Assembly (NCBI GenBank): GCA_016618085.1
Contig: JABLTG010000054.1
Span: forward strand, 30,121 to 94,120
DNA length: 64,000 nucleotides
Direction: 5' to 3'
Source: Neovahlkampfia damariscottae
Lineage: Eukaryota > Heterolobosea > Selenaionea > Neovahlkampfiida > Neovahlkampfiidae
Positions 1-64,000 of this stretch are shown here, one piece after another. The notes under the pieces were generated by a model. That model was not told the DNA's origin and did no database searches. It saw only the letters and a program-made list of their open reading frames with translations. The translations under genes were made by a program, and so were the position numbers. How positions within the stretch are numbered: the stretch's first letter is position 1; each line of letters starts with the position of its first letter.

Positions 1-1467
1 TTTGAATAACAAAGCATTAGTTTTCAATTCAATTTTTTGTTTGGGAATGATCGAATCCCCAATTTTCAAATCAAAATTAAATAAATAACTCTTTGGACAA
101 AACAATTCTCCTTTGCATCGGATAACGTATTCCCAACATGTTGATATATATGCTCCGAATATGTTGCTTTCTTCATCTTCGATAATAATGAAAGTCTTGA
201 ATGAATCAAGACATCTTTTTTCAAATTCTTTTGTGTTGAATCCATATGAGGAGGAATAAATCAATTTTGGTTTTGAAAAAGCAACTAAATCAAGGCATTG
301 ATTACAAGAAAGTATTTCTGATTCTATAAATTGGATTTGTTTTCTTGGTACATGCATTTTCGACTTTGATGTATATTTTGATACAAATGGGAATTTCTGG
401 ATTATTTGCTGCATTTGAAATTCAGGAATAGCGTCAAAATGTATGTAGGTTAATATTCCTGTGATATCAAAATATTTTTCGACTGAATACACTTTCTGTT
501 TGACAACCCATCTTTGTAGAATGTTTTTAAACAATAAAAATTCATTGAATGGTAAGTCAATTCTTTGTAGCAATCCGATCAAATTTTTTGCAGTCAAATT
601 GATGAAAGATTCATGTTGAATAACTCTATTGATGTTATTCTGCAAATACTCTTTACAGACTTCATAATGTGCTTTTGGAAATTTTTGATTTCCATTTAAT
701 ATTTCAATACAATCTTGTTCAAAATGTAAAACTTTTGAAATTTGATTGATCAATGATTTCACACCTAAACCATAAGAAGAGAACAATAAATCTCTCAATT
801 TGAATTTTGATGAATATTTCAATTTTCCAGTGTACAAATAATACAATAATGCTTGAGTCGCTTCAACTGAAACATTTTCCAATAAAATTTCATCTGTCTT
901 CATATCCAAAGTTGAATACTGAGTAAAAACGATTTTATGGGTCGAAATGATGACACATTCTTCTTTGTTTATGATTTTTATTTTCAAGTCCGAAAAATCA
1001 GGGTTTTGTATCAAAGATTCAATTAATTTAAGACTATGAGTCATATATTCATTACCAATCAATTCAATACAAGCTATTTCGGGTATTTCACTTTTACTAT
1101 TTTTCAAAGACAACTTTAAAAATTGAATTTTTGTTTCACATGATTTTTTGATCAAACTTGGTGAAAAAATTGTTGAATTCAAATGTGTTTCATTTTTATC
1201 ATTGTTCCATAATTCAATCCAATCTGAATCACCTGATTTTCCCTGAATTGCTGACACACAATTTACAAATTTTTTTTCATATATTTTAACAGATTTTGGA
1301 TAAACAGCTTTTTTGAATTTTACTGTGATAAAATGTTGTTCTTCATTGATGGAAGGTCTCCAAAAAGTTTCAGTATCTTTTCCAACAGCATTTCTTGATC
1401 TGAAAGCTACATGTTGAGAAGAATATTCCACAACTTCTTCTACGTATTGTGACTCAACACTTGTCAT
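1..1467 (-). CDS. Discoidin-like/BTB-BACK/TLDc domain protein, C-terminus outside window
   Basis: Open reading frame read without a stop from ATG at 1467 down to base 1, so the C-terminus is missing. Order of domains: an N-terminal discoidin/F5-8C-like region (FWRPSINEEQHF, then FVNCVSAIQGKSGD) resembling the ligand-binding fold found in FBXL4; a BTB/POZ domain from about residue 165 (DFSDLKIKIINKEEC, VSVEATQALLYYLYTG); a BACK-like helical stretch; and the start of a TLDc domain (PKLIYSSSYGFNTKEFEKRC, then IIEDEESNIFGAY). BTB proteins typically bring substrates to Cullin-3 ubiquitin ligases; TLDc domains are linked to oxidative stress and V-ATPase regulation. The role as an adaptor is inferred from domains only. 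It shares its upstream region with the divergent gene starting at 1627. Confidence 0.8.
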   Translation of the reverse strand, partial: MTSVESQYVEEVVEYSSQHVAFRSRNAVGKDTETFWRPSINEEQHFITVKFKKAVYPKSVKIYEKKFVNCVSAIQGKSGDSDWIELWNNDKNETHLNSTIFSPSLIKKSCETKIQFLKLSLKNSKSEIPEIACIELIGNEYMTHSLKLIESLIQNPDFSDLKIKIINKEECVIISTHKIVFTQYSTLDMKTDEILLENVSVEATQALLYYLYTGKLKYSSKFKLRDLLFSSYGLGVKSLINQISKVLHFEQDCIEILNGNQKFPKAHYEVCKEYLQNNINRVIQHESFINLTAKNLIGLLQRIDLPFNEFLLFKNILQRWVVKQKVYSVEKYFDITGILTYIHFDAIPEFQMQQIIQKFPFVSKYTSKSKMHVPRKQIQFIESEILSCNQCLDLVAFSKPKLIYSSSYGFNTKEFEKRCLDSFKTFIIIEDEESNIFGAYISTCWEYVIRCKGELFCPKSYLFNFDLKIGDSIIPKQKIELKTNALLFK

Positions 1468-1599
1468 TTTCTGATTTTTTTTTTTTCATCTAAAATCATT
1501 TTCTTTTATGTTTTTTGCTTCATCTAAAAATACTTTGAATTGTAAGTATCAAAGAAGACAATTGATTGGATATTTGATATTCCGAAGCGGAATTTGGTT

Positions 1600-1605
1600 G
1601 ATTGG
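1600..1605 (+). promoter_or_regulatory. CCAAT-type element (GATTGG) before DEP-FSP1 gene
   Basis: GATTGG lies 21 nt before the ATG at 1627 in the divergent region between two genes. It is one of many such elements close to starts in this window. Confidence 0.5.
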
Positions 1606-1626
1606 TTGACCGGAGTTATTGAAGAA

Positions 1627-3002
1627 ATGAGCGTGACTATCGAAGAACAAATTAAAGAAGCAATTGTCTCTGGAAAGTTATTAAAACACAACAGCTCCTG
1701 TTGGAGTACGTCCAAATTTTCGTTCACAGGTAATTTAAGAAATTGCAACTAACCATTTGAAAGGAAATGATCTTTTTGAATATTTTTCAAACCAATATTT
1801 TAAGGAAGATTTATATTCTTTCACTCAAAAACTCGTAGATGAAAAAAAGTTAAAAAATTTAACCAATCCAAAAAGCACTGATTTTTCAAAAACTGACCTC
1901 TATCAATTTAACAAAAAGATAACAATTGTAATCATTGGAGGTGGTATTTCTGGAGGATACCTTGCAAACACTTTGAAAAATAATTCAATTTTTGATGTTA
2001 AAGTTATTAACAAAAATCCTTATGCGGAGAATATCACAAGACTTCCTTTTTCTTATGACAACACTGATTTAGATTATTTAAGAATGGATGTAAGATAACA
2101 TATGTATCACTAAATTTTCAAAGAGAAGTGACTATATTGTTGGAGAAGTTAAAACAATCTCTGAAAAAGAAATTGAACTAATGGATGGAAAGAAAATCAC
2201 ACATTTTGATATTTTAGTTTTATCAACTGGTTCTTTTGTAGACAACTCAAAATTAAACCTCAAAGATCTTAAAGTGCCTATAATAAGCGGAAATGATTCT
2301 GAGGCATTTTTTAAACACCAAAATGAGCTCAAAGAAGCAAATACTATCACAATATTAGGAAGTGGATCTGTAGGTGTTGAATACCTTGGTTCATTTTGTG
2401 AAGCATTTCCAGATAAAAAAATATATCTCATTTCAAAATCCAAAAAATTTTTAGAAAGAAATGGAGATTCGGCACATAACACAGTTTCAAATTTCATTCA
2501 AAAAAAGAGTAACTGCATTATTAAATTAGGAGAAACAATACAATCTATTGAAGGAAATATAATCAAATTGCAAAATGAAGACATACAAACTGATTTGATT
2601 TTGAGTTGCATTGGGTTTTCTCCAAGAACAGATTTCTTGAAATCTAACATGTCAAGTATTTTAGATAATAGAGGATTTATAAAAGTTAATCCACAACTAC
2701 AAGTTGAAGGTTACTCGACAATCTTTGGAATGGGCGATATCTTAAATCTGAAAGAAGAAAAATTAGCTCAAACTGCAATGGAACATGCAGACTTGGTTGC
2801 AAAGAATATTGAAAATTTAATTCTTGGAAAAGAGTTGGAAACTCATAAAGTCAATGAAAGAACCATTTTGGTGTCAATTGGAAATAATTACTCAATGGTT
2901 CTTCAAGGAAGTAATGGTGTAAAAGCATCAGGATATCTCTTGAGTTACGCTAAATTAGTTGTTAAGTACAAGTTGAAATCTTCACTCAAAGAAGTAAAAT
3001 GA
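1627..3002 (+). CDS. DEP domain fused to FSP1/AIFM2-like FAD oxidoreductase
   Basis: Three exons: 1627-1729, 1764-2089, 2124-3002, with two 34-nt introns; both splice phases keep the frame. The first about 80 residues form a DEP domain (KFSFTGNDLFEYFSNQYF, QKLVDEKKLKNL). An FAD/NAD(P)H pyridine nucleotide-disulfide oxidoreductase follows: first Rossmann motif IVIIGGGISGGYLA, second dinucleotide motif ITILGSGSVGVEYLG, and the C-terminal FAD-binding FGMGDILN. Overall it resembles FSP1/AIFM2, which reduces quinones with NAD(P)H at membranes. Animal FSP1 uses an N-myristoyl group for membrane binding; here the DEP domain could do that job (inference). A paralogue with an added RGS domain is at 58557-60914. 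Start chosen as the first ATG giving an in-frame DEP domain, 21 nt after a GATTGG element. Confidence 0.85.
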
Positions 3003-3133
3003 GACTTTGACGTGTTCATAAAATTTCTTTTCAAAATGAATTCTTTTTTTCAACTTATCAGATGACATTATTCCAAAAATTGTTTTGTTCAACGTTTCTC
3101 ATTTGATTGAACGAAAAAAACACTTGTGGAAAA

Positions 3134-4138
3134 ATGAACCCAGAAAATGAAAACTCAATTGAAGAAAAATCAACAAGTTTTGATTTTTACACTCGAAAAT
3201 TTGAAAAAAGTACACTTATTACAGTTCTAGAACCTCCTTTTTTTCTTGCCTGTTTGAGAAATCAAGTTGAACAATATATTTTTATTAGCACAATTGAGAT
3301 TTGGAATTCCCAACAAGACAAAAAAATATTCACTGAAACTTTTCATGGAACCATAAGAGAGTGCTTTTTTAATTTGCAAAATGGAAGAATTGTGTTGGGA
3401 CACAAAACACTTTTTAATGAAGAGAAATGGATCATAATTGATTTTTTAAATAGCAAAATAAAGATGAAAGAAATTGATGTTGGACCTGCTGATGACATAA
3501 ACTCAGCAAGAATAGATCATTTTATTGCGTACAACAATGTTAAAAAAGAAATTCAATTGTGGAATTTCAAAGGTGAAATTATCACCACAAGTCCGCTGGA
3601 TCTGGATTTTAGGTACCCTAATAAAACATACTATGTATCAGATTCGAAAACTCTCGTCGTTATAGATTTTCATTTCACAATTTATGATGGAGGAAAGAAA
3701 ATTCATTCACACAACATGGAATGTTATTCTCCAATTGTAAAGATATATGACGAAACTGAAATTATTTTTTTGGACATAAACTATGGTTTTTACATTCACT
3801 CTGGCCATACACGAAATTATTTTGAAGTTCCAAAAATATTGATGATTGAAATATTACATGTAAATTTATATTTGATTGGACTATCAACAAATCTCATAGG
3901 AATCTATCGTATTGAAAAATCAAAACTAAAATGTATAAATGAATTACAAATGAATACATTTTATGCTTCTTCCATGGAAATGTTAGCAAATTTCAATGTC
4001 ATTTCTGAGTGGAAAGGAATTCACAAGATATGGGACACCAAAGGTTTCGTATCAACATTTGGTTACAATATACCTCTTTTTAGAAATTCTGTACGAAAAA
4101 TGACCAAACTAAATGATATATCTTTCTTTTCTATTTGA
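3134..4138 (+). CDS. WD40-like beta-propeller protein, hypothetical
   Basis: Single exon, 334 residues. No catalytic motif is visible. Short strand-like blocks ending in Trp-Asp-like pairs recur (TIEIWNSQQDK, IQLWNFKGE, IHKIWDTKG), which suggests a divergent WD40 or other beta-propeller, but repeats are too degenerate to count. No signal peptide or membrane segment. The upstream in-frame TTG codon at 3107 is ignored; the first ATG is at 3134. Function unknown; a scaffolding role would be typical for the fold. Confidence 0.6.
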   Translation: MNPENENSIEEKSTSFDFYTRKFEKSTLITVLEPPFFLACLRNQVEQYIFISTIEIWNSQQDKKIFTETFHGTIRECFFNLQNGRIVLGHKTLFNEEKWIIIDFLNSKIKMKEIDVGPADDINSARIDHFIAYNNVKKEIQLWNFKGEIITTSPLDLDFRYPNKTYYVSDSKTLVVIDFHFTIYDGGKKIHSHNMECYSPIVKIYDETEIIFLDINYGFYIHSGHTRNYFEVPKILMIEILHVNLYLIGLSTNLIGIYRIEKSKLKCINELQMNTFYASSMEMLANFNVISEWKGIHKIWDTKGFVSTFGYNIPLFRNSVRKMTKLNDISFFSI

Positions 4139-4477
4139 AGAATATATAATTTTTCTTGTTTGTTTTGCATCAGTTTTTGGTCAACAAATTTGTGAGACCA
4201 AAATTTCAATTTTAAGTTGTGCTCTGAAATTTGAAAAATTCGTATCTGATCCTGTACACTTCTAAAACTATGAAGAAATCAATTTTGAGAAGAGTTTTTC
4301 TAGAATTTTCACTCTGATCCTTTCAAATTTCAACCTTTTTTTCATCTTTTTTTGACCAAAATACTGCAAACATTTGATTCAAGTCAAAAATTGAAATCCT
4401 TTTCTTGGATATTTTTGACGAATGGGATCATTTTATTTAGGTTTTTTTGATTGGTCTTTTTTTTCTTCTACAGAAAA
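4139..4477. other. Intergenic region, no gene seen
   Basis: About 340 bases without a convincing reading frame on either strand. It holds a GATTGG element at 4449-4454, 24 nt before the 7TM-RGS start, and a loosely repeated string CTGATCCT (around 4248 and 4314). Nothing else is recognised. Confidence 0.5.
4449..4454 (+). promoter_or_regulatory. CCAAT-type element before 7TM-RGS gene
   Basis: GATTGG begins 29 nt upstream of the ATG at 4478, followed by a T-rich stretch. Same arrangement as other genes here. Confidence 0.5.
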
Positions 4478-6301
4478 ATGCTCACGCTGTATTTGGTATT
4501 CAGTTTTTTCTTTGTTATCCAAAGTCACATGACTTATTTTATGGTATCTCATTTATGCAACATCTCAAGAACTTTTGTTCCAAACCGAACTCTGTGTGGT
4601 TTTCAATTTAACAGTAAGACTTTCAACGGTTTCACAAGATTCAATTTTCAAAAAAAAAATTCAACCAACAAGGATTCTATAACTATAGCAGCATGGTATG
4701 GTGCACCATTGAACATTCAATATGGTCAAAATTTAAAAGAACCAAACATTTTTTATTCAAATGTGTCAAGACTAGACGACGTTAGAACAAACATGTACAA
4801 CGGATTCAGGACAATATTTTACTTTGATTTGGATTTGATGAAAAAATACCTGTTGAATAGTGAGGACGAATTAGAAATTGAAGCTGGAGCGAATTTTTAT
4901 ACAAAACCTTCGATGAACAGAAATGGAACATTGTTTTGGGACAATTTATGGACAGAAAAGAGGGTATTTAACTTAAAAAAGGATAACATCGACTTTACAT
5001 TTGTAGATGGTATGGTAAGATGGGAATTTTATCATCCAGCTATTTATTCGTTAAGTTTGGCTTTTCATCTCGTTTTGGTAGTAATAGTAGGTTTATTCTC
5101 AAGAGTTCAACCGTTAAAAGCTCATGGTTTGTTACCACTAACAACCATTATTATTTTGACTTTGAAATTTATCTCACAACTGGTTCACTTTTTTCCATTT
5201 GTATTGACAAGATTATACTTCACTCCAACCAACTTGTTATGGTATTTTAGTGAAGTTGTTAGATATGGTGGAGTTGTTGCTATTTGTATGGTTTATCCTT
5301 TGAATTTAATTCGATTTCTAATTTTGACATTTTTGAACTATAGAAAGTCAATATCAAATGGTGAACAAAACAAAAAATGTCATATCAAAATACTGCTCAT
5401 TTTAGGAAACGGAATCACTTTCCCAATAATCCAATTATCAATGTTTGTGTTGATTATTATTATTGGATTTACTTCTTATTTTTTGATCTACATCCAAGTT
5501 CAATCGATTACTTATCGAGTATTAATGTTTTTTCTTGCTATTATTACAATGTTTCTCATGATGATCGATATGTTTTTTTTAAGCATTCATGTGATCAAAT
5601 GGATCCAAAAGAAAAGGAAGAAATGGGAATTCATTTTATTTCCATGGCATTTTTTAAGGATCGCATTTGTTGAAGATGTACTTTATTTTAGGATTCAGAT
5701 TTATGGAATTGGGCTCTTTTTGTTGTTTCCAACTTTTGTAATCAATCAAATTTACAACCTTGCTCTGCCACAAGAAAAATATCTCTTCCTTACATTATCA
5801 AGTATGGCAGAATATTTATTCATTTTTTTTGGTTGTCTATTTTTCACTATTATTTCAATTTTCAATTTCTTCAGAAATATAGGAAAAACCAAAAAGCATG
5901 TGAGTGCAATTCAAGGAGCAATGGAAAATGAGAAGTTATGGGAATTATTTACAGAATTTTCTGAATTGGAATTTGCCTTGGAAAATGTGAAATGTTATGA
6001 AGATATTCAAAAATTCAAAAAACTGAAATCAGAAGCAGTTCGAGTGGTTCATATCGAAAAAATTGAAAAGGTTTATCTCAGTTCTAGTTCTGATTTGGAG
6101 GTTAATGTATCAAACAAAGTCAGAAAACAATTTGACATTAAAAAATCAGAAAAAATTGATGAAAGTTTCTTTGAAGATATTGAAAGAGAAATTGTGGAAA
6201 ATTTGAGTGATACATGGAGTAGATTTGTAGTGAGTTATCAATATCAAAACTTTTACCTTTTTCAAAATATGTTAAAACAAACAGAACTTCAAAATCAATA
6301 A
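4478..6301 (+). CDS. Seven-transmembrane receptor with C-terminal RGS domain
   Basis: Single exon, 607 residues. A signal-like hydrophobic start (MLTLYLVFSFFFVIQS) leads to an extracellular domain of about 170 residues. About seven hydrophobic helices follow between residues 190 and 460 (for example LSLAFHLVLVVIVGLF, FPIIQLSMFVLIIIIGF, YLFIFFGCLFFTIISIF). The cytoplasmic tail carries an RGS domain from about residue 480: ENEKLWELFTEFSELEFAL, IEKIEKVYLSSSSDLEVN, SDTWSRFVVSYQYQNF. RGS domains accelerate GTP hydrolysis by G-alpha subunits, so this is a receptor-RGS fusion of the kind known from plant RGS1 and some protists. The ligand is unknown. Start is the ATG at 4478; the earlier TTG is in the leader. 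Confidence 0.85.
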   Translation: MLTLYLVFSFFFVIQSHMTYFMVSHLCNISRTFVPNRTLCGFQFNSKTFNGFTRFNFQKKNSTNKDSITIAAWYGAPLNIQYGQNLKEPNIFYSNVSRLDDVRTNMYNGFRTIFYFDLDLMKKYLLNSEDELEIEAGANFYTKPSMNRNGTLFWDNLWTEKRVFNLKKDNIDFTFVDGMVRWEFYHPAIYSLSLAFHLVLVVIVGLFSRVQPLKAHGLLPLTTIIILTLKFISQLVHFFPFVLTRLYFTPTNLLWYFSEVVRYGGVVAICMVYPLNLIRFLILTFLNYRKSISNGEQNKKCHIKILLILGNGITFPIIQLSMFVLIIIIGFTSYFLIYIQVQSITYRVLMFFLAIITMFLMMIDMFFLSIHVIKWIQKKRKKWEFILFPWHFLRIAFVEDVLYFRIQIYGIGLFLLFPTFVINQIYNLALPQEKYLFLTLSSMAEYLFIFFGCLFFTIISIFNFFRNIGKTKKHVSAIQGAMENEKLWELFTEFSELEFALENVKCYEDIQKFKKLKSEAVRVVHIEKIEKVYLSSSSDLEVNVSNKVRKQFDIKKSEKIDESFFEDIEREIVENLSDTWSRFVVSYQYQNFYLFQNMLKQTELQNQ

Positions 6302-6497
6302 AAAAATTGATGGTGACCATTAGATCTAGTTTATATTTTTTCTTCATCTTCAAAGTAAAATTCTAATCTTCCCTCAGCTTTGCAAAGTTTCCAAGATATT
6401 TTGGATTCTCAACAAAATCAAAACCCTAATCCAATTTCTTCGAAGTTTGTATGATATGCATGAAAAAAAAGTTTATTGAGAAGGTATTCCAATTTTC

Positions 6498-9400
6498 TTA
6501 ACAGTAAAAGTTAGTTAACATATCTCTTGGATCAGGTTGTTTATAAATTTTGCTGAATAATTTCTTTGGATAAGGTACAACATATCCTTGAAGTTTTTCT
6601 AATTTTTCTGGATTTTTAGCTTTTAAAACATGATTGTATTGCTGAATGATGAGTGCATCTTTTGAAGATTCAAGATTTTCAACTGTTCTTTGAAATACTT
6701 CAACATAGATATCTCTATTATGTTCTGAGATTTCTCTCCAAGTTTTAAAAAATTTCACGGCATCCCATACTTCTTTGTCATCAACTGATCGTCCTGTGAA
6801 TTTTGCCATTGCCTTCACTCTTAAATTATGAGCAAGTTTTGAAGCCATGAATTTTTCACCTCCCATTTCAATCTCAATTTCTTCATTTCCTAAATGGTTA
6901 AAAATCTGCATTTTGATAATACCTTCAATACGAAGACCAATTTCACTATCACGATCACCCAACATTGAACGATCATTGACATTTGCTGAACTACAAAAAA
7001 TGATTCTGTCATCCACAATCATTAATTTAGAATGAATATAAATCATTTCATTGCAATAAACTCCAGATTTGAATTTTCCCCAATTTCTTAAACAAGAAAT
7101 AGTTACATAATCTTCAACATCCACCTCTGGAAATTTTTCTTGTAACACTGTCAACATTGAATATGGTCCTTTAAACCTTGAAAAAAAAAATTAAAATTGA
7201 AATACTTTGTACATTGAAGATAATTGCCAATATGTTAAGTTTTGTAATGTTTTAGTATTTAACGGTGAAGAACTATGAAGTGGGCATAAGAATATTGCTT
7301 TAAATGGTTCATTATTTTCAATTGCTTTTGAAACTCGATCAACTAAAGTTCCAATCAATCTATTTTTTGGATTTTCAACTTTTGTGCATGAACTAATAAA
7401 GAATTGATTTTCAATATAAACAAAATGTTTTGCTTCTTTGATAGCCCGAATTTGTGATTTATAAATAGAATTTTCTGTTCCAGAAAGACCTGTGGACCAA
7501 TAAGCAGCACTACGTAAAACTTGAACTTTTGCCAATGTTTCTTTTAACTCTTGTTTACCACTTTCAAGATATTCATCTTGTGAATAGTCCGTTTGACGAA
7601 GTGAAATATGCGGTTGATCATGATCTTTTGTAAATATCCATCTTTGGATAAAATTTCTTGCAACGTCTCTTGCAGGTTCACCAATAACTTTAGCATGATA
7701 ATCTTGCCAAGGCATACGAGGAATACGTTTTCTATCATAAACATCTTCCAAAGGATCTCCAATATTTTTATTTTTAGCAGGCATCATTGGATTAACATAA
7801 TCACGACCTGGATAAATCAAATCTTCTCCTTCATCAGTAAGTGCATAATTCTCTTCATAACGATTATAAGCAATATCAATACCACCAACATATGCAATTT
7901 GTTGATCAATTACAACAGTCTTTTGATGATGTGAATAAATACCTAAAGCACTTGGTGGATCTCTAATACAATGAATATGTGGATGTAATTTCTCAAGATG
8001 TTCCTTCATAAATGCAGATCCTAAATTGAAGGCTGCATCAATTTCATCCCAAACAGCAACATAAATTCTGCAACCTGCATTTGCTCTTTCAAGTAAAACT
8101 GATTTTTTAAAAATAATATTCAACTTACTGTGATCAAGTCTGTCCACATACTCACCGTAAATTTTTTTTCTTGTGAGATGAAATAATGGACTAATAAACC
8201 AACCGGTGATTAAAATTTCATCTTGAGCTTTTTTTAAGTTTTCAGCAAGATCATCAAAATATTCTTTTCCTCCCATGAAAATTTGAGTTGGACAGTCTTC
8301 ATAAGATTTAGCGAATGAATGAAATGGATGATCAAAAACTAATTATAATTCAGAAGAATTAATAGGTTACCATGTGTCACTTTTGTATTCTCAGAAATTG
8401 CTGAAATCCAAGTAGGCAATAAATCAGGTTCTTCAACAGCAATTTCTATTTTATGTTTCAATTGATGTGTATTTAACAAGAAAGAATAATCACTTTCTGG
8501 TTTACGATAACATGAAGCTTCTGCCAAATCAATAACATATTCAGGTGGTTGTGCTTCAACTGCGTCATAAATTTCAATTCTAAATGCAAGTTTATGTTTG
8601 TTGTATTGTTTATCCATATCACTTCCAACAATTGCTTTGACATGAAATCTCTTTTGAATCCAATTTCTTGATCCACTTGATATTGAATCTTTTTTCAAAT
8701 GTTTATAAAGATCTTGTGTTAAATCTTGATCTTCATCTACAATTGCGCAATTGAAATGATGATTTGATTTGATGTATGTCGCTGGAACATCAATTAAAAT
8801 GATTAATCTTTTTTTGGTTTCTCCAATTCTATATGAAATAAATCCAGAAACGTATCCTAAAGATTTTGTTGCAGAGATCAGTACAGTCCCATAAGATTTT
8901 GTTAAAATTTTTAAATCAGCTTTTTTGGAAGTAACTCCACTGAATAAAGTTACAATAGGTGCATCTAAATCATATTTAGTATTGTTGTTCATTCCAACTG
9001 CACATGAAGCATGTTTTCCTTCTTGTGTTAATGCAAAAACAGCCTGTGACATTTCACCCTTAGAAAAGTTTAACATGTTTTTAATGAAGGTACCATTGGA
9101 TTGAATTTTTTCGCTAAAAGACCAGAGTCATCAATAAACCAACGTTTCTCGCTCATTAATGCATGACTATAATCTTCAAAAAAAGTTACCATTCCATTTT
9201 GAACTTGACAATATTTAACTGCTTCTCCAAATAATGCTCCACATTTTACATTTCCTTCAATGGATGGAAAACCAAATTTTTTGACACTTGTGTCAAACTG
9301 TCAAAAAAATGTCAAAAAATGAAAATTAAAAAAATACTTTTTTTTGAATAGGAGTTACTATGTCTGATACAAATAAACTAAACATACCAAAACAATTCGT

Positions 9401-10257
9401 AAATTCAGGTGCATTTTTTGCTCTTGCTTTGAATTCATCATAAGTCAATTCTGTGATTTCTTTTTCAGTTTCTTTTTTAATTTTCTTTTTTAAATCATCA
9501 ACTTTATTAAGTAAAACAGCTTTTTTCATTTCTTTCTTGTCTTCTTTTGAAATACTTTTTTGTTCTTCATATTTTTGTTTGATGTGCTCTAAATTACCAT
9601 CTTTCAAGTCTTGAAAGGCTTCTTTAATACTTGTACCTTGATCTTCTGCCATATACAAAAATTTCTTATTTTTCAAATTTTCAGTTTTTTCTGAAAAAGT
9701 TTAAAAAAAAACAAAAAAACCTTGCGCAAAAATTTTTTCAACAACTTGTTCAGCAGGAATAATATTATCAATACTTGGCATTTTAGAAGTGATTTCAACA
9801 ATTTTTTCACAGACTTCTTCAAGTTCATGTTTTTGAATTTTTTTATCATTGTCCAAGTCAACAATAGCCAAAGTAAAGTTTGCTTTTTCTTCAGGTGATC
9901 CTCTTGACATGATACCAAGTGCTTTTATAAATTCAGGAAAGCCAACAGTTCCACCTCCATCTTCGTCAATTGCTTGAAATAAACTTTGTTGAATTCTAAA
10001 CTCTTTTTTAAACATTGGAAAGACATTATTGAAAGTTTCAGCACTTAATTCTTTCGATGGATAACATGCGTCATTGAATAAATTATATAACTCTTTTATT
10101 TCAGCGTCACTAACTGTGGAGTGTTAAAAAAAAATAAAAATTACAATAAGAGCCTTCAAACTCAGAACCAAATTCTGATATGCTTCTATCCTTTTGTTTG
10201 AAAGAAGTAGTAACATTTTGAAAGTTCTGTTTATCTCCTTTTTCTTTATTACCCATC
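6498..10257 (-). CDS. EF-hand / actinoporin-like / phospholipase D fusion protein
   Basis: Seven exons in consistent phase: 10257-10145, 10113-9721, 9690-9338, 9297-9094, 9058-8371, 8338-7213, 7176-6498. The N-terminus MGNKEKGD is a possible myristoylation site, followed by calcineurin B-like EF-hands (FSDAEIKELYNLF; loops AIDEDGGGTVGFPEF and IVDLDNDKKIQKHEL). A Lys/Glu-rich linker leads to a domain of about 170 residues resembling actinoporin-like membrane-binding beta folds (VGMNNNTKYDLDAPIV, IDVPATYIKSNHHFN). The C-terminal half is phospholipase D with both HKD motifs (SHHQKTVVIDQQIAYVGG and IHSKLMIVDDRIIFCSS) and IENQFFIS between. Expected role: calcium-controlled hydrolysis of membrane phospholipids to phosphatidic acid. 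The PLD and EF-hand calls are firm; the actinoporin-like call is a pattern judgement. Upstream of the start is ATTGG. Confidence 0.85.
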
Positions 10258-10432
10258 TTTTCTGTCGGATGTTCAACCAATGAAATCAAACTTAATCAAA
10301 ATGAATATTTAACGAATTTCAGAAAATTGATTTCATCAATAATTCTTTCAAAAAAAAGTGTTTATTCTTTAAATTTGTTTTTTTTTCATAACAAATAAAT
10401 TACAATTGTAGTTTTCAAAAGAAACGATGTTT

Positions 10433-12383
10433 CTATTTTTTTAGAAATGTTGTCAAAGTCGAAACCTTTTTAATATTGTTTGTCGATGAACGTGATCCTT
10501 TTAATTCAATTTCTGTAAATTTCTTTCCAAAAATAGAATGTTTTAAAGTTGTATCATGCAAAAAGCCTCTCTTTAAACCAACGTTTGATAATTTTTTTAC
10601 AACTTTTGATTGTCTTTGTTCTGATAATCTGACAAGGTTAGAATCAATTTTTTCCTCTTTTATTCTTGGTATTTCATTGATAAATTTTTCATCAAAACAA
10701 CAACATAACGTCTTTTCTCCATCAAAGAGAGGATCATAAGCATCATCATCAATCTCTAATCCTCGCAACCAAAAACCTAAATCTATTGCTTGTAGTACTA
10801 TATAATCGTGAGGAAAGTGATTTGGAAAATCTTCAAGTTTGGAAAGGACTCTATCAAGTATTTCATCAACTTCTACATGAGTAGATATATCAGGTATAAA
10901 CGAAAATCCAAATTTATCTTCGTAACTTTTTTTTGAATCTGTTGGAAAAAAAGCAGCACCTGAATTTCCAAATGTTTTCATTTCATCTAAAAAGCTATGT
11001 AATGAACCATTATAATCTGGTAGTATATCTAATGAATAGAGTATTTCTTCCATGAAAGTATAACAATTTCCTTGTTTTGTTTTGGTATCAGGCGTCCAAT
11101 CTTTATAAGCGTATTTAGCATTAAATTCAGCAACAACTGGAGAAATACATTCTTGTATATCTTTTAATGTTGTTCTGTGAAGCGTGAATATACGAATTTT
11201 ATTATAAAATTCCATCATTGATTTTGTCAGTCTTTTAGGAACACAAATTGAAGTGTTACCAAATTCCAAATACCAAGGTCCTATTAATCTTTCAAATTTG
11301 TTATTATTGTCAAAAAAAAGCTTACAATGCACCATGGAATCGAATGTATTTGTCGTCATAGTCAAATTTTTGTAAATTTTTTATAACAGGATTGAAAATA
11401 TCCAAAGTCTCCATTTTATCAGAATTATGAACTGGTTCTGTAAATATAAAACGAACTTGTATCTCTTGGTCTTTGAACATTTCAGAATCTTCTTTTGCTA
11501 TTCTTAAAAAAGTATTTTTTATCATGTCAGGATCACAAAGTGAAAAGATTAAATTGTTGTGTAATTTTGACATTAAATGTTCATCATTATGACATAAATA
11601 TTGTATTTTATGTTGAAAGATAACTTTTGATGGGTCAAACTCTGAAAAATTAAAAAAAAAATTCTTCTCACCTGCTTGGAGTAATTTGTTTTTTTCTTTT
11701 GATAAAGCGCTAGTATTATCAAGAGAAACACCTAAACTTTGAAAATTCTTGTCTGATAAACCTAATAAATATTGTCCATCTATCTCTTTTGATTCAAAAA
11801 TGTCTTCATATTTTGACAGCCAACAACCTTTATGATAAATCGAACTTAACCATTCTAAAACTTGTGATGTACTCCATTTTCTGGTTTCTGATAAAGTTTC
11901 AATTTTTGAAAAATAGTTCTTACCTTGATATTCAATGGTTAATTTTATTTTATTGAATTCAGGTTTCAACTCTTCAAAAGAGAGTTTTCGCAGAATTTCG
12001 ATAAATTTCAAGTAATTCTGATGTCTCCAGAAACTTATCTCCAAATCTTCGACCGTGATTTGAAATGGTTTATTGTCAGACTTTATAAAAACAAATTAAA
12101 AATTTTTTAACGGTTTTTTTTACAAAAGTTTTTTGAAAACGTTTTTCGACTTCCATTAATTGTATAACTTCATATTTATTATTCTTTTGTAATTTAAAAA
12201 GAAGTATATAATTTTTACCTTCAGATCCATGAAGTAAAGTGAGTATTCCGCAGTTAGTGAAAAATTGTAGTCTCTATATTTATTTTTGTGTTTCTTCGAT
12301 ATGAGACCTTCTAAAAGTACAGTAGTTGACTTCAGTTTTTCCAACAATTTATACACATCCTTTTCTTCTCTGATGTTTACCAT
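10433..12383 (-). CDS. PH-SAM protein with unrecognised C-terminal domain, copy 1
   Basis: Assembled from six exons. The N-terminus is a PH domain split by two short introns around a 60-nt exon (VLLEGLISKKHKNKYRDYNF, then FQITVEDLEISFWRHQNYL). A SAM domain follows (WSTSQVLEWLSSIYHKG, IDGQYLLGLSDKNFQSLGV). The C-terminal half, about 310 residues, has no family I can name but is strongly shared with the neighbouring copy 2: GPWYLEFGNTSICVPKR, KQGNCYTFMEEIL, FPHDYIVLQAIDLGFWLRG. The Asn-Cys pair recalls NlpC/P60 or LRAT papain-like enzymes, but no clear catalytic His is assigned. PH and SAM domains suggest a membrane-recruited signalling scaffold. Tandem duplicate of the gene at 12598-14547. Confidence 0.75.
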
Positions 12384-12394
12384 TGTTGAAAACA

Positions 12395-12399
12395 ATTGG
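12395..12399 (-). promoter_or_regulatory. CCAAT-type element before PH-SAM copy 1
   Basis: CCAAT on the gene strand, 11 nt before the ATG at 12383. A GATTGG/CCAATC pair also lies further upstream at about 12538-12570. Confidence 0.45.
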
Positions 12400-12597
12400 T
12401 TGAGTCAGAACGAAAAAATCATTGGCCGAATTTAGGGTTTGGAACAAGTCTATTATTTTTAAAAATGAAACAATTTATTCAGTTCAAATGTTGACCTTAT
12501 AATTTACCAATAAGGAAATTGTTCGGAATAACGTTTGATTGGCGGTTGCGACAAGAAAACCAATCAGATTTCGAAACTCTGGAACGGAAAAAAATGT

Positions 12598-14547
12598 TTA
12601 TTTTTTTTTTATAAACACAGTTAATTTCCTACCAAGCTGTGATATGCCTCCAAGTTTCATTACTGTATTTGTACGTCTTAACGTTTTCAATGGAGTTTCA
12701 CTTTTGATTCTAGTTGCTGTTTCTGAAGCTGTGGATTTTGCATTGAAGGTTTTTCTTTGCATTAATGATTTGTGTGATTTTTTGCTCACATATTTGGGTT
12801 TTGTCTCCTCTCTTACTATTGGGTTATAATCTGTGTCCAATGCAAACACATCTTCGAATAATTTTCTTTGAAAACAAGGACAAAGAGGTGTCAATTTAAT
12901 ACTCAACAATTCTTCATAATCAACATTGTCTGTAACCATTGATCTGAACCAAAATGATAAATCAATCAATTGAAACGCAATAAAGTCATGTGGAAAATTC
13001 TTTGGAAAATCTGAGTCTTGTTCCATTATAGCCAACAGATCATCATCTAAATCTTGATGATTCGTGATTTCTGGAAGATCAGAAAAGCCAAATTTTGAAG
13101 AAATTGCAAAAGCATTTTCAGCTGGATAGATTGAAGCACCTCCATCACCAAAATCTTTGATTTCATTCATTATTGAGTTCAATGAACCCTTCAGCTTGTT
13201 ACATTTAAATTTTTTTAAAATATCATCCACAAAGGTTTGACAATTGCCTTGATGATTTTTCAAGTCCGGCTCAATGGAACGATATATTGACCTCGCATTC
13301 CAAGAAGCGATTATCGGAGCTATAATATCTCTTATCTCTTCAGCTGTGTTTTGAATTTTACATATTGTTCCAATTTCATGATACATTTCGCGGATAACTG
13401 GATGCATTCTTTTTGGTACACAAAATGAATTATTTCCAAATTCTAAATACCAAGGACCAACAATTACACCACATTTAAATTTTCCAAATTTACTTTCCCA
13501 ATCAAATTTTTTTGGTATTTGTTCAATTGTTCCATAAAAATTTTGTTCAGTTTCATATGATTTACTGTTGTGTGGAAATTCAGTCAAAATCACTCTAATT
13601 TCATATAAATCCTCTTTACTATCTATTTCCTCAGCCTTTTTATGAAGTAATTCATGATTTTCTAATGTTAAATACGTATCTGACATTTCAATTTCATCCA
13701 CCAATGAAAACAACATTTCTTCATCTTTGATCAAAAAATTTTTGGGTTCTTTTTCGAATCCTAATTGCTCTAATTTCATTCTGAATCTAGTTTTATTCGG
13801 TTTAAATACTAAAAAAATGAACAAATATAAATTTTACCAGAAAGACTGATCAATTTTTTTTTCTCAAAATTTATAAATTTGGTGTGTTCTTCTGAGATGC
13901 CCATATCTAATAAATCTTTCTCACTTAAAGATATTAACTGTCCACCATCAAAATCTTTTGACACAAAATGCTCTTCATACAATAAACAAATCGGTTCTCC
14001 ATTGTACATTAGATGACTCAACCATTCAATAACATCATCACTCTTCCAATTTATTATATCTACAATAACAATTAAAATTCAAAAAATTACCTAAATTGTC
14101 TAATCTGGAGGTGTATTCAGCTAACGGAGATTCTTTTTCTTTAAAATTGTTTTTCTTTAAAAATTTGATAAAATTGAAATAAGTTGAAGGACTTTTGAAC
14201 GAAATGAATAATTCTTCATCAATTAAAATGGTATATGGATACTTGTCCAACTTTGAAAAAAAAATCAAAATCTAAAAAGAGTTTACATATTTTCTTTGAT
14301 AGAGAGAATATTTTTCCAAGAGTTTATAAGTTTCATATTTTTTTTTCTATAGTTTAATCAAGTTTTTTTCGGGTACCATGAAATCAAGAATGTACAATGT
14401 TCCTTTGTTTGTCAAATAAAAACTGTACAATTTGAAGCCAACTTTAGGTGCTTGTTTCAATATGGAACCTTCTAAAAAGAGATCATTCTCTGATTTTATG
14501 GTTCCAACGAGTTTGAAAATGTCAGTACCTCCTCTGTTTCTAAACAT
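12598..14547 (-). CDS. PH-SAM protein with unrecognised C-terminal domain, copy 2
   Basis: Five exons with matching phases, same domain order as copy 1. PH domain: FLEGSILKQAPKVGF, a short exon, then YTILIDEELFISFKSPSTYF. SAM domain: INWKSDDVIEWLSHLMYNG and GGQLISLSEKDLLDMGI. C-terminal domain: VGPWYLEFGNNSFCVPKR, HQGNCQTFVDDILKK, NFPHDFIAFQLIDLSFWFR, with a Cys pair PLCPCF near the end and a basic Ser/Thr-rich tail. Intron positions in the PH and SAM regions match copy 1, so the pair arose by tandem duplication. Sequence divergence between copies is high except in the C-terminal domain motifs, which marks that domain as functionally constrained. Confidence 0.75.
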
Positions 14548-14561
14548 CAGGTGATGATTTT

Positions 14562-14567
14562 GATTGG
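14562..14567 (-). promoter_or_regulatory. CCAAT-type element before PH-SAM copy 2
   Basis: CCAATC on the gene strand, ending 14 nt before the ATG at 14547. Confidence 0.5.
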
Positions 14568-14735
14568 CTTGTTACAACTTTTCGGAATTTAAAACTCCGA
14601 TGATTTGGAAGTGTTCACAAATGAGAATTCCAAGTATTTTTCATCAATGATTTTATCAATAATATGTTTTTTATTGGATAAAGAGTATCCAAATTTGGAT
14701 TATTTTTTTCAGACCCAAAAAAAAACATCCGTTGT

Positions 14736-14741
14736 CCAATC
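14736..14741 (+). promoter_or_regulatory. CCAATC element before mitochondrial carrier
   Basis: CCAATC 20 nt before the ATG at 14762, followed by T-rich leader. Confidence 0.5.
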
Positions 14742-14761
14742 AATTTGTTTTTTCTTTTTGT

Positions 14762-15836
14762 ATGTCCTTTGGTGGTCAAGGAAAGTCACCAGATTCATTT
14801 TTTTTTCAATTACTTTTAGGAGGTTCAAGTTCAGGGACAGCAGCATGTTTTACTCATCCATTAGGTTCGAAATATTTTTAATTAAAAACAACAGATTTGA
14901 TAAAAGTCAGAAAACAATTGATGGGTGAACAAATCTCAGGTCAAAAAATGAACAGCTTTAAAATTGGTTCACTGATTATAAAAGAAGAATCTTTTTTTGG
15001 TTTGTATAAAGGACTATCAGCAAGTTTAATGAGACAATTCACATACAGTTCCGCAAGAATTGGTTCATATCCGTACATGAAGAAATTAGTAAAACAAGAT
15101 AATGAAAAACTTGGCATGCTTGGAAAAATAACAGCTTCGAGTATCCTTATTAAGAAAATTTAACATCAAATTTTTCTAGTGATGTCCGGAGCTTTAGGTT
15201 CAATGGTAGGATCACCAGCAGATTTAATAAATGTCAGAATGCAATCAGATGCAAAACAACCACCAGGTAAAAAAAATTATAACTCTAAATCTTCGCCAGA
15301 GAAAAGAAGAGGTTATAAAAACGTTTTTGATGGAGGAATAAAAATAGTAAAAGCAGAAGGAGTTTCTGCTTTATGGACTGTAAAACAAAAATTCTCGTTT
15401 TTTTTATTTTTAGGGGTCCAAAGCAAATACAATTCGAGCAATGTTGATGACTTCAGGTCAATTGGCTTCGTATGACCAAATTAAAGAAATTTTATTGAAA
15501 ACAAGATGGTTTAAAGATGATGTTATAACACATTTTACTGCAGGAAGTTTAGCAGGAGTGATTGCGACAATTATTTGTTCACCAATAGACGTAGTCAAAA
15601 CCAGATTGATGAATATGAAACCTGGACAATACAAAGGTTAGAATTTAAGAAATAAACTCATCATGAAAGGAATTGGAGACTGTTGTGTGACAACTTTCAA
15701 GAATGAAGGAACTATGGCTTTTTTTAAAGGATTTGGGCCTAGTTTAAGTAGACTAGTTCCTCAAACTATTTTGACATTCATATTTTATGAGAAATATTGT
15801 TCATTGCTTGATAAATTTTTGACAAATAAACATTGA
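14762..15836 (+). CDS. Mitochondrial carrier family protein (dicarboxylate/oxoglutarate/UCP-like)
   Basis: Six exons: 14762-14771, 14820-14864, 14895-15140, 15180-15379, 15414-15636, 15670-15836. Three carrier repeats with the Px[DE]xx[KR] signature are visible: HPLDLIKVRKQ (completed only by splicing at 14864/14895), SPADLINVRMQ and SPIDVVKTRLM. These solute carriers sit in the inner mitochondrial membrane with six helices. The LASYDQIK block and overall order fit the dicarboxylate/2-oxoglutarate/uncoupling protein branch; the exact substrate cannot be fixed from sequence. The first exon codes for only three complete codons, so the start is moderately certain; it is supported by the CCAATC element. 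Confidence 0.88.
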
Positions 15837-16015
15837 TTGAATTTGTTCAACCACAAGAATACCAACTCCATTGTGTTCTTCACCTGGAAAATCTCTGACT
15901 TTTCAAAATTGATTTGGAAATTCAACGGATAAATTCCGAGGAATTAGAGTTCCGGAAATGTACTATTTTTAGATGACACAGCTATTTATTCCGTTTCGAA
16001 ATCGGAATTTTTTGT

Positions 16016-16021
16016 CCAATC
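16016..16021 (+). promoter_or_regulatory. CCAATC element abutting the MGST start codon
   Basis: CCAATC directly touches the ATG at 16022. If this is the true start, the element lies at or downstream of the transcription start, which argues for a core-promoter or initiator role. A later ATG is not obvious in this exon. Confidence 0.5.
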
Positions 16022-16572
16022 ATGTCATCTATAGGTTCAGTGTTATTTAATGCTTCAACAAAAACATTCACACCAGTATTTGGTGTTGAACATGCTTATG
16101 TATTAATCTCTGCGATCATCATCTGGATTGTATTCATGTACCTTGGAGGAAGAGTGGCTAATGCAAGAAAACGTTATGGAATCAAAGTTCCAACACCATA
16201 TGAATCACCAAACGATAAAGGAGATACAAAGACAGATTTCAATAAATACCAAAGAGGGCACATGGTAAATCCTTTTATTCTTTAAATTTCACTTAAGAAC
16301 TTGGCTGAAAATTTGGCTGCTCTTTACATGTTATTATTTTCAGTTGGTATCTTTTATCCAACATATGCTGCTGTTCATGGTGTTTTCTTGGCTGTTGCAA
16401 GAGTTATTTATGGAATTGGTTATGTCAGCAGTAGGTTTTTTTTTTAATGTTAAATTTTTTTCTAGCTCCACCAAAATTTGTTTATGGTGCAATACTCACT
16501 CATCTTTACGAATTTTCAATGGTTGGTGCTCTTGGTTATGCTGTTTACCAAATGATCACACTTGCTCTTTAA
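16022..16572 (+). CDS. Microsomal glutathione S-transferase 3-like (MAPEG family)
   Basis: Three exons: 16022-16264, 16298-16430, 16466-16572, joined in phase. Four hydrophobic helices, first at about residue 25-40. The MAPEG pattern is clear: VANARKRYGIKVP, YESPNDKGDTKTDFNKYQRG, then after the first intron NLAENLAALYMLLFSVG and FYPTYAAVHGVFLAVARV. MGST3-type enzymes conjugate glutathione to lipid electrophiles or reduce lipid peroxides in ER and outer mitochondrial membranes. Length of about 160 residues fits the family. Confidence 0.87.
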
Positions 16573-16672
16573 TAAAGCAATATTTATCTGAAAAAACAAA
16601 TTGAACGTCTTGTTCTCATAAAAAAACAATCAAGTGTCCAAAACATGATTTAGTAGACAAAAATGAGTTTAT

Positions 16673-17968
16673 TTATAAAGTTTCCAATTTCTTCACAAAT
16701 CCATAATAACTCAAAAGAGCTCCACCCCAAGTTTGATTTGAATTATAAGGGATTTGGAATTCTTTACAAGTTTCTCTTACAATTGGAGCAATAGCAGGAT
16801 AATGAACGTGACTAATGGAAGGAAACAAATGATGTTCAATTTGAAAGTTCATACCACCCCAACATGATGTAATAACAAAATCTAAAAATGAATCTGAGGA
16901 TGAGTGATTGCCAGATGATCTGACTTGTAATTCACCCCAATCCATTTTCTTTGTATCTATTCCATGAAGATTTTCTAAAGACTCTTCTGTATCATGATTT
17001 GGTGCAACACAAGCCCAATACCAAAATCCTAATGAAAAAAACATAACAAATAAGCACAACAACGCTCTTTGATATTCAAGGAAATAAAATGGTAATATGA
17101 TTTGTATGATGAATGAAATAGTTCCAATGATAGTTGAAGCAATAGTTAATCCTATTGGTTGAGCTGCAATGTCCATTCCAAAAATTTGCATTGAAAGTAA
17201 TTCTGTTCTTTTGTATAAAATAATTTGTCCCAAAAATTGTCCTGGAAATAAATTAATCAACCAAACAACAAATGATTGTCTTTTCATTAATGCATTGGCT
17301 GGTTGTTCTTCTGATTTTCTTAAAAATGGATACCAATGAACAACATCCGGATCTTTTTCATAAATTGAAGTGTATGAATGATGTGAAATACAATGATGAT
17401 GTAACCAAATCCAATGATTCCAAAAGCACCATGAATTCCAAAGAACAGAAACGTATTCATTTATCCAAGGTTTATAGGATACTCCTCCATGAGATGCTTC
17501 ATGCATGGCTGTAAAACCTAAACATGTGAAAAAAACTCCGTATAAAAATGCATGATAAATACTTCCTGTTGTTATCATTTGAAAAAGTGAAATACAAGCA
17601 AAAAGTAAAATGACATAACTCTTTATCGAGCTGCTGTATGTTGATTTATAGTTTTTTCCTTGAAATTTAGCTTTAAGTTTCTTTGTTAAAGTTGAATAAA
17701 AACCGTCTTCTTTCCATGAAAAGTAATCTTCAAATGTTAAATTTGTTGGTGTTTCAACTTGATAATTTTTGATGAATTTGTTCATATCTTTCTTTGACAG
17801 AACATGAACACTTTCAAAAACTTCAGTAATATCTTTTCCTTGTCCTGCTTTTATAAAATTTTCGCCACCTGGATGCTGAGAGACAAATGTTTTGAAGTCA
17901 TAGAGTTTTCCATGTATCAACCAAAGGTTTTGGGGTATTTTTGAGCTTGTAGGTTCAGCAGTTGTCAT
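16673..17968 (-). CDS. Front-end fatty acid desaturase with N-terminal cytochrome b5 (delta-5/delta-6 type)
   Basis: Single exon, 431 residues. N-terminal cytochrome b5 domain with the haem-binding HPGG motif (FVSQHPGGENFI). Desaturase histidine boxes: HEASHGG, HHHCISHH and the variant third box QIEHHLFP, in which Gln replaces the first His, as is diagnostic of front-end desaturases. Several membrane helices. It introduces a double bond between an existing one and the carboxyl end of polyunsaturated acyl chains in the ER. Delta-5 versus delta-6 specificity cannot be decided from sequence. Start at the first ATG, 17968. Confidence 0.93.
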   Translation of the reverse strand: MTTAEPTSSKIPQNLWLIHGKLYDFKTFVSQHPGGENFIKAGQGKDITEVFESVHVLSKKDMNKFIKNYQVETPTNLTFEDYFSWKEDGFYSTLTKKLKAKFQGKNYKSTYSSSIKSYVILLFACISLFQMITTGSIYHAFLYGVFFTCLGFTAMHEASHGGVSYKPWINEYVSVLWNSWCFWNHWIWLHHHCISHHSYTSIYEKDPDVVHWYPFLRKSEEQPANALMKRQSFVVWLINLFPGQFLGQIILYKRTELLSMQIFGMDIAAQPIGLTIASTIIGTISFIIQIILPFYFLEYQRALLCLFVMFFSLGFWYWACVAPNHDTEESLENLHGIDTKKMDWGELQVRSSGNHSSSDSFLDFVITSCWGGMNFQIEHHLFPSISHVHYPAIAPIVRETCKEFQIPYNSNQTWGGALLSYYGFVKKLETL

Positions 17969-18185
17969 GATGGTTTAAAATTAGGTTTCCAATTTCCAAT
18001 TATTCGTTTTAAAACATCATAGGCCAATGAAATCACCCAACTTTTTCTTTTCTGTTCACAACTCCATTGTCCAATGAAAATGATCATTTTTTTCCTATGG
18101 AGAAAAGAACAAAAAAAAAGAATTTACATCTTCAAAATGACTTCATTTCGTTTCTAAAATTGTTTTTAAAGATTAAATTATTTCT

Positions 18186-18191
18186 CCAATC
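18186..18191 (+). promoter_or_regulatory. CCAATC element before small three-exon gene
   Basis: CCAATC ending 20 nt before the ATG at 18212. It supports the small gene as real. Confidence 0.45.
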
Positions 18192-18211
18192 ATAAACAAC
18201 CAAACTCTTTC

Positions 18212-18763
18212 ATGACAGAAGAGATTGAAAAGATTTTCAATTTTGAATTTTTATCACAAATTAACTTTTATAAATTAATTTTACACAAAAATATGAATAG
18301 TTTGGTAAGAAAAATCACTAAATTGAGTTTTGAAAAAAAAAGTTTGTTGAACAGTTCAGGATTTCAATAAAATCAATGAAATTGTTATTGTATGACAAAA
18401 TGATATTAAATTCATCATTTTATTCATTATTAACAAGTTATTTAAATTCTCTTCTCAATTTCAAAAAGAATCTGAATAAGTAAAAAAAATATTTTCTTAT
18501 TTTTTTGACATGAAAAAAGATGTTTTAAAATCACTAAAGTTCTGCAAGAAAAAGAGATAATGATATCCTATTCATTTTTGAATAATTTTTCAAATGGTTT
18601 ATTTCTTGCATTTCGAGAAATGAATGAATATTCAAAATTATTATTACTTGTCATCAAAACAAACTCAAATGAATTATTTTTTAAAAATAGAGTGGATATT
18701 TTGTTGAGCATCATACCATTTAAAAAGTATTTCAAAAAGAAATCAAGAAAAACAAACCAGTGA
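18212..18763 (+). CDS. Small Phe/Lys/Leu-rich protein, unrecognised, three exons
   Basis: Not visible as a long ORF. The ATG at 18212 opens 31 codons (MTEEIEKIFNFEFLSQ), followed by a 38-nt intron (GTAAG...AAAAG), a middle exon (FVEQFRISIKSMKLLLYDKM), a second intron of about 40 nt, and a last exon (KITKVLQEKEIMISYSF to a TGA at 18763). All three exons are open and both splice phases match. A further spliced extension to 18870 is possible. No domain recognised; helical and hydrophobic-patchy. Lies between the desaturase and F-box genes in what otherwise looks like a 900-base gap. Confidence 0.5.
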
Positions 18764-18879
18764 AAGTGCTTAGAAGTTTTCCCATGAAAAAAAAAACTAT
18801 CAAAGAAAATGATCAATTATTCATCAACAAAGATTTTTTGAATAAATTTTTCATGCTAACAAAAAGTTGATTTTTTTCA

Positions 18880-18885
18880 CCAATC
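18880..18885 (+). promoter_or_regulatory. CCAATC element before F-box gene
   Basis: CCAATC ending 19 nt before the ATG at 18905. Confidence 0.5.
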
Positions 18886-18904
18886 AAAACATTTTGTGAA
18901 AAAG

Positions 18905-19849
18905 ATGAAAAGAAAACTCAAGGAGAAAAAGGAGAACTTTCTGAAGAAAACAAAACTCACAGAAAGTATTTATGGGTCACTTCCAAATGAACTATTACAC
19001 CAAATATTCGCTTATTTAGTTCCACAACAAAAAAAACAAATGAAAACATTTGTCGAGTTAAATTTAGTATCAAAAAATTGGTATGAATATTTCAACAATG
19101 AAAATGACGTCTATACCAAAGATTTTTGGTTAAACTTTTACATCAAATATTTTGACTTGGAAAACAATCACTTTCACGAAGTGATTGACAATTTAACCAT
19201 CACTGATTTGAAGGAAATTTTTTTTGAAAGATTTGAACTTGAACGTGGTCATTTTAAGTACTACGACGTTAATTTAACTCCAGATAAGGTTAAAAATGCA
19301 TTACCAAAAAAATATTCAAAATATTTTGATTATGAAAAATTCAACACTTTGGAAGAATTATTTATTTCTCCAAACTCTTTAATAGTTACATCTGTTGCAT
19401 ACCATGAAGAATCAGTGTGGCTTGAACGAAGTGAATATGAATATGGAATGAGACCTTCAGAAATGTGTGTTGATGTCAAAGCAACTGTATTCTTAAGAAA
19501 TTCATATTCAATGGATTTAGATATTTCATACACTGGATTTAGTTATTATGAAGATGAGGATGTTGATAGAGTTACCTTTTCTTTGAAGGTAAATGACAAA
19601 GCATTGCTTGTTTGGAATGAAGAGTATTTGGATGTTTCAACAATGGCAATTGAAAAGTTATGTGAATCTGTTGAAGTCAAGTTATGTAGAAGCTTTTTTA
19701 TTTATTTACTTTTCTTTGTTTTGGAAATTATAAAAAACAATGAATGTGGAGGAGTGACAGAAATGCAACGTCAAAAAAAATTGATCACCATACTCAATGA
19801 AATAAGGGAACTAGAAGATGAAGAAGACGAAGAAGATGAAGAAATATAA
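18905..19849 (+). CDS. F-box protein
   Basis: Single exon, 314 residues. A Lys-rich start is followed by an F-box: YGSLPNELLHQIFAYL, VELNLVSKNWYEYFN. F-box proteins bind Skp1 in SCF ubiquitin ligases. No WD, LRR or kelch repeats are evident after it, so the substrate-binding part is unclassified. It ends in an acidic Glu/Asp tail (ELEDEEDEEDEEI). The ATG at 18905 is the first ATG after the CCAATC element. Confidence 0.75.
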   Translation: MKRKLKEKKENFLKKTKLTESIYGSLPNELLHQIFAYLVPQQKKQMKTFVELNLVSKNWYEYFNNENDVYTKDFWLNFYIKYFDLENNHFHEVIDNLTITDLKEIFFERFELERGHFKYYDVNLTPDKVKNALPKKYSKYFDYEKFNTLEELFISPNSLIVTSVAYHEESVWLERSEYEYGMRPSEMCVDVKATVFLRNSYSMDLDISYTGFSYYEDEDVDRVTFSLKVNDKALLVWNEEYLDVSTMAIEKLCESVEVKLCRSFFIYLLFFVLEIIKNNECGGVTEMQRQKKLITILNEIRELEDEEDEEDEEI

Positions 19850-20022
19850 CTTTGCTTGCAAGAAGAGATTGTTCTTTTTTTTTTTGAGATCTGTGTTTTG
19901 AAGCTTCCAAAAGAAAAGACTATTTTTTATTGTTTGAAAAGATATATTTCAGGAATTGATTGGAAAGTTTTTTTTTTGCTTTGCCAATTTATTTTTGTTG
20001 TTCCGACTTCATAAGATTCCAG

Positions 20023-20028
20023 CCAATC
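20023..20028 (+). promoter_or_regulatory. CCAATC element before small beta protein gene
   Basis: CCAATC ending 21 nt before the ATG at 20050; an ATTGG also directly precedes that ATG. Confidence 0.45.
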
Positions 20029-20049
20029 AGAATTTTTTTTCTCATTGGG

Positions 20050-20541
20050 ATGAGCAAAAGAAAAATTTCACTTGGTATCTCAGTTGGTAAAATATTTGGT
20101 CTACGTAGTCCTGTTGTAGAGTCAAATGAAGATATAGTACCCATAAAGACGGGTCACCTGTCAGTCAAACCAGGTTCAAGTTTCAAAGGTTCCTATACCG
20201 AAAAACAAGCAAAATCAGGATCTTTGGATGAAGAAACTAATTGGACTGTAGTTTTAAAAATATATACTAGAGATGATGATAACTTCTCAGGTACACTTTC
20301 ATATACTTGTGAAGACTATAAAAAAGCACCAATGTACAAAACAGAAATAAATGGACAATTTGAAACTTTCAGTCAAGGAGAAGTTGAAGAAGTTGAATTC
20401 CTTGAAGGTTCAAGTGGAATTCTAAAAACTTTCATGATTGAAGCAGATTCAAAAAAATTAGATTTGGACGTGATTTCAGCAAATTTGAAAGATAAGGATA
20501 TTGTGTTAACAGGATATATGAATTTGACAAAAATAGATTAA
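20050..20541 (+). CDS. Small hypothetical beta-rich protein
   Basis: Single exon, 163 residues, beginning MSKRKISLGISVGKIFG. The body alternates polar and hydrophobic residues (NWTVVLKIYTRDDDNFSGTL, KDIVLTGYMNLTKID), as in an immunoglobulin-like or C2-like beta sandwich, but no family is recognised. No signal peptide or membrane helix. Cytosolic location is likely. Confidence 0.55.
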   Translation: MSKRKISLGISVGKIFGLRSPVVESNEDIVPIKTGHLSVKPGSSFKGSYTEKQAKSGSLDEETNWTVVLKIYTRDDDNFSGTLSYTCEDYKKAPMYKTEINGQFETFSQGEVEEVEFLEGSSGILKTFMIEADSKKLDLDVISANLKDKDIVLTGYMNLTKID

Positions 20542-20589
20542 AAATTTGATAAGAAAAAAAATTTAACACAACTGTGAAAATTAACTTTT

Positions 20590-22360
20590 TTATTTAAACA
20601 AAAGTTTTTTCGAGTTATTATTCTCTTTATATTTATGTGTAGGTTGATTTTTTTTGTTAGAAGTCCACTTATCATACAAAGATTCAGAATCATCTTTTTT
20701 TGGAGTCAACAAATTCATTGGAACATTTTGAAGGATTTTCTTTTTTCTTGGTGACATTATTTCTGTTTTTTGTTGTTGCTGTTCCAATAATGATTTTAAA
20801 TACTCAATTTCTTCATCTTTTTGTGCCAAATTTGTTCTGTGTGCACAATTTGTTTCAAATAATTCAATTTGAAATTGACGCTCCAATTCTTCATTGTCTT
20901 CTTGATTTCTCTTTTGTTCCTTGTACAAATGGTTTTTAAGTCTTTCAATTTCAGCTTCTTTAGTTTGATTACTCAAAATCATCTTGTCACATGTTGAATC
21001 AAAATTTAATTGACTCTTCCTCAAAAGATTGTTTTCTACTTTCAAATCTTCAATTTGTGTTTCCAAAGTAAGTACCAAATTTAAGTAGTATTTATCCTTT
21101 TCTTTAATTTCTTTCGCAAAATTATCTTTCAACTCAATAATTTCTTGTTCATTCTTCAAAAGTTGTTTTTTTGCATTTTCATGAATTTGTTGGGATTTGA
21201 TATGACTTGATTGTGGCGTAGAAGGAAATAATTGTCTCTTTCCTCTTGGCGTTGCTTGATTGTACCTACATCCTGTTTCAATACGTGAAGCAATCGCTGA
21301 ATATTTCAATACAGCACAAGTCTCATCCAAGTCATTTATTGAAGGATTAGCATGAACTATCATCACAACGTTTCCCTTTTCCATTAAGTCTTGAAATATT
21401 CTTGTTAATTTGCTTTCTCTAAAAGGAACAATTTTTTGATTTTGTTCGCTATGTCTTTGATTCCATTGGATGTCATTCAAACAACGACCCAAAATACACA
21501 AAGACTTGTTGATATAACTGGCATCTTTCAAATCATCACTATGTGTATTTGTTCTTTTATTTCTCTCGCTACCTGCTAAATCTACAATTGAATACTTTTC
21601 AAGAAAATAAACATCATTTGTTTCCAAATTTTTTTCATATAACTTTAAAGTGAAAACAGAGTGAGATCTTGAACTTGCTACATTAAGTGTAGTTTGACAT
21701 TTCTTTCTTGAATGAATACCCATTGCAAGATAGTACTGTGCTTCTTCTAAACTGGAGATTCTTGCTTCTTTCACATTTTCAATACATAAACCTCCTGTTG
21801 AATCCAACTTTAAATTTCTTTTTTGATTATTGTTTATGAGATCATAGATTTGTTCATTATATATTTGTACAAATGATATTTTTAAAAAATATTGACTACT
21901 TCCGAATTTATTGATCAGTTCTAATTTTCCAAAACAGTCTTGCAAAGTTCTTGGAATAATTCCTTTGTTTTCATCATTTCCAAGGATAGTCCAACTTTTT
22001 CCTATTAAAATAAAAGTTGGAACTTTTTTTTTTCTTTACCTGAATTTGTAACTCCATAACTAAACAACAAAGAAGATGTTCCATTGAAAAATGAGTCCAG
22101 AAGTGGTTTTCCCACATTTTTGTATAACTCTTCTTGTGAAGTTTCTCTGTCATAAATATTATTGAAAAAGTATTTGTCTTGTTTTTGTTCAACTAGAACT
22201 GTATTGGAATCTAATTTTGTCAATGTGGATGTGTTGTTTTTATCTGAAGAAGGACGGATTCTCAAACAGACCTTTTTGATGTTAATAGTTTTTTTCTTAC
22301 AGATATTTTATCTGTTTGTCTCTTCAATATCTGAAGAATGGGTGTTTGTGGCTCATCCAT
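20590..22360 (-). CDS. Kinesin with N-terminal motor and coiled-coil tail, kinesin-6-like
   Basis: Three exons: 22360-22301, 22271-22040, 22001-20590. The P-loop is completed by splicing: SYGVTNSGKSWT. Other motor signatures: switch I NVASSRSHSVF, switch II VDLAGSERNKR, and SYINKSLCILGRCLNDI. The GVTNSGK P-loop variant resembles kinesin-6 (MKLP/KIF20) proteins, which act in cytokinesis. The C-terminal third is heptad-rich coiled coil (EQEIIELKDNFAKEIKEKDK) ending in a basic Lys/Asn-rich tail. Motor call firm; kinesin-6 assignment tentative. Confidence 0.85.
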
Positions 22361-22384
22361 TGCTGAGAAATGAAAAAGAGATTT

Positions 22385-22390
22385 GATTGG
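22385..22390 (-). promoter_or_regulatory. CCAATC element before kinesin
   Basis: CCAATC on the gene strand, 24 nt upstream of the ATG at 22360. Confidence 0.5.
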
Positions 22391-22427
22391 ATAATAATTG
22401 TAACGGTTTTTGGCGGTAAAATAAAAA

Positions 22428-23240
22428 ATTCATTTTTTAAGATTTGCAAGAAGTAAATCTGTCAATTTGTTCAATTTATCAAATCTTGTACTTCTTGTCA
22501 ATGACGAATTCAAAGATTCAACAACATTCTTTGCCATTTCTCTTTGAGATGTCAATTTCCTTTGAACTGAAAATATCACAAACAACTAACATAATCAAAG
22601 AAATAATTAAATAAAAAGAATATGTGTTTTCTTTAATTTTCAAAGAATATTCTTTTTCTTCATTTTTTGAATTTTGAATTATTGTTCAATCATTTCCAAA
22701 GAGTTCGAACAATATGAAACAGTTTAATCCAATAGTTGGATTTCATTAATCTCTGGTGAGTTATTATTTCCAATTCTTCCTGTAAACTTTTCAGGAATCT
22801 CTTCCTGTTACCAAAATTCAATTCCATCTTTGATTTCAATTTTCTCAGCATTGAAATCATTTGGTAGAATAAATTTAATCTTTTCATTTTTCAGTTGATT
22901 GAAATAATCAACAATCAAAATCTAAAAGTCAATTTCCCAAAGTTTTTTGATAATTCGATGATTGTTTGATTTATGATTCATTAACAACTGAAGAATTGAA
23001 AAATTCTTGAATTTTATAGTAACATTTCGTTATATTTCTCATCAGATACGATTGAGGATGAAATATTGATTTGTAGTTTTTCATGAAAATTTTGATATTG
23101 GCAAGAGCATCTTGTGTTGATTTTTCATTTTCAGAAATTAGGATTTTCTGACGATTCATTTCTAACAAGATGAAGTAAACAAGTTTTCTGGATCAACCAA
23201 AGGTTGCCCATCAAACTATGTGTTCATTCATCTTGTTTTT
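22428..23240 (-). pseudogene. Possible decayed gene with an R-SNARE-like C-terminal fragment
   Basis: Stretches that read like protein on the minus strand fall in different frames separated by stops with no GT-AG intron to join them. Examples: FDGQPLVDPENLFTSS near 23200, FILPNDFNAEKIEIKDGIEF near 22840, EEIPEKFTGRIGNNN near 22790, and a last piece at 22428-22562 (REMAKNVVESLNSSLTRSTR, LNKLTDLLL) that resembles an R-SNARE helix with Arg in the central layer but without a membrane anchor. Read as the remains of one or more genes. It is also possible that short genuine exons are hidden here. Confidence 0.35.
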
Positions 23241-23312
23241 TTTTTGAAAGAAAAAATCTGTTATTTGAAAAAAAGAATATTAAAATTGAATCATCAAGTT
23301 GAAAATTTGAAT

Positions 23313-23438
23313 CTATAATTTTTCTTTGTTCTCTGAATTCTGTTTCCATTTGTTGGTTTCCAAAGTAATAACTAAAAACCTCTTTGCTTTTGGAACAAAA
23401 ATACCAGTACCGATTTGTTTAATTTGTTTTTGATTCAT
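23313..23438 (-). CDS. Micro-protein of 41 residues, hypothetical
   Basis: ATG at 23438 to TAG at 23313. The start lies 11 nt downstream of CCAATC on the same strand (23450-23455), the arrangement seen at confirmed genes. The product is basic and contains KQIGTGIFVPKAKRFLVITL. No family recognised. It may be a complete small gene or a leftover first exon of a decayed gene, since surrounding sequence on this strand is degenerate. Confidence 0.35.
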   Translation of the reverse strand: MNQKQIKQIGTGIFVPKAKRFLVITLETNKWKQNSENKEKL

Positions 23439-23449
23439 TTTCAGTTTTT

Positions 23450-23455
23450 GATTGG
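23450..23455 (-). promoter_or_regulatory. CCAATC element before 41-residue ORF
   Basis: CCAATC on the minus strand ending 11 nt before the ATG at 23438. Confidence 0.4.
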
Positions 23456-23788
23456 TGTATTTTGTTTGAAGTGAACAATATTTTCATTGGTTGAATTTTA
23501 TTTTTTATTTTTTTGGAGTCATTTCGAGATGCCCCCAAAAATTGAGTTTATTTTCTTTCTTTTGGGGTTCTATATTTCCCATTTCCACCTTTCTTTGTTC
23601 TCAGAACCGTACCGTTTTCAGTATAAGTTTCCATCCTTTATGTAGTTATATAATGAAATTGTGATTGTTAAATTCGTGATTTCATTTGAAACTTGATCCA
23701 TGACTCAACTTGTCTCTGATTCTTGGACCTTCTTTCCAGAACAACAAATCATAAAATCCATTTACTAGGTTTCTTTCCAATTTAGATA

Positions 23789-24737
23789 TTAATTCATTTT
23801 TTTGTCAAAGTAACTTGGTGATAACATTTCATAAAAAATTGTATGAAGTTCTTCATTATCTGCACAAACCACACGATTTTCACAAGAATTGAATCTCACA
23901 AACAAACATCTTAATCTAATGAAATTCGTTAATTTCAATGAAAATTGTGATTTATCAATGTTCCAAAACTGGAAACAAGACAACTAATAAATTGTAATTC
24001 TCGTTCTTGAAGAACAGTTGGATAGAAAAAATCCAATCATTTTTCTGGAATTTAGGGATAATATTTGACCTGTTAATCAATTTTATAATTGAATTTAATT
24101 CTTCTGTTGATTTTTTAAATGCACACATTGGAAAATTAAATTTCAATTTTTTCATAAAATCTTCATCATTCAATAATTTTCTTCTGGTAGTATCTTTCAT
24201 TCTATTATTGAATTTATCATATAATGATAATATAAGAATCAATAAAAAACTTGTAAATTGTTCATTAAATAATTCTTTTGTTAAGAATCCATGCCAAGTC
24301 AAATTTCTTAAAGTCATTCCTTGAACATGTCCACAAAATGTCATGAGAATAAATATAATGTCAGTACCAATATATTCCAAAATATTTGAATTAGTCAACA
24401 TATCCTTGAAATGTTAAAAAAAAAATGAACTAACTATCAAACGTAATTATCTGGATTTAGTAGTGTGCTGGATCAAATATAACACATCACCAAGAGTACA
24501 TTCTAAAAAACTCATGCCGGATAAAAAACATAAATAAAAATCTTTTCTATTATATAAATTGCATACATCTTGAAAAAAATGGAACCATTATCAATTTCAC
24601 TTTTAAAAGCTGTTTGTTCGTTTTTAGTTGTTCCAGAGGATCAGTTTGAAAGTTTTTTAAAGTTTCAGTGATCAAAGGTGATATACTGGTTAATAATAAT
24701 AATTGATTTAGTTTTTTTATTTAGAAATTGAAAGTTC
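23789..24737 (-). pseudogene. ERMARD/DUF4209-like HEPN protein, frameshifted remnant
   Basis: Pieces match the C-terminal half of ERMARD (DUF4209) proteins in order: SFLECTLGDVLYLIQ (about 24510), GMTLRNLTWHGFLTKE (about 24310, the conserved RNxxxH of a HEPN fold), LLVVLFPVLEH (about 23960), then RLRCLFVRFNSCENRVVC and ELHTIFYEML. Joining them needs two frame changes, one near 24465 (AAATCCAGATAATTAC) and one near 23965, where no GT-AG intron of the right phase exists. Upstream fragments at 24570-24700 (LITETLKNFQTDPLEQLK) probably belong to the same gene. ERMARD-type HEPN proteins are linked to RNA turnover near the ER. Family call moderately sure; broken state could also be assembly error. 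Confidence 0.5.
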
Positions 24738-24805
24738 ATATTTGGAGTTTGTTGATAAACTGTTTATCCAATCAAATTTTTTTTTGTTTTTAGTTCAAAA
24801 AGTGC

Positions 24806-27800
24806 ATGAAAATTTTGTTGCTTTTTTTTTTGTTTGTTTTGATCAAATCAAGACATATAAAATATATTAAACCTTCAATGGATGGAAATCCAACAATTGA
24901 TTGCGGAAATACAATTGAAGATCCTTGCAAAAATTTTAGATCTTTACTAAATGGAATAACTGAAGAAACTGACATATTTATAATTTCAGATGTTAATGTC
25001 GAAAATTGGAATTGTACAGATATAAACTTGTTGGTTCATAAATCGATCAAAATTTTGCCTTATAATCTTAACAAAAAAGTTACGTTTAATTTTGGATGCC
25101 ATAAAAAACAGAACAATGATTTTATTTTAAAAAACGGTAAAAAAGAAGTAAATATACAGATTGAAAATGTTAATTTTATTGGAAATTTTGTGAATTTTCC
25201 AAGATTCATTGAAGTATCAGAAGAAGAAAATTCAAAAATTATTTTAACAAATTTTGAAATGAAAAATGTATATTTGGAATTGATACATTCTGAAAAATGG
25301 CCAAAAAATTCATCTATTACTGTTGAAAATTCTAATTTTCATCACCTGGATAAGTTTTTATCAATTTCTTCAGATAACCAGAAAGTTAATGACAGTCATC
25401 TCATATTCAAGAATACTAATTTTGAAAATTCAACTGGATCACTTTTTAATATATATGATACAGTATCTACTTCAATTATTGTCACTTTTGATAATTGCAC
25501 TTTTCATCACAACCATTGTAAAAAACAAAAATATTCATTGTTTTCTAAAGATGCCAATAGTTTTTCAAGAGTTATTCTTAACATCAAGAATTCTTTTTTT
25601 TTAAAAAATGGTGGCACCAATGTCTTAGACTCCAAATTTTCAATTGTCAATTCAACATTTGAAAAAAATGAAAGATTATTTAATATTCTTTTTTCAAATA
25701 CAAAAATTGAAAATTCTCAGTTTATCAGTAATATTGGTGGAAATGGTGGTGCATTAACTGTTTCGCATACTGATTTGGTTGAAATTTTTTCATCAACATT
25801 CAAAAATAACTCAGTAAGAAATTTAAAATCTTTGACACTTAAAAAGGCAAAACAACAAGGAGGTGCAATTCGTGGATCAAGAGGATCAAAAGAAAAGTCA
25901 ACAATGATCATTAAAAATTGTGAATTTGAAGACAATTTTATTGTTGGATCAAATGATAAAGAATTTGGAGGTGGAGCAATATCCCTATTAGATTATTATC
26001 GTTTTGAGCTTGAAGACTCAAAATTTATCAAGAATAATGCATCAGTATCCTCATTTATAGGACAAGGTGGAGCAGTATTTCTGAGAAATGAAATGAAAGG
26101 ATGGGCAATTTTAAAAAGAAATTTTTACCAATCAAATGTTGCAGTATATGGTGGAGGTATTTATATTGAAGGGGATCTATTTAGAGTCGATATCACGGAA
26201 GATATATTCAAAAATCATGAAAATATCAGAGCTGGTGCGGCGATTTATGTTGAAGATTCTGTTAATTTATTCATCAATGATTGTCATTTTGAAAACTCAA
26301 ATACAGCAAGTTTAGGAGGAGCTCTTCTTTTGGATGAAGCTTTGACACAGATTTTCAACTCTACTTTCAAAAACTGTAAAAGCAATGAAGGTGGAGCAAT
26401 CAAAGTACTTTCTGGATATTTGACCATTTTTACATCTACGTTTACTTTGAATTCAGCAGACAATAAAGGTGGTTCTGTGATGTGCAAAGATTCTACTTGT
26501 CAATGCGAACATTGTAATTTTGAAAATAATTCTGCAAAGAAAGGAGGATCTTTTTATGTTGATAAATCAATCTTAACCCTTCAAAAATCAAAATTCATTT
26601 CAAATGTTGCTGATGAAGGTGGTTCAATATATTCATCACAATTTTCAACAATCAAAATTGTAAACGTTGAATTTACCTCCAATTTGGCATCTTTAGGAGG
26701 TGTTTTTTATTCAAAAAGTGAATTGACATCAAGTGGATATCCATTGATTTTAGAATTTGAAAAAACTATTTTCAAAGATAATTTTGCAGAAGGTGGTGGA
26801 ATTATTTATTTCTCTGGAAATATTTTACCAAAAGAGATATTTCAAAACGGAACAAATGGAAATATATTCATCAATTCATTGGCAGAATCTTATGGAGATA
26901 TTTATGCAACCAATCCGAGAGTTGCAAATTTAACAAATGACACTCCTGTAAAAGTATATCCCAAACAAATTTTGAATCTGAATTTTGAGGTATTTGATGC
27001 TTTTTACCAAAGAATAAGATCACATCCAACCTTTAATTTGAAATTAGAAGAATCTTCAAAACCTTATGAAATAGTTGGATCTTATTCACGTGCTATTTCT
27101 GATGGGAAATTATTTTTTGGTGATAATTCAATAAGATCAAAAATTGGTTCAAAATTTACCATTGCAGTTTCATCACCATCCGAAGGTGATTCTATTTTCA
27201 TTCAACAAGTTGATGTTGAAGTACAACATTGTCCAATGAGATTCAAACAAGTTGATGTCGGAAATTTGGAAGAATGTCAAATGTGTCAAAGGAAATATTA
27301 TAGCTTTGAAAAAGGAAAATGTATTCAATGTCCAAAAAATCTCATTTGTGAAGAGGAAGAGATGCATACTCAATTTGGTTTTTGGAAATTCGAAAAACTG
27401 AATCATCCAGTTTCAGTTTATCCATGTGAAAATGGTAAGTGTGAAAGTAACAAATGTATTGAACATCGTGATATATCATCACCCATTTGCAGTTCTTGTT
27501 TACCTGGGTTTGAAGAATGGTCAGAGACTTGTATCATTTCAACATCCAAAAATCCATCATTTTGGTTGATTTTGATGTTTTTTCAAATTATAATGGTTTT
27601 AAGTTTATTTCATTGCATCGGTCAAACATCCATGAAATCAGGAACCGTCTCTATTTTTTACTTTTATATTCAGACATTGTTACTTTTTATTGGAAACTCA
27701 ACACCATTTTTTTCTGTTTTCAAATTTTTGAATTTACATTTAGAAGATAGTTGGACTGTATTTTCATCAGAATTTTCAATTTTTAATATTTCAATATTCA

Positions 27801-28792
27801 AAACAATTCCTTTCAAACGTGAAAGTCATATCAAATTATTTCATCCAATCATTGAAATTTGCATTTATTTCAATATTTTTTTCTTTTTCATATGTTTTTT
27901 TTACTTTTCAACAAAGATTAAAAACTGGTTGAAATTGAAATTCAAACAAAAAAACTTTGATGAAATCAGGAATCGAAGTGAAAGTATTACACAAACAACT
28001 TTTCAAATGTATGGAAATTTAGTGTTAAATTCAAAATTTATAACAACATTATTTCATTCTTTCTTTGAAAAAAATGCATTTGTATCAACAATTTTGAATC
28101 TATTTTTGTACACATATCAAACAATCCTTGTAACTTCATTGGCTTTTTTTCAATGTAAAAAATTTGGAGATCAACATCATATCTTGACATCAACGAATAT
28201 TATATGTTATACATCGACTTATTTTAATTGGATTTTAGTATATGCTGTTTTGATTCTTTATTGTTTCATATTTCCAATTTTCATTTTTTTGTTTTTGTTT
28301 ATTTCAAGAAGAAAGAAAATGCTTTTCACAAAAAAATTTTCAAATTATTTTGGATCTTTATATCTTCATTATCAACCAAAATATTACTATTTTGAATCAA
28401 TATTCTTCTTTCAAAGGATCATATTAGTGCTCACAAATTTTTTTGTGTTGATGTTTTCAAATTCAACAGCTATTAATTATTTCATCATTGCATCAGTAGT
28501 GATTATATTTTCAGTTATTCAATTAATATTGAAACCATTTTCAAAGAAATCTGATAACACATTACATGAGATTTCACTCTTCTCTTTGATTTTTATTGTA
28601 ATCTTAAGAGGATTTTTGATTTTTGATTCAAGACAGTTTTGGATAAGTACTACTATCTTTATTTACTCATTGATGATTTATATTTATTTGTTTTTGAAGA
28701 TTTTATTGTCAAATTCATTTTTCATATTTTTGAAAGAAAGTCTGATCGGATTTTTGAAATCTAAAAAATTGAAAGCGATATATTATGATTAA
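24806..28792 (+). CDS. Large surface protein: parallel beta-helix (Pmp-like) ectodomain, Cys-rich region and multi-helix membrane domain
   Basis: Single exon, 1328 residues. Signal peptide (MKILLLFFLFVLIKS). Residues about 60-700 carry repeated FxxN and GGAI/GGSI/GGGI motifs spaced as rungs (FKNNSV, GGAIRGS, FTLNSADNKGGSV, FENNSAKKGGSFY), as in right-handed beta-helix chlamydial Pmp-type and protist surface proteins. A Cys-rich segment follows (CQMCQRKYYSFEKGKCIQC, CSSCLPGFEEWSETC), then about 8-9 hydrophobic helices to the C-terminus with a short cytoplasmic end. Likely a plasma-membrane adhesin or receptor. The ATG at 24806 is the first codon giving the signal peptide; the divergent ERMARD-like remnant lies just upstream. 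Confidence 0.8.
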   Translation: MKILLLFFLFVLIKSRHIKYIKPSMDGNPTIDCGNTIEDPCKNFRSLLNGITEETDIFIISDVNVENWNCTDINLLVHKSIKILPYNLNKKVTFNFGCHKKQNNDFILKNGKKEVNIQIENVNFIGNFVNFPRFIEVSEEENSKIILTNFEMKNVYLELIHSEKWPKNSSITVENSNFHHLDKFLSISSDNQKVNDSHLIFKNTNFENSTGSLFNIYDTVSTSIIVTFDNCTFHHNHCKKQKYSLFSKDANSFSRVILNIKNSFFLKNGGTNVLDSKFSIVNSTFEKNERLFNILFSNTKIENSQFISNIGGNGGALTVSHTDLVEIFSSTFKNNSVRNLKSLTLKKAKQQGGAIRGSRGSKEKSTMIIKNCEFEDNFIVGSNDKEFGGGAISLLDYYRFELEDSKFIKNNASVSSFIGQGGAVFLRNEMKGWAILKRNFYQSNVAVYGGGIYIEGDLFRVDITEDIFKNHENIRAGAAIYVEDSVNLFINDCHFENSNTASLGGALLLDEALTQIFNSTFKNCKSNEGGAIKVLSGYLTIFTSTFTLNSADNKGGSVMCKDSTCQCEHCNFENNSAKKGGSFYVDKSILTLQKSKFISNVADEGGSIYSSQFSTIKIVNVEFTSNLASLGGVFYSKSELTSSGYPLILEFEKTIFKDNFAEGGGIIYFSGNILPKEIFQNGTNGNIFINSLAESYGDIYATNPRVANLTNDTPVKVYPKQILNLNFEVFDAFYQRIRSHPTFNLKLEESSKPYEIVGSYSRAISDGKLFFGDNSIRSKIGSKFTIAVSSPSEGDSIFIQQVDVEVQHCPMRFKQVDVGNLEECQMCQRKYYSFEKGKCIQCPKNLICEEEEMHTQFGFWKFEKLNHPVSVYPCENGKCESNKCIEHRDISSPICSSCLPGFEEWSETCIISTSKNPSFWLILMFFQIIMVLSLFHCIGQTSMKSGTVSIFYFYIQTLLLFIGNSTPFFSVFKFLNLHLEDSWTVFSSEFSIFNISIFKTIPFKRESHIKLFHPIIEICIYFNIFFFFICFFYFSTKIKNWLKLKFKQKNFDEIRNRSESITQTTFQMYGNLVLNSKFITTLFHSFFEKNAFVSTILNLFLYTYQTILVTSLAFFQCKKFGDQHHILTSTNIICYTSTYFNWILVYAVLILYCFIFPIFIFLFLFISRRKKMLFTKKFSNYFGSLYLHYQPKYYYFESIFFFQRIILVLTNFFVLMFSNSTAINYFIIASVVIIFSVIQLILKPFSKKSDNTLHEISLFSLIFIVILRGFLIFDSRQFWISTTIFIYSLMIYIYLFLKILLSNSFFIFLKESLIGFLKSKKLKAIYYD

Positions 28793-28801
28793 ATTTTATT
28801 C

Positions 28802-29352
28802 TTAATTCATAATTTCTTCTTGTATTGATATTTCCGTTTCACTAATTGTTGTATTTTGTATTTGATTGGATAATGAAGATGTCTGAACTGTTTCGTAGTT
28901 TATTGCCCATAATGAGATATCAATATATATTCTTGTGTTTTTTCTTCTTCTTGATCATATTTGAATATTCTTTGACCTGATGATCCGAAAATTGGTAGAC
29001 TATTGTGAAACTTAACACAATTAATCATTGAATCTGATGAGATTGTTAGAAAAATTGGTGAAATTTCTTGAATTTGTTTTAATTCTTGATACTTCATCCC
29101 CTAATTTTTCGAGTTCATAAAACTATTATTTCACCATTGGAACTCCCAGAAATCAAAAATTTTGAATTCAAATCAAATTCAATTTTTTTATTTGTTTCAA
29201 CATTTCTTTGCATAGAAAATACAATTTGATGATTTCTTAAATCCCAACAATGAATTTCATTATCTTTTCTTCCTCCACTAAACATATTCCATCCTGATTT
29301 TGAACATTGAATTTGTGTTAAACCACTTATATGTCCAAAATGATAAGATCAA
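28802..29352 (-). pseudogene. WRAP53/TCAB1-like WD40 fragment, 5'-truncated
   Basis: Reads as the C-terminal half of WRAP53: HISGLTQIQCSKSGWNMFSG, GGRKDNEIHCWDLRNHQI, IEFDLNSKFLISGSSNGE, then after an apparent 23-nt intron SMINCVKFHNSLPIFGSSGQ. A further frame change in or after the A-rich stretch near 28930 is needed to continue to DISLWAINYETVQ. The N-terminal repeats are absent: the next coding-like sequence upstream on this strand belongs to another gene. WRAP53 is the Cajal-body protein that loads telomerase RNA and scaRNAs. Remnant or a badly assembled gene; the family match is good. Confidence 0.6.
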
Positions 29353-29398
29353 GATCGAAATCATTTTAGAAAATTATGACTTTGAAATCAAAATTGAT

Positions 29399-31205
29399 TT
29401 ATTTCAATAAACTCAAAAAATTGTTTTCCATAGATCCAGAAAGCATATTTTTCTCATAAAATTTCTCTGAAAGTTTTTTGTTGATCTTTTTGTAAGTGTT
29501 TCCCAGTTTGTAATATGCAATCATAAATCCTTTACTTCCTGCTTCTTCCAAAATACTTCTTTGTTTTTCAATATCTCCATTCTGTTGGTAATAATCTGAA
29601 AGTTCTAAATAAGCCGATAAGATGTTGTCATCTTTGGCTGAATTTAAGTATTTCAATTTTTCTTCTGAATCACACAATAGAGCAAGTTCAAATAAAGCAT
29701 ATGACACTTATCTTTTATTTGTTCTAAATAATCCAATTGATGATCTTCATCAAGATCACAAAGATAAACATATGCTGGTGGATAATATTTTATCAGTTCT
29801 TTCAACTTATTAATGTCATTTTCGATGATTGAAGTGCATCTAACATCGTTTTTTCCTAGACCATACCAATAATTTGCTTCTGGTTCTTCAAATAACAAGT
29901 CGAAAAGTATTCCCATAGAATAATTAGCTGATGGGTCATTTTTTAATTCTTCTCGATACAAGTCATGTAAATCTTTTATCAAATTGTCAGAATATTTATA
30001 AAATTCATCTCCTTCTTGGTGTGAATATATTTCAAATGCCTTTGCAAAAAAAATAAGTTGCAATACAATTTTTGTATTTGTGACTAATTGAAGTCATTTT
30101 TAGAATTGATAAATTGCATAAACTGTGAACTATTGGATCATGTGGTTCTTCAAATTGAATAGGAAAAAATAAATTTCCGAGAAAAGCTTCTTTTCTCGTT
30201 TGATGACTCCATTTATCAAAAAACGGAGGGAAAAAAATCTTCTTTTTCAACAACATTTTTAGTTAGTTGATGCAATACATCAATTTCTTCAGCAGGACAC
30301 TTTGATATAAAATATCTAAATGAAGCAAATTCTGAATATGTCTTTAATTTTAAAATATCTGATATTTCATCCAAATCCAACTGTTTTTTAATTTTTTTCA
30401 ATAAATGTTCTTTGTTTCGAGTTCTTTCCAACATTATTATCATTTTTTTGTCTATATACAGTTTATTTATGTCATCTGTATCTAATTTTTGCTCAAAAGA
30501 AAACAAGTATTTGTCTTGAATTTGAGATTCATCTTGAGTTTGTGTTTCATCATCACTTCGATTTTTTCTTTTCTTGTATTCTTTTCTTTGTTTAAAATCA
30601 ATATAGTAAATGTCGTTGAGTAATTTTGCTTTCTTCAAAATAGTCATTCTTTCTTCAGAAAACTCATTCCAACTAAAAATATAAAAAAAGGAAATTTAAT
30701 ACGGATATCTTTGGATATCTGATTCTTTCTTCGATACTTTAAAATCACATTCGATTTTTTCTCCAAACCAATCTCCAGGACAAAAAATATTTGTTGGGTC
30801 TTCTTTTAATCTTCCTGTTCCACAATTTGGGCATTTTGGTAAACAACCATCGACCATGCTATTCGCAATTCCTTTTTTTTTTAGTCTTAATATTCTTACT
30901 TTCACACTTCTCGAGCTTTTTTTCTATTTTTCCATTTTTCTTTTGTTTTTTGGTTGACCGTTTTTATTTAAAAATAATTCTAAGGTTTTGGTTTTATAAT
31001 CTGCGTTTAAAACATAAATCATTCTTCTCTTCAGTTCTTCATCAGACAAATAAAAAATTTTGTTAATCAGATTTATATTTTCATCTTTACTAAATGAGTT
31101 TATTTCGTTTTTTCCAAACGAAAAAAAACAAACTTTATATGGCTCCATATTTTTTGAACCAAACAATGAAAAATGACTCTCCGTTACAAAGAACATCACC
31201 TTCAA
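29399..31205 (-). pseudogene. PADR1 zinc-domain and Sel1-repeat gene remnant with several frameshifts
   Basis: From 5': LELFLNKNGQPKNKRKMEK (31000-30925) and, one intron later, SMVDGCLPKCPNCGTGRLK with FCPGDWFGEKIEC (30860-30740), which together make the PADR1 zinc-binding domain of PARP-1-like proteins. A good intron leads to NEFSEERMTILKKAKLL and a Lys/Glu-rich region. Beyond that, Sel1/TPR-like repeats (EAGSKGFMIAYYKLGNTYKK, SYALFELALLCDSEEKL) run to 29399. Frame breaks without usable introns occur near 30920 (stop plus shift in an A-rich run), 30235 (T run), 30055 (T8) and 29705. PARP catalytic and WGR domains are not present. Several breaks lie in homopolymers, so consensus error is an alternative. 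Confidence 0.5.
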
Positions 31206-31257
31206 TGCTGTGAATTATAAACAAAAGTTAAAATGAAAAAATGTAGGTAAAATTTAT

Positions 31258-32961
31258 TTAAAAACCTGAACAGTGACATTCTGGAACAGTGTGTCTGAAG
31301 TTGTATTTAGCAGCACCAATATCTTTGATGACTGGAACACAATCCATACAAACATAACGGAAAAGTCCTCTATAAGTGTGTAAACAGTAATTTCTTCTTC
31401 CAATTCTTTTACAAAGGATTGGACCATAGTTTGTTCTTTGACATCCTTTGTTTAACCAATTTGAAGCATATTTTACATGTCCTTTTTCCAATGAAACAAT
31501 TCTTGTATTTCCTGATGGACCATCTCTGTTAATTTGAGCTTGATGTGTGTAAAATGCAGCTCCGTGATTATGATTTTGACCAGCTTGCATCATAACAGGT
31601 GATCTTGTTCTTGCACAATGTGGTGTATAAACTGAGCCTCTTGGTCTAGCAAGTGGACAGTCTTTCCAATGTACAACCCAAATAGCATGTTGTTCAACTT
31701 GATAATCCATTAAGACAATTCTTTGTGGACCTCTGAATGATTGGAATTTAGCATGACGAATTTGGTTCATGAGAGTATCAACATTTGGTTTATTTTGAGC
31801 AACATAAAGATCAATTGAAGCTTTAACCCAGTTTCTTCTTGTTTGGTCATGAATTAATTGATAAAGTGGAACTGTTGTGAATTTAACTGGAGCAGGAGCT
31901 TGGTCAAATGAAGCAATTCTTTGATTAATTTTATCAGCACCAAGTTCTGGATTACCTCCGAGAACATTAAAAAGTCCGAGTTTTCTATATCTAGCATAAG
32001 CTGAATTTGGTGGTCCTTGGTTTCTAATTTTATGTTCTAAATCATTTTGCATATCAGCATTGACATTAGCACCATAACATTCTTTAATTGTAGTTTGTTG
32101 ATAAATTGTACCACCATGTTCTGTATCAATTGAAACATCAGTTCCGTAAAATTGAATTAACATATCATATAAAGCTTTAACAGAAGGATCATTTGGATTC
32201 CAAGCAGGTAAACTATTTACAATAGCAGTGAATTCTGGAAGAGCAGCCATTGATTTAACTTTTGAAACGAATGAAGTGTGTACTTTTTGTGAAACACCAA
32301 TGTTTGTATAAGCTAATGAAAAAGCGTTTGCTAATTGTCTGACAGTAGCATCATTTTGAACATATAAACCAGCTTCATATTTGTTTTGAGATGGTTCTTT
32401 GTAAACCATACGTAAAAATTGTTCAATGTCTCCAAAACGGTGATTTGAAATATCTACTTTTTTTTGTGGAATAGCATTGTCTCCTGATGGTAAGACTGGA
32501 AATTTGACTTCTCTTTTTACACGATCAAAACCAAATCCAGAAATGATTCCGTTGGAAAGTGGTTGTTGGTTCATTGCTTGAGCAACTTTTGAAGAATCAA
32601 TTAATTCAGCTTGCATTTGAATATCTTCACCTTCAGTAACGACTGAACCAGAAATATCAATTTCTGAGTTTGATTGAACGTTTGGAGAGTCGTTGATGTA
32701 GATTTTTTCGTCACTTTGAATTCCTGCTTCACTTGAGAAACCTCTTTGTAAAGGTGGACAAAATAATTCTCCTTTAAAATTTCTCATTGCTTTGCAAAAA
32801 GTTTAGTTTTTTTTTGTTTTTCTTTTACGGCAGTATTTTTGTGGAAGGTTATTAGCCAAACCAACAATTTCATTTCTTAGCACGTCAGCCTTTAATGGTT
32901 CATATTCAGCAGCTACGAAAACAGCGCAGAAGATTAACACACAACAAAGGAATTTGTTCAT
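31258..32961 (-). CDS. Secreted MACPF-domain (perforin-like) protein
   Basis: Two exons: 32961-32829 and 32789-31258, intron 39 nt in phase. The first exon encodes a signal peptide (MNKFLCCVLIFCAVFVAA). The MACPF signature is present around the middle as FYGTDVSIDTEHGG followed by TIYQQTTI, preceded by the helical region typical of the fold. The C-terminal 150 residues are Cys/His-rich (CCR-type pattern; for example DCPLARPRGSVYTPHC). MACPF proteins oligomerise on membranes to form pores; in phagotrophs they may act in the food vacuole or defence. Codon use is less AT-biased than neighbours, consistent with high expression. ATTGG lies 23 nt upstream of the ATG. Confidence 0.8.
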
Positions 32962-32983
32962 GTTTTTAGTTTATGAAAATTGT

Positions 32984-32988
32984 CCAAT
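32984..32988 (-). promoter_or_regulatory. CCAAT-type element before MACPF gene
   Basis: ATTGG on the gene strand, 22 nt upstream of the ATG at 32961. Confidence 0.45.
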
Positions 32989-33203
32989 GAAAAGGCTATA
33001 AATTAAGAAAGGTCAACCAGCTCATTGGATGTTTGATTCCAAAATTACCAATTTGGTGAAAAGAACCTAAAAATAAAACCAAATGACAGAAGGAAATAAT
33101 TCAAAGTTTTAATCACTTTAATCCAGTTTACAGTTCTTCAGTTTTTTATTGGTTCAAAAACTATAGATTTTTTCACAATTCCCAACTACTCCATTTATTT
33201 ATT

Positions 33204-33803
33204 ATGAGCGACAGTTACTATTCATATGAAGACCAGGATGGTTTTTCAGTCAATTATTTCGAAGAAAGAGGTGGGAAAGCAAGCAGTGGAATTACAGGAA
33301 TCGCTACCTGTTTTGGATGTACCATTCCACTAGTATTAATAATCTGCGGAGCTGTTTTAGTAAGTGACCCACAAAATAAAGCAAGTATTGATGGTGTAAG
33401 AGTTGCTTATTATGTTGTTGGTTTTCTATCTGCTTGCGGAATTTGTTGTCAATTATGTTGCATTTCATTTTTTCAATTTTTAATTTGTTTCAAATGTATT
33501 AAAGATGTGTTAGTATCAGATTCAGATTCCATCAGTTCAAAAGTTGTTAAAGATATTGGTGATAATTTAATTCAAACTTTACAATGGTTACTTTCTTGTT
33601 GGAATCTCATCGGACCTATAATGTTAATTTCATTAGCTGGTGCTTCAGCTTCTGTTAATGCTAATATAAGACAGATTGGAATTATTTCGATAGTTTTTGG
33701 TTGCCTTGTTATAACATCTTATGTTTTGTCATGTTGTACAGTTTGTTGTGCTCAATGTTTAAACATATGTTGTGTAGCTACTGTATCTGTTGCTGAAGAT
33801 TAA
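33204..33803 (+). CDS. Four-transmembrane Cys-rich membrane protein, hypothetical
   Basis: Single exon, 199 residues. Acidic cytoplasmic-looking start (MSDSYYSYEDQDGFSVNYF) and four hydrophobic helices at about 30-55, 72-95, 130-150 and 155-190. Cys-rich segments (CGICCQLCCISFFQFLIC, CCTVCCAQCLNICC) may be palmitoylated. Resembles tetraspan proteins in topology but lacks the tetraspanin CCG loop. Function unknown. Confidence 0.6.
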   Translation: MSDSYYSYEDQDGFSVNYFEERGGKASSGITGIATCFGCTIPLVLIICGAVLVSDPQNKASIDGVRVAYYVVGFLSACGICCQLCCISFFQFLICFKCIKDVLVSDSDSISSKVVKDIGDNLIQTLQWLLSCWNLIGPIMLISLAGASASVNANIRQIGIISIVFGCLVITSYVLSCCTVCCAQCLNICCVATVSVAED

Positions 33804-33815
33804 AAAAGAAAAATT

Positions 33816-34697
33816 TTATTCTCCAAAAATTTCTTTTTCTCTTTTCAAAATTAAATTTTCGTCAAATCCAACATCTTTATCATTATACAATAAAAGGTTA
33901 TCTTCATCAATATATTCTAATAATTTCTTCTATTTGATTGAAAAAAGAGGTTAGAATTTTTTTTTTTTTTTTACTTTGATCTCTTCAGGATAGCCATCAA
34001 TGAAAATATATTTTTCAATAGTTTCAGGAGCTAAGAATGATTTTACAAAATACCAAATTGCACTAAATGTCCAACCTGCATTTAACACAATTACTCTTCT
34101 TGATCTCTCTGGATAATTCTGTCCGATTTTGTCAAAGATTTGTTTGACACTTTTTACTAAAAGAATAAGAAAAGTTTTTTTTACCATTTGTCATTGAGAT
34201 ACTTCCATCTAATAATTCTACAATTGTTGTTATTTGACAAGTTTTTGGTTCATTTAACATTCTTGTATTGAGCTCATAGTTGTAAACCATTTCACGAAAT
34301 TTGATTTCAAGTTGTTCTTCTGTTCCATCAAAGTTTATGTTTTTCAACATTAAATATTGAACTGGGTTTCCTTCTTTATCTTTTCCATAAGTGATAAAAG
34401 TTTGTTCTTTGTATTGTTTCAAATCTTTGTAACGAATCATTTCAGGTTTGTATTCTTGTCTCCATTTATATTGAGCTTTGATTTGGTCGAGTGTTGTTTG
34501 TAAATTAAAACCATATCCAAGACAATAACTGTTTGAATTATTACTTGTATTTTTTTTTTTTACCGAGAAATGGAAGCTTCATTTTTGACGTCTTTTAACT
34601 GTTCTTCTGTTAAATCTTCTTTTAATAACGCTTTTTGAAGTTCAGAATGAAATATTTTTTGTTGCTCAGTGAACTTGTTGTAAATGGAAGAGGACAT
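33816..34697 (-). CDS. CRAL-TRIO (SEC14-like) lipid transfer protein
   Basis: Four exons joined in phase. The N-terminal helices (KFTEQQKIFHSELQKALLK) precede the CRAL-TRIO N region (YCLGYGFNLQTTLDQIKAQY, KWRQEYKPEMIRY). The lipid-binding domain follows: GKDKEGNPVQYLMLKNI, QIFDKIGQNYPERSRRVIVL, NAGWTFSAIWYFVKSFL, EKYIFIDGYPEEI. It ends with a short acidic and basic tail. SEC14-type proteins move phosphatidylinositol and other lipids between membranes. Start taken at ATG 34697, three bases after CCAATC; the longer frame beginning at 34817 is not used. Confidence 0.83.
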
Positions 34698-34700
34698 TTT

Positions 34701-34706
34701 GATTGG
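34701..34706 (-). promoter_or_regulatory. CCAATC element three bases before CRAL-TRIO start
   Basis: CCAATCAAAATG on the gene strand: the element ends 3 nt before the start codon. Confidence 0.55.
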
Positions 34707-34809
34707 ACTTTCAAATTGAGGCTTTTTAAACTTTTTTTTGATTTTGTGATTTTTTTCTTGATTCGAATCACCTTCTAAAAAAAAATGAAAAAAACCGTTT
34801 TTTTTTGCA

Positions 34810-34815
34810 CCAATC
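34810..34815 (+). promoter_or_regulatory. CCAATC element before EF-hand gene
   Basis: CCAATC ending 22 nt before the ATG at 34838. Confidence 0.5.
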
Positions 34816-34837
34816 ATAATTTGTACTTTTTTCCAAA

Positions 34838-35462
34838 ATGACGACGTTACAAGAGCTCAAAATGAAACAGGATCAAGACAAAGAAGAAACGATAAAAACA
34901 ATGTTTAATGGATGTAAGTCCCAAAACCCTATTTTAACTTTCCCAAAAAAAAAAAGATGGTGAAACAAAAACTGATGTTTTAGAGTTCAAAGAGTTCAAA
35001 GTTTTTTACAAAAACCTTTTAAAATCAACCCAAAATATATCAAATCAAGAACTTAAAAAAATAGATTTCAACCAAATCTTTGATGAAATTGATCCACACA
35101 ATTTTGGTGTGGTAGAATTTGATGATTTTTATTCATGGTGGAAAATTCAACAACCAGATACATTTAATGATAGCTTTGAATCTGGTTCTGATATTCTATC
35201 AGAATTTGATTCGAATTATGACAATGAAGAATTAAGAAACAAACTTGATCAATTAGCTCCTCCGCCATCAAAAATATACAGCTATGAAGAGACAGAGTTC
35301 TATGAAGAACCTGTTGGTGTGATAGATACTGTTTTGGTGAATTTACCATCAACTGAATTCACAATCATAGTTTGTTTTATTCTTATTTTATTTGTATTTT
35401 TTGTTGATGACTATACTTTCTTGACACCTTTTGCTTCATTATTTAACATTAAACTTGAATAA
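34838..35462 (+). CDS. EF-hand-like protein with C-terminal membrane anchor
   Basis: Two exons with an intron of about 45 nt at about 34914-34958. N-terminal half is EF-hand-like (TMFNGYGETKTDVLEFKEF, IFDEIDPHNFGVVEFDDFYS), with partly degenerate calcium loops. An acidic, Tyr-rich linker leads to one hydrophobic helix (FTIIVCFILILFVFFVDDY) near the C-terminus, so it is probably tail-anchored. Role unknown; a calcium-sensing membrane adaptor is plausible. Divergent from the CRAL-TRIO gene, 140 bases apart. Confidence 0.65.
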
Positions 35463-35682
35463 TAAAAAAAAAATTTGTTCACAAAACATCAAACTCTTCA
35501 AGAAAAATTCTCTTTTTGGATGTAAAGTTAAATTTTTTCAAACCTTTGAAAAAGGAAAACTGACAAAAAAAAATAAAAAAAAGTCATTTTTAAAAAGTAG
35601 GTTTTTGATTTGTGGAATTCCAACCAATCATTTTGATACATCAAAAACGTTAAAAAACGTACACTAAAAATAAAACTGTAAA

Positions 35683-36962
35683 ATGAGTGGTATCTGTGGT
35701 AAAAAAGAAACAGGTGGACCAATTTTTGGTGAAGCATTAGATGTTGCTGCTGATAGATCTGACCCATTTAAACTTGTTCCTTACGTTTTAAGAGCATCTT
35801 TTGGTTATTTAAACAAAAGAGGTCAGTTTTTCATTCAACCTGAAACATTTTTTAGGATTGGAATTTGAAGGTATCTATCGTATCAATGGATCAAAAAAAA
35901 CGGTACAATCATACATTACACGTTATGACAAAGGTAAACAAAAAATTCTTTTTAACTTGACAAAAAGGAGAAAAATTGAATTTTCTTGAATTAAGTAAAA
36001 AAGAGGCTGTGTCACCATGTAATATAGCATCATTAGGTTAGTTTTTTAAAAAAATGTTAAATTTTAACTTTTTTTTAGTTCTCTACTACTTTAAAAACTT
36101 ACCAGAAAGTATTTTGACAAAAGATTTAGAAGAAGAATTTTTCAAAGTTGCCGATATGAATGATATGACAGAAAAAGTAAAACATGTAAAAAAGAACGTT
36201 AATAGGTTACCACCGTGTAATAAACAAACACTAAAGCTTTTCATTGAACATTTAGTTTACGTTGCTGAAAAACATAAAGTAAATCAAATGACAGTTGAGA
36301 ATCTTTTGCTTTGTATTACCGGTGCAAGTAATCAAACACCTGTTTTCTTTGTACTGATACTTAATTACGAAGAAATATTTCTTGGTGTTACTCCTTCAAA
36401 AGAAGAAAAAATTCAGCGACTTGAAAAAATGAATTATGTAATTACAACAGAAGGTGATATTCCAAGAGCAAAAGAAGGTGAATTTGAAGAGAATAAAGAA
36501 AATGGAAAAAAAGAAGAAGAAGAAAAGAAAAATCCAATTGAAATGGTTGAAGTTCATATAACGAATATAAACGAAGAAACTGGTGAAGTCATAAAAGAAG
36601 AAGAAGAAGAAAAGAAAGATAATGTTCCATTGGTTGAAAAAGAAGAAGCGACAAAACAAACAAATGAAACAATTGAAGTTAAACAAGAACTTGAAGCATC
36701 AAATGAAGTTGAAGTAAAACATGAAGAAGAACAAGAACAAGAAGAAGTTCAACAAAAAAAAGAAAATGATCAAACCAATGAAAATGATACAGAAAACGTT
36801 GAGGCTCCTGAAAAACCTGTAGAAGAAGAGGTTGAACCAGCTAAAAAAGAAAATCATAAATCAGAAGTAAAACAAATTGAAGAGCAAATTCAAAAAGAAA
36901 TTCAAGATCAAAAACTTAAAGAAGAAATTAGACAAATGGAAGAAGAATTCAACGAAAGTTAA
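35683..36962 (+). CDS. RhoGAP domain protein
   Basis: Four exons with introns of about 35-45 nt. RhoGAP domain: PIFGEALDVAADRSD, GLEFEGIYRINGSKKTVQSY with the Arg finger expected in the EGIYRI block, VLYYFKNLPESILTK, LPPCNKQTLKLFIEHL, NLLLCITGASNQTP. It stimulates GTP hydrolysis by Rho-family GTPases and so controls actin. The second half is highly charged, Glu/Lys-rich and low complexity, ending in coiled-coil-like sequence (EIRQMEEEFNES). The ATG at 35683 is the first in frame. Confidence 0.85.
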
Positions 36963-37351
36963 GAATAAACAGTTCTTTACCTTAAAATCAAAGGATTTAA
37001 GTCTATGTTTCAAAGAATTATTTTTTTTACTTTTTTAGATTTCAAAACTTTGTTCTAAATTAATGAAATGACTTCTTTCATTAATTTTCATTTGAAGTTT
37101 TTGATCTACTGAAATTATATTGTTTCTTTGTTGATTACTACTTCAAAGAAAATTGGCGTTTCAGATTTTTTAGAAGAACATTTTGGTGAATGTTTTAAAA
37201 TTCAAAACGGTATATTGGAGTTTCTTCTTTGAATAAATAAAAAATTCCCTGTAGATTGCGGAGAATAAAATTATGGAGAGAATGAAAAAAATCAAAAAAA
37301 TTAATAGTGAAAAACTATTGGATAATTTTTTTCGTCCAATAAAACCACAAC
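36963..37351. other. Intergenic region, only a CCAAT element seen
   Basis: About 390 bases, AT-rich, no convincing ORF. CCAAT at 37336-37340 lies 11 nt before the bL21m start. Nothing else recognised. Confidence 0.5.
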
Positions 37352-37912
37352 ATGAATTTTCTTCAGTTGACAACAAAAAAAAGTTTGAAGTTGAAGAATT
37401 TCGCAAAACAACAAAATTTTATAAAAAGCTTTAGTAAAAATAATTTCAAATTTAATATAACATCAAATTCCGAAAATACTGAAAAAACAAATTTTAGTTC
37501 ACAACAAACAGTTGTAAAAATTGGAGAACAAATTGAAAAAAAAATAAATTTAAAAAATATATTCGCAGTTGTTCAAATGGGTGGAAAACAATATAAAATA
37601 ACACCAAATGATTTAATTACAGTTGAAAGAATAATGGCTGATGTTGGATCAACCATTCATTTAAACAAAGTTTTGTTAGTTGGAGGAACAGATTTTACAG
37701 CAATAGGAAGACCAATGTTATCAAATGTAAAAGTTATTGCAACAGTTGAACAACAAAGACATGCGGCAAAAGTTATTGTTTTCAAGAAGAAAAAAAGAAA
37801 AAGATACAGAAGATGGCAAGGACATCAACAATTAATAACTATGCTTAGAATTGAAGATATTCAATTTGAAAAACCAAAAATTGAAAAATCAAGAGTTGTT
37901 TCTGTTGAATAA
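37352..37912 (+). CDS. Mitochondrial large ribosomal subunit protein bL21m
   Basis: Single exon, 186 residues. The first about 60 residues are basic, Ser/Asn/Lys-rich and free of acidic residues at the very start, as for a mitochondrial targeting presequence. The L21 domain follows: AVVQMGGKQYKITPNDLI, VERIMADVGSTIHLNKVL, VGGTDFTAIGRPML, and the basic KKKKRKRYRRWQGHQQ that matches the family's RRxGHRQ motif. It shows that the organism keeps a translating mitochondrion. Confidence 0.92.
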   Translation: MNFLQLTTKKSLKLKNFAKQQNFIKSFSKNNFKFNITSNSENTEKTNFSSQQTVVKIGEQIEKKINLKNIFAVVQMGGKQYKITPNDLITVERIMADVGSTIHLNKVLLVGGTDFTAIGRPMLSNVKVIATVEQQRHAAKVIVFKKKKRKRYRRWQGHQQLITMLRIEDIQFEKPKIEKSRVVSVE

Positions 37913-37918
37913 AAGAAT

Positions 37919-39297
37919 TTAATTTTCATAAATTTTTTTTTTTGCATCAACAATGTCTTGTTGAAATTTGATGAAATTTTTTAAACCTCTTGTGATGAAT
38001 TTTGATTTATCATTTTGAAATCTATCTAATTCATTTTGAAAATTGGATTCCATTTCATTGACATTTTTTTTTGTTTGTTTGTATAATTTTTCAGCTTTGT
38101 TAACTTCTTGATCCATTAACTCAGCTTTTGGCTTCGTTTTAGGAGATAATCTAAGTTTTTCTTGTTTTCTAGATAATGTATCATAATCTGTTCTGTATAA
38201 ATCAAGTTCTATATGTTTGTTATCCTTCTCTTCCATAAAATGTACAATTTGTTCCATTTGTAATGAAACATAAGAAATTTCATCCATTAATGGAATATTT
38301 TGGTTTTCAAAATATATTTTATCTGTAATATTACAATTTTCTTTAATTTTTGAAGCCAAATCATCACAATCTTCCTTCAAATTTTGATCTAACTCACCAA
38401 TCATTTTTATGTCATTAACTATTGATAAACTTTCTTTGGAGAGTCCTATTGAAATTTAAAAAAAAAAAATTATTAGGTAATACTCATTTGGTTGTATATT
38501 AATTCACCTGATGATTTGATTGTATGGAATAAATGAGGCTTTAAATCTCGATAATATTTCAATAGTTCACCAGTGCTATATTTGTCATCAGTTGGTGCTT
38601 TTTTACCCATTTTTCTCCAAGAAAAATATAAGGACTGTGTAGGTATTGAATGCTTTTGAATGTATTCTTCAAATTTATTTTTGTCTTTCAGTGTTAAAAA
38701 ATTCAAAAAAATTGTTGAGTTGAAGATCTTTGGAAATCGTAAACAATTTTCAATAAAATTTTCCATCAGTTTTCCACCTAAATTTCTCTTATCCAATTTA
38801 TCTTCTGATTAATTTTTTTTTTTTTTTGAATTACTTCTGACAACGTAATGTTCTAAAATTGCTCTTGGTGGAACTGAAGGTATAATAATGCTTGGAATAT
38901 TGTGAACCAGGGTTTTATACAACCACTCAAATTCAGATAAAGTTCTTTTGACTTCATAAACACCTTTCTTTTCTCCTTTTTGAACCTAAATTCAAGTCAA
39001 TTTTTTTTTTTAATTTACAGTTGAAATCAGAACGAACTGATCAACAGTTGGGTTTGAAGTGATTGTAGAGTCTATTTGATAACCATATTCTTTTTCATCA
39101 ATGATATTTTCTTCTGTAGATTCAAAAGAGCTTCTTGTTGAAGACAAATGCAAAGAAAGTCTTTCATTGTCGGTTTCTGGAGGTTGGAGGCTTTCATTTG
39201 GGATTTCTGGTTTTGATTGATCAGGTTCGATTAGAATATGAGGACTTCCTGTTGAAAGTTTATGTGAGGCAGTTGGTTCTTCAGTTATCACCTCCAT
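37919..39297 (-). CDS. Sorting nexin with PX and BAR-like domains (Vps5/SNX1-like)
   Basis: Four exons in phase. A Ser/Glu-rich N-terminal region precedes a PX domain (YEVKRTLSEFEWLYKTLVHN, IIIPSVPPRAILEHY, LMENFIENCLRFPKIF) and a C-terminal helical region typical of a BAR coiled coil (YDTLSRKQEKLRLSPKTKPK, KNFIKFQQDIVDAKKKI). PX domains bind PI3P on endosomes, BAR domains sense curvature; SNX-BAR dimers shape retromer tubules. Start at ATG 39297, directly after ATTGG. Confidence 0.82.
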
Positions 39298-39414
39298 TCC
39301 AATTTTATTCGTGCTGAAAACTTCCAATGAAAATGAAGAAAAAAAAAAATAAATAAAATTCAAATTTCAGTAGAATCAAACAATTTGAAATTAATTTATC
39401 ATCGAAATATTTGT

Positions 39415-39419
39415 CCAAT
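39415..39419 (+). promoter_or_regulatory. CCAAT element before HAP2-like gene
   Basis: CCAAT ending 21 nt before the ATG at 39441. Confidence 0.45.
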
Positions 39420-39440
39420 AGAAATTCAGAATCATTTCTG

Positions 39441-40464
39441 ATGAAGTGGCAGACACCAGTTTGGTTGGTAGTTTTAATTTTCTTTCAAACAATTTTTGGT
39501 AATCTATTAACCATAGTTTTTCAAAAGCAAAACTGCTTTTATGAAAATACTACAACGTACAGCCTTACAAAACTTCCAAATTATTTTATTTAGAACTTGT
39601 ACCATGATGAATTCTCTAGTTGGATTAGACTCAAATCATCAAAATTACTCGTTAGAAGTAACAAGTTATCAAGATATAAATGGAAATTTGGTTGAACTTT
39701 CGAATCCTGTAAATTTTTTCGCGAAGATAATTCCAGCAAAAATGCGAATTCCATTAAAATTTCAAAAAAGGTTCTACAACAAATATGAACATTTTGAAGC
39801 GACGGATTCATGTGTTTCAGATTATAAAATCGGTGGTTGTTATAATTCTACGACAAATCCTCCAACAGATGGAGCTGAAAATTTCGTTCTTTGCTGCTTG
39901 GAAACAAAAAGAGGAACTGGCCAACACTGTTTAAGATATGATTACAATAGTTGCTATGAAGCTTACGAAATGGAACCATTTGATATTCACCATGAGATCC
40001 ACGTCAACATTTCATCCAATGGAAGATCAGAATTTTTTCATTTGACAAACAACCGTCCGAAAAAAACAATCAAAAATTTTGGAACTGTTCAAATGTCAAT
40101 TAAATATCAAATAGAAAGACCTCATGATCTCAAATTTAATTATGTGTTATTCAAAGAGGAGAAAACGGAAAATTGGTTTTTTATCAATAAGTATCACGTA
40201 GATTTTTCCAAATTGACAAAAACAGCATTAGAATTCAAAGCATTTTCAAAATGTTCTGATAAAATTCATTCCGAAACCAAAACTCATCATGATCCATTTC
40301 ATATTCTTGATCAATTCTTTCCTTTCAAAAATAATTCAATTTCTGAACTTTTTCAACCATTTGGAAGGTGTATAAGAATTTTGAAATTAGATAATTATTT
40401 CATTGAAATGAATGTTGAACCTGATTTCATCTTTTTGGACACCCACTTGGACAATATAAAATAG
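39441..40464 (+). CDS. HAP2/GCS1-like gamete fusion protein, short form without C-terminal anchor
   Basis: Two exons, 39441-39556 and 39594-40464, 37-nt intron, 328 residues. Signal peptide (MKWQTPVWLVVLIFFQTIFG). The middle matches the HAP2-GCS1 block: a Cys pair, then HCLRYDYNSCYEAYEMEP, DIHHEIHVNISSNGRSEF and LTNNRPKKTIKNFGTVQMS, where HAP2 proteins have CLRF...WYxVYExGxP and the conserved strands after it. HAP2 drives gamete membrane fusion. Unlike known HAP2 proteins (usually over 500 residues) there is no transmembrane helix or cytoplasmic tail; an in-frame stop comes about 100 nt before the next gene. It could be a secreted paralogue or a truncated gene. Family call moderately sure. 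Confidence 0.55.
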
Positions 40465-40562
40465 CAATAAAATTATTGGTCAATTCCAGTTATATTTAGA
40501 TCTTCGTCTCAGTGAAAATACAAGCAGAGGAGTGACCATCAAAAAAAAAATAAATTTAAAAC

Positions 40563-41249
40563 ATGGAATTTGAAACTAAAAAAATAAAGAAACAACTTAT
40601 GTACATCAAAGGAAAAACTCCTGTAATTTTAGTTCTTGGTGGATCCTTTAATCCTGTACATACAATGCATATTCACTCTTTCAATGTTGTAAAAAAACAT
40701 TTAGAATCATTAGGAAACGAAAAAGTTGTAGGTGGTTTTCTCATTCCTTCAGCAAATAGTCATGTACAAATTAAACTAAATGAAGATGCAATAGAATTAA
40801 AACATCGAAATAAAATGATTGAATTGGCTATAAAATCAAGTGATTGGATTATTAATTATCCAGTTGGTGAAGTGAATTCATTCAAAGCGGCCTATTTCAT
40901 TGCCGAACAATTGAAAAAAAAATTTCCAACAGAATTGAAAGATTTAAATTATAAAATGATATGTGGTGCTGATTTTGCATTTAGATGTTCATTATATACA
41001 CATAGTGATGTTGTTGCTTTGGGAAGAGAAGAGTATACTAAAGAACTTTTAAACTGTAAAGAATCATTTCACAAAGATTTTATTTTTCTTGAACATGAAG
41101 AGATGAAAGATATCAGTTCAACATTGGTGAGAAAGAAATTGAAGAATAATGAAGAGATTGGTGAGTCAATTCTTGACAAAGATGTCACAAAATATTTAAA
41201 AAAAAATTTAAAAGAATTAAATAAATTTGAGAATAAAATCTACTTTTAA
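40563..41249 (+). CDS. Nicotinamide/nicotinate mononucleotide adenylyltransferase (NMNAT)
   Basis: Single exon, 228 residues. Nucleotidyltransferase motifs: VLGGSFNPVHTMHIHSF (GxFxPxHxxH) near the N-terminus and DISSTLVRKKLK (ISSTxxR) near the C-terminus; MICGADFAF matches the GxDxxxxL-like central strand. It makes NAD+ or deamido-NAD from the mononucleotide and ATP. Length matches eukaryotic NMNATs. The next gene begins only 82 nt after its stop on the same strand. Confidence 0.9.
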   Translation: MEFETKKIKKQLMYIKGKTPVILVLGGSFNPVHTMHIHSFNVVKKHLESLGNEKVVGGFLIPSANSHVQIKLNEDAIELKHRNKMIELAIKSSDWIINYPVGEVNSFKAAYFIAEQLKKKFPTELKDLNYKMICGADFAFRCSLYTHSDVVALGREEYTKELLNCKESFHKDFIFLEHEEMKDISSTLVRKKLKNNEEIGESILDKDVTKYLKKNLKELNKFENKIYF

Positions 41250-41307
41250 CAGATGAATACTCCTTATGCAATTGTTGAATAACAATTTAGAAGCTTTGCC
41301 AAATTTC

Positions 41308-41320
41308 ATTGGTTCATTGG
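41308..41320 (+). promoter_or_regulatory. Doubled ATTGG element before acid phosphatase
   Basis: Two ATTGG copies, CATTGGTTCATTGG, 8 nt apart, end 11 nt before the ATG at 41332, within the 82-nt gap and leader after the NMNAT gene. Confidence 0.5.
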
Positions 41321-41331
41321 ATGTTCAAAAA

Positions 41332-42459
41332 ATGGACACAATAAAATTGGAAGAAGTTGAAGAACTTGAAATTGACACTTCAGATCTCCAAAAAGAACCA
41401 TTTTTACCATATGAAAGTATGAAAACAAAATTTGTTCAAAGAGTATTACCATTTTTTGTTGTTATATTATTTTTGTTGATTTCTGCATCGTTTTTAACTC
41501 TTGCTGTAATTATTTTGTTAAATTCGGAAGAAATACCAGTTTCCTTTATTTTGATGGGTGACTTTGGTGTCCATGGAGCTCCTCAACAACGTTTAGTTGC
41601 CAAAGAAATGTCACAATGGTGTTTGAAAAATAAATGTGACTTTATACTTACCACAGGAGACAATTTTTATGATAACGGTGTGAAATCCATATATGATGAA
41701 CAATGGAAAAGTACATTCCTGGATGTATATAATCAAAGCTCACTTGAAAGAATCAAGTGGTATTCACTGTTAGGTACAAATTTTTTTTTTCATCTGACAT
41801 AACAGGAAATCATGATTATCGTGGAAATCCTCAAAGTCAAATAGATTATACACATGTACAAAAAAGATGGACTATGCCTGATTTTTATTATAAATTTTCT
41901 CATTCTCAAGATAATTCGATATCAACCACTAAAGCACATTTTTTGGTGATGGACACCACAGCAATGGTTGATAACAGGTAAAAAAGGAGTATTTTGTTAA
42001 AAAATTAGGAATTCATCTAGTATTAATCACACAGCTTTAAACTCACAAAATTCGACTCTCCAGTATGCTTGGATTGACCAAACATTATCACAGCTTCCAC
42101 TTATGGACTGGAAATTCGTTGTTGGTCATCATCCAGTGTATGATCTCAAACATCATGTTGAAAGATCACCTGAAATAATTGAAAATGTGCTTCCAAGAAT
42201 TTCTGATCGAGTACATGGTTATTTTTCAGGTCATGTGCATGCTATGAGAGTTCTTGAAGATGACAAAACAAATATTATTCATTTGATAAGTGGAGCAGGT
42301 GGAAGAGATATTGACAAACCTACAAAACACCCTTTTGATAAATACACATTGGAGAAACCTGGGTTTATGATTGTTGAACTTTTTTCAAAAAGAATGAAAG
42401 TTCGAGTTTTCAATGCTGAAAGTGGTAAAGTTGAAAACGTTTTTGAGAAACAAAAATGA
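41332..42459 (+). CDS. Purple (tartrate-resistant) acid phosphatase with N-terminal membrane anchor
   Basis: Three exons; introns near 41776 and 41978. A cytoplasmic N-terminus of about 40 residues precedes one hydrophobic helix (FFVVILFLLISASFLTLAVI), making a type II membrane protein. Metal ligands of the ACP5-type family follow in order: LMGDFG, TTGDNFYDNG, GNHDYRGN (completed by splicing), VVGHHPVYD and YFSGHVHAM. These enzymes use a Fe-metal centre to hydrolyse phosphomonoesters; animal ACP5 is lysosomal/secreted and lacks this anchor. The start at 41332 is preferred over the upstream in-frame ATG because of the adjacent doubled ATTGG. Confidence 0.9.
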
Positions 42460-42679
42460 ATCAGTGTTAATCAATTTGTTTTATTATTCCATTAAAAACT
42501 CATTTGATTTTCTTCTTCAAATTCTTCTTATTGTTAGTTTTCACTCCACCATTTCCAGATTTCAATGTAGAACAGTTCTATAGATAACATGTTCAAAACC
42601 CTTTAGTTGGAAGTCTTTTTCATTTCTGATTGGTTCAAATAGTCAACTTACAAGACGTTCATCATCACTACCACAAACG

Positions 42680-43284
42680 ATGAACACACAATATTCAGAA
42701 CCATCAAATGATGGGTTATTTTTTCCAAATACAGAAAACACATCAGAAAAACTTGAACAATCCACAAAAGTCAAAATTCACATTTTTTTACTTATAACTC
42801 TCCTCTTTCTCGCAATGGTAAAAAAAAAAAAAACTAATATTAGGTTATCTTGTTCGTTTCTATGGTGTTTATTATTCCAGGTGTGACATCCAGTTATCAA
42901 GGATTCACAGCACCTACAATTGAAGAAACAACATGTACAACAGTCAACATAACAAAAATAGAAGAACGTGATTCGGAGAAAAGATATACATACCTTGTTG
43001 ATTATTTGGTCTCAAATGAAAAATACAGGGAAAATACAAAAGATGATACAGTTGATCATTATGAAATTGGTGAAAAATTTAAGTGTTATTATAATGTAGA
43101 AGATCCTAAAATAGTGAGAACTTTCCGGATTGTTTCTGGTATTTTTTTTCACACCATCGCATTTTTTTACTATTTGGTTGCATTAGTTGCGTTTTTTGGT
43201 GTGACTGTGTCTGCGCTTGTGTATTTGTTGTTTCTTGGGTTTTTGATAAAATTAATAACCAGAACACCATCAGTCAAAGAATAA
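42680..43284 (+). CDS. Two-helix membrane protein, hypothetical (DUF3592-like topology)
   Basis: Two exons with a short intron of about 26 nt inside the first membrane helix (IHIFLLITLLFLAM, then VILFVSMVFIIPG). An extracytoplasmic domain of about 100 residues carries conserved-looking Cys and Tyr (EETTCTTVNITKIEERDSEK, EIGEKFKCYYNVEDPK), followed by a second membrane region (FFYYLVALVAFFGVTVSALV). The topology and the 'KxxCYY' block recall DUF3592-type proteins. Function unknown. GATTGG lies 47 nt upstream of the start. Confidence 0.55.
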
Positions 43285-43353
43285 ATTGTACTTTCATCAA
43301 AGAAAAAGTTTTCTTTCTCAGTCCAATAAATCCGTTGGGTCATCTGAAATTGT

Positions 43354-43359
43354 CCAATC
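43354..43359 (+). promoter_or_regulatory. CCAATC element three bases before secreted protein start
   Basis: CCAATCAAAATG: identical spacing to the CRAL-TRIO and 48298 genes. Confidence 0.55.
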
Positions 43360-43362
43360 AAA

Positions 43363-43860
43363 ATGTTAAAACTTTGTTTATTTTTTGTGTTCGTCTCAGT
43401 AATTCTCGCAAGTCCTTCACAAGCTGTAGGAGGTACAAATCCAAGTAGTTTCAATTGTGGTGGTGAAAAAGAAAACTTAGCTTTACAAGCTGTAAGACCA
43501 TTCAAAGCATCAAAAACAAACACTTTATTCGTCGCTCCACCTGTAGGATCTTCAAAATATACACTTGGATGTCTTAAAAAATGTGGAAATTCATGTTTTA
43601 TAAAATCATTCGATACTCATCTCACAGAAACTCAAATCACATTTTTGAAGTATTTTTTTTTTTTTTTTTACTTTTTCAGAACAATTTGTAGTGGTACAGT
43701 TGGAGCTTGTAAATGTGATCATGTTGTAAACAGTTTAAAAGGTAAATATGACTATGGAAGAATGTATTTCAAAATTAAGAGTGCTGTACCAAAATGTGAT
43801 CCTTCAATTGGTGAATCTGTTTTGTCAGAAGACGAAGTTGAAGTTTATTCTCTTGAATAA
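43363..43860 (+). CDS. Small secreted Cys-containing protein, hypothetical
   Basis: Signal peptide (MLKLCLFFVFVSVILASPS). A T-rich segment at about 43650-43679 has GT and AG ends and is probably a 29-nt in-frame intron, giving about 156 residues. Cys residues are regularly placed (CLKKCGNSCFIKSF, TICSGTVGACKCDHV), suggesting disulfides. No family recognised; could be a small luminal or extracellular effector. Confidence 0.6.
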   Translation: MLKLCLFFVFVSVILASPSQAVGGTNPSSFNCGGEKENLALQAVRPFKASKTNTLFVAPPVGSSKYTLGCLKKCGNSCFIKSFDTHLTETQITFLKYFFFFFYFFRTICSGTVGACKCDHVVNSLKGKYDYGRMYFKIKSAVPKCDPSIGESVLSEDEVEVYSLE

Positions 43861-43874
43861 AAATTTAATATCTT

Positions 43875-45638
43875 TTAAAAAGTTTGTTTGATTTTTTTTA
43901 CATTTCTATAAACTTTTTTGTTTAATTGTTCAATTGGAATTGCTGTTGTACTTATTTTAGAATTTGAAAATTCATAAGGATCTTGTGATGACTCTAAAGC
44001 TGAAAACTTTCTTTTTTTTGAATCATCAATTTTTTCTGTAGTTTCAACTTCTTCTGTATCTGTGATAGTTGGAAGTAACATCATAATTTCATCTAATTTC
44101 TCGGAAGTTTTTACAGTTTTGAGAACAGCATGTTTTTTTCTAATTGATCTTTTCTTGATGAACTCATCATCAATCATTCTTTGAATAACTTCAGTTGCTT
44201 TTTCTTCTGTGAATGAAAATTGTTGTTTTAATTCTTCTTTGGTGATATGACTTTGAGTTAAAACTTGTGCCAAGCATCTCAAATATAATTTTTCTTCAAA
44301 TGTCATTTTTTCATCTTTTTGAGTTGTTGGTTCATCTTCATCAGTAATTTGAGTTGAATCTAGCTTTTGTTAACAAAATAATATGTTACCATCATCTTCT
44401 GATTCAATATTTTGATCATTTTCTTCTTCTTCCATTGCTTCAATTTTTTTTTCTTCATTTTTCTTATTTGATTGATCAAGTGATACTTCGTTCATCTTTG
44501 AAGAAATTTCATCAACAATTTTAATTTCTTGTACTGGATTTTGACATTCTCTGATTTCAATTGATTGACTTGATTCATTTGATAGTTGAGAATTTTCAAT
44601 TTTCTTTTTAGCTGATTTTACAATTCTTGGGCATTCTTGATGCATTTGAGTTTCTTCTTCAATTGAATCCATAGGTGATTTATCATGTTGACTCTCAATT
44701 TCTTTTACTGATTTTTTTGGAGTTGTTGGAGCTTCATCTAAAAGAATATCATCAACTTGTTTTCCATTGCTGATTGAATCTTCTTCTTCTTCTTCATCTT
44801 CAGCAGTCCAAATTTTTAGATTGAAAGCGTGATATTTGGTTTCAACATTTGTCACTGAAATTTTGAGAAATTCCTTGTTCAAAGACTCTCTTTCTTCTGT
44901 TTAAGAAAATTAAAACTTTTTGGATATATTACGTTGGTTACAGGCTCTAAAATATTCAGGTTCATAATCTTCAGGTGTAACTTCATCATAATACCTTCAA
45001 TTAGAAAAATTAAATGTTTTTTTTTGGAGTGAGATACATTAACTTCATAGAAAGATATCTTGTCGATGGAAGATTATTAAGACTTTGAGAAAGTGTAACT
45101 ATTGTTCTAATCATTGCTTGAATAGATAATTTAATGTCTTCTTTTGTTTGAGCAACTCTTGATTTAGTTTCATCCATTTTTAGAATAACTCCATCTTCTG
45201 GGTATTCAAAAATAACTAATAGTGAATTTTAAATGATTTTTACATTCATAACTTTCAATCATGCTTTTGAAATCATTCTTTTGATCTTTTGAAACTCCAA
45301 ATATTAATTTTTTCAACTTTCGCAAAAATTAAAAAATTTGGAATTTTTTTTTACGTATTTTTTGTTTATAGCATCAAATACACCCTTTTCCATCCAATCT
45401 ATAAGCGTTTGAGCTTCTTTTGATTTTGGAAGTAACGAATTTATTTGAATACCTTTGAAAAAATATTAGAAACCGAATACTGTCGTTTACCCACTAACGA
45501 TCTTTGTTGAAAGCTTTCATCTGGAAATAAATTCCTAAGATAGCAAATTGTAGAAATCGAGGTGCGAATTAAATTACGAACAAGAACTTGTGATTCTTGT
45601 CTTGTAATTTCTTTTGTTTGAGGCTTTACTGCTTGCAT
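43875..45638 (-). CDS. HOP1: HORMA-domain meiotic chromosome axis protein (Hop1/HORMAD-like)
   Basis: Seven exons assembled with consistent phase between 45638 and 43875. HORMA domain: ITRQESQVLVRNLIRTSIST, CYLRNLFPDESFQQRSLVG, LKKLIFGVSKDQKNDF, SYEFIFEYPEDGVIL, LPSTRYLSMKLMYYDEVTPE. Residues after it are acidic and Ser-rich, as in Hop1 linkers. Near the C-terminus is a winged-helix-like block (YLRCLAQVLTQSHITKEEL, RMIDDEFIKKRSI), as in the chromatin-binding region of several Hop1 proteins. Hop1 organises the meiotic chromosome axis and promotes interhomologue recombination. No closure-motif was assigned. Reading frame intact. Confidence 0.85.
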
Positions 45639-45838
45639 TGACTATCTTTTTAATTTAAAAAATATTTCTTACAACTGACATGGCTTTCTCTGTTTGCTTT
45701 ATTTTTTTTTGACGAAAAAAATTCGAAACTCAAACATCATTATCAAAAACCAATCAGAAACTGTTAGACTGGTGATTGGCCAGAAAATTTTATTCCATAT
45801 TCTTCCATAAATTGTGAATTTTCATCATACAATGTCTA

Positions 45839-46430
45839 TCATTGATCCATATGCAAATCAATGAGTATTTTTCCGTTCCCATCGATTGGAATTCCTGATT
45901 CGTTCAAGATTGAATAATGTTCAGTGCAATCCGATACTTTTGAATTTTTTGGAATTTTCTTGATTCCTTTCATGATATCAGAAATCACATTGTTGCCATT
46001 TTGTTTCATTACAGGTTTTAAGAAAATATCTGAACCTTTTCAAACCAACCTCCCATGTTCATTAAATGAATTTGACTGTGAAGAATTCTATTGTCGTCTA
46101 ATTGCTCAAAATAATATACAAAGAAATCAAAACAAATAGTTTGCATCAGTAACTTTGGGTGTACCACCTAATTTTGTGACTACTTCTAGTTTTGATTTTT
46201 GAAAAAGTTCAAAACCTTCTGGAGCAAAAGTTTTTCATAAAAAATATCAATTTTCCATTTTCATAATGTCCAGAACAGACAACTGTTTGAGTTATAGTGT
46301 GAATACCTGGTAGAAGTATCACATCTGTGTGATTGATAGATTGACATCTTGGATATTTGGAAATCGAATCTTCATCTCCTTCTTATTTAAAATGTTTCAA
46401 TAAAGTGTGATAATCATAGTAATTTGAAGT
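45839..46430 (-). pseudogene. START-like lipid-binding domain pseudogene
   Basis: Protein-like minus-strand pieces in changing frames: CQSINHTDVILLP and VCSGHYENGKLIFF, then FAPEGFELFQKSKLEVVTK, then VYYFEQLDDNRILHSQIHLM with MNMGGWFEKVQIF, then KPVMKQNGNNVISDIMKG to a stop near 45839. The GGW block and spacing resemble the end of a START domain, as in the intact RGS-START gene at 54601-56018 (VNPGGWAYNETL). Several frame changes and stops lack intron signals, so this is a decayed gene. The start is not identifiable. Confidence 0.45.
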
Positions 46431-46559
46431 CTTCAATCGAGTTTGGTTTTTACTATTTTGATTTACAGAACAATCAAGTGGAATACAAGACAAAACTATC
46501 TGGTCCATTGTACATGCAGGAATGATCGCTTGATATTTTGCTCCTCTTATGTTTTGACT

Positions 46560-46980
46560 TTTTTTGAGCTTTGGAAAATAATTAAGATTTGTGTAATAAA
46601 AATTTATTTGTCTCTATTGACCAAATTTTGGTTGTGGGTTGCTTTGACAAGGTGCATAGATTTAGATAACGTTAATGTCGTTACAGCAAAATTTACAGGA
46701 TTGAAGAATTAAAATTTTAGTGCAATGATAAATGGATACAAGAAACAAGACAAAGATGCGGGTAGAGATTTTATTGAAAGTGAGTTCATTGATGCATCAG
46801 ATAGTGAAAACTTATTTGTTCAACAAAAAGCTAGATGTACATTGTGATAATGTTATGAATGTCCAACATAAAGCAAAAGATTATAATAATATTAGCGTTG
46901 ATAGAATTAACAATAATTTACCACACTTAAAGTGGAATTGCCAACTCAGTTGTTTAGGTTGTAATCGTGCAAAAAAATAA
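46560..46980 (+). mobile_element. Remnant of virus- or transposon-like helicase/HNH protein
   Basis: Plus-strand fragments: LTKFWLWVALTRCIDLDNV near 46620-46680 resembles the last motif of SF1 helicases in large DNA viruses and their relatives. Next INGYKKQDKDAGRDFIESEF (46735-46795), then in a shifted frame NNISVDRINNNLPHLKWN and CQLSCLGCNRAKK (46890-46978), an HNH-nuclease-like zinc module. Stops and a frameshift interrupt the reading, so it is inactive. The same string order is known to me from giant-virus-like proteins; the assignment is by pattern only. Confidence 0.45.
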
Positions 46981-47013
46981 GGTTTAAAAAAATAATGGTA
47001 TGCTTTATTATAG

Positions 47014-47241
47014 ATGCCAAAGAAATTACATAATATTGAAAAGGAACAACAATATAAAGAACATATAAAACAATACCATCAAAATTATTATTTAGAGAAC
47101 AAACAAAGAATAATTGAAGGAATGTCTGAGAAAATACATTGTCCGTAATGTGATACACAAATCACCAAATGTAAATTAGACAGACATTACAAAACAAACA
47201 AACATCAAAGAAATCTAGTTCAGTTTAATGAATTGAACTAA
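47014..47241 (+). pseudogene. C2H2-like zinc finger fragment of the same decayed element, internal stop
   Basis: ATG at 47014 begins MPKKLHNIEKEQQYKEHIKQ; a TAA interrupts a C2H2-type unit between its two Cys regions (KIHCP, stop, CDTQITKCKLDRHYKTNKH). This compact basic zinc unit near the end of short proteins is common in large DNA viruses and in transposon-associated ORFs. It follows directly after the HNH remnant on the same strand. Confidence 0.4.
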
Positions 47242-47273
47242 TAAATTTAGAAATTTTAGAAAGTGATTCAAAT

Positions 47274-48298
47274 TTATTCATTTAATAACTCATAAGGATT
47301 GGTTGATCCATTTTTTTGCATTTTTTTTGGATTTTCTTCTGAATTTTTCCAAAGACGATTCAGAAACACTTTTTGGTTGTAATATGTTTTAATCTTTTTA
47401 AAACTGACAGAATCAAACAATTTAACTTCTTTGAACTCACGTTTTTTGTCTTGGATTTTTTTTTTTGCAGTTGTTTCAATACTTTTCATTGTGGTTTTGT
47501 CAACATCGAAAATAAAAAAAAGATGTTTTCCAGAATTTTGATGGAAGCTATCGGAATACTTGTATGTCATTTCTCCTAAAATAAGGCCTATTTCTTGTTT
47601 ACATTCCTTTCCAATACTTTCAGAATATTTTCATCAATGTGCTCAGGTTCACCTCCAGGATAAGAAAAATAGCATGGGTGGTCTATTCCTTTAAAAATTT
47701 CAGACATATCTTTCTTATATGACGATAACATATCTTTTATGACTTGAAACGCATTTTCTTCTGTTAATCCTGTTGATTTCTTTATAAGGTTATCAAATCC
47801 TTGAATTGAAAATATTTTCGCTTTTTCAATGTCATCCAATTCTTCAAAGTTCTTGACATCGTCTATATTTTTGAGTAACTCTCTTTCTTCCTTTGAGAAT
47901 TTAGGTTTTAATGGTATTTCAACTTTCCATTTGTTTTCTTTCATATCATCTTCCAAATTTTTGTCACTGTAATATTCTTTCAATTTCATTTTAAAGTCAT
48001 GAAACTGTGGCGTATTTTTATTTTCCAAAAACAAGACTTGTTTTCCACAACGAAATATCGCATAGTACCTGACATCAGAGTTGGTTTTATCATTTAGAGA
48101 CAATTTTTTGTTTTTGAATGTTCTGTTACTAGATTTTAAAGATTCTGAGAATTTTTCTGGGTCTATACTCTCAGAAAAATCTTTTATATCACCAAGATCA
48201 TCACTGTCATAATTGAGGTCTTCTTTTTTTAATTCTAAACTAATTTGGAATTGTGTTTGGTTGAGGTGTTTTTTGCTTTGTTCAAGTACTTGATCCAT
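47274..48298 (-). CDS. Hypothetical charged protein, two exons
   Basis: ATG at 48298, three bases after CCAATC. The first frame (47588-48298, 236 residues) is Lys/Glu/Asp-rich (MDQVLEQSKKHLNQTQFQI, VRYYAIFRCGKQVLFLE). A second open frame, 47274-47570 (MTYKYSDSFHQNSGKHLFFI), can be joined in phase by a 79-nt intron with its donor in the Pro-Gly-Gly codons near 47657 (CYFSYPGG to EMTYKY). If that intron is not used, these are two genes. The C-terminal part is basic. No known domain recognised. Confidence 0.5.
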
Positions 48299-48301
48299 TT
48301 T

Positions 48302-48307
48302 GATTGG
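48302..48307. promoter_or_regulatory. CCAATC/GATTGG element shared by divergent genes
   Basis: TGATTGGTCA lies 3 nt from the minus-strand ATG at 48298 and 20 nt before the plus-strand ATG at 48328. It is a likely bidirectional core element. Confidence 0.5.
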
Positions 48308-48327
48308 TCAAAGTTATTTTTGAATTT

Positions 48328-48492
48328 ATGTCCAAAGAGCACTGCCAAATTCAAATAGAAAAAGATGATCTAAAAACTGTATCTATGGAATTAAAGAGAA
48401 TATTCTATGCTTTTGTTTTTGAAATTGAAGCTTCAGGAAATGGAAAAGAGATCTGCCAAAGAATCAAAAAGATTTTGATTAATTTGAAATAG
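48328..48492 (+). CDS. Micro-protein of 54 residues, hypothetical
   Basis: ATG at 48328 to TAG, beginning MSKEHCQIQIEKDDLKTV. The sequence looks like a beta strand followed by amphipathic helices (MELKRIFYAFVFEIEASG, EICQRIKKILINLK). It sits divergently next to the gene at 48298 and uses the same GATTGG element. No family assigned; small complex subunits can look like this. Confidence 0.4.
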   Translation: MSKEHCQIQIEKDDLKTVSMELKRIFYAFVFEIEASGNGKEICQRIKKILINLK

Positions 48493-48607
48493 GTCGCCAG
48501 TTTGACATTATAGATTTTTATTTAGTTCACTACGATAAAAAAATGAAAATTTTAGAGAAAAATAAAGAAAAATCCCTTTGGAAGACTTTAAATTATATAA
48601 GATCTGC

Positions 48608-48775
48608 TCATTGAAAGAAGTAATCTTCTTTTCCAGTCGGTTTTTTTAATCCAAAATATTCAGTGCCGACATGCTTACATATGAAGAATTCTTCGCCACA
48701 TCTAGCGTTTTTTGCATCAGTGCAAATTTTCTTTTCTGAAACATTTCCGCACTTTGTGCATGTAGGAGGTTCCAT
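48608..48775 (-). CDS. Small zinc-binding-type protein, 55 residues
   Basis: ATG at 48775 to TGA at 48608. Cys and His are spaced like a compact zinc site: CTKCG near the start, then C18, C26, and ICKHVG (C33, H35). The rest is KKPTGKEDYFFQ at the C-terminus. CCAAT on the same strand lies 31 nt upstream (48807-48811). Too short for routine gene callers. Could be a zinc-finger adaptor; no family named. Confidence 0.5.
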   Translation of the reverse strand: MEPPTCTKCGNVSEKKICTDAKNARCGEEFFICKHVGTEYFGLKKPTGKEDYFFQ

Positions 48776-48806
48776 CTTGAGTTTGATCGAAAAAAAATCA
48801 AAGATT

Positions 48807-48811
48807 ATTGG
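48807..48811 (-). promoter_or_regulatory. CCAAT element before small zinc protein
   Basis: CCAAT on the gene strand, 31 nt upstream of the ATG at 48775. Confidence 0.4.
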
Positions 48812-49439
48812 TCATATTATTCTTTCAAGATCAACTTTTGATCCAATTAACAGCGTTTGAGAAGCAAATGCCAGAGACTCGTTAATATAGAGAATTTTGA
48901 TGTAATTTTATCTAAATCCTCGAGCACTCCATAATTTTCTTTTAGGGATGCGAAAATTTCCAGAAAAATCAATTTTTAATATAAAATTACTGTTGTAAAT
49001 TGAATTGTACAACCATTTGGACGAAATCAGAGCAGTGGGTGTCTCCATGAAAATCCTCTTGGCTCCTCTTGTAATTGAAAAAGTGATTTTTTTATTTTTT
49101 CATGTAAGCGAAATTGTGTTTTAACTACCATTCCTCTTCTTCAGAAAATTATTGACAAAGAACTTTATATTTCTTCTATACACCAAACTTTTTCCGGAAA
49201 AAGTACGTTTTTTTGAGGAAACGGTAAATTTAAGTCGCTGGAGGCTTCACCAGTGTAATTTATGGGCTAGAGCTTTGGCCATTCCTACTTACTTTCTGAT
49301 TGGATGAAAAATCCGGAAAAATGGTGTGTAAACGTTTGAACAACCATTTTCCTTTTTAAAATTAAAAACATCAACTTTTAAATCCCTCATGTTCATTGGT
49401 CTACTAATTTTCCCTTCGGAGTGAAATCAAAGAGAAAGG
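48812..49439. other. Long intergenic region, nothing firmly identified
   Basis: About 630 bases with many stops in all frames and locally higher GC than the neighbours around 49020-49075 and 49230-49285. No tRNA box A/B pair, no convincing exon. A structured RNA gene is possible. GATTGG occurs at about 49300 and an ATTGG at about 49396, 40-odd nt before the OvoA start. Confidence 0.45.
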
Positions 49440-51701
49440 ATGAAGCCAGATCTTCCGTTAAATTTAGAAGAGTTGAACAATCAAAACTTACAGCAACACT
49501 TTGAAACGTGTTTTGATAGATACACAAAGCTTTTCACAAGAATCATAAAAAGGAACTTACAACCCACATCTGGATCAACAAAGTTAACAAGAGGACCGGA
49601 CAGAGGTTTTTACATAAGAGCTGAAAAATTAAGGCATCCTTTAATTTTCTATTTTGGACACACAGCTGTGTTTTATATCAACAAATTAATCACTGCACAA
49701 GTGTTACAAGAAAGTGATAGAATAGATCCATGGTTAGAATCAATATGTGCTGTAGGAGTTGATGAAATGAGTTGGGATGACAAATTATTGGATATTGATT
49801 CTGTTAGTAGAAAATCTGAAGACGACAAAACTATAGGAACAAATGCTTGGCCTTCTGTGGACAGAATATGCAGGTACAGGAATTTAATCAAAGAATTGAT
49901 GACAAAAATCATTAAAGAAATAGATTTATCTGATTATAAATCTGGTGAAGCCCATAAACATCCAGTATGGGCTATTTTAATGGGTATTGAACATGAAAAT
50001 GTTCATTTGACAACATCTTGTCCGATTATAAGACAATTACCATTAGAATGCATTAATATGATTGAAGAAGCACCTATTGCGCCATTTACTCATAAAATAG
50101 ATTCATTAGAACTGCTTGATGAATGGGTAAAAAATGAAGGAGGAAAAATAACTCTTGGAGCTTCATGGTCTGATTCATCAGCAATCACTCCTGAAAAAGA
50201 AAAATATTATCAATGGGATATTGAAATAGGTCAGCAATTAGCTATCGTAAAACCATTTACCGTCAGAAAATACTCAATCACAAATGCTGAATATTTGAAA
50301 TTTGTGAAGAGTGGTGGATATCAAAATTCAGAATATTGGACAGAAGATAGTGAAAATTGGAACCAAAAGCATTCACATCCAAAGTGGTGGAGATATGATG
50401 AAGAATCAAAAACATGGAAATTACGCCTAATTGATCGTGAAATTGATCTTGTTCCATTTTGGCCAGTTGAAGTGAATCATCATGAATCAATTGCATACAT
50501 CAATTGGTTAAACAAGAAATACAACAAGAATTATCGTTTATTCACAGAAAATGAATACTATTCGTTAATTCAAAACGAGAAATCCACATTCACAGAAATG
50601 ATTGAAAATGCCAACATTAACTTCAAATATTACTCACCATCACCTGTTGATTTATTTGAAGGAAAAAGAGGAATTTGTGATTTAGTGGGGAACGTATTTT
50701 CACATTCATTGACTTCTCAATATCCATTTGAAAATTATTCTGTCCATCCCTATTATGAAGATTTTTCATTGCCATTTCTTGACCATAGACACACATTCAT
50801 GAAAGGAAGTTGTTTTACGAGTTTTGGAATTGAAATTATACCTGTTTCAAGATATGCGTACAGAAGACATTTTTATCAATTTTGTGGTTTCAAATTAGTT
50901 GAAGGAGAAATGCCAGAGAAAATAAAAGCATGTCCTTATGAAAAAAATGAAAGAATCGCTAAATTGATACATTCTCATTATACGTTGAATGAAACAAATT
51001 CCTCGTTGAAAGTATCAAATTTCTATGAAACCATTTCACAAAAAATACTTCAAATATTGAAAAATGAAAAGAAAAACTTGAAAGAAATAAGGGGTTTAGA
51101 TTTAGGTTGTAGTGTTGGGAGACTATCTTTTGAACTTGCCAGAGAGTTTAAATTTGTTATTGGGATTGATTTGATTAATTTAATTCAACATTGTCATCAA
51201 TTGAGAAATCACAATAAACTATGTTATACATTGAAAAATGGAGAATTCGAGAATATTCATGATGTTAATTTTGACACAAAAACCTTGCAAAATACACAAT
51301 TTATTCAATTTGAATTTTCAAATTTACCAAAAACTCATGTAGATGCAGAAGGAAATTCTATGGATTTAAGTCATTTTGAAGTTGTTTCATGTATTAATTT
51401 GATTGAAAGAGTGAGAGAACCAAAAAATGTACTGAAGCAAATTCAAGATATTCAAAAGAAAGGTGATTATTTATTCTTAAGTTCTAGCTATTCTTGGGAT
51501 TTCAATGTGACAAAAATTGAAAATTGTATTCAAACAAAGAATGTGAATGCTGAAAAGAAGGATCCAATTTCAATATTGAAAAGATGTTTATCAAATTATG
51601 AACTCGTTGAAACAAGTGATATATTATTGGTTCAAAGATCTAATGATCGTAAATTTGAATTGGTCAATTGTGAACTTTCCATTTGGAAGAAAATTCAATA
51701 A
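49440..51701 (+). CDS. ovoA: 5-histidylcysteine sulfoxide synthase / ovothiol biosynthesis bifunctional enzyme
   Basis: Single exon, 753 residues, the usual OvoA length. Domain order: DinB-like N-terminus carrying the iron ligands (GHTAVFYIN and MGIEHENVHLTTSCP, the HxxxH of the non-haem iron site), FGE-sulfatase domain (VKPFTVRKYSITNAEYLKFV, PKWWRYDEE, FWPVEVNHHESIAYINWL, GICDLVGNVFSHS, KGSCFTSFG), and a C-terminal SAM methyltransferase (GLDLGCSVGRLSFELAREF). The first part couples histidine and cysteine using O2; the last methylates 5-thiohistidine to ovothiol A. Thr replaces the Glu usual in the HLETS block. Ovothiol is a redox-protective thiol. Confidence 0.93.
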   Translation: MKPDLPLNLEELNNQNLQQHFETCFDRYTKLFTRIIKRNLQPTSGSTKLTRGPDRGFYIRAEKLRHPLIFYFGHTAVFYINKLITAQVLQESDRIDPWLESICAVGVDEMSWDDKLLDIDSVSRKSEDDKTIGTNAWPSVDRICRYRNLIKELMTKIIKEIDLSDYKSGEAHKHPVWAILMGIEHENVHLTTSCPIIRQLPLECINMIEEAPIAPFTHKIDSLELLDEWVKNEGGKITLGASWSDSSAITPEKEKYYQWDIEIGQQLAIVKPFTVRKYSITNAEYLKFVKSGGYQNSEYWTEDSENWNQKHSHPKWWRYDEESKTWKLRLIDREIDLVPFWPVEVNHHESIAYINWLNKKYNKNYRLFTENEYYSLIQNEKSTFTEMIENANINFKYYSPSPVDLFEGKRGICDLVGNVFSHSLTSQYPFENYSVHPYYEDFSLPFLDHRHTFMKGSCFTSFGIEIIPVSRYAYRRHFYQFCGFKLVEGEMPEKIKACPYEKNERIAKLIHSHYTLNETNSSLKVSNFYETISQKILQILKNEKKNLKEIRGLDLGCSVGRLSFELAREFKFVIGIDLINLIQHCHQLRNHNKLCYTLKNGEFENIHDVNFDTKTLQNTQFIQFEFSNLPKTHVDAEGNSMDLSHFEVVSCINLIERVREPKNVLKQIQDIQKKGDYLFLSSSYSWDFNVTKIENCIQTKNVNAEKKDPISILKRCLSNYELVETSDILLVQRSNDRKFELVNCELSIWKKIQ

Positions 51702-51800
51702 AACCAAATATTTTATTTATTCAGCAATGATGAGATCAAAATCTATTCCAAATTAGGAATTTTGATTTGATTTGCATGACTGATCTTTGATCTTCGAATC

Positions 51801-51810
51801 TTATATATAG
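51801..51810 (+). promoter_or_regulatory. TATA-like box before secreted protein gene
   Basis: TTATATATAG lies 51 nt upstream of the ATG at 51861. No CCAATC is seen within 50 nt here, so this gene may use a different core promoter. Confidence 0.4.
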
Positions 51811-51860
51811 AAGTAATCTTGATCTATTTTTCATTCAATTTCTTAAAGAAAAAACTCAAC

Positions 51861-52643
51861 ATGTTGAAATTATCTGTTTTCTGTTTAGCTATTTTCTTCG
51901 TTTTCACGCTTCAACAAGAGACAGTGGAAGAACCAAAAGATGTTGTCAAGAAATGCCTAGCTTTTAAATCTTCGTTTGATGGAATGCTTGTAGGTGAACT
52001 CACTGATCAAAAACCATATCTATTGCCAATGGATCCTGATAGAATGACTGATGAATACAAACAAAGAGCTATTGAAAAAATCAAAGAAATTTATGGATGG
52101 GATTTTAGCAAACCAGTAGAAGGACTTGAATTGGAAGCTGTTCAAAGTAATCCAGAATTTAAACATTTCCTTACTGGAGGATATGCTGAAGATCTCAAAG
52201 AAACAGCGTTTCCAAGTTCAAATGTGCAAATAAAAGATGATCTTTGGAGAATCAAAGTTTTAAATGAAGCAGGTGTCGATATTCCAAATATGACAGGAAA
52301 GAAACTCATGCAAAATCAACTCGTAGCCTATGGTGAATTGAATTTTGTGGATGATCAAGGAAAAGAAATTCTCAAGAAAATCATCTATTGGAACAAATTG
52401 CCACTCACAGAATCTGAAAATGGATTAATGCCTTTAGTATTTGATTTGAAAAGTGAAGATTATGGTGATGGTCTTTTAGTAGGATCTCAATTAATCAGAG
52501 ATGTCAATGGTAAAAAACTCCTCATTCATCGTGCTACTCAATCATTCCCTGGAATTTTAGATGAAACTCAAACATCAAACATTGAATGCAAAGACCTTCT
52601 CCTCAAAAAAATATCTGAAAAAAATCCAGAAGTGAAAAAATAA
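51861..52643 (+). CDS. Secreted or luminal protein, hypothetical
   Basis: Single exon, 260 residues. Start at ATG 51861 gives a clean signal peptide (MLKLSVFCLAIFFVFTLQQ); an upstream in-frame extension is ignored. The mature part is acidic with no membrane helix (PMDPDRMTDEYKQRAIEKIK, EAVQSNPEFKHFLTGGYAED, IIYWNKLPLTESENGLMP). No family recognised. Its promoter has a TATA-like box rather than CCAATC, and its composition is less extreme than neighbours, consistent with an abundantly expressed product. Confidence 0.65.
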   Translation: MLKLSVFCLAIFFVFTLQQETVEEPKDVVKKCLAFKSSFDGMLVGELTDQKPYLLPMDPDRMTDEYKQRAIEKIKEIYGWDFSKPVEGLELEAVQSNPEFKHFLTGGYAEDLKETAFPSSNVQIKDDLWRIKVLNEAGVDIPNMTGKKLMQNQLVAYGELNFVDDQGKEILKKIIYWNKLPLTESENGLMPLVFDLKSEDYGDGLLVGSQLIRDVNGKKLLIHRATQSFPGILDETQTSNIECKDLLLKKISEKNPEVKK

Positions 52644-52655
52644 AAAATTTTTCAA

Positions 52656-54456
52656 TTATTTTTTGTATGAATAAATTGATGTTAGATTTGCCAATTTTTT
52701 TTGGTCTTTAATTTTCAAATCTTCTTTAATTTCAATGAGCATTCTCATCATTCCTTGAGTTTGAACTCTTTGAAATGCTTCTGATAAATCAACATGTTCA
52801 TTGAGAAATTCATAAATGCTTTCGCCATCATATTTTTCATCAAAATTGACATTGTGAAAAATTAATGATCTTTGTAGAACTTTATCTTTACAATGAAAGA
52901 ACAAAGGTACTTGATTGATTTTCAAATTTGGATTCGCTCCTTCACTAAATAACACATTTCTAACTTTTGATGATTTGGCTAATTCCAAAGGACAAGTGAA
53001 TTTATTATCACCAAGATCAATAATTTCATTTGGATTTAATCCAGCATTGATGAAAATTTGAACATGTTTTTGATTATCTTTTTCTAAAATGTCTTTCCAA
53101 TATTCACCTGTATGTTTTTTTGAAAATGGATTGAATTTTGTGAACATATCTTTAATCCGTAAAAGATATGAAATTGATGTTCCATAACTTGTCTTCCAAA
53201 GAAAATGAAAAGATGATTCTCCAGATTCTGTTGTGTAATTTAAAGCAACTCCATTTTCATGAAATAAATCAATGATTTCAGGATCAAACGCGTAGATTAA
53301 TAAGTTATAACCTTGATCATATTCATCATCATCGTCTTCAATAAAGTCATAATGAATTTGTGTTGTCTAAAAAGAATGTCAAAAAATTATTTTTTATACA
53401 TCAATTTTGGAGTCATAACCATTGTCAAAGTACAATTTCAAACTTGATAAAACTGAATCTACAGTAATTTTTTCTTCTTTATTTAAGTTTGCTGCATATT
53501 TCATGTATTTAAAAATTGTGTTAGTGTTTAAATCTAAGCTAATTCCTTTTTGAAGACAAAGGTCCAATGCAGCAGAGTCTTGAATGACGACATCAGAAAG
53601 TGTTAAAATATTTGATTCTGCAAATAAATTAATCCCACTTAAAGCTTTAAATGACTTATTTTCAATTGATTGTGAAAAATCAATTTTATCATTTGAAAGC
53701 AAAAGATCAAAAGCAACTAGGTATTCATTCACTCTACAATGCCATAACAATGAAACACCATTAATTCTAGTATTAATATCTGCTTTGTTGTTCAATAAAA
53801 GAACCATCATTTCTTTTGATTTGATTAACTCTAAACAGTGAAGTTTTGTTCTTCCTATTTTGAGCAATTTATTTGTGTCAAAGCCTAATTTTAAAAAGTA
53901 TTCCATTGCGTCAATATTATCAGTTTCCATAAAGTGTCTAATAACCATAGCTAAATTTCTTTCATCAGTGAGAATTTTATATTCTGGAATAAGTGAAAAA
54001 TATAATGGAACTAATTCAAAACCGAATTTTGCTAAATTGACAATAGGTTTAAAACCACATTCCTAAATAAAAAAATTTGAGAAATTTTTTTTTTACATCA
54101 GAAACTGGTGGAACTCCTTTAGAAAAAATTAATTTTTTTTAAAAGTTCCAAACCTGCATTTAAGAAGGCAATTAATAAATCAGGAAAGTAAGCTAAATGA
54201 ATAAAGGAATATGCTTCTGCTGACTTTCATTTTTTTTAGTTTTTTTTTTTTTTTTTACTAATGCGTTTGGATCTCCTCCTTCTGAGAAATATTGTTCTAC
54301 ATCATCAAGTATTTCATATTCACCTGGTACTAAATCCATTTCACCAAGAGTGAAGAAGTTACTTGCATCAATTAACTTTTCAAAAAGTTCGTCTGAGTCA
54401 ACCATCGTTTTGATTTGTTGTTGTGACAAGTTTTGATTGGTGGAATGTCGAGACAT
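52656..54456 (-). CDS. Ankyrin-repeat protein
   Basis: At least five exons in consistent phase, from ATG 54456 (MSRHSTNQNLSQQQIK). Degenerate ankyrin units are recognisable: YFSEGGDPNAL, IHLAYFPDLLIAFLNAG, YFLKLGFDTNKLLKIGRTKL, LLNNKADINTRINGVSLLWH, FINAGLNPNEIIDLGD, LFSEGANPNLKINQVPL. Two small exons near 54130-54240 are only visible after splicing, including one joined through a poly-A-rich intron at about 54222-54256. Ankyrin arrays bind protein partners; no enzymatic domain is attached. Its 3' end abuts the convergent secreted-protein gene by 12 nt. Confidence 0.78.
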
Positions 54457-54600
54457 CAATTTAGTTGCTGTAGTACTGTGAAAAAATAATCTTAAATGAA
54501 AATAATCACAACAACTCCAAGGAATTAGATTGAAATGTTTGTTGAAAAAGAAAAGACTGACTTTTGAATTTCGTTGATTCTTTGCACTTCAAAAATGTCT

Positions 54601-56018
54601 TTATTCATCAAAATTGATATTTGACAATAATTTTGCCATTCCATCAAAATTTTGAGTTTTTTCATCCATATTGATTTGATTGAATTTTTTCACTTTCTCC
54701 TCTTGAGATTGAGAAACAATGTTGTTCAGCAAGGTTTTTCGAATTTGAACTCCTCGATCATATAAAATATATTTCATCAATGTTTCATTGTACGCCCATC
54801 CTCCAGGGTTAACCAAGTTTAACTAATGAAATGAATGAAAATCCAAAAATTACCTGTACAAATGTGCATTTATTCACATCAATCTCCTTTATTATAACGG
54901 CTATATAACTAAAAATATTATATGCTTTTTGTTTTTTTTCTGATCCTTCCCTTTCAGTTGCAAAAGATGTTGTAAATTGTTTGAGAAAACACTCATCATC
55001 ATTCACAAACGATTTTCCAACATAAATAAACGTTTTGGATTCTTTATCATAAAAATATGAAGTTGATATCTTTGTTATTCTATAATTCATCGGTTTAGGG
55101 AGCTTTATTGCAACTTTAAAAGAACAATTCTCTCTCGGAGAATATTTTTGTATTTTTTCAGGAGAATCTTTGAAATACTTCTTTAAATCATCAAATGTTT
55201 TAAAATCGAAACATTTGATATTTTTTATTGTAGTGTCTGCGGAGTATGCTAAATCCATGGTGTAAGATGATAGACAGATATCTTTCACAGAATGAGGTAC
55301 AATGCATTCATATTTGGCTCCCGAAACTGGAAATGGAAGATCAGGTAGGTAGTTCATATTTGAGTAGAAGCAATTGATATGATCTTCAGATTTCTTTGAT
55401 CCAACCATCTACAAAAAATTTATAAAAATATTACGTTTGAATTACCTCCCATGAAAAGTCATCTTTCATAAATTCAAAGGCAAAATCAAAATCCACATCT
55501 TCAAGAACGTTATTTCTAAAGTGGTTCGTGTTCAAATTGAAATTCCGAGTCATTTTTGGTACAACTACAGATTCATCTGAAATGAACTTTTTGATAATTT
55601 TTTCACAAGCAGGAGTTCTAACAAACCTTTTAAATGTATCATGTTGTAATTCTTGTTTCAGAGATTTTTTTATTTCTCCGAAAATCTCCGAGGGTTTTTC
55701 TGAAATGACCCAACGATCGTTCATGCTAATTTGTTCACCAAATTTGTTCAATAACTCAATTTTTTTTTCTGATGAAATGTTTACAGCTTGTTTGGAGTTG
55801 TCCATTAAATATACTTTGAGGATTGAAATAGATTTTTTAATTATAGATTTCTCTTCTTGTAGTTTTTCAAGTTCATCAATTTCAAGAAGACAATTGAAAG
55901 GTTCTTCGTTGAATTCTGATTTCAGGAAATGTTGAAAATGTTCTTTCACTTTATCATTGGAAAAAACAGAAGAGAACTTTAGCATATGACTTTCTTTGTT
56001 GTATTTTTTAGAGACCAT
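54601..56018 (-). CDS. RGS domain fused to START-like lipid-binding domain
   Basis: Three exons in phase; ATG 56018. The N-terminal RGS domain: LKFSSVFSNDKVKEHFQHFL, CLLEIDELEKLQEEKSI, KQELQHDTFKRFVRTP. The C-terminal about 230 residues resemble a START/Bet v1-type lipid pocket (YECIVPHSVKDICLSSYTMD, and the closing VNPGGWAYNETLMKYIL). Combined, it suggests a G-alpha regulator controlled or recruited by a lipid ligand (inference). A START-like pseudogene at 45839-46430 may be a dead relative. CCAATCAC lies 14 nt upstream of the start. Confidence 0.72.
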
Positions 56019-56031
56019 CAAGTTGACGTGT

Positions 56032-56037
56032 GATTGG
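56032..56037 (-). promoter_or_regulatory. CCAATC element before RGS-START gene
   Basis: CCAATC on the gene strand, 13 nt before the ATG at 56018. Confidence 0.5.
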
Positions 56038-56142
56038 AGGAAAACAAATTTCCTAACCAAGAAGAAAACAACGTAAGTACAAGAGAAATGAAACAATAAA
56101 ACAAAGAAAGAAATAGAAATACTATTTAACACAAAACGTTTT

Positions 56143-56148
56143 GATTGG
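56143..56148 (+). promoter_or_regulatory. GATTGG element before sphingomyelinase-like gene
   Basis: GATTGG ending 26 nt before the ATG at 56175. Confidence 0.45.
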
Positions 56149-56174
56149 TTCAGTAAATCAAAAACAAAAAAACA

Positions 56175-57537
56175 ATGAAGAAACTTGCTGTCTTTTTTCT
56201 TTTATTTGTTATGAGTTCATTAGCAAAAATAGGATACTTTTGGCAAATAACAGATCCTCATTTCGATTCGATGTAAAAAAAAAAAAAAAAAAAAAAATAA
56301 TATTTTCAGTTACAAAGTTGGTGGAGATATGGAAAACTGCAATTTTGATTTCATTTGTTGTCGTTATATTTTTCCAAATACAACTAAAAAAGCTGGTAAA
56401 TTTGGAGCTCCTGAAGGAAAGTACTGTAATACCCCTCTTGTCACAATCCAATCAACTTTTGACTTTATGAAAACATACTCACAAAGACTAACACCAAAAC
56501 CAACCTTTCTTTTAATGGCTGGAGATTTTCATGGTCATGATATGGATCTCCAAACAAAAGCTTCAACTCTCCAAAAGCTAAATGAATTTACAGATTTTTC
56601 AGAAAGAATGAATAGTGGAATGAAAGTGTTTCCAAGCTTTGGGAATCATGATGGGTTTCCTTGTGATCAAATAGACTATCGACAACCGAGTGATATGCTT
56701 AATGAAGTTTCAAAAATTTGGGCAAAACATCGTTTGACAGCAGAATCAATTTCAAATATTAAAAAGGGAGGATATTACACCGAATTAATTGTACCAAGGT
56801 TAAGAATCATAAACATGAACACTCAAATGTTCAGTAAAACAAATGCTTATGTAAAACAGTTTTTTATCTCTAAAACTTTTTGACAGACACATATTAATGT
56901 ATCAATGGATCATGCAGATCAAATGGATTTCTTAGAAACCACTTTAGATGCTTCAATGAAGAGAAATGAAAAAATCATCATTTTGGGTCATATTCCGCCA
57001 ATAGGAAACTCAGAACGTTGGTATTCCTATAAATTAGAACAATTTGAAAAAATCATTCAAAAATACCACAAAATTATTGTTGGACAATTTTATGGACATC
57101 AGCATGAAGATTCATTTTCCTTCATGGTAAATAACGAAAACAAAATCATTGGTAAAAAATTCATTGGCGGAGTTGTAACTCCATTATCAAGAAAAAATCC
57201 AACAACTAGATTGTATAAATATGATACAGATACATTTGAATTATTGGACTACGAAGATTTTTACATTCCATTGAAGGAATCCGAAGAAATTGGTGAAATA
57301 GTTTGGAAAAAACTTTATAAATTCACTGAAGAATACAATCTTCCAGATTTATCAAATGAATCATTTGAGAAATTATATCAATCATTTAAAACTTCTGATG
57401 AATATTGGAAAAAGTATAATTATAATTTTCATGGAAGATACTATAATAGAAATTGTCAAGGAGGTTGTAAAAAAAATCTTTTATGCAAAATGATATCACC
57501 TACAACAGAAAGATTTAAAAAATGTATGAGTCAATAA
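56175..57537 (+). CDS. Acid sphingomyelinase-like secreted phosphodiesterase
   Basis: Three exons; the first intron (about 56275-56311) contains a run of about 24 A, the second is near 56849-56884. Signal peptide (MKKLAVFFLLFVMSSLAK). Metallophosphoesterase motifs: QITDPHFDS, LLMAGDFHGHDMD, FPSFGNHDGFPCDQ, IILGHIPPIGN and GQFYGHQHEDSF. The Cys pattern (NCNFDFICCRY, CQGGCKKNLLC) fits ASM-like (SMPDL3) enzymes. Likely cleaves phosphodiesters or nucleotides in lysosomes or outside the cell; true sphingomyelinase activity is uncertain because no saposin domain is present. Confidence 0.88.
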
Positions 57538-57566
57538 ATTTTCTATTGAAGGACTGAATTTTCACA

Positions 57567-57572
57567 CCAATC
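57567..57572 (+). promoter_or_regulatory. CCAATC element before hypothetical gene
   Basis: CCAATC ending 15 nt before the ATG at 57588, 30 nt after the stop of the preceding gene. Confidence 0.5.
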
Positions 57573-57587
57573 AAATTTTTTTTTTTA

Positions 57588-58346
57588 ATGAAGAGAAAAC
57601 AAAACGTACTTGAGACCTGTGTGAAATCAGTTGCTATAAAAAACATTCCTACAAGTTTCCAAAATGATTCTGGTGTATTTCTATGGGGTCAACTACATTG
57701 TATTATCGAAGGATCCAAAAACTCTGCTTTTGACTCTGCAAAACCTGTTTCTTCAAGTTCTGGTGGTACAATTTTACAAAGTCAATGGAATTACAGAGTT
57801 AAAGCGAAAAAGGGAACTTGGATAGTCACAGAAGGTCTTATGGATGATGATTTTTTTGGTTATATCATTCATCATGAATCTGTGAAAGCAATTGATGTTT
57901 TAAAGAAAGCACATGCTGTTGGAGTAGATCATCAGAATAAATCTAAAGAAGTGGCTTACGTTAATCGTTATGATTGGTCTGTACATCATGGGAGTGTTGA
58001 TGCTATCAGAAATGAGATAAAACAGGATCAAAGAAAAAGGAAAAAAAATGAGAGAGATGATTCAGATGATGAAAATCATCAATTAATGTATGGTAGAATG
58101 TATCTGATTGATTCTTCAATTTACCAATCATTCTTAAAATGTGTTGAAAAAAAGAAAACTCACCATAAAAATGAATTGTTTCAAGAAAATAGGAGTAATT
58201 TGGGGATACACTTAACCGATGAATTTACAGAATATGAACTTGGTTGGATGATATTTGATACAAATTCAAAAGAAAATGAATTGATTGGATTTGTTTATGA
58301 TGCCACTTATCACGGATTAGGAGATGGTACTCCAGGTGTGAAATAA
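57588..58346 (+). CDS. Hypothetical protein, 252 residues
   Basis: Single exon. Begins MKRKQNVLETCVKSVAIKNI. Conserved-looking blocks GTWIVTEGLMDDDFFGYIIH, VDHQNKSKEVAYVNRYDWS and GFVYDATYHGLGDGTPG suggest a globular enzyme-like fold with His and Asp residues, but no family is recognised. A Lys/Arg/Asp-rich insert (RKRKKNERDDSDDENHQ) interrupts it. No targeting signal. The following 210 bases hold no gene I can support. Confidence 0.55.
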   Translation: MKRKQNVLETCVKSVAIKNIPTSFQNDSGVFLWGQLHCIIEGSKNSAFDSAKPVSSSSGGTILQSQWNYRVKAKKGTWIVTEGLMDDDFFGYIIHHESVKAIDVLKKAHAVGVDHQNKSKEVAYVNRYDWSVHHGSVDAIRNEIKQDQRKRKKNERDDSDDENHQLMYGRMYLIDSSIYQSFLKCVEKKKTHHKNELFQENRSNLGIHLTDEFTEYELGWMIFDTNSKENELIGFVYDATYHGLGDGTPGVK

Positions 58347-58556
58347 AAACTAATTGAATGCCATATATCACTAAAGTGTTATGTTTTGTTTCTTATTACT
58401 AAAGGAATAGTTTTTTCGAACTCCTTACAATTGGAGTGTATAAACAAAAAAAGAACAAGTTGTTTTTGAAGAATCCTTTGTTTTTAAACACAGACCAAAT
58501 ATGTTTATATCTAGTACAAAAACTATCAATTTTCTTGTGTGAAAATTCTTTTATTT

Positions 58557-60914
58557 TTAATTTGGTATTGACGTGTGTAAGAAATGATGTTCCACTGATT
58601 CTTTGATTTTTGTGACTACAGCTCCTTTTGCGAACATTGTATATCCCTTCATCACAATAGACTTTTTACCAAACGAAATAATTTGAAGAACTGCTTTTCC
58701 ATCCTTATAAGGCACCAATTTCTGTTTAAAACTTGAGTAATCCTTTGAGAATTCAGCTGCTTTAATGCAATTAGCAGCTCTTTTTCCGTGTTCTTCAGAA
58801 AAATAAGCAAGTTTTTCATCTTTCAAATTGACAATATCCCCGATTGCAAAAATATTAGAATATCCATCAAAACATGAATCTGTAGCAGAAATTCCATCAT
58901 CTAATGAAAGAGAAAAAATAGATTTTTGAATTTTCTCAAAATCACTTTCGTTTGAATCACTTTTTAATTCTTCATTTTCATTCTCATTGGTGTATTGTTT
59001 CATATTAATTTCCTTGTATTTTTTCATTTCTTCTTTGAATTTCTTTGGACTCCAATTGTTTTGTCCATATTTGACTTGGAAGAAATCATTCACTTCTACA
59101 TAACCTCTTGCATCCAATGAATCAGACATCAAAGTTTTGAACATTCCAGTGGACGGATGAAGACCTACACAAATGATAACAACATCAACATCAAGATATT
59201 CTTCAACATTTTTTGTTAATTTCTCAGTTTCTGATTTTTTGAAGAACAATTTTTTTCCATCAACTTTCACAACACTGCGATTGAACAGAACTTCTAAGTT
59301 TTTGAATTCTTTAAAGAATGAAACTCCTGCTTTATGTGCTGAAGGTGATTGCCTTTCTAAAAGTCTTGATGCATTGGTAATTGCAGTGACTTTCGTATTT
59401 TGAAAATGACTTGCAATTTCACCAGTGATCTCTACGCCCACAGGTCCTGTTCCAACAATTGCAATATGTTTTGCCTTTTCGAGATATTTATGGTTTGAAA
59501 TTATCTGTTTTGGTTCATATGGAAATAAAACTCGACATTCATCCTCTTTTGGGTTCTCCCAATCGATTTTGATTGGAAATGGAACAAAGTATTTACTTCC
59601 TGTTGCAACAATCAAATAGTCATAACTAATTGATTCATTATCTTTCAAATAAACCACAGATGGTGAAATATGCTTTTAAAATTGTTAAAAAAGGAAAAAT
59701 GTTACCAGGACTTCTCCTTGAATAAATTTACATTGTTTTGCGACAATTGACATTGGAATTTCCAATTTCTTAATGTATTCTGGATTAGAGAATAATTTAA
59801 AGAAGGAAATGTTAAATTTCATATTTTCATTTTTGTCAATAACTGTCACATCAAAAGATTCTCTTAACAATTTTGCCGAATTCATTCCAGCAAATCCACA
59901 GCCAACAATGACTACTTTCTTTTTTAATTTGAAGCAATAATGTTCTTTTTCATTATTGACAATTTCAATCACTTCATATTTTGCAAGAATTTTAATGATC
60001 TTTTCAATGTTCAAATTGGTTACTTCAATCTTTAAATAATTTGCCAACCAAATAACCAAATCAGATTTTTTAAATTCTCTTTGTTGGAAAGTATTATCAT
60101 TCTTCTTTGACTTTACAGCACTATTTATCATTCCAAAAATCGACTTTCTTTGTTTTTTCACAAAACTTGATAATTGAACTCCTGAGAAAGGTGTCATCAT
60201 TTCGACAATCATTTGATTCATTTTGTCTTTATTTTTCAATGATTTAATGTCTAGATTATCCAAATCTTTAGAAGTAAATTCAATATTGACGGTAGACACT
60301 TTGCTTTGGTGAAGTGAAAATCTCGAATTTTTCTTCATTCTTCCATCAGAGATTTTTTCATATTCTTTTGCTTTAAAGTATTCTAAATCAATGATAGACT
60401 TTGATATTTCATCCTCTGTTGATAAAAATTGTTGTTTGAAATTTTCTGTGGACATGGATTTCATAAGTTCATCAGTGATATCAGCAAACTCATTTGTGAA
60501 AATATATTTTGTCCAGGCGTCAAAACGTATATCATTATAAACTACTTTAAAAGAATCATAAAAAATATCAAAATCAAAAGTTGTTTTTCCTTCTTTTGCC
60601 ATTTCATATTTTTCAATTGTTTGTTTCCTCACATTTCCTTTATTTTGTTCAGTTTTTTTTGTTTTTTTACCTGGAATATTGATTTCCTCATCTGAATCAA
60701 TGTTTATAAATCTGTCCATGATGATTTTTGCTCTTTGTTTTTTCATGGTTTGACTGAATAGTAAATTAAAATCTGAAATTTGTTCAATGTAGTTTAGTAG
60801 TTCCAAATTGAATGAAGACTCCAAGAATTTTGAAAAAGATTCATATATTTTTGAATTTTCAAAACATTTTTCAAAGTTGTATGTTTTTGGCTGAACATCC
60901 ACTTCCAAAGTCAT
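58557..60914 (-). CDS. RGS-DEP-FSP1/AIFM2-like oxidoreductase fusion
   Basis: Two exons, 60914 to about 59690 and about 59657 to 58557, intron about 32 nt in phase. Residues about 10-190 form an RGS domain (YNFEKCFENSKIYESFSKFL, ESSFNLELLNYIEQISDF, DAWTKYIFTNEF). A DEP domain is at about 305-370 (FKKSDLVIWLANYLKIEV, ILAKYEVIEIVNNE). The rest is an FAD oxidoreductase: VVIVGCGFAGMNSAKLL, AIVGTGPVGVEITGEIASH, IFAIGDIVNLKDEKLAY, matching FSP1/AIFM2-like NAD(P)H-quinone reductases, with a Lys/Glu/Asn-rich insert (KYKEINMKQYTNENENEEL). Links G-protein control to quinone redox chemistry (inference). Paralogue of the DEP-FSP1 gene at 1627-3002. Confidence 0.85.
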
Positions 60915-60927
60915 TTTAAAGAATAAA

Positions 60928-60933
60928 CCAATC
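60928..60933 (-). promoter_or_regulatory. GATTGG element before RGS-DEP-FSP1 gene
   Basis: GATTGG on the gene strand, ending 13 nt before the ATG at 60914. Confidence 0.5.
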
Positions 60934-61093
60934 AAAATTGATTCGGAGTTTATATCAAATGATTTGACAAGGGCACTACAATTCAAAATATAAAATGGAA
61001 AGAAATTATTCTGTTCAAAGGTCTAATATTATTGGTGTATTATCCCAAACTATTCTCATTTGACAAGAAAAAGAACATAAAAAACCGTTTGCA

Positions 61094-62680
61094 ATGTTCA
61101 GATCTAAAACTTTACTTTTGCTGGCAAAGAATATCAACAAAAACTCTTTTGATATTAAACACTTTTCAAAAAATCGTAAAATACTGTTTATTAGTTTACT
61201 TTCCACAAGTTTTTTTGAATTTTGAAGAATATAAGTTTCCTGGTGAATATGACAATGTAAGTATGAAAACAAAAGTTCCAGGTGATACTTTTTTAATCAA
61301 TTAAAAATTCCTTAGGACCAAAGTCTTTAGAGTTAGCAGAAAAAATTTCACAACACCAAGATGAAAGAGGATTTGGTTTCGTAACTGATTACACTAAGAG
61401 TAAAGGAAATTATATTGTTGATGCAGACGGTAATGTACTTTTAGATATGTACACACAAATTGGTACAAGAATTTTTTTTTTAATTTTCAGCATCTATACC
61501 ACTTGGTTATAATCATCCAGAATTAATTGACTTAGCAAAAAGTGACAGATTTGTAGAAGCTGTTGTAAACCGTCCAGCTATTGGTGTTTTTCCACCAAGT
61601 TATTGGAACGAATTATTGGAAAAGTCGTTGATGTCAGTAGCACCAAGAGGACTTACAAATCTATTCACTCTCGCTTCTGGTGCTGAAGCTGTTGAATTCG
61701 CATATAAAGCTGTATTTACATGGTTTCAACAGAACCAAAGAGGACAAAAAGATCCAACTCCGACAGCAGAAGATTTAGAAGATTGTATGCATAACAGAGG
61801 AATTGGAGTTCCTGATATTCAAATGCTTTCTTTTAGAAAAGGATTTCATGGAAGAACTTTAGGTGCTCTTTCCACCACACGTTCGACCTATGTCCATAAA
61901 TATGACTTTCCAGCATTTCCTTGGAAAATGACAGATTTTCCACATCTCAAATATCCACTGGAAGAAAATGCAGATGTGAATGAAAAGGAAGAAGCCAGAT
62001 GTTTAGAAATGTTGGAAGATAAGTTGATGAAAAATAAAAATATTTGTGGATTGATTGTTGAACCAATTTTAGCAGAAGGAGGTGATTTACATGCATCAAA
62101 AAAATTTTTTCAAAATGTTAGAAAAATTACAGAAAAACATGGAGTTGCTTTTATTGTTGATGAAGTTCAAACTGGATTAGTTTGTACTGGAAAAATTTGG
62201 GCACATGAACATTGGGATTTAGAAACACCACCTGATATTGTTACATTTTCTAAGAAATGTCAAACTGCAGGTATTTATACTAAACCAGAATTTCGTTCTT
62301 ATGCTCCAATGAAAAACTTCAATACCTGGTTAGGAGATCCAATTCGAGTTATGCAATTTGAAACACTTTTAAAAGTGATAAAAGAAAATGATCTCGTGAA
62401 ACAAGCTGAAATTGTTGGTGCTAAATTACTCCTTGGATTGAAAGAAATCTCAAAGAAAAGCTTGAAAATTTCAAATGCGAGAGGTCAAGGAACATTTTGT
62501 GCTATTGATGTTGAATCTGTTGAAACAAGAACAAAATTGATTCAAGACTTAAAAGACAATGGAATCAATGTTGGTGGATGTGGTACTAATTCAATCAGAT
62601 TTAGACCATGTCTGACATTTGGAACACATCATCTTGAAATCTTGTTGGAAACATTACAAAAATGTGTTGATCGATTATAA
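61094..62680 (+). CDS. 4-aminobutyrate (GABA) aminotransferase, mitochondrial, copy 1
   Basis: Four exons; short introns near 61170-61222, 61280-61313 and 61465-61490. The first exon (MFRSKTLLLLAKNINKNS) looks like a mitochondrial presequence. Class III PLP aminotransferase of the ABAT type: KFPGEYDNVSMKTKVPGPKS, IPLGYNHPELIDLAKSD, VNRPAIGVFPPSYWNEL, RKGFHGRTLGALSTTRS, IVDEVQTGLVCTGKIW and the PLP lysine in VTFSKKCQTAG. It converts GABA and 2-oxoglutarate to succinate semialdehyde and glutamate. A tandem copy follows within 170 bases. Confidence 0.92.
61979..62265 (+). repeat. Near-identical tract shared with copy 2 (63714-64000)
   Basis: Offset 1735 nt. By eye I find about two differences in roughly 287 bases, whereas flanking coding sequence upstream differs every few codons. 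Reads as a recent gene conversion tract between tandem paralogues. Confidence 0.6.
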
Positions 62681-62846
62681 AGAATTTGAATTTTCTGAAA
62701 TTGAGACATTAATAAAAAGTTGAAAGGGAAATAGATTTGACCAGGTAGTCCATCTCCACACATGAACTTTGAGTTTTCATTCGTTCAAATTCGGAATTTT
62801 TTTTATTCGTCGAAAAAAATCGGTTGGTAAGGAAACAGATCTTTGT

Positions 62847-64000
62847 ATGCAAAAGTTATCCTCTTTCAAGTTCTACTTTCAAAAAAAGAACTTTTCAAAA
62901 ACAAGTAAGAAAAAGAAAATTTAGTTCAATTTCAAGTTTTTTCAAATTTTAAAGAATACAAATTTCCAGGAGAATATGACAATATAAAACTCTCTACGAC
63001 AGTACCAGGTACAAATTTAGTAGTTTAAGAATCATTTTTAGGACCAAAATCACTTGAGTTATCCAAGAAAATATCACAACACCAAGACGAGAGAGGTTTT
63101 GCATTTGTTGCCGATTATGCAAAGAGTAAAGGAAATTATATTGTAGATGCTGATGGGAATGTTCTTTTAGATATGTATTGTCAAATTGGTAACAGAAAAA
63201 CAAGAAATTTAAACAAATTTTTCAGCATCTATACCACTTGGTTATAATCATCCAGATTTGATTGACTTAGCAAAAAGTGACAGATTTATAGAAGCTGTTG
63301 TAAATAGACCAGCTTTGGGAGTGATTCCACCAAATTATTGGAATGAATTACTTGAAAATTCTTTGATGAAAGTTGCTCCAAAAGGACTCACAAATTTATT
63401 CACTCTTTCTTCTGGTGCAGAATCAGTTGAATTTGCTTATAAATCTGTATTCACTTGGTTTCAACAAAAAAAGAGAGGAGGTGTGAATCCAAACCCAACA
63501 GCTAAAGAAGTTGAAGATTGTATGCATAATACAGGAGTTGGTGCACCAGATATACAAATGATATCTTTTAGAAAAGGATTTCATGGAAGAACTTTAGGTG
63601 CTCTTTCAACAACAAGATCTTCATTTTTACACAAATATGACTTTCCAGCATTTCCTTGGAAAATGACAGATTTTCCTGAATTGAAATATCCACTGGAAGA
63701 AAACACAGACATAAATGAAAAGGAAGAAGCCAGATGTTTAGAAATGTTGAAAGATAAGTTGATGAAAAATAAAAATATTTGTGGATTGATTGTTGAACCA
63801 ATTTTAGCAGAAGGAGGTGATTTACATGCATCAAAAAATTTTTTTCAAAATGTTAGAAAAATTACAGAAAAACATGGAGTTGCTTTTATTGTTGATGAAG
63901 TTCAAACTGGATTAGTTTGTACTGGAAAAATTTGGGCACATGAACATTGGGATTTAGAAACACCACCTGATATTGTTACATTTTCTAAGAAATGTCAAAC
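62847..64000 (+). CDS. 4-aminobutyrate (GABA) aminotransferase, copy 2, cut by window end
   Basis: ATG 62847 (MQKLSSFKFYFQKKNFSK, presequence-like), with introns at the same three positions as copy 1. Motifs: KFPGEYDNIKLSTTVPGPKS, IPLGYNHPDLIDLAKSDRF, RKGFHGRTLGALSTTRSS, IVDEVQTGLVCTGKIW. It is still open at base 64000, just before or at the PLP lysine region (TFSKKCQ), so the C-terminal quarter is outside. The first half differs from copy 1 at many positions, but from about 63714 to the end it is almost identical to 61979-62265. Confidence 0.88.

Follow-up and report, generated by a model that had tools for sequence, protein, structure and literature searches.

What marks the start of a gene in a genome where genes lie almost end to end? 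The window, by which we mean the whole 64 kb stretch of DNA analysed here, is nuclear DNA of a protist with 29% GC, tiny introns and very short intergenic gaps, down to 49-98 bp between tandem genes. Beyond animals, fungi and plants, little mapping of core promoters is described (PMC3599244; this and the other papers are cited from excerpts). An initial annotation had placed CCAATC or its reverse, GATTGG, just upstream of most start codons in the window. We find that the same CCAAT word precedes about two thirds of the genes, which suggests that a common transcription factor may act at the very start of the gene in this genome.

Enrichment of a CCAAT element upstream of start codons

Our data set comprises 39 modelled genes. 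The models were built without use of the motif; four starts were afterwards shifted by hand, with the motif known to the mover, and we therefore give counts before the hand moves in brackets. A first gene-finder run joined genes via doubtful introns and was dropped in favor of later models, in which the narrow intron lengths are partly imposed because the finder's length prior favored introns of about 33 nt.

In 26 of 39 genes (24) the 70 nt upstream of the start contain CCAAT(C/G)A, where 1000 dinucleotide shuffles of the upstream 70-mers give a mean of 1.2 and a maximum of 6. The same word is found in 7 of 39 genes at -140 to -71, in 3 after stop codons and in 1 just 3' of the ATG. CCAAT of any kind occurs at -70 to -1 in 30 genes (27), against a mean of 7.3 and a maximum of 16 in 1000 shuffles, and CCAAT(C/G) in 27 (25), so that "most genes" is a fair description for these words; CCAATC alone, at 20 of 39 (18), covers only about half. 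In the first 70 nt after the ATG CCAATC is found in none of the 39 genes, and 9 of 39 have no CCAAT of any kind within 70 nt upstream. Of 39 random non-coding anchors, 4.1 on average and at most 11 in 2000 draws have CCAATC within 70 nt, compared with the 20 observed. Five gene-finder settings with a flat start model place CCAAT(C/G) upstream of 23-26 of 38-39 genes, and in the next 70 nt of 7-9. Across the whole window there are 59 CCAATC for 32.5 expected, a number reached by 0 of 100 shuffles.

The elements are listed below by coordinates and strand, with the start codon and strand of the gene they precede:

1600..1605, minus: element before 1627+ (pyridine nucleotide oxidoreductase); second at 1564-1569
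4449..4454, minus: element before 4478+ (RGS-domain protein with hydrophobic segments)
10277..10282, plus: CCAATG element before 10256- (phospholipase-D-like, named by eye)
12420..12425, minus: CCAATG element before 12383-; CCAATT at 12395
14562..14567, minus: element before 14547-
14736..14741, plus: element before 14762+ (mitochondrial-carrier-like, named by eye)
16016..16021, plus: element touching the ATG of 16022+ (MAPEG family)
18024..18029, plus: CCAATG element before 17968- (cytochrome b5 fatty acid desaturase); more CCAATs at 17989 and 17996
18880..18885, plus: element before 18905+ (F-box-like)
20023..20028, plus: element before 20050+; CATTGG at 20043-20048 is nearest to the ATG
22385..22390, minus: element before 22360- (kinesin-like, named by eye)
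24768..24773, plus: element before 24806+ (start hand-moved from 24878)
32984..32989, plus: CCAATG element before 32961- (MACPF-domain protein)
34701..34706, minus: CCAATCAAAATG at 34697- (CRAL/TRIO)
34810..34815, plus: element before 34838+ (start hand-moved from 34901)
35624..35629, plus: element before 35683+
39324..39329, plus: CCAATG element before 39297- (extended gene model); ATTGG also at -6
41315..41320, minus: CATTGG element before 41332+; another at 41307-41312
42628..42633, minus: element before 42680+
43354..43359, plus: CCAATCAAAATG at 43363+ (hydrophobic, signal-peptide-like N-terminus, judged by eye)
48302..48307, minus: CCAATCAAAATG at 48298-
49394..49399, minus: CATTGG element before 49440+ (OvoA-like)
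54435..54440, minus: element before 54405-
56032..56037, minus: element before 56018-
56143..56148, minus: element before 56175+ (hand-moved from 56211; 56175 was the start in an earlier model)
57567..57572, plus: element in a 50-bp gap between a stop ending at 57537 and the ATG of 57588+
60928..60933, plus: element before 60914- (RGS and oxidoreductase)

All 23 coordinates given in the initial annotation carry CCAAT or ATTGG. Seventeen have the full CCAATC or GATTGG, and six (12395, 32984, 37336, 39415, 41308 and 48807) have another base after CCAAT. Closeness to the ATG holds for 20 of the 23, which precede a modelled start by 4-32 nt, measured from the coordinate to the A of the ATG; among those starts 34838 and 56175 were set or checked by hand, as was 14762, later found by the finder itself. 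The site at 39415, by contrast, has no modelled start closer than 126 nt and finds no support. Two further sites precede small ORFs outside our models: 18186 is 26 nt from the ATG (18212) of one with 52 codons, and 48807, a CCAATA, has its 5' edge 36 nt from the ATG (48775) of a Cys-rich one with 55 codons. The identical CCAATCAAAATG at three starts (34697-, 43363+ and 48298-) and the element touching an ATG (16022) were both found as described. The suggestion that the element may help in choosing starts also gained ground: when the gene at 37919 was re-modelled without the motif it became longer, and its start moved to 39297, with ATTGG at -6 and CATTGG at -32.

Some of the genes are related to one another. 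The paralogues 1627 and 60914 both have a TTGATTGG box and the paralogues 12383 and 14547 both have a forward box, while in the tandem pair 61094/62847 CCAAT is present at the first only (-63); such pairs are too few to speak of conservation. Searches of viral and genome contigs with three of the window's proteins found no relatives.

Position, orientation and flanking bases

The element nearest to the start begins at a median of -27 (range -6 to -61), and its end falls 0-3 nt before the ATG in four genes. Mammalian CCAAT boxes sit 60-100 bp upstream of the TSS (PMC7793273). The window's boxes probably lie much nearer to the gene start, as had been proposed; their distance of 6-61 nt from the ATG and the depletion of upstream ATGs described below argue against the mammalian spacing. 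Fifteen of the nearest boxes are forward and 12 reverse (P 0.70), and this balance, together with the shuffles and control zones, upholds the earlier claim of an element that is strongly positioned and occurs in both orientations. Some 10-30 nt past the box there is a T-rich and then an A-rich stretch.

C or G directly follows CCAAT in 32 of 42 proximal boxes and in 81 of 196 other CCAATs (P 6e-5), and at the second position 35 of 39 boxes have A and 2 have G. The C/G followed by A resembles the site of NF-Y, the CCAAT-binding trimer, which in plants and mammals alike prefers C at +1 and a purine at +2 (PMC6843132). The window's boxes thus share with NF-Y sites an intact, promoter-enriched CCAAT, use of both orientations, and C/G at +1 with a purine at +2. 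They do not show the strong mammalian preference for a purine at -1 (A 17, G 5, T 16, C 1 in 39 boxes); T at this position is disfavored by mammalian NF-Y and tolerated by plant NF-Y (PMC6843132).

Other signals were sought in the same regions. No 30-nt bin has TATAAA in more than 3 of 39 genes (raw counts with no shuffle control), and among the eight best hexamers per zone at -30 to -120 none is comparable. A trans-splice acceptor fits poorly: of 27 genes, 17 have no AG in the stretch from box to ATG, and 10 have one. GATTGG is also enriched at -100 to -200 (8 genes, 0.84 expected), and these may be the boxes of divergent neighbors.

Upstream ATGs and the length of the leader

The initial annotation had deduced near-absent 5' UTRs from the spacing. 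Out-of-frame ATGs speak against this, as they are depleted from -40 to -1 (3 seen, 14.7 expected) and also in the 20 nt that precede the element (0 seen, 5.5 expected), where the control triplets CAT (6 for 5.8) and TGA (8 for 5.6) are not. Because the loss reaches both -40 and some 20 nt beyond the element on its 5' side, a leader length of about 40 nt is probable, and the transcript would then start at the element or just before it. This sign is indirect and the counts are small. At the element the argument is weak: the control GTA dips too, with 1 for 5.5 in the 20 nt preceding it and 4 for 14.6 at -40 to -1, and is low further upstream as well (7 for 17.4); GAT falls at -40 to -1 (rate 0.0123 vs 0.0204). 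Between element and start the loss of ATGs is not significant (3 for 4.5), and genes without a box have a similar, also non-significant shortfall (2 for 4.5).

Discussion

We see roughly an even chance that the element is an NF-Y-type, orientation-independent CCAAT box that lies close to the TSS and defines the promoter in about two thirds of the genes. Its consensus would be CCAAT(C/G)AA and an NF-Y-type complex its most likely reader; the box would sit some 6-60 nt upstream of the ATG, at the TSS or just within a short leader that is transcribed, and NF-Y bound there might keep the promoter open and fix the start point of the polymerase. That the element has a core promoter function at all is something we infer from sequence. 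We find it tempting to go further and speculate that an NF-Y-type histone-fold complex, bound at the start site or slightly 3' of it, has become the main core promoter factor of this lineage, replacing TATA and Inr signals at most genes, setting the TSS within the leader of about 40 nt and working where NF-Y can inhibit initiation in human cells; this larger claim is possible, if on the unlikely side.

A conventional upstream NF-Y box combined with nearly leaderless mRNAs, in which transcription starts between box and ATG and leaders measure 0-50 nt, is an unlikely but serious alternative. The box does lie 5' of the ATG, with CCAATC absent just after it, and the T-rich to A-rich stretch past the box would suit such a start. 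Human NF-Y is an activator that works from upstream, with sites enriched upstream of the TSS and depleted near it, and it can inhibit when downstream of the TSS (PMC11269187). The ATG depletion, which argues the other way because ATGs are missing 5' of the box too, is weakened by the dip in GTA. For the four boxes that end 0-3 nt before the ATG, however, this alternative would need leaders of 3 nt or less. One might instead imagine an initiator-type element, with the TSS in the box and a lineage-specific protein other than NF-Y as its reader. CCAATC fits the metazoan Inr, which we take to be YYANWY, and this counts in its favor. Initiators are directional, whereas 12 of 27 nearest boxes are reversed, and the C/G-then-A flank fits NF-Y, so that we consider an initiator rather improbable. 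The Inr, M3 and M5 elements of Trichomonas differ from the window's box in sequence and in being directional. They are alike in being short elements near the TSS (PMC11702783), a precedent that supports the initiator reading.

A signal in the mRNA, for translation or trans-splicing, would be consistent with a box inside the inferred leader, but a strand-specific RNA signal would not show the balanced orientation that we see, and we regard it as very improbable. Least credible of all is an artefact of chance, AT-rich composition or biased start choice. The sample is only 64 kb and 39 genes, with four starts moved by hand, yet shuffles, downstream and coding controls and random anchors all speak against chance, and CCAAT(C/G)A was already present at 24 of 39 starts before any was moved.

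How does the window's box compare with known systems? TISU, the YY1 element of short-leader mammalian mRNAs, resembles the arrangement proposed here in being a factor site inside the leader and adjoining the ATG; it differs in taking in the ATG and in being directional. YY1 sites prefer a position downstream of the TSS (PMC11269187). With the mammalian NF-Y box the window's element shares CCAAT, the C and then purine after it and a wide presence in promoters, and differs in its median of -27 from the ATG and its frequent T at -1. The CCAAT box of Phytophthora infestans, another protist, is alike in orientation (984 forward and 969 reverse matches), in its T-rich flank and in lying mostly within 150 nt of start codons (PMC3599244). 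In promoters that also have an INR, 94% of the boxes precede it, by a median of 83 nt, and the median distance from TSS to ATG is 50 nt (PMC3599244); by our own sum from these values the window's box is about 100 nt nearer to the ATG. In Entamoeba invadens a protist NF-Y also binds CCAAT, but the motif favors no particular position within 500 nt upstream of start codons and is enriched in cyst-specific genes (PMC6581852). Among the matches listed in our literature search, which included Naegleria, no title or abstract opening described a protist with CCAAT fixed so near to start codons.

NF-Y is often described as an upstream factor. If the CCAAT box does define the start of most genes in this protist, NF-Y could be a primary selector of start sites, and the TBP-like role proposed for it (PMC7793273) would become testable in a genome with minimal promoters. 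For genomes of this kind, the CCAAT box would also offer a practical rule for spotting small genes and choosing start codons.

A start-proximal CCAAT element

CCAAT, in one orientation or the other, occurs upstream of 27 of 39 modelled starts, or 30 once four starts had been moved by hand (24878 to 24806, 34901 to 34838, 61263 to 61094, 56211 to 56175) by an analyst to whom the motif was already familiar, and is absent from -70..-1 in 9/39 genes. The same moves take CCAATC from 18 to 20 genes, CCAAT[CG] from 25 to 27 and CCAAT[CG]A from 24 to 26. In 1000 shuffles with the moved starts, the means (maxima) were 7.3 (16) for CCAAT, 1.6 (6) for CCAATC and 1.2 (6) for CCAAT[CG]A; CCAAT[AT] showed no clear enrichment, with 8/39 genes against a mean of 4.9 (maximum 13, 1000 shuffles). 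Control zones contained CCAAT[CG]A in 7/39 genes at -140..-71, 5/39 at -210..-141, 3/39 after stops and 1/39 in the initial 70 nt past the ATG. For CCAATC, anchors placed at random in non-coding DNA had a mean count of 4.1 (maximum 11, 2000 draws). With earlier models lacking the moved starts, CCAATC was found at 17/39 genes against 1.4 expected (maximum 5 in 300 shuffles), and across five finder settings CCAAT[CG] was found at 23-26 of 38-39 genes, with 7-9 in the adjoining 70 nt. CCAATC is the top hexamer in two rankings, one limited to hexamers in at least 5 genes. GATTGG is also enriched at -100..-200 of the upstream regions (8 genes against 0.84 expected), and these copies possibly belong to divergent neighbours.

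All 23 CCAAT sites listed in the initial annotation exist in one orientation or the other, 20 of them lying 4-32 nt upstream of a modelled start; its further observations that CCAATCAAAATG is present at three genes, and that the ATG directly adjoins the element at one, also hold. The nearest boxes show no orientation bias (15 forward, 12 reverse, P 0.70), and their 5' edges have a median position of -27 (range -6 to -61). C or G directly follows CCAAT in 32/42 proximal boxes versus 81/196 elsewhere (P 6e-5). In a set of 39 boxes, the second base past CCAAT is A in 35 and position -2 holds a purine in 29; position -1 has A in 17 boxes, T in 16, G in 5 and C in 1. Plant and mammalian NF-Y are both reported to favour C at +1 followed by a purine at +2, and T at -1 to be very detrimental for mammalian NF-Y but tolerated by the plant complex (PMC6843132).

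Gene models and compactness

These counts come from one 64-kb window of one species and from home-made gene models. An earlier version of the finder, built with a coding Markov model, splice matrices and a 6-nt start context, predicted 42 genes with 63 introns; 59 of the introns are 28-45 nt long, a narrow range on which the finder's intron-length prior, favouring about 33 nt, bears. In the corrected finder the start model was flat, and the chosen setting yielded 46 genes, 39 of them at least 80 aa long; the final counts use the 39 genes of at least 100 aa and exclude the 7 shorter ones.

We infer that the window is nuclear DNA of a mitochondrion-bearing protist. Its GC content is 27-31%, ARAGORN found no tRNA in it, and Rfam gave no match in it at gathering score. 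It encodes eukaryotic-type proteins (RGS, cytochrome b5 desaturase, F-box-like, MACPF, OvoA-like, MAPEG, CRAL/TRIO, HORMA, and an N-terminally extended L21 ribosomal protein of bacterial type). For the three window proteins tried, no related sequence was found.

Genes of note in the window
1627-3002: oxidoreductase, paralogue of 58557-60914 with a different N-terminus
31258-32961, minus strand: MACPF-domain protein with a hydrophobic N-terminus
43875-45681, minus strand: HORMA-domain protein with an acidic stretch (HORMA search on a shorter model from 45262); a possible meiotic gene
48608-48775, minus strand: Cys-rich ORF of 55 codons, with CCAATA at position -36 relative to the ATG; its zinc-ribbon match is weak (E 0.0076, 16.2 bits, under the Pfam cut-off of 34.9)
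49440-51701, plus strand: OvoA-like 5-histidylcysteine sulfoxide synthase fused to a methyltransferase
58557-60914, minus strand: RGS domain joined to a pyridine nucleotide oxidoreductase in one model (Pfam, initial part only)
61094-63915, plus strand: aminotransferase-like tandem pair, named by eye (84% identity over 264 aa); the second gene probably extends beyond its modelled end, and nearby CCAAT is seen at the first only

Where both neighbours are modelled at 100 aa or more, median gaps are 48 bp for convergent (n=9, minimum 6), 195 bp for tandem (n=19, minimum 49) and 242 bp for divergent pairs (n=10, minimum 159). The gene starting at 57588 follows the upstream stop by 50 bp, with its box inside that gap. 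Four convergent pairs have stops just 6-14 bp apart (33804-33815, 37913-37918, 43861-43874, 52644-52655), so their 3' ends probably overlap.

Where transcription may start

As a proxy for transcription start sites (TSSs) we counted out-of-frame ATGs, presuming selection against them in scanned leaders. Only 3 fall in -40..-1, against 14.7 expected from the rate in -200..-41 (5 against 14.5 with the initial start set); counts per 20-nt bin from the ATG outward are 1, 2, 9, 8, 10, 5, 8, 6, 11 and 6. CAT, the reverse word, is not depleted there. The 20 nt adjoining the element on its 5' side hold no ATG against 5.5 expected from base shuffles (controls: CAT 6 versus 5.8, TGA 8 versus 5.6), and the count 21-60 nt 5' of the element is 11 versus 11.7. 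The deficit in the stretch from element to ATG does not reach significance (3 versus 4.5, or 3 versus 6.9 when the element is counted in), and genes without a nearby box have 2 versus 4.5. Counting against this argument, GTA is also scarce (1 versus 5.5 in the 20 nt 5' of the element, 4 versus 14.6 in -40..-1), as it is in every zone tested, including -80..-41 (7 versus 17.4), and GAT drops in -40..-1 (rate 0.0123 versus 0.0204). With moderate confidence, we place leader starts some 10-20 nt 5' of the element, giving leaders of about 40 nt. Such leaders would be at odds with the near-absent ones first proposed, and with placing the element 60-100 bp before the TSS.

Discussion

Most likely, a CCAAT-binding trimer of the NF-Y type would mark and open the start region, and initiation would thereby be fixed beside it. 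NF-Y has been presented as the main and probably the only protein that binds CCAAT in eukaryotes (PMC7793273), and in mouse cells it is reported to keep the region upstream of the TSS nucleosome-free and to guard TSS choice (PMC6624317). The position of the box is a difficulty for this mechanism, because in human cells NFY is listed as one of the activators with sites depleted close to the TSS, and it can inhibit initiation in a position-dependent way (PMC11269187). Either NF-Y is used differently in this lineage, or TSSs lie directly downstream of the box, which the ATG evidence opposes, or the box is read by another factor.

No comparable arrangement was found in the open-access literature, among the matches listed. 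In Phytophthora infestans, CCAAT boxes are reported to be balanced in orientation, as in the window, but to lie upstream of the initiator, at a median of 83 nt where both are present (PMC3599244). In Entamoeba invadens NF-Y binds CCAAT, and the motif is described as having no positional preference (PMC6581852), unlike the start-proximal boxes seen here.
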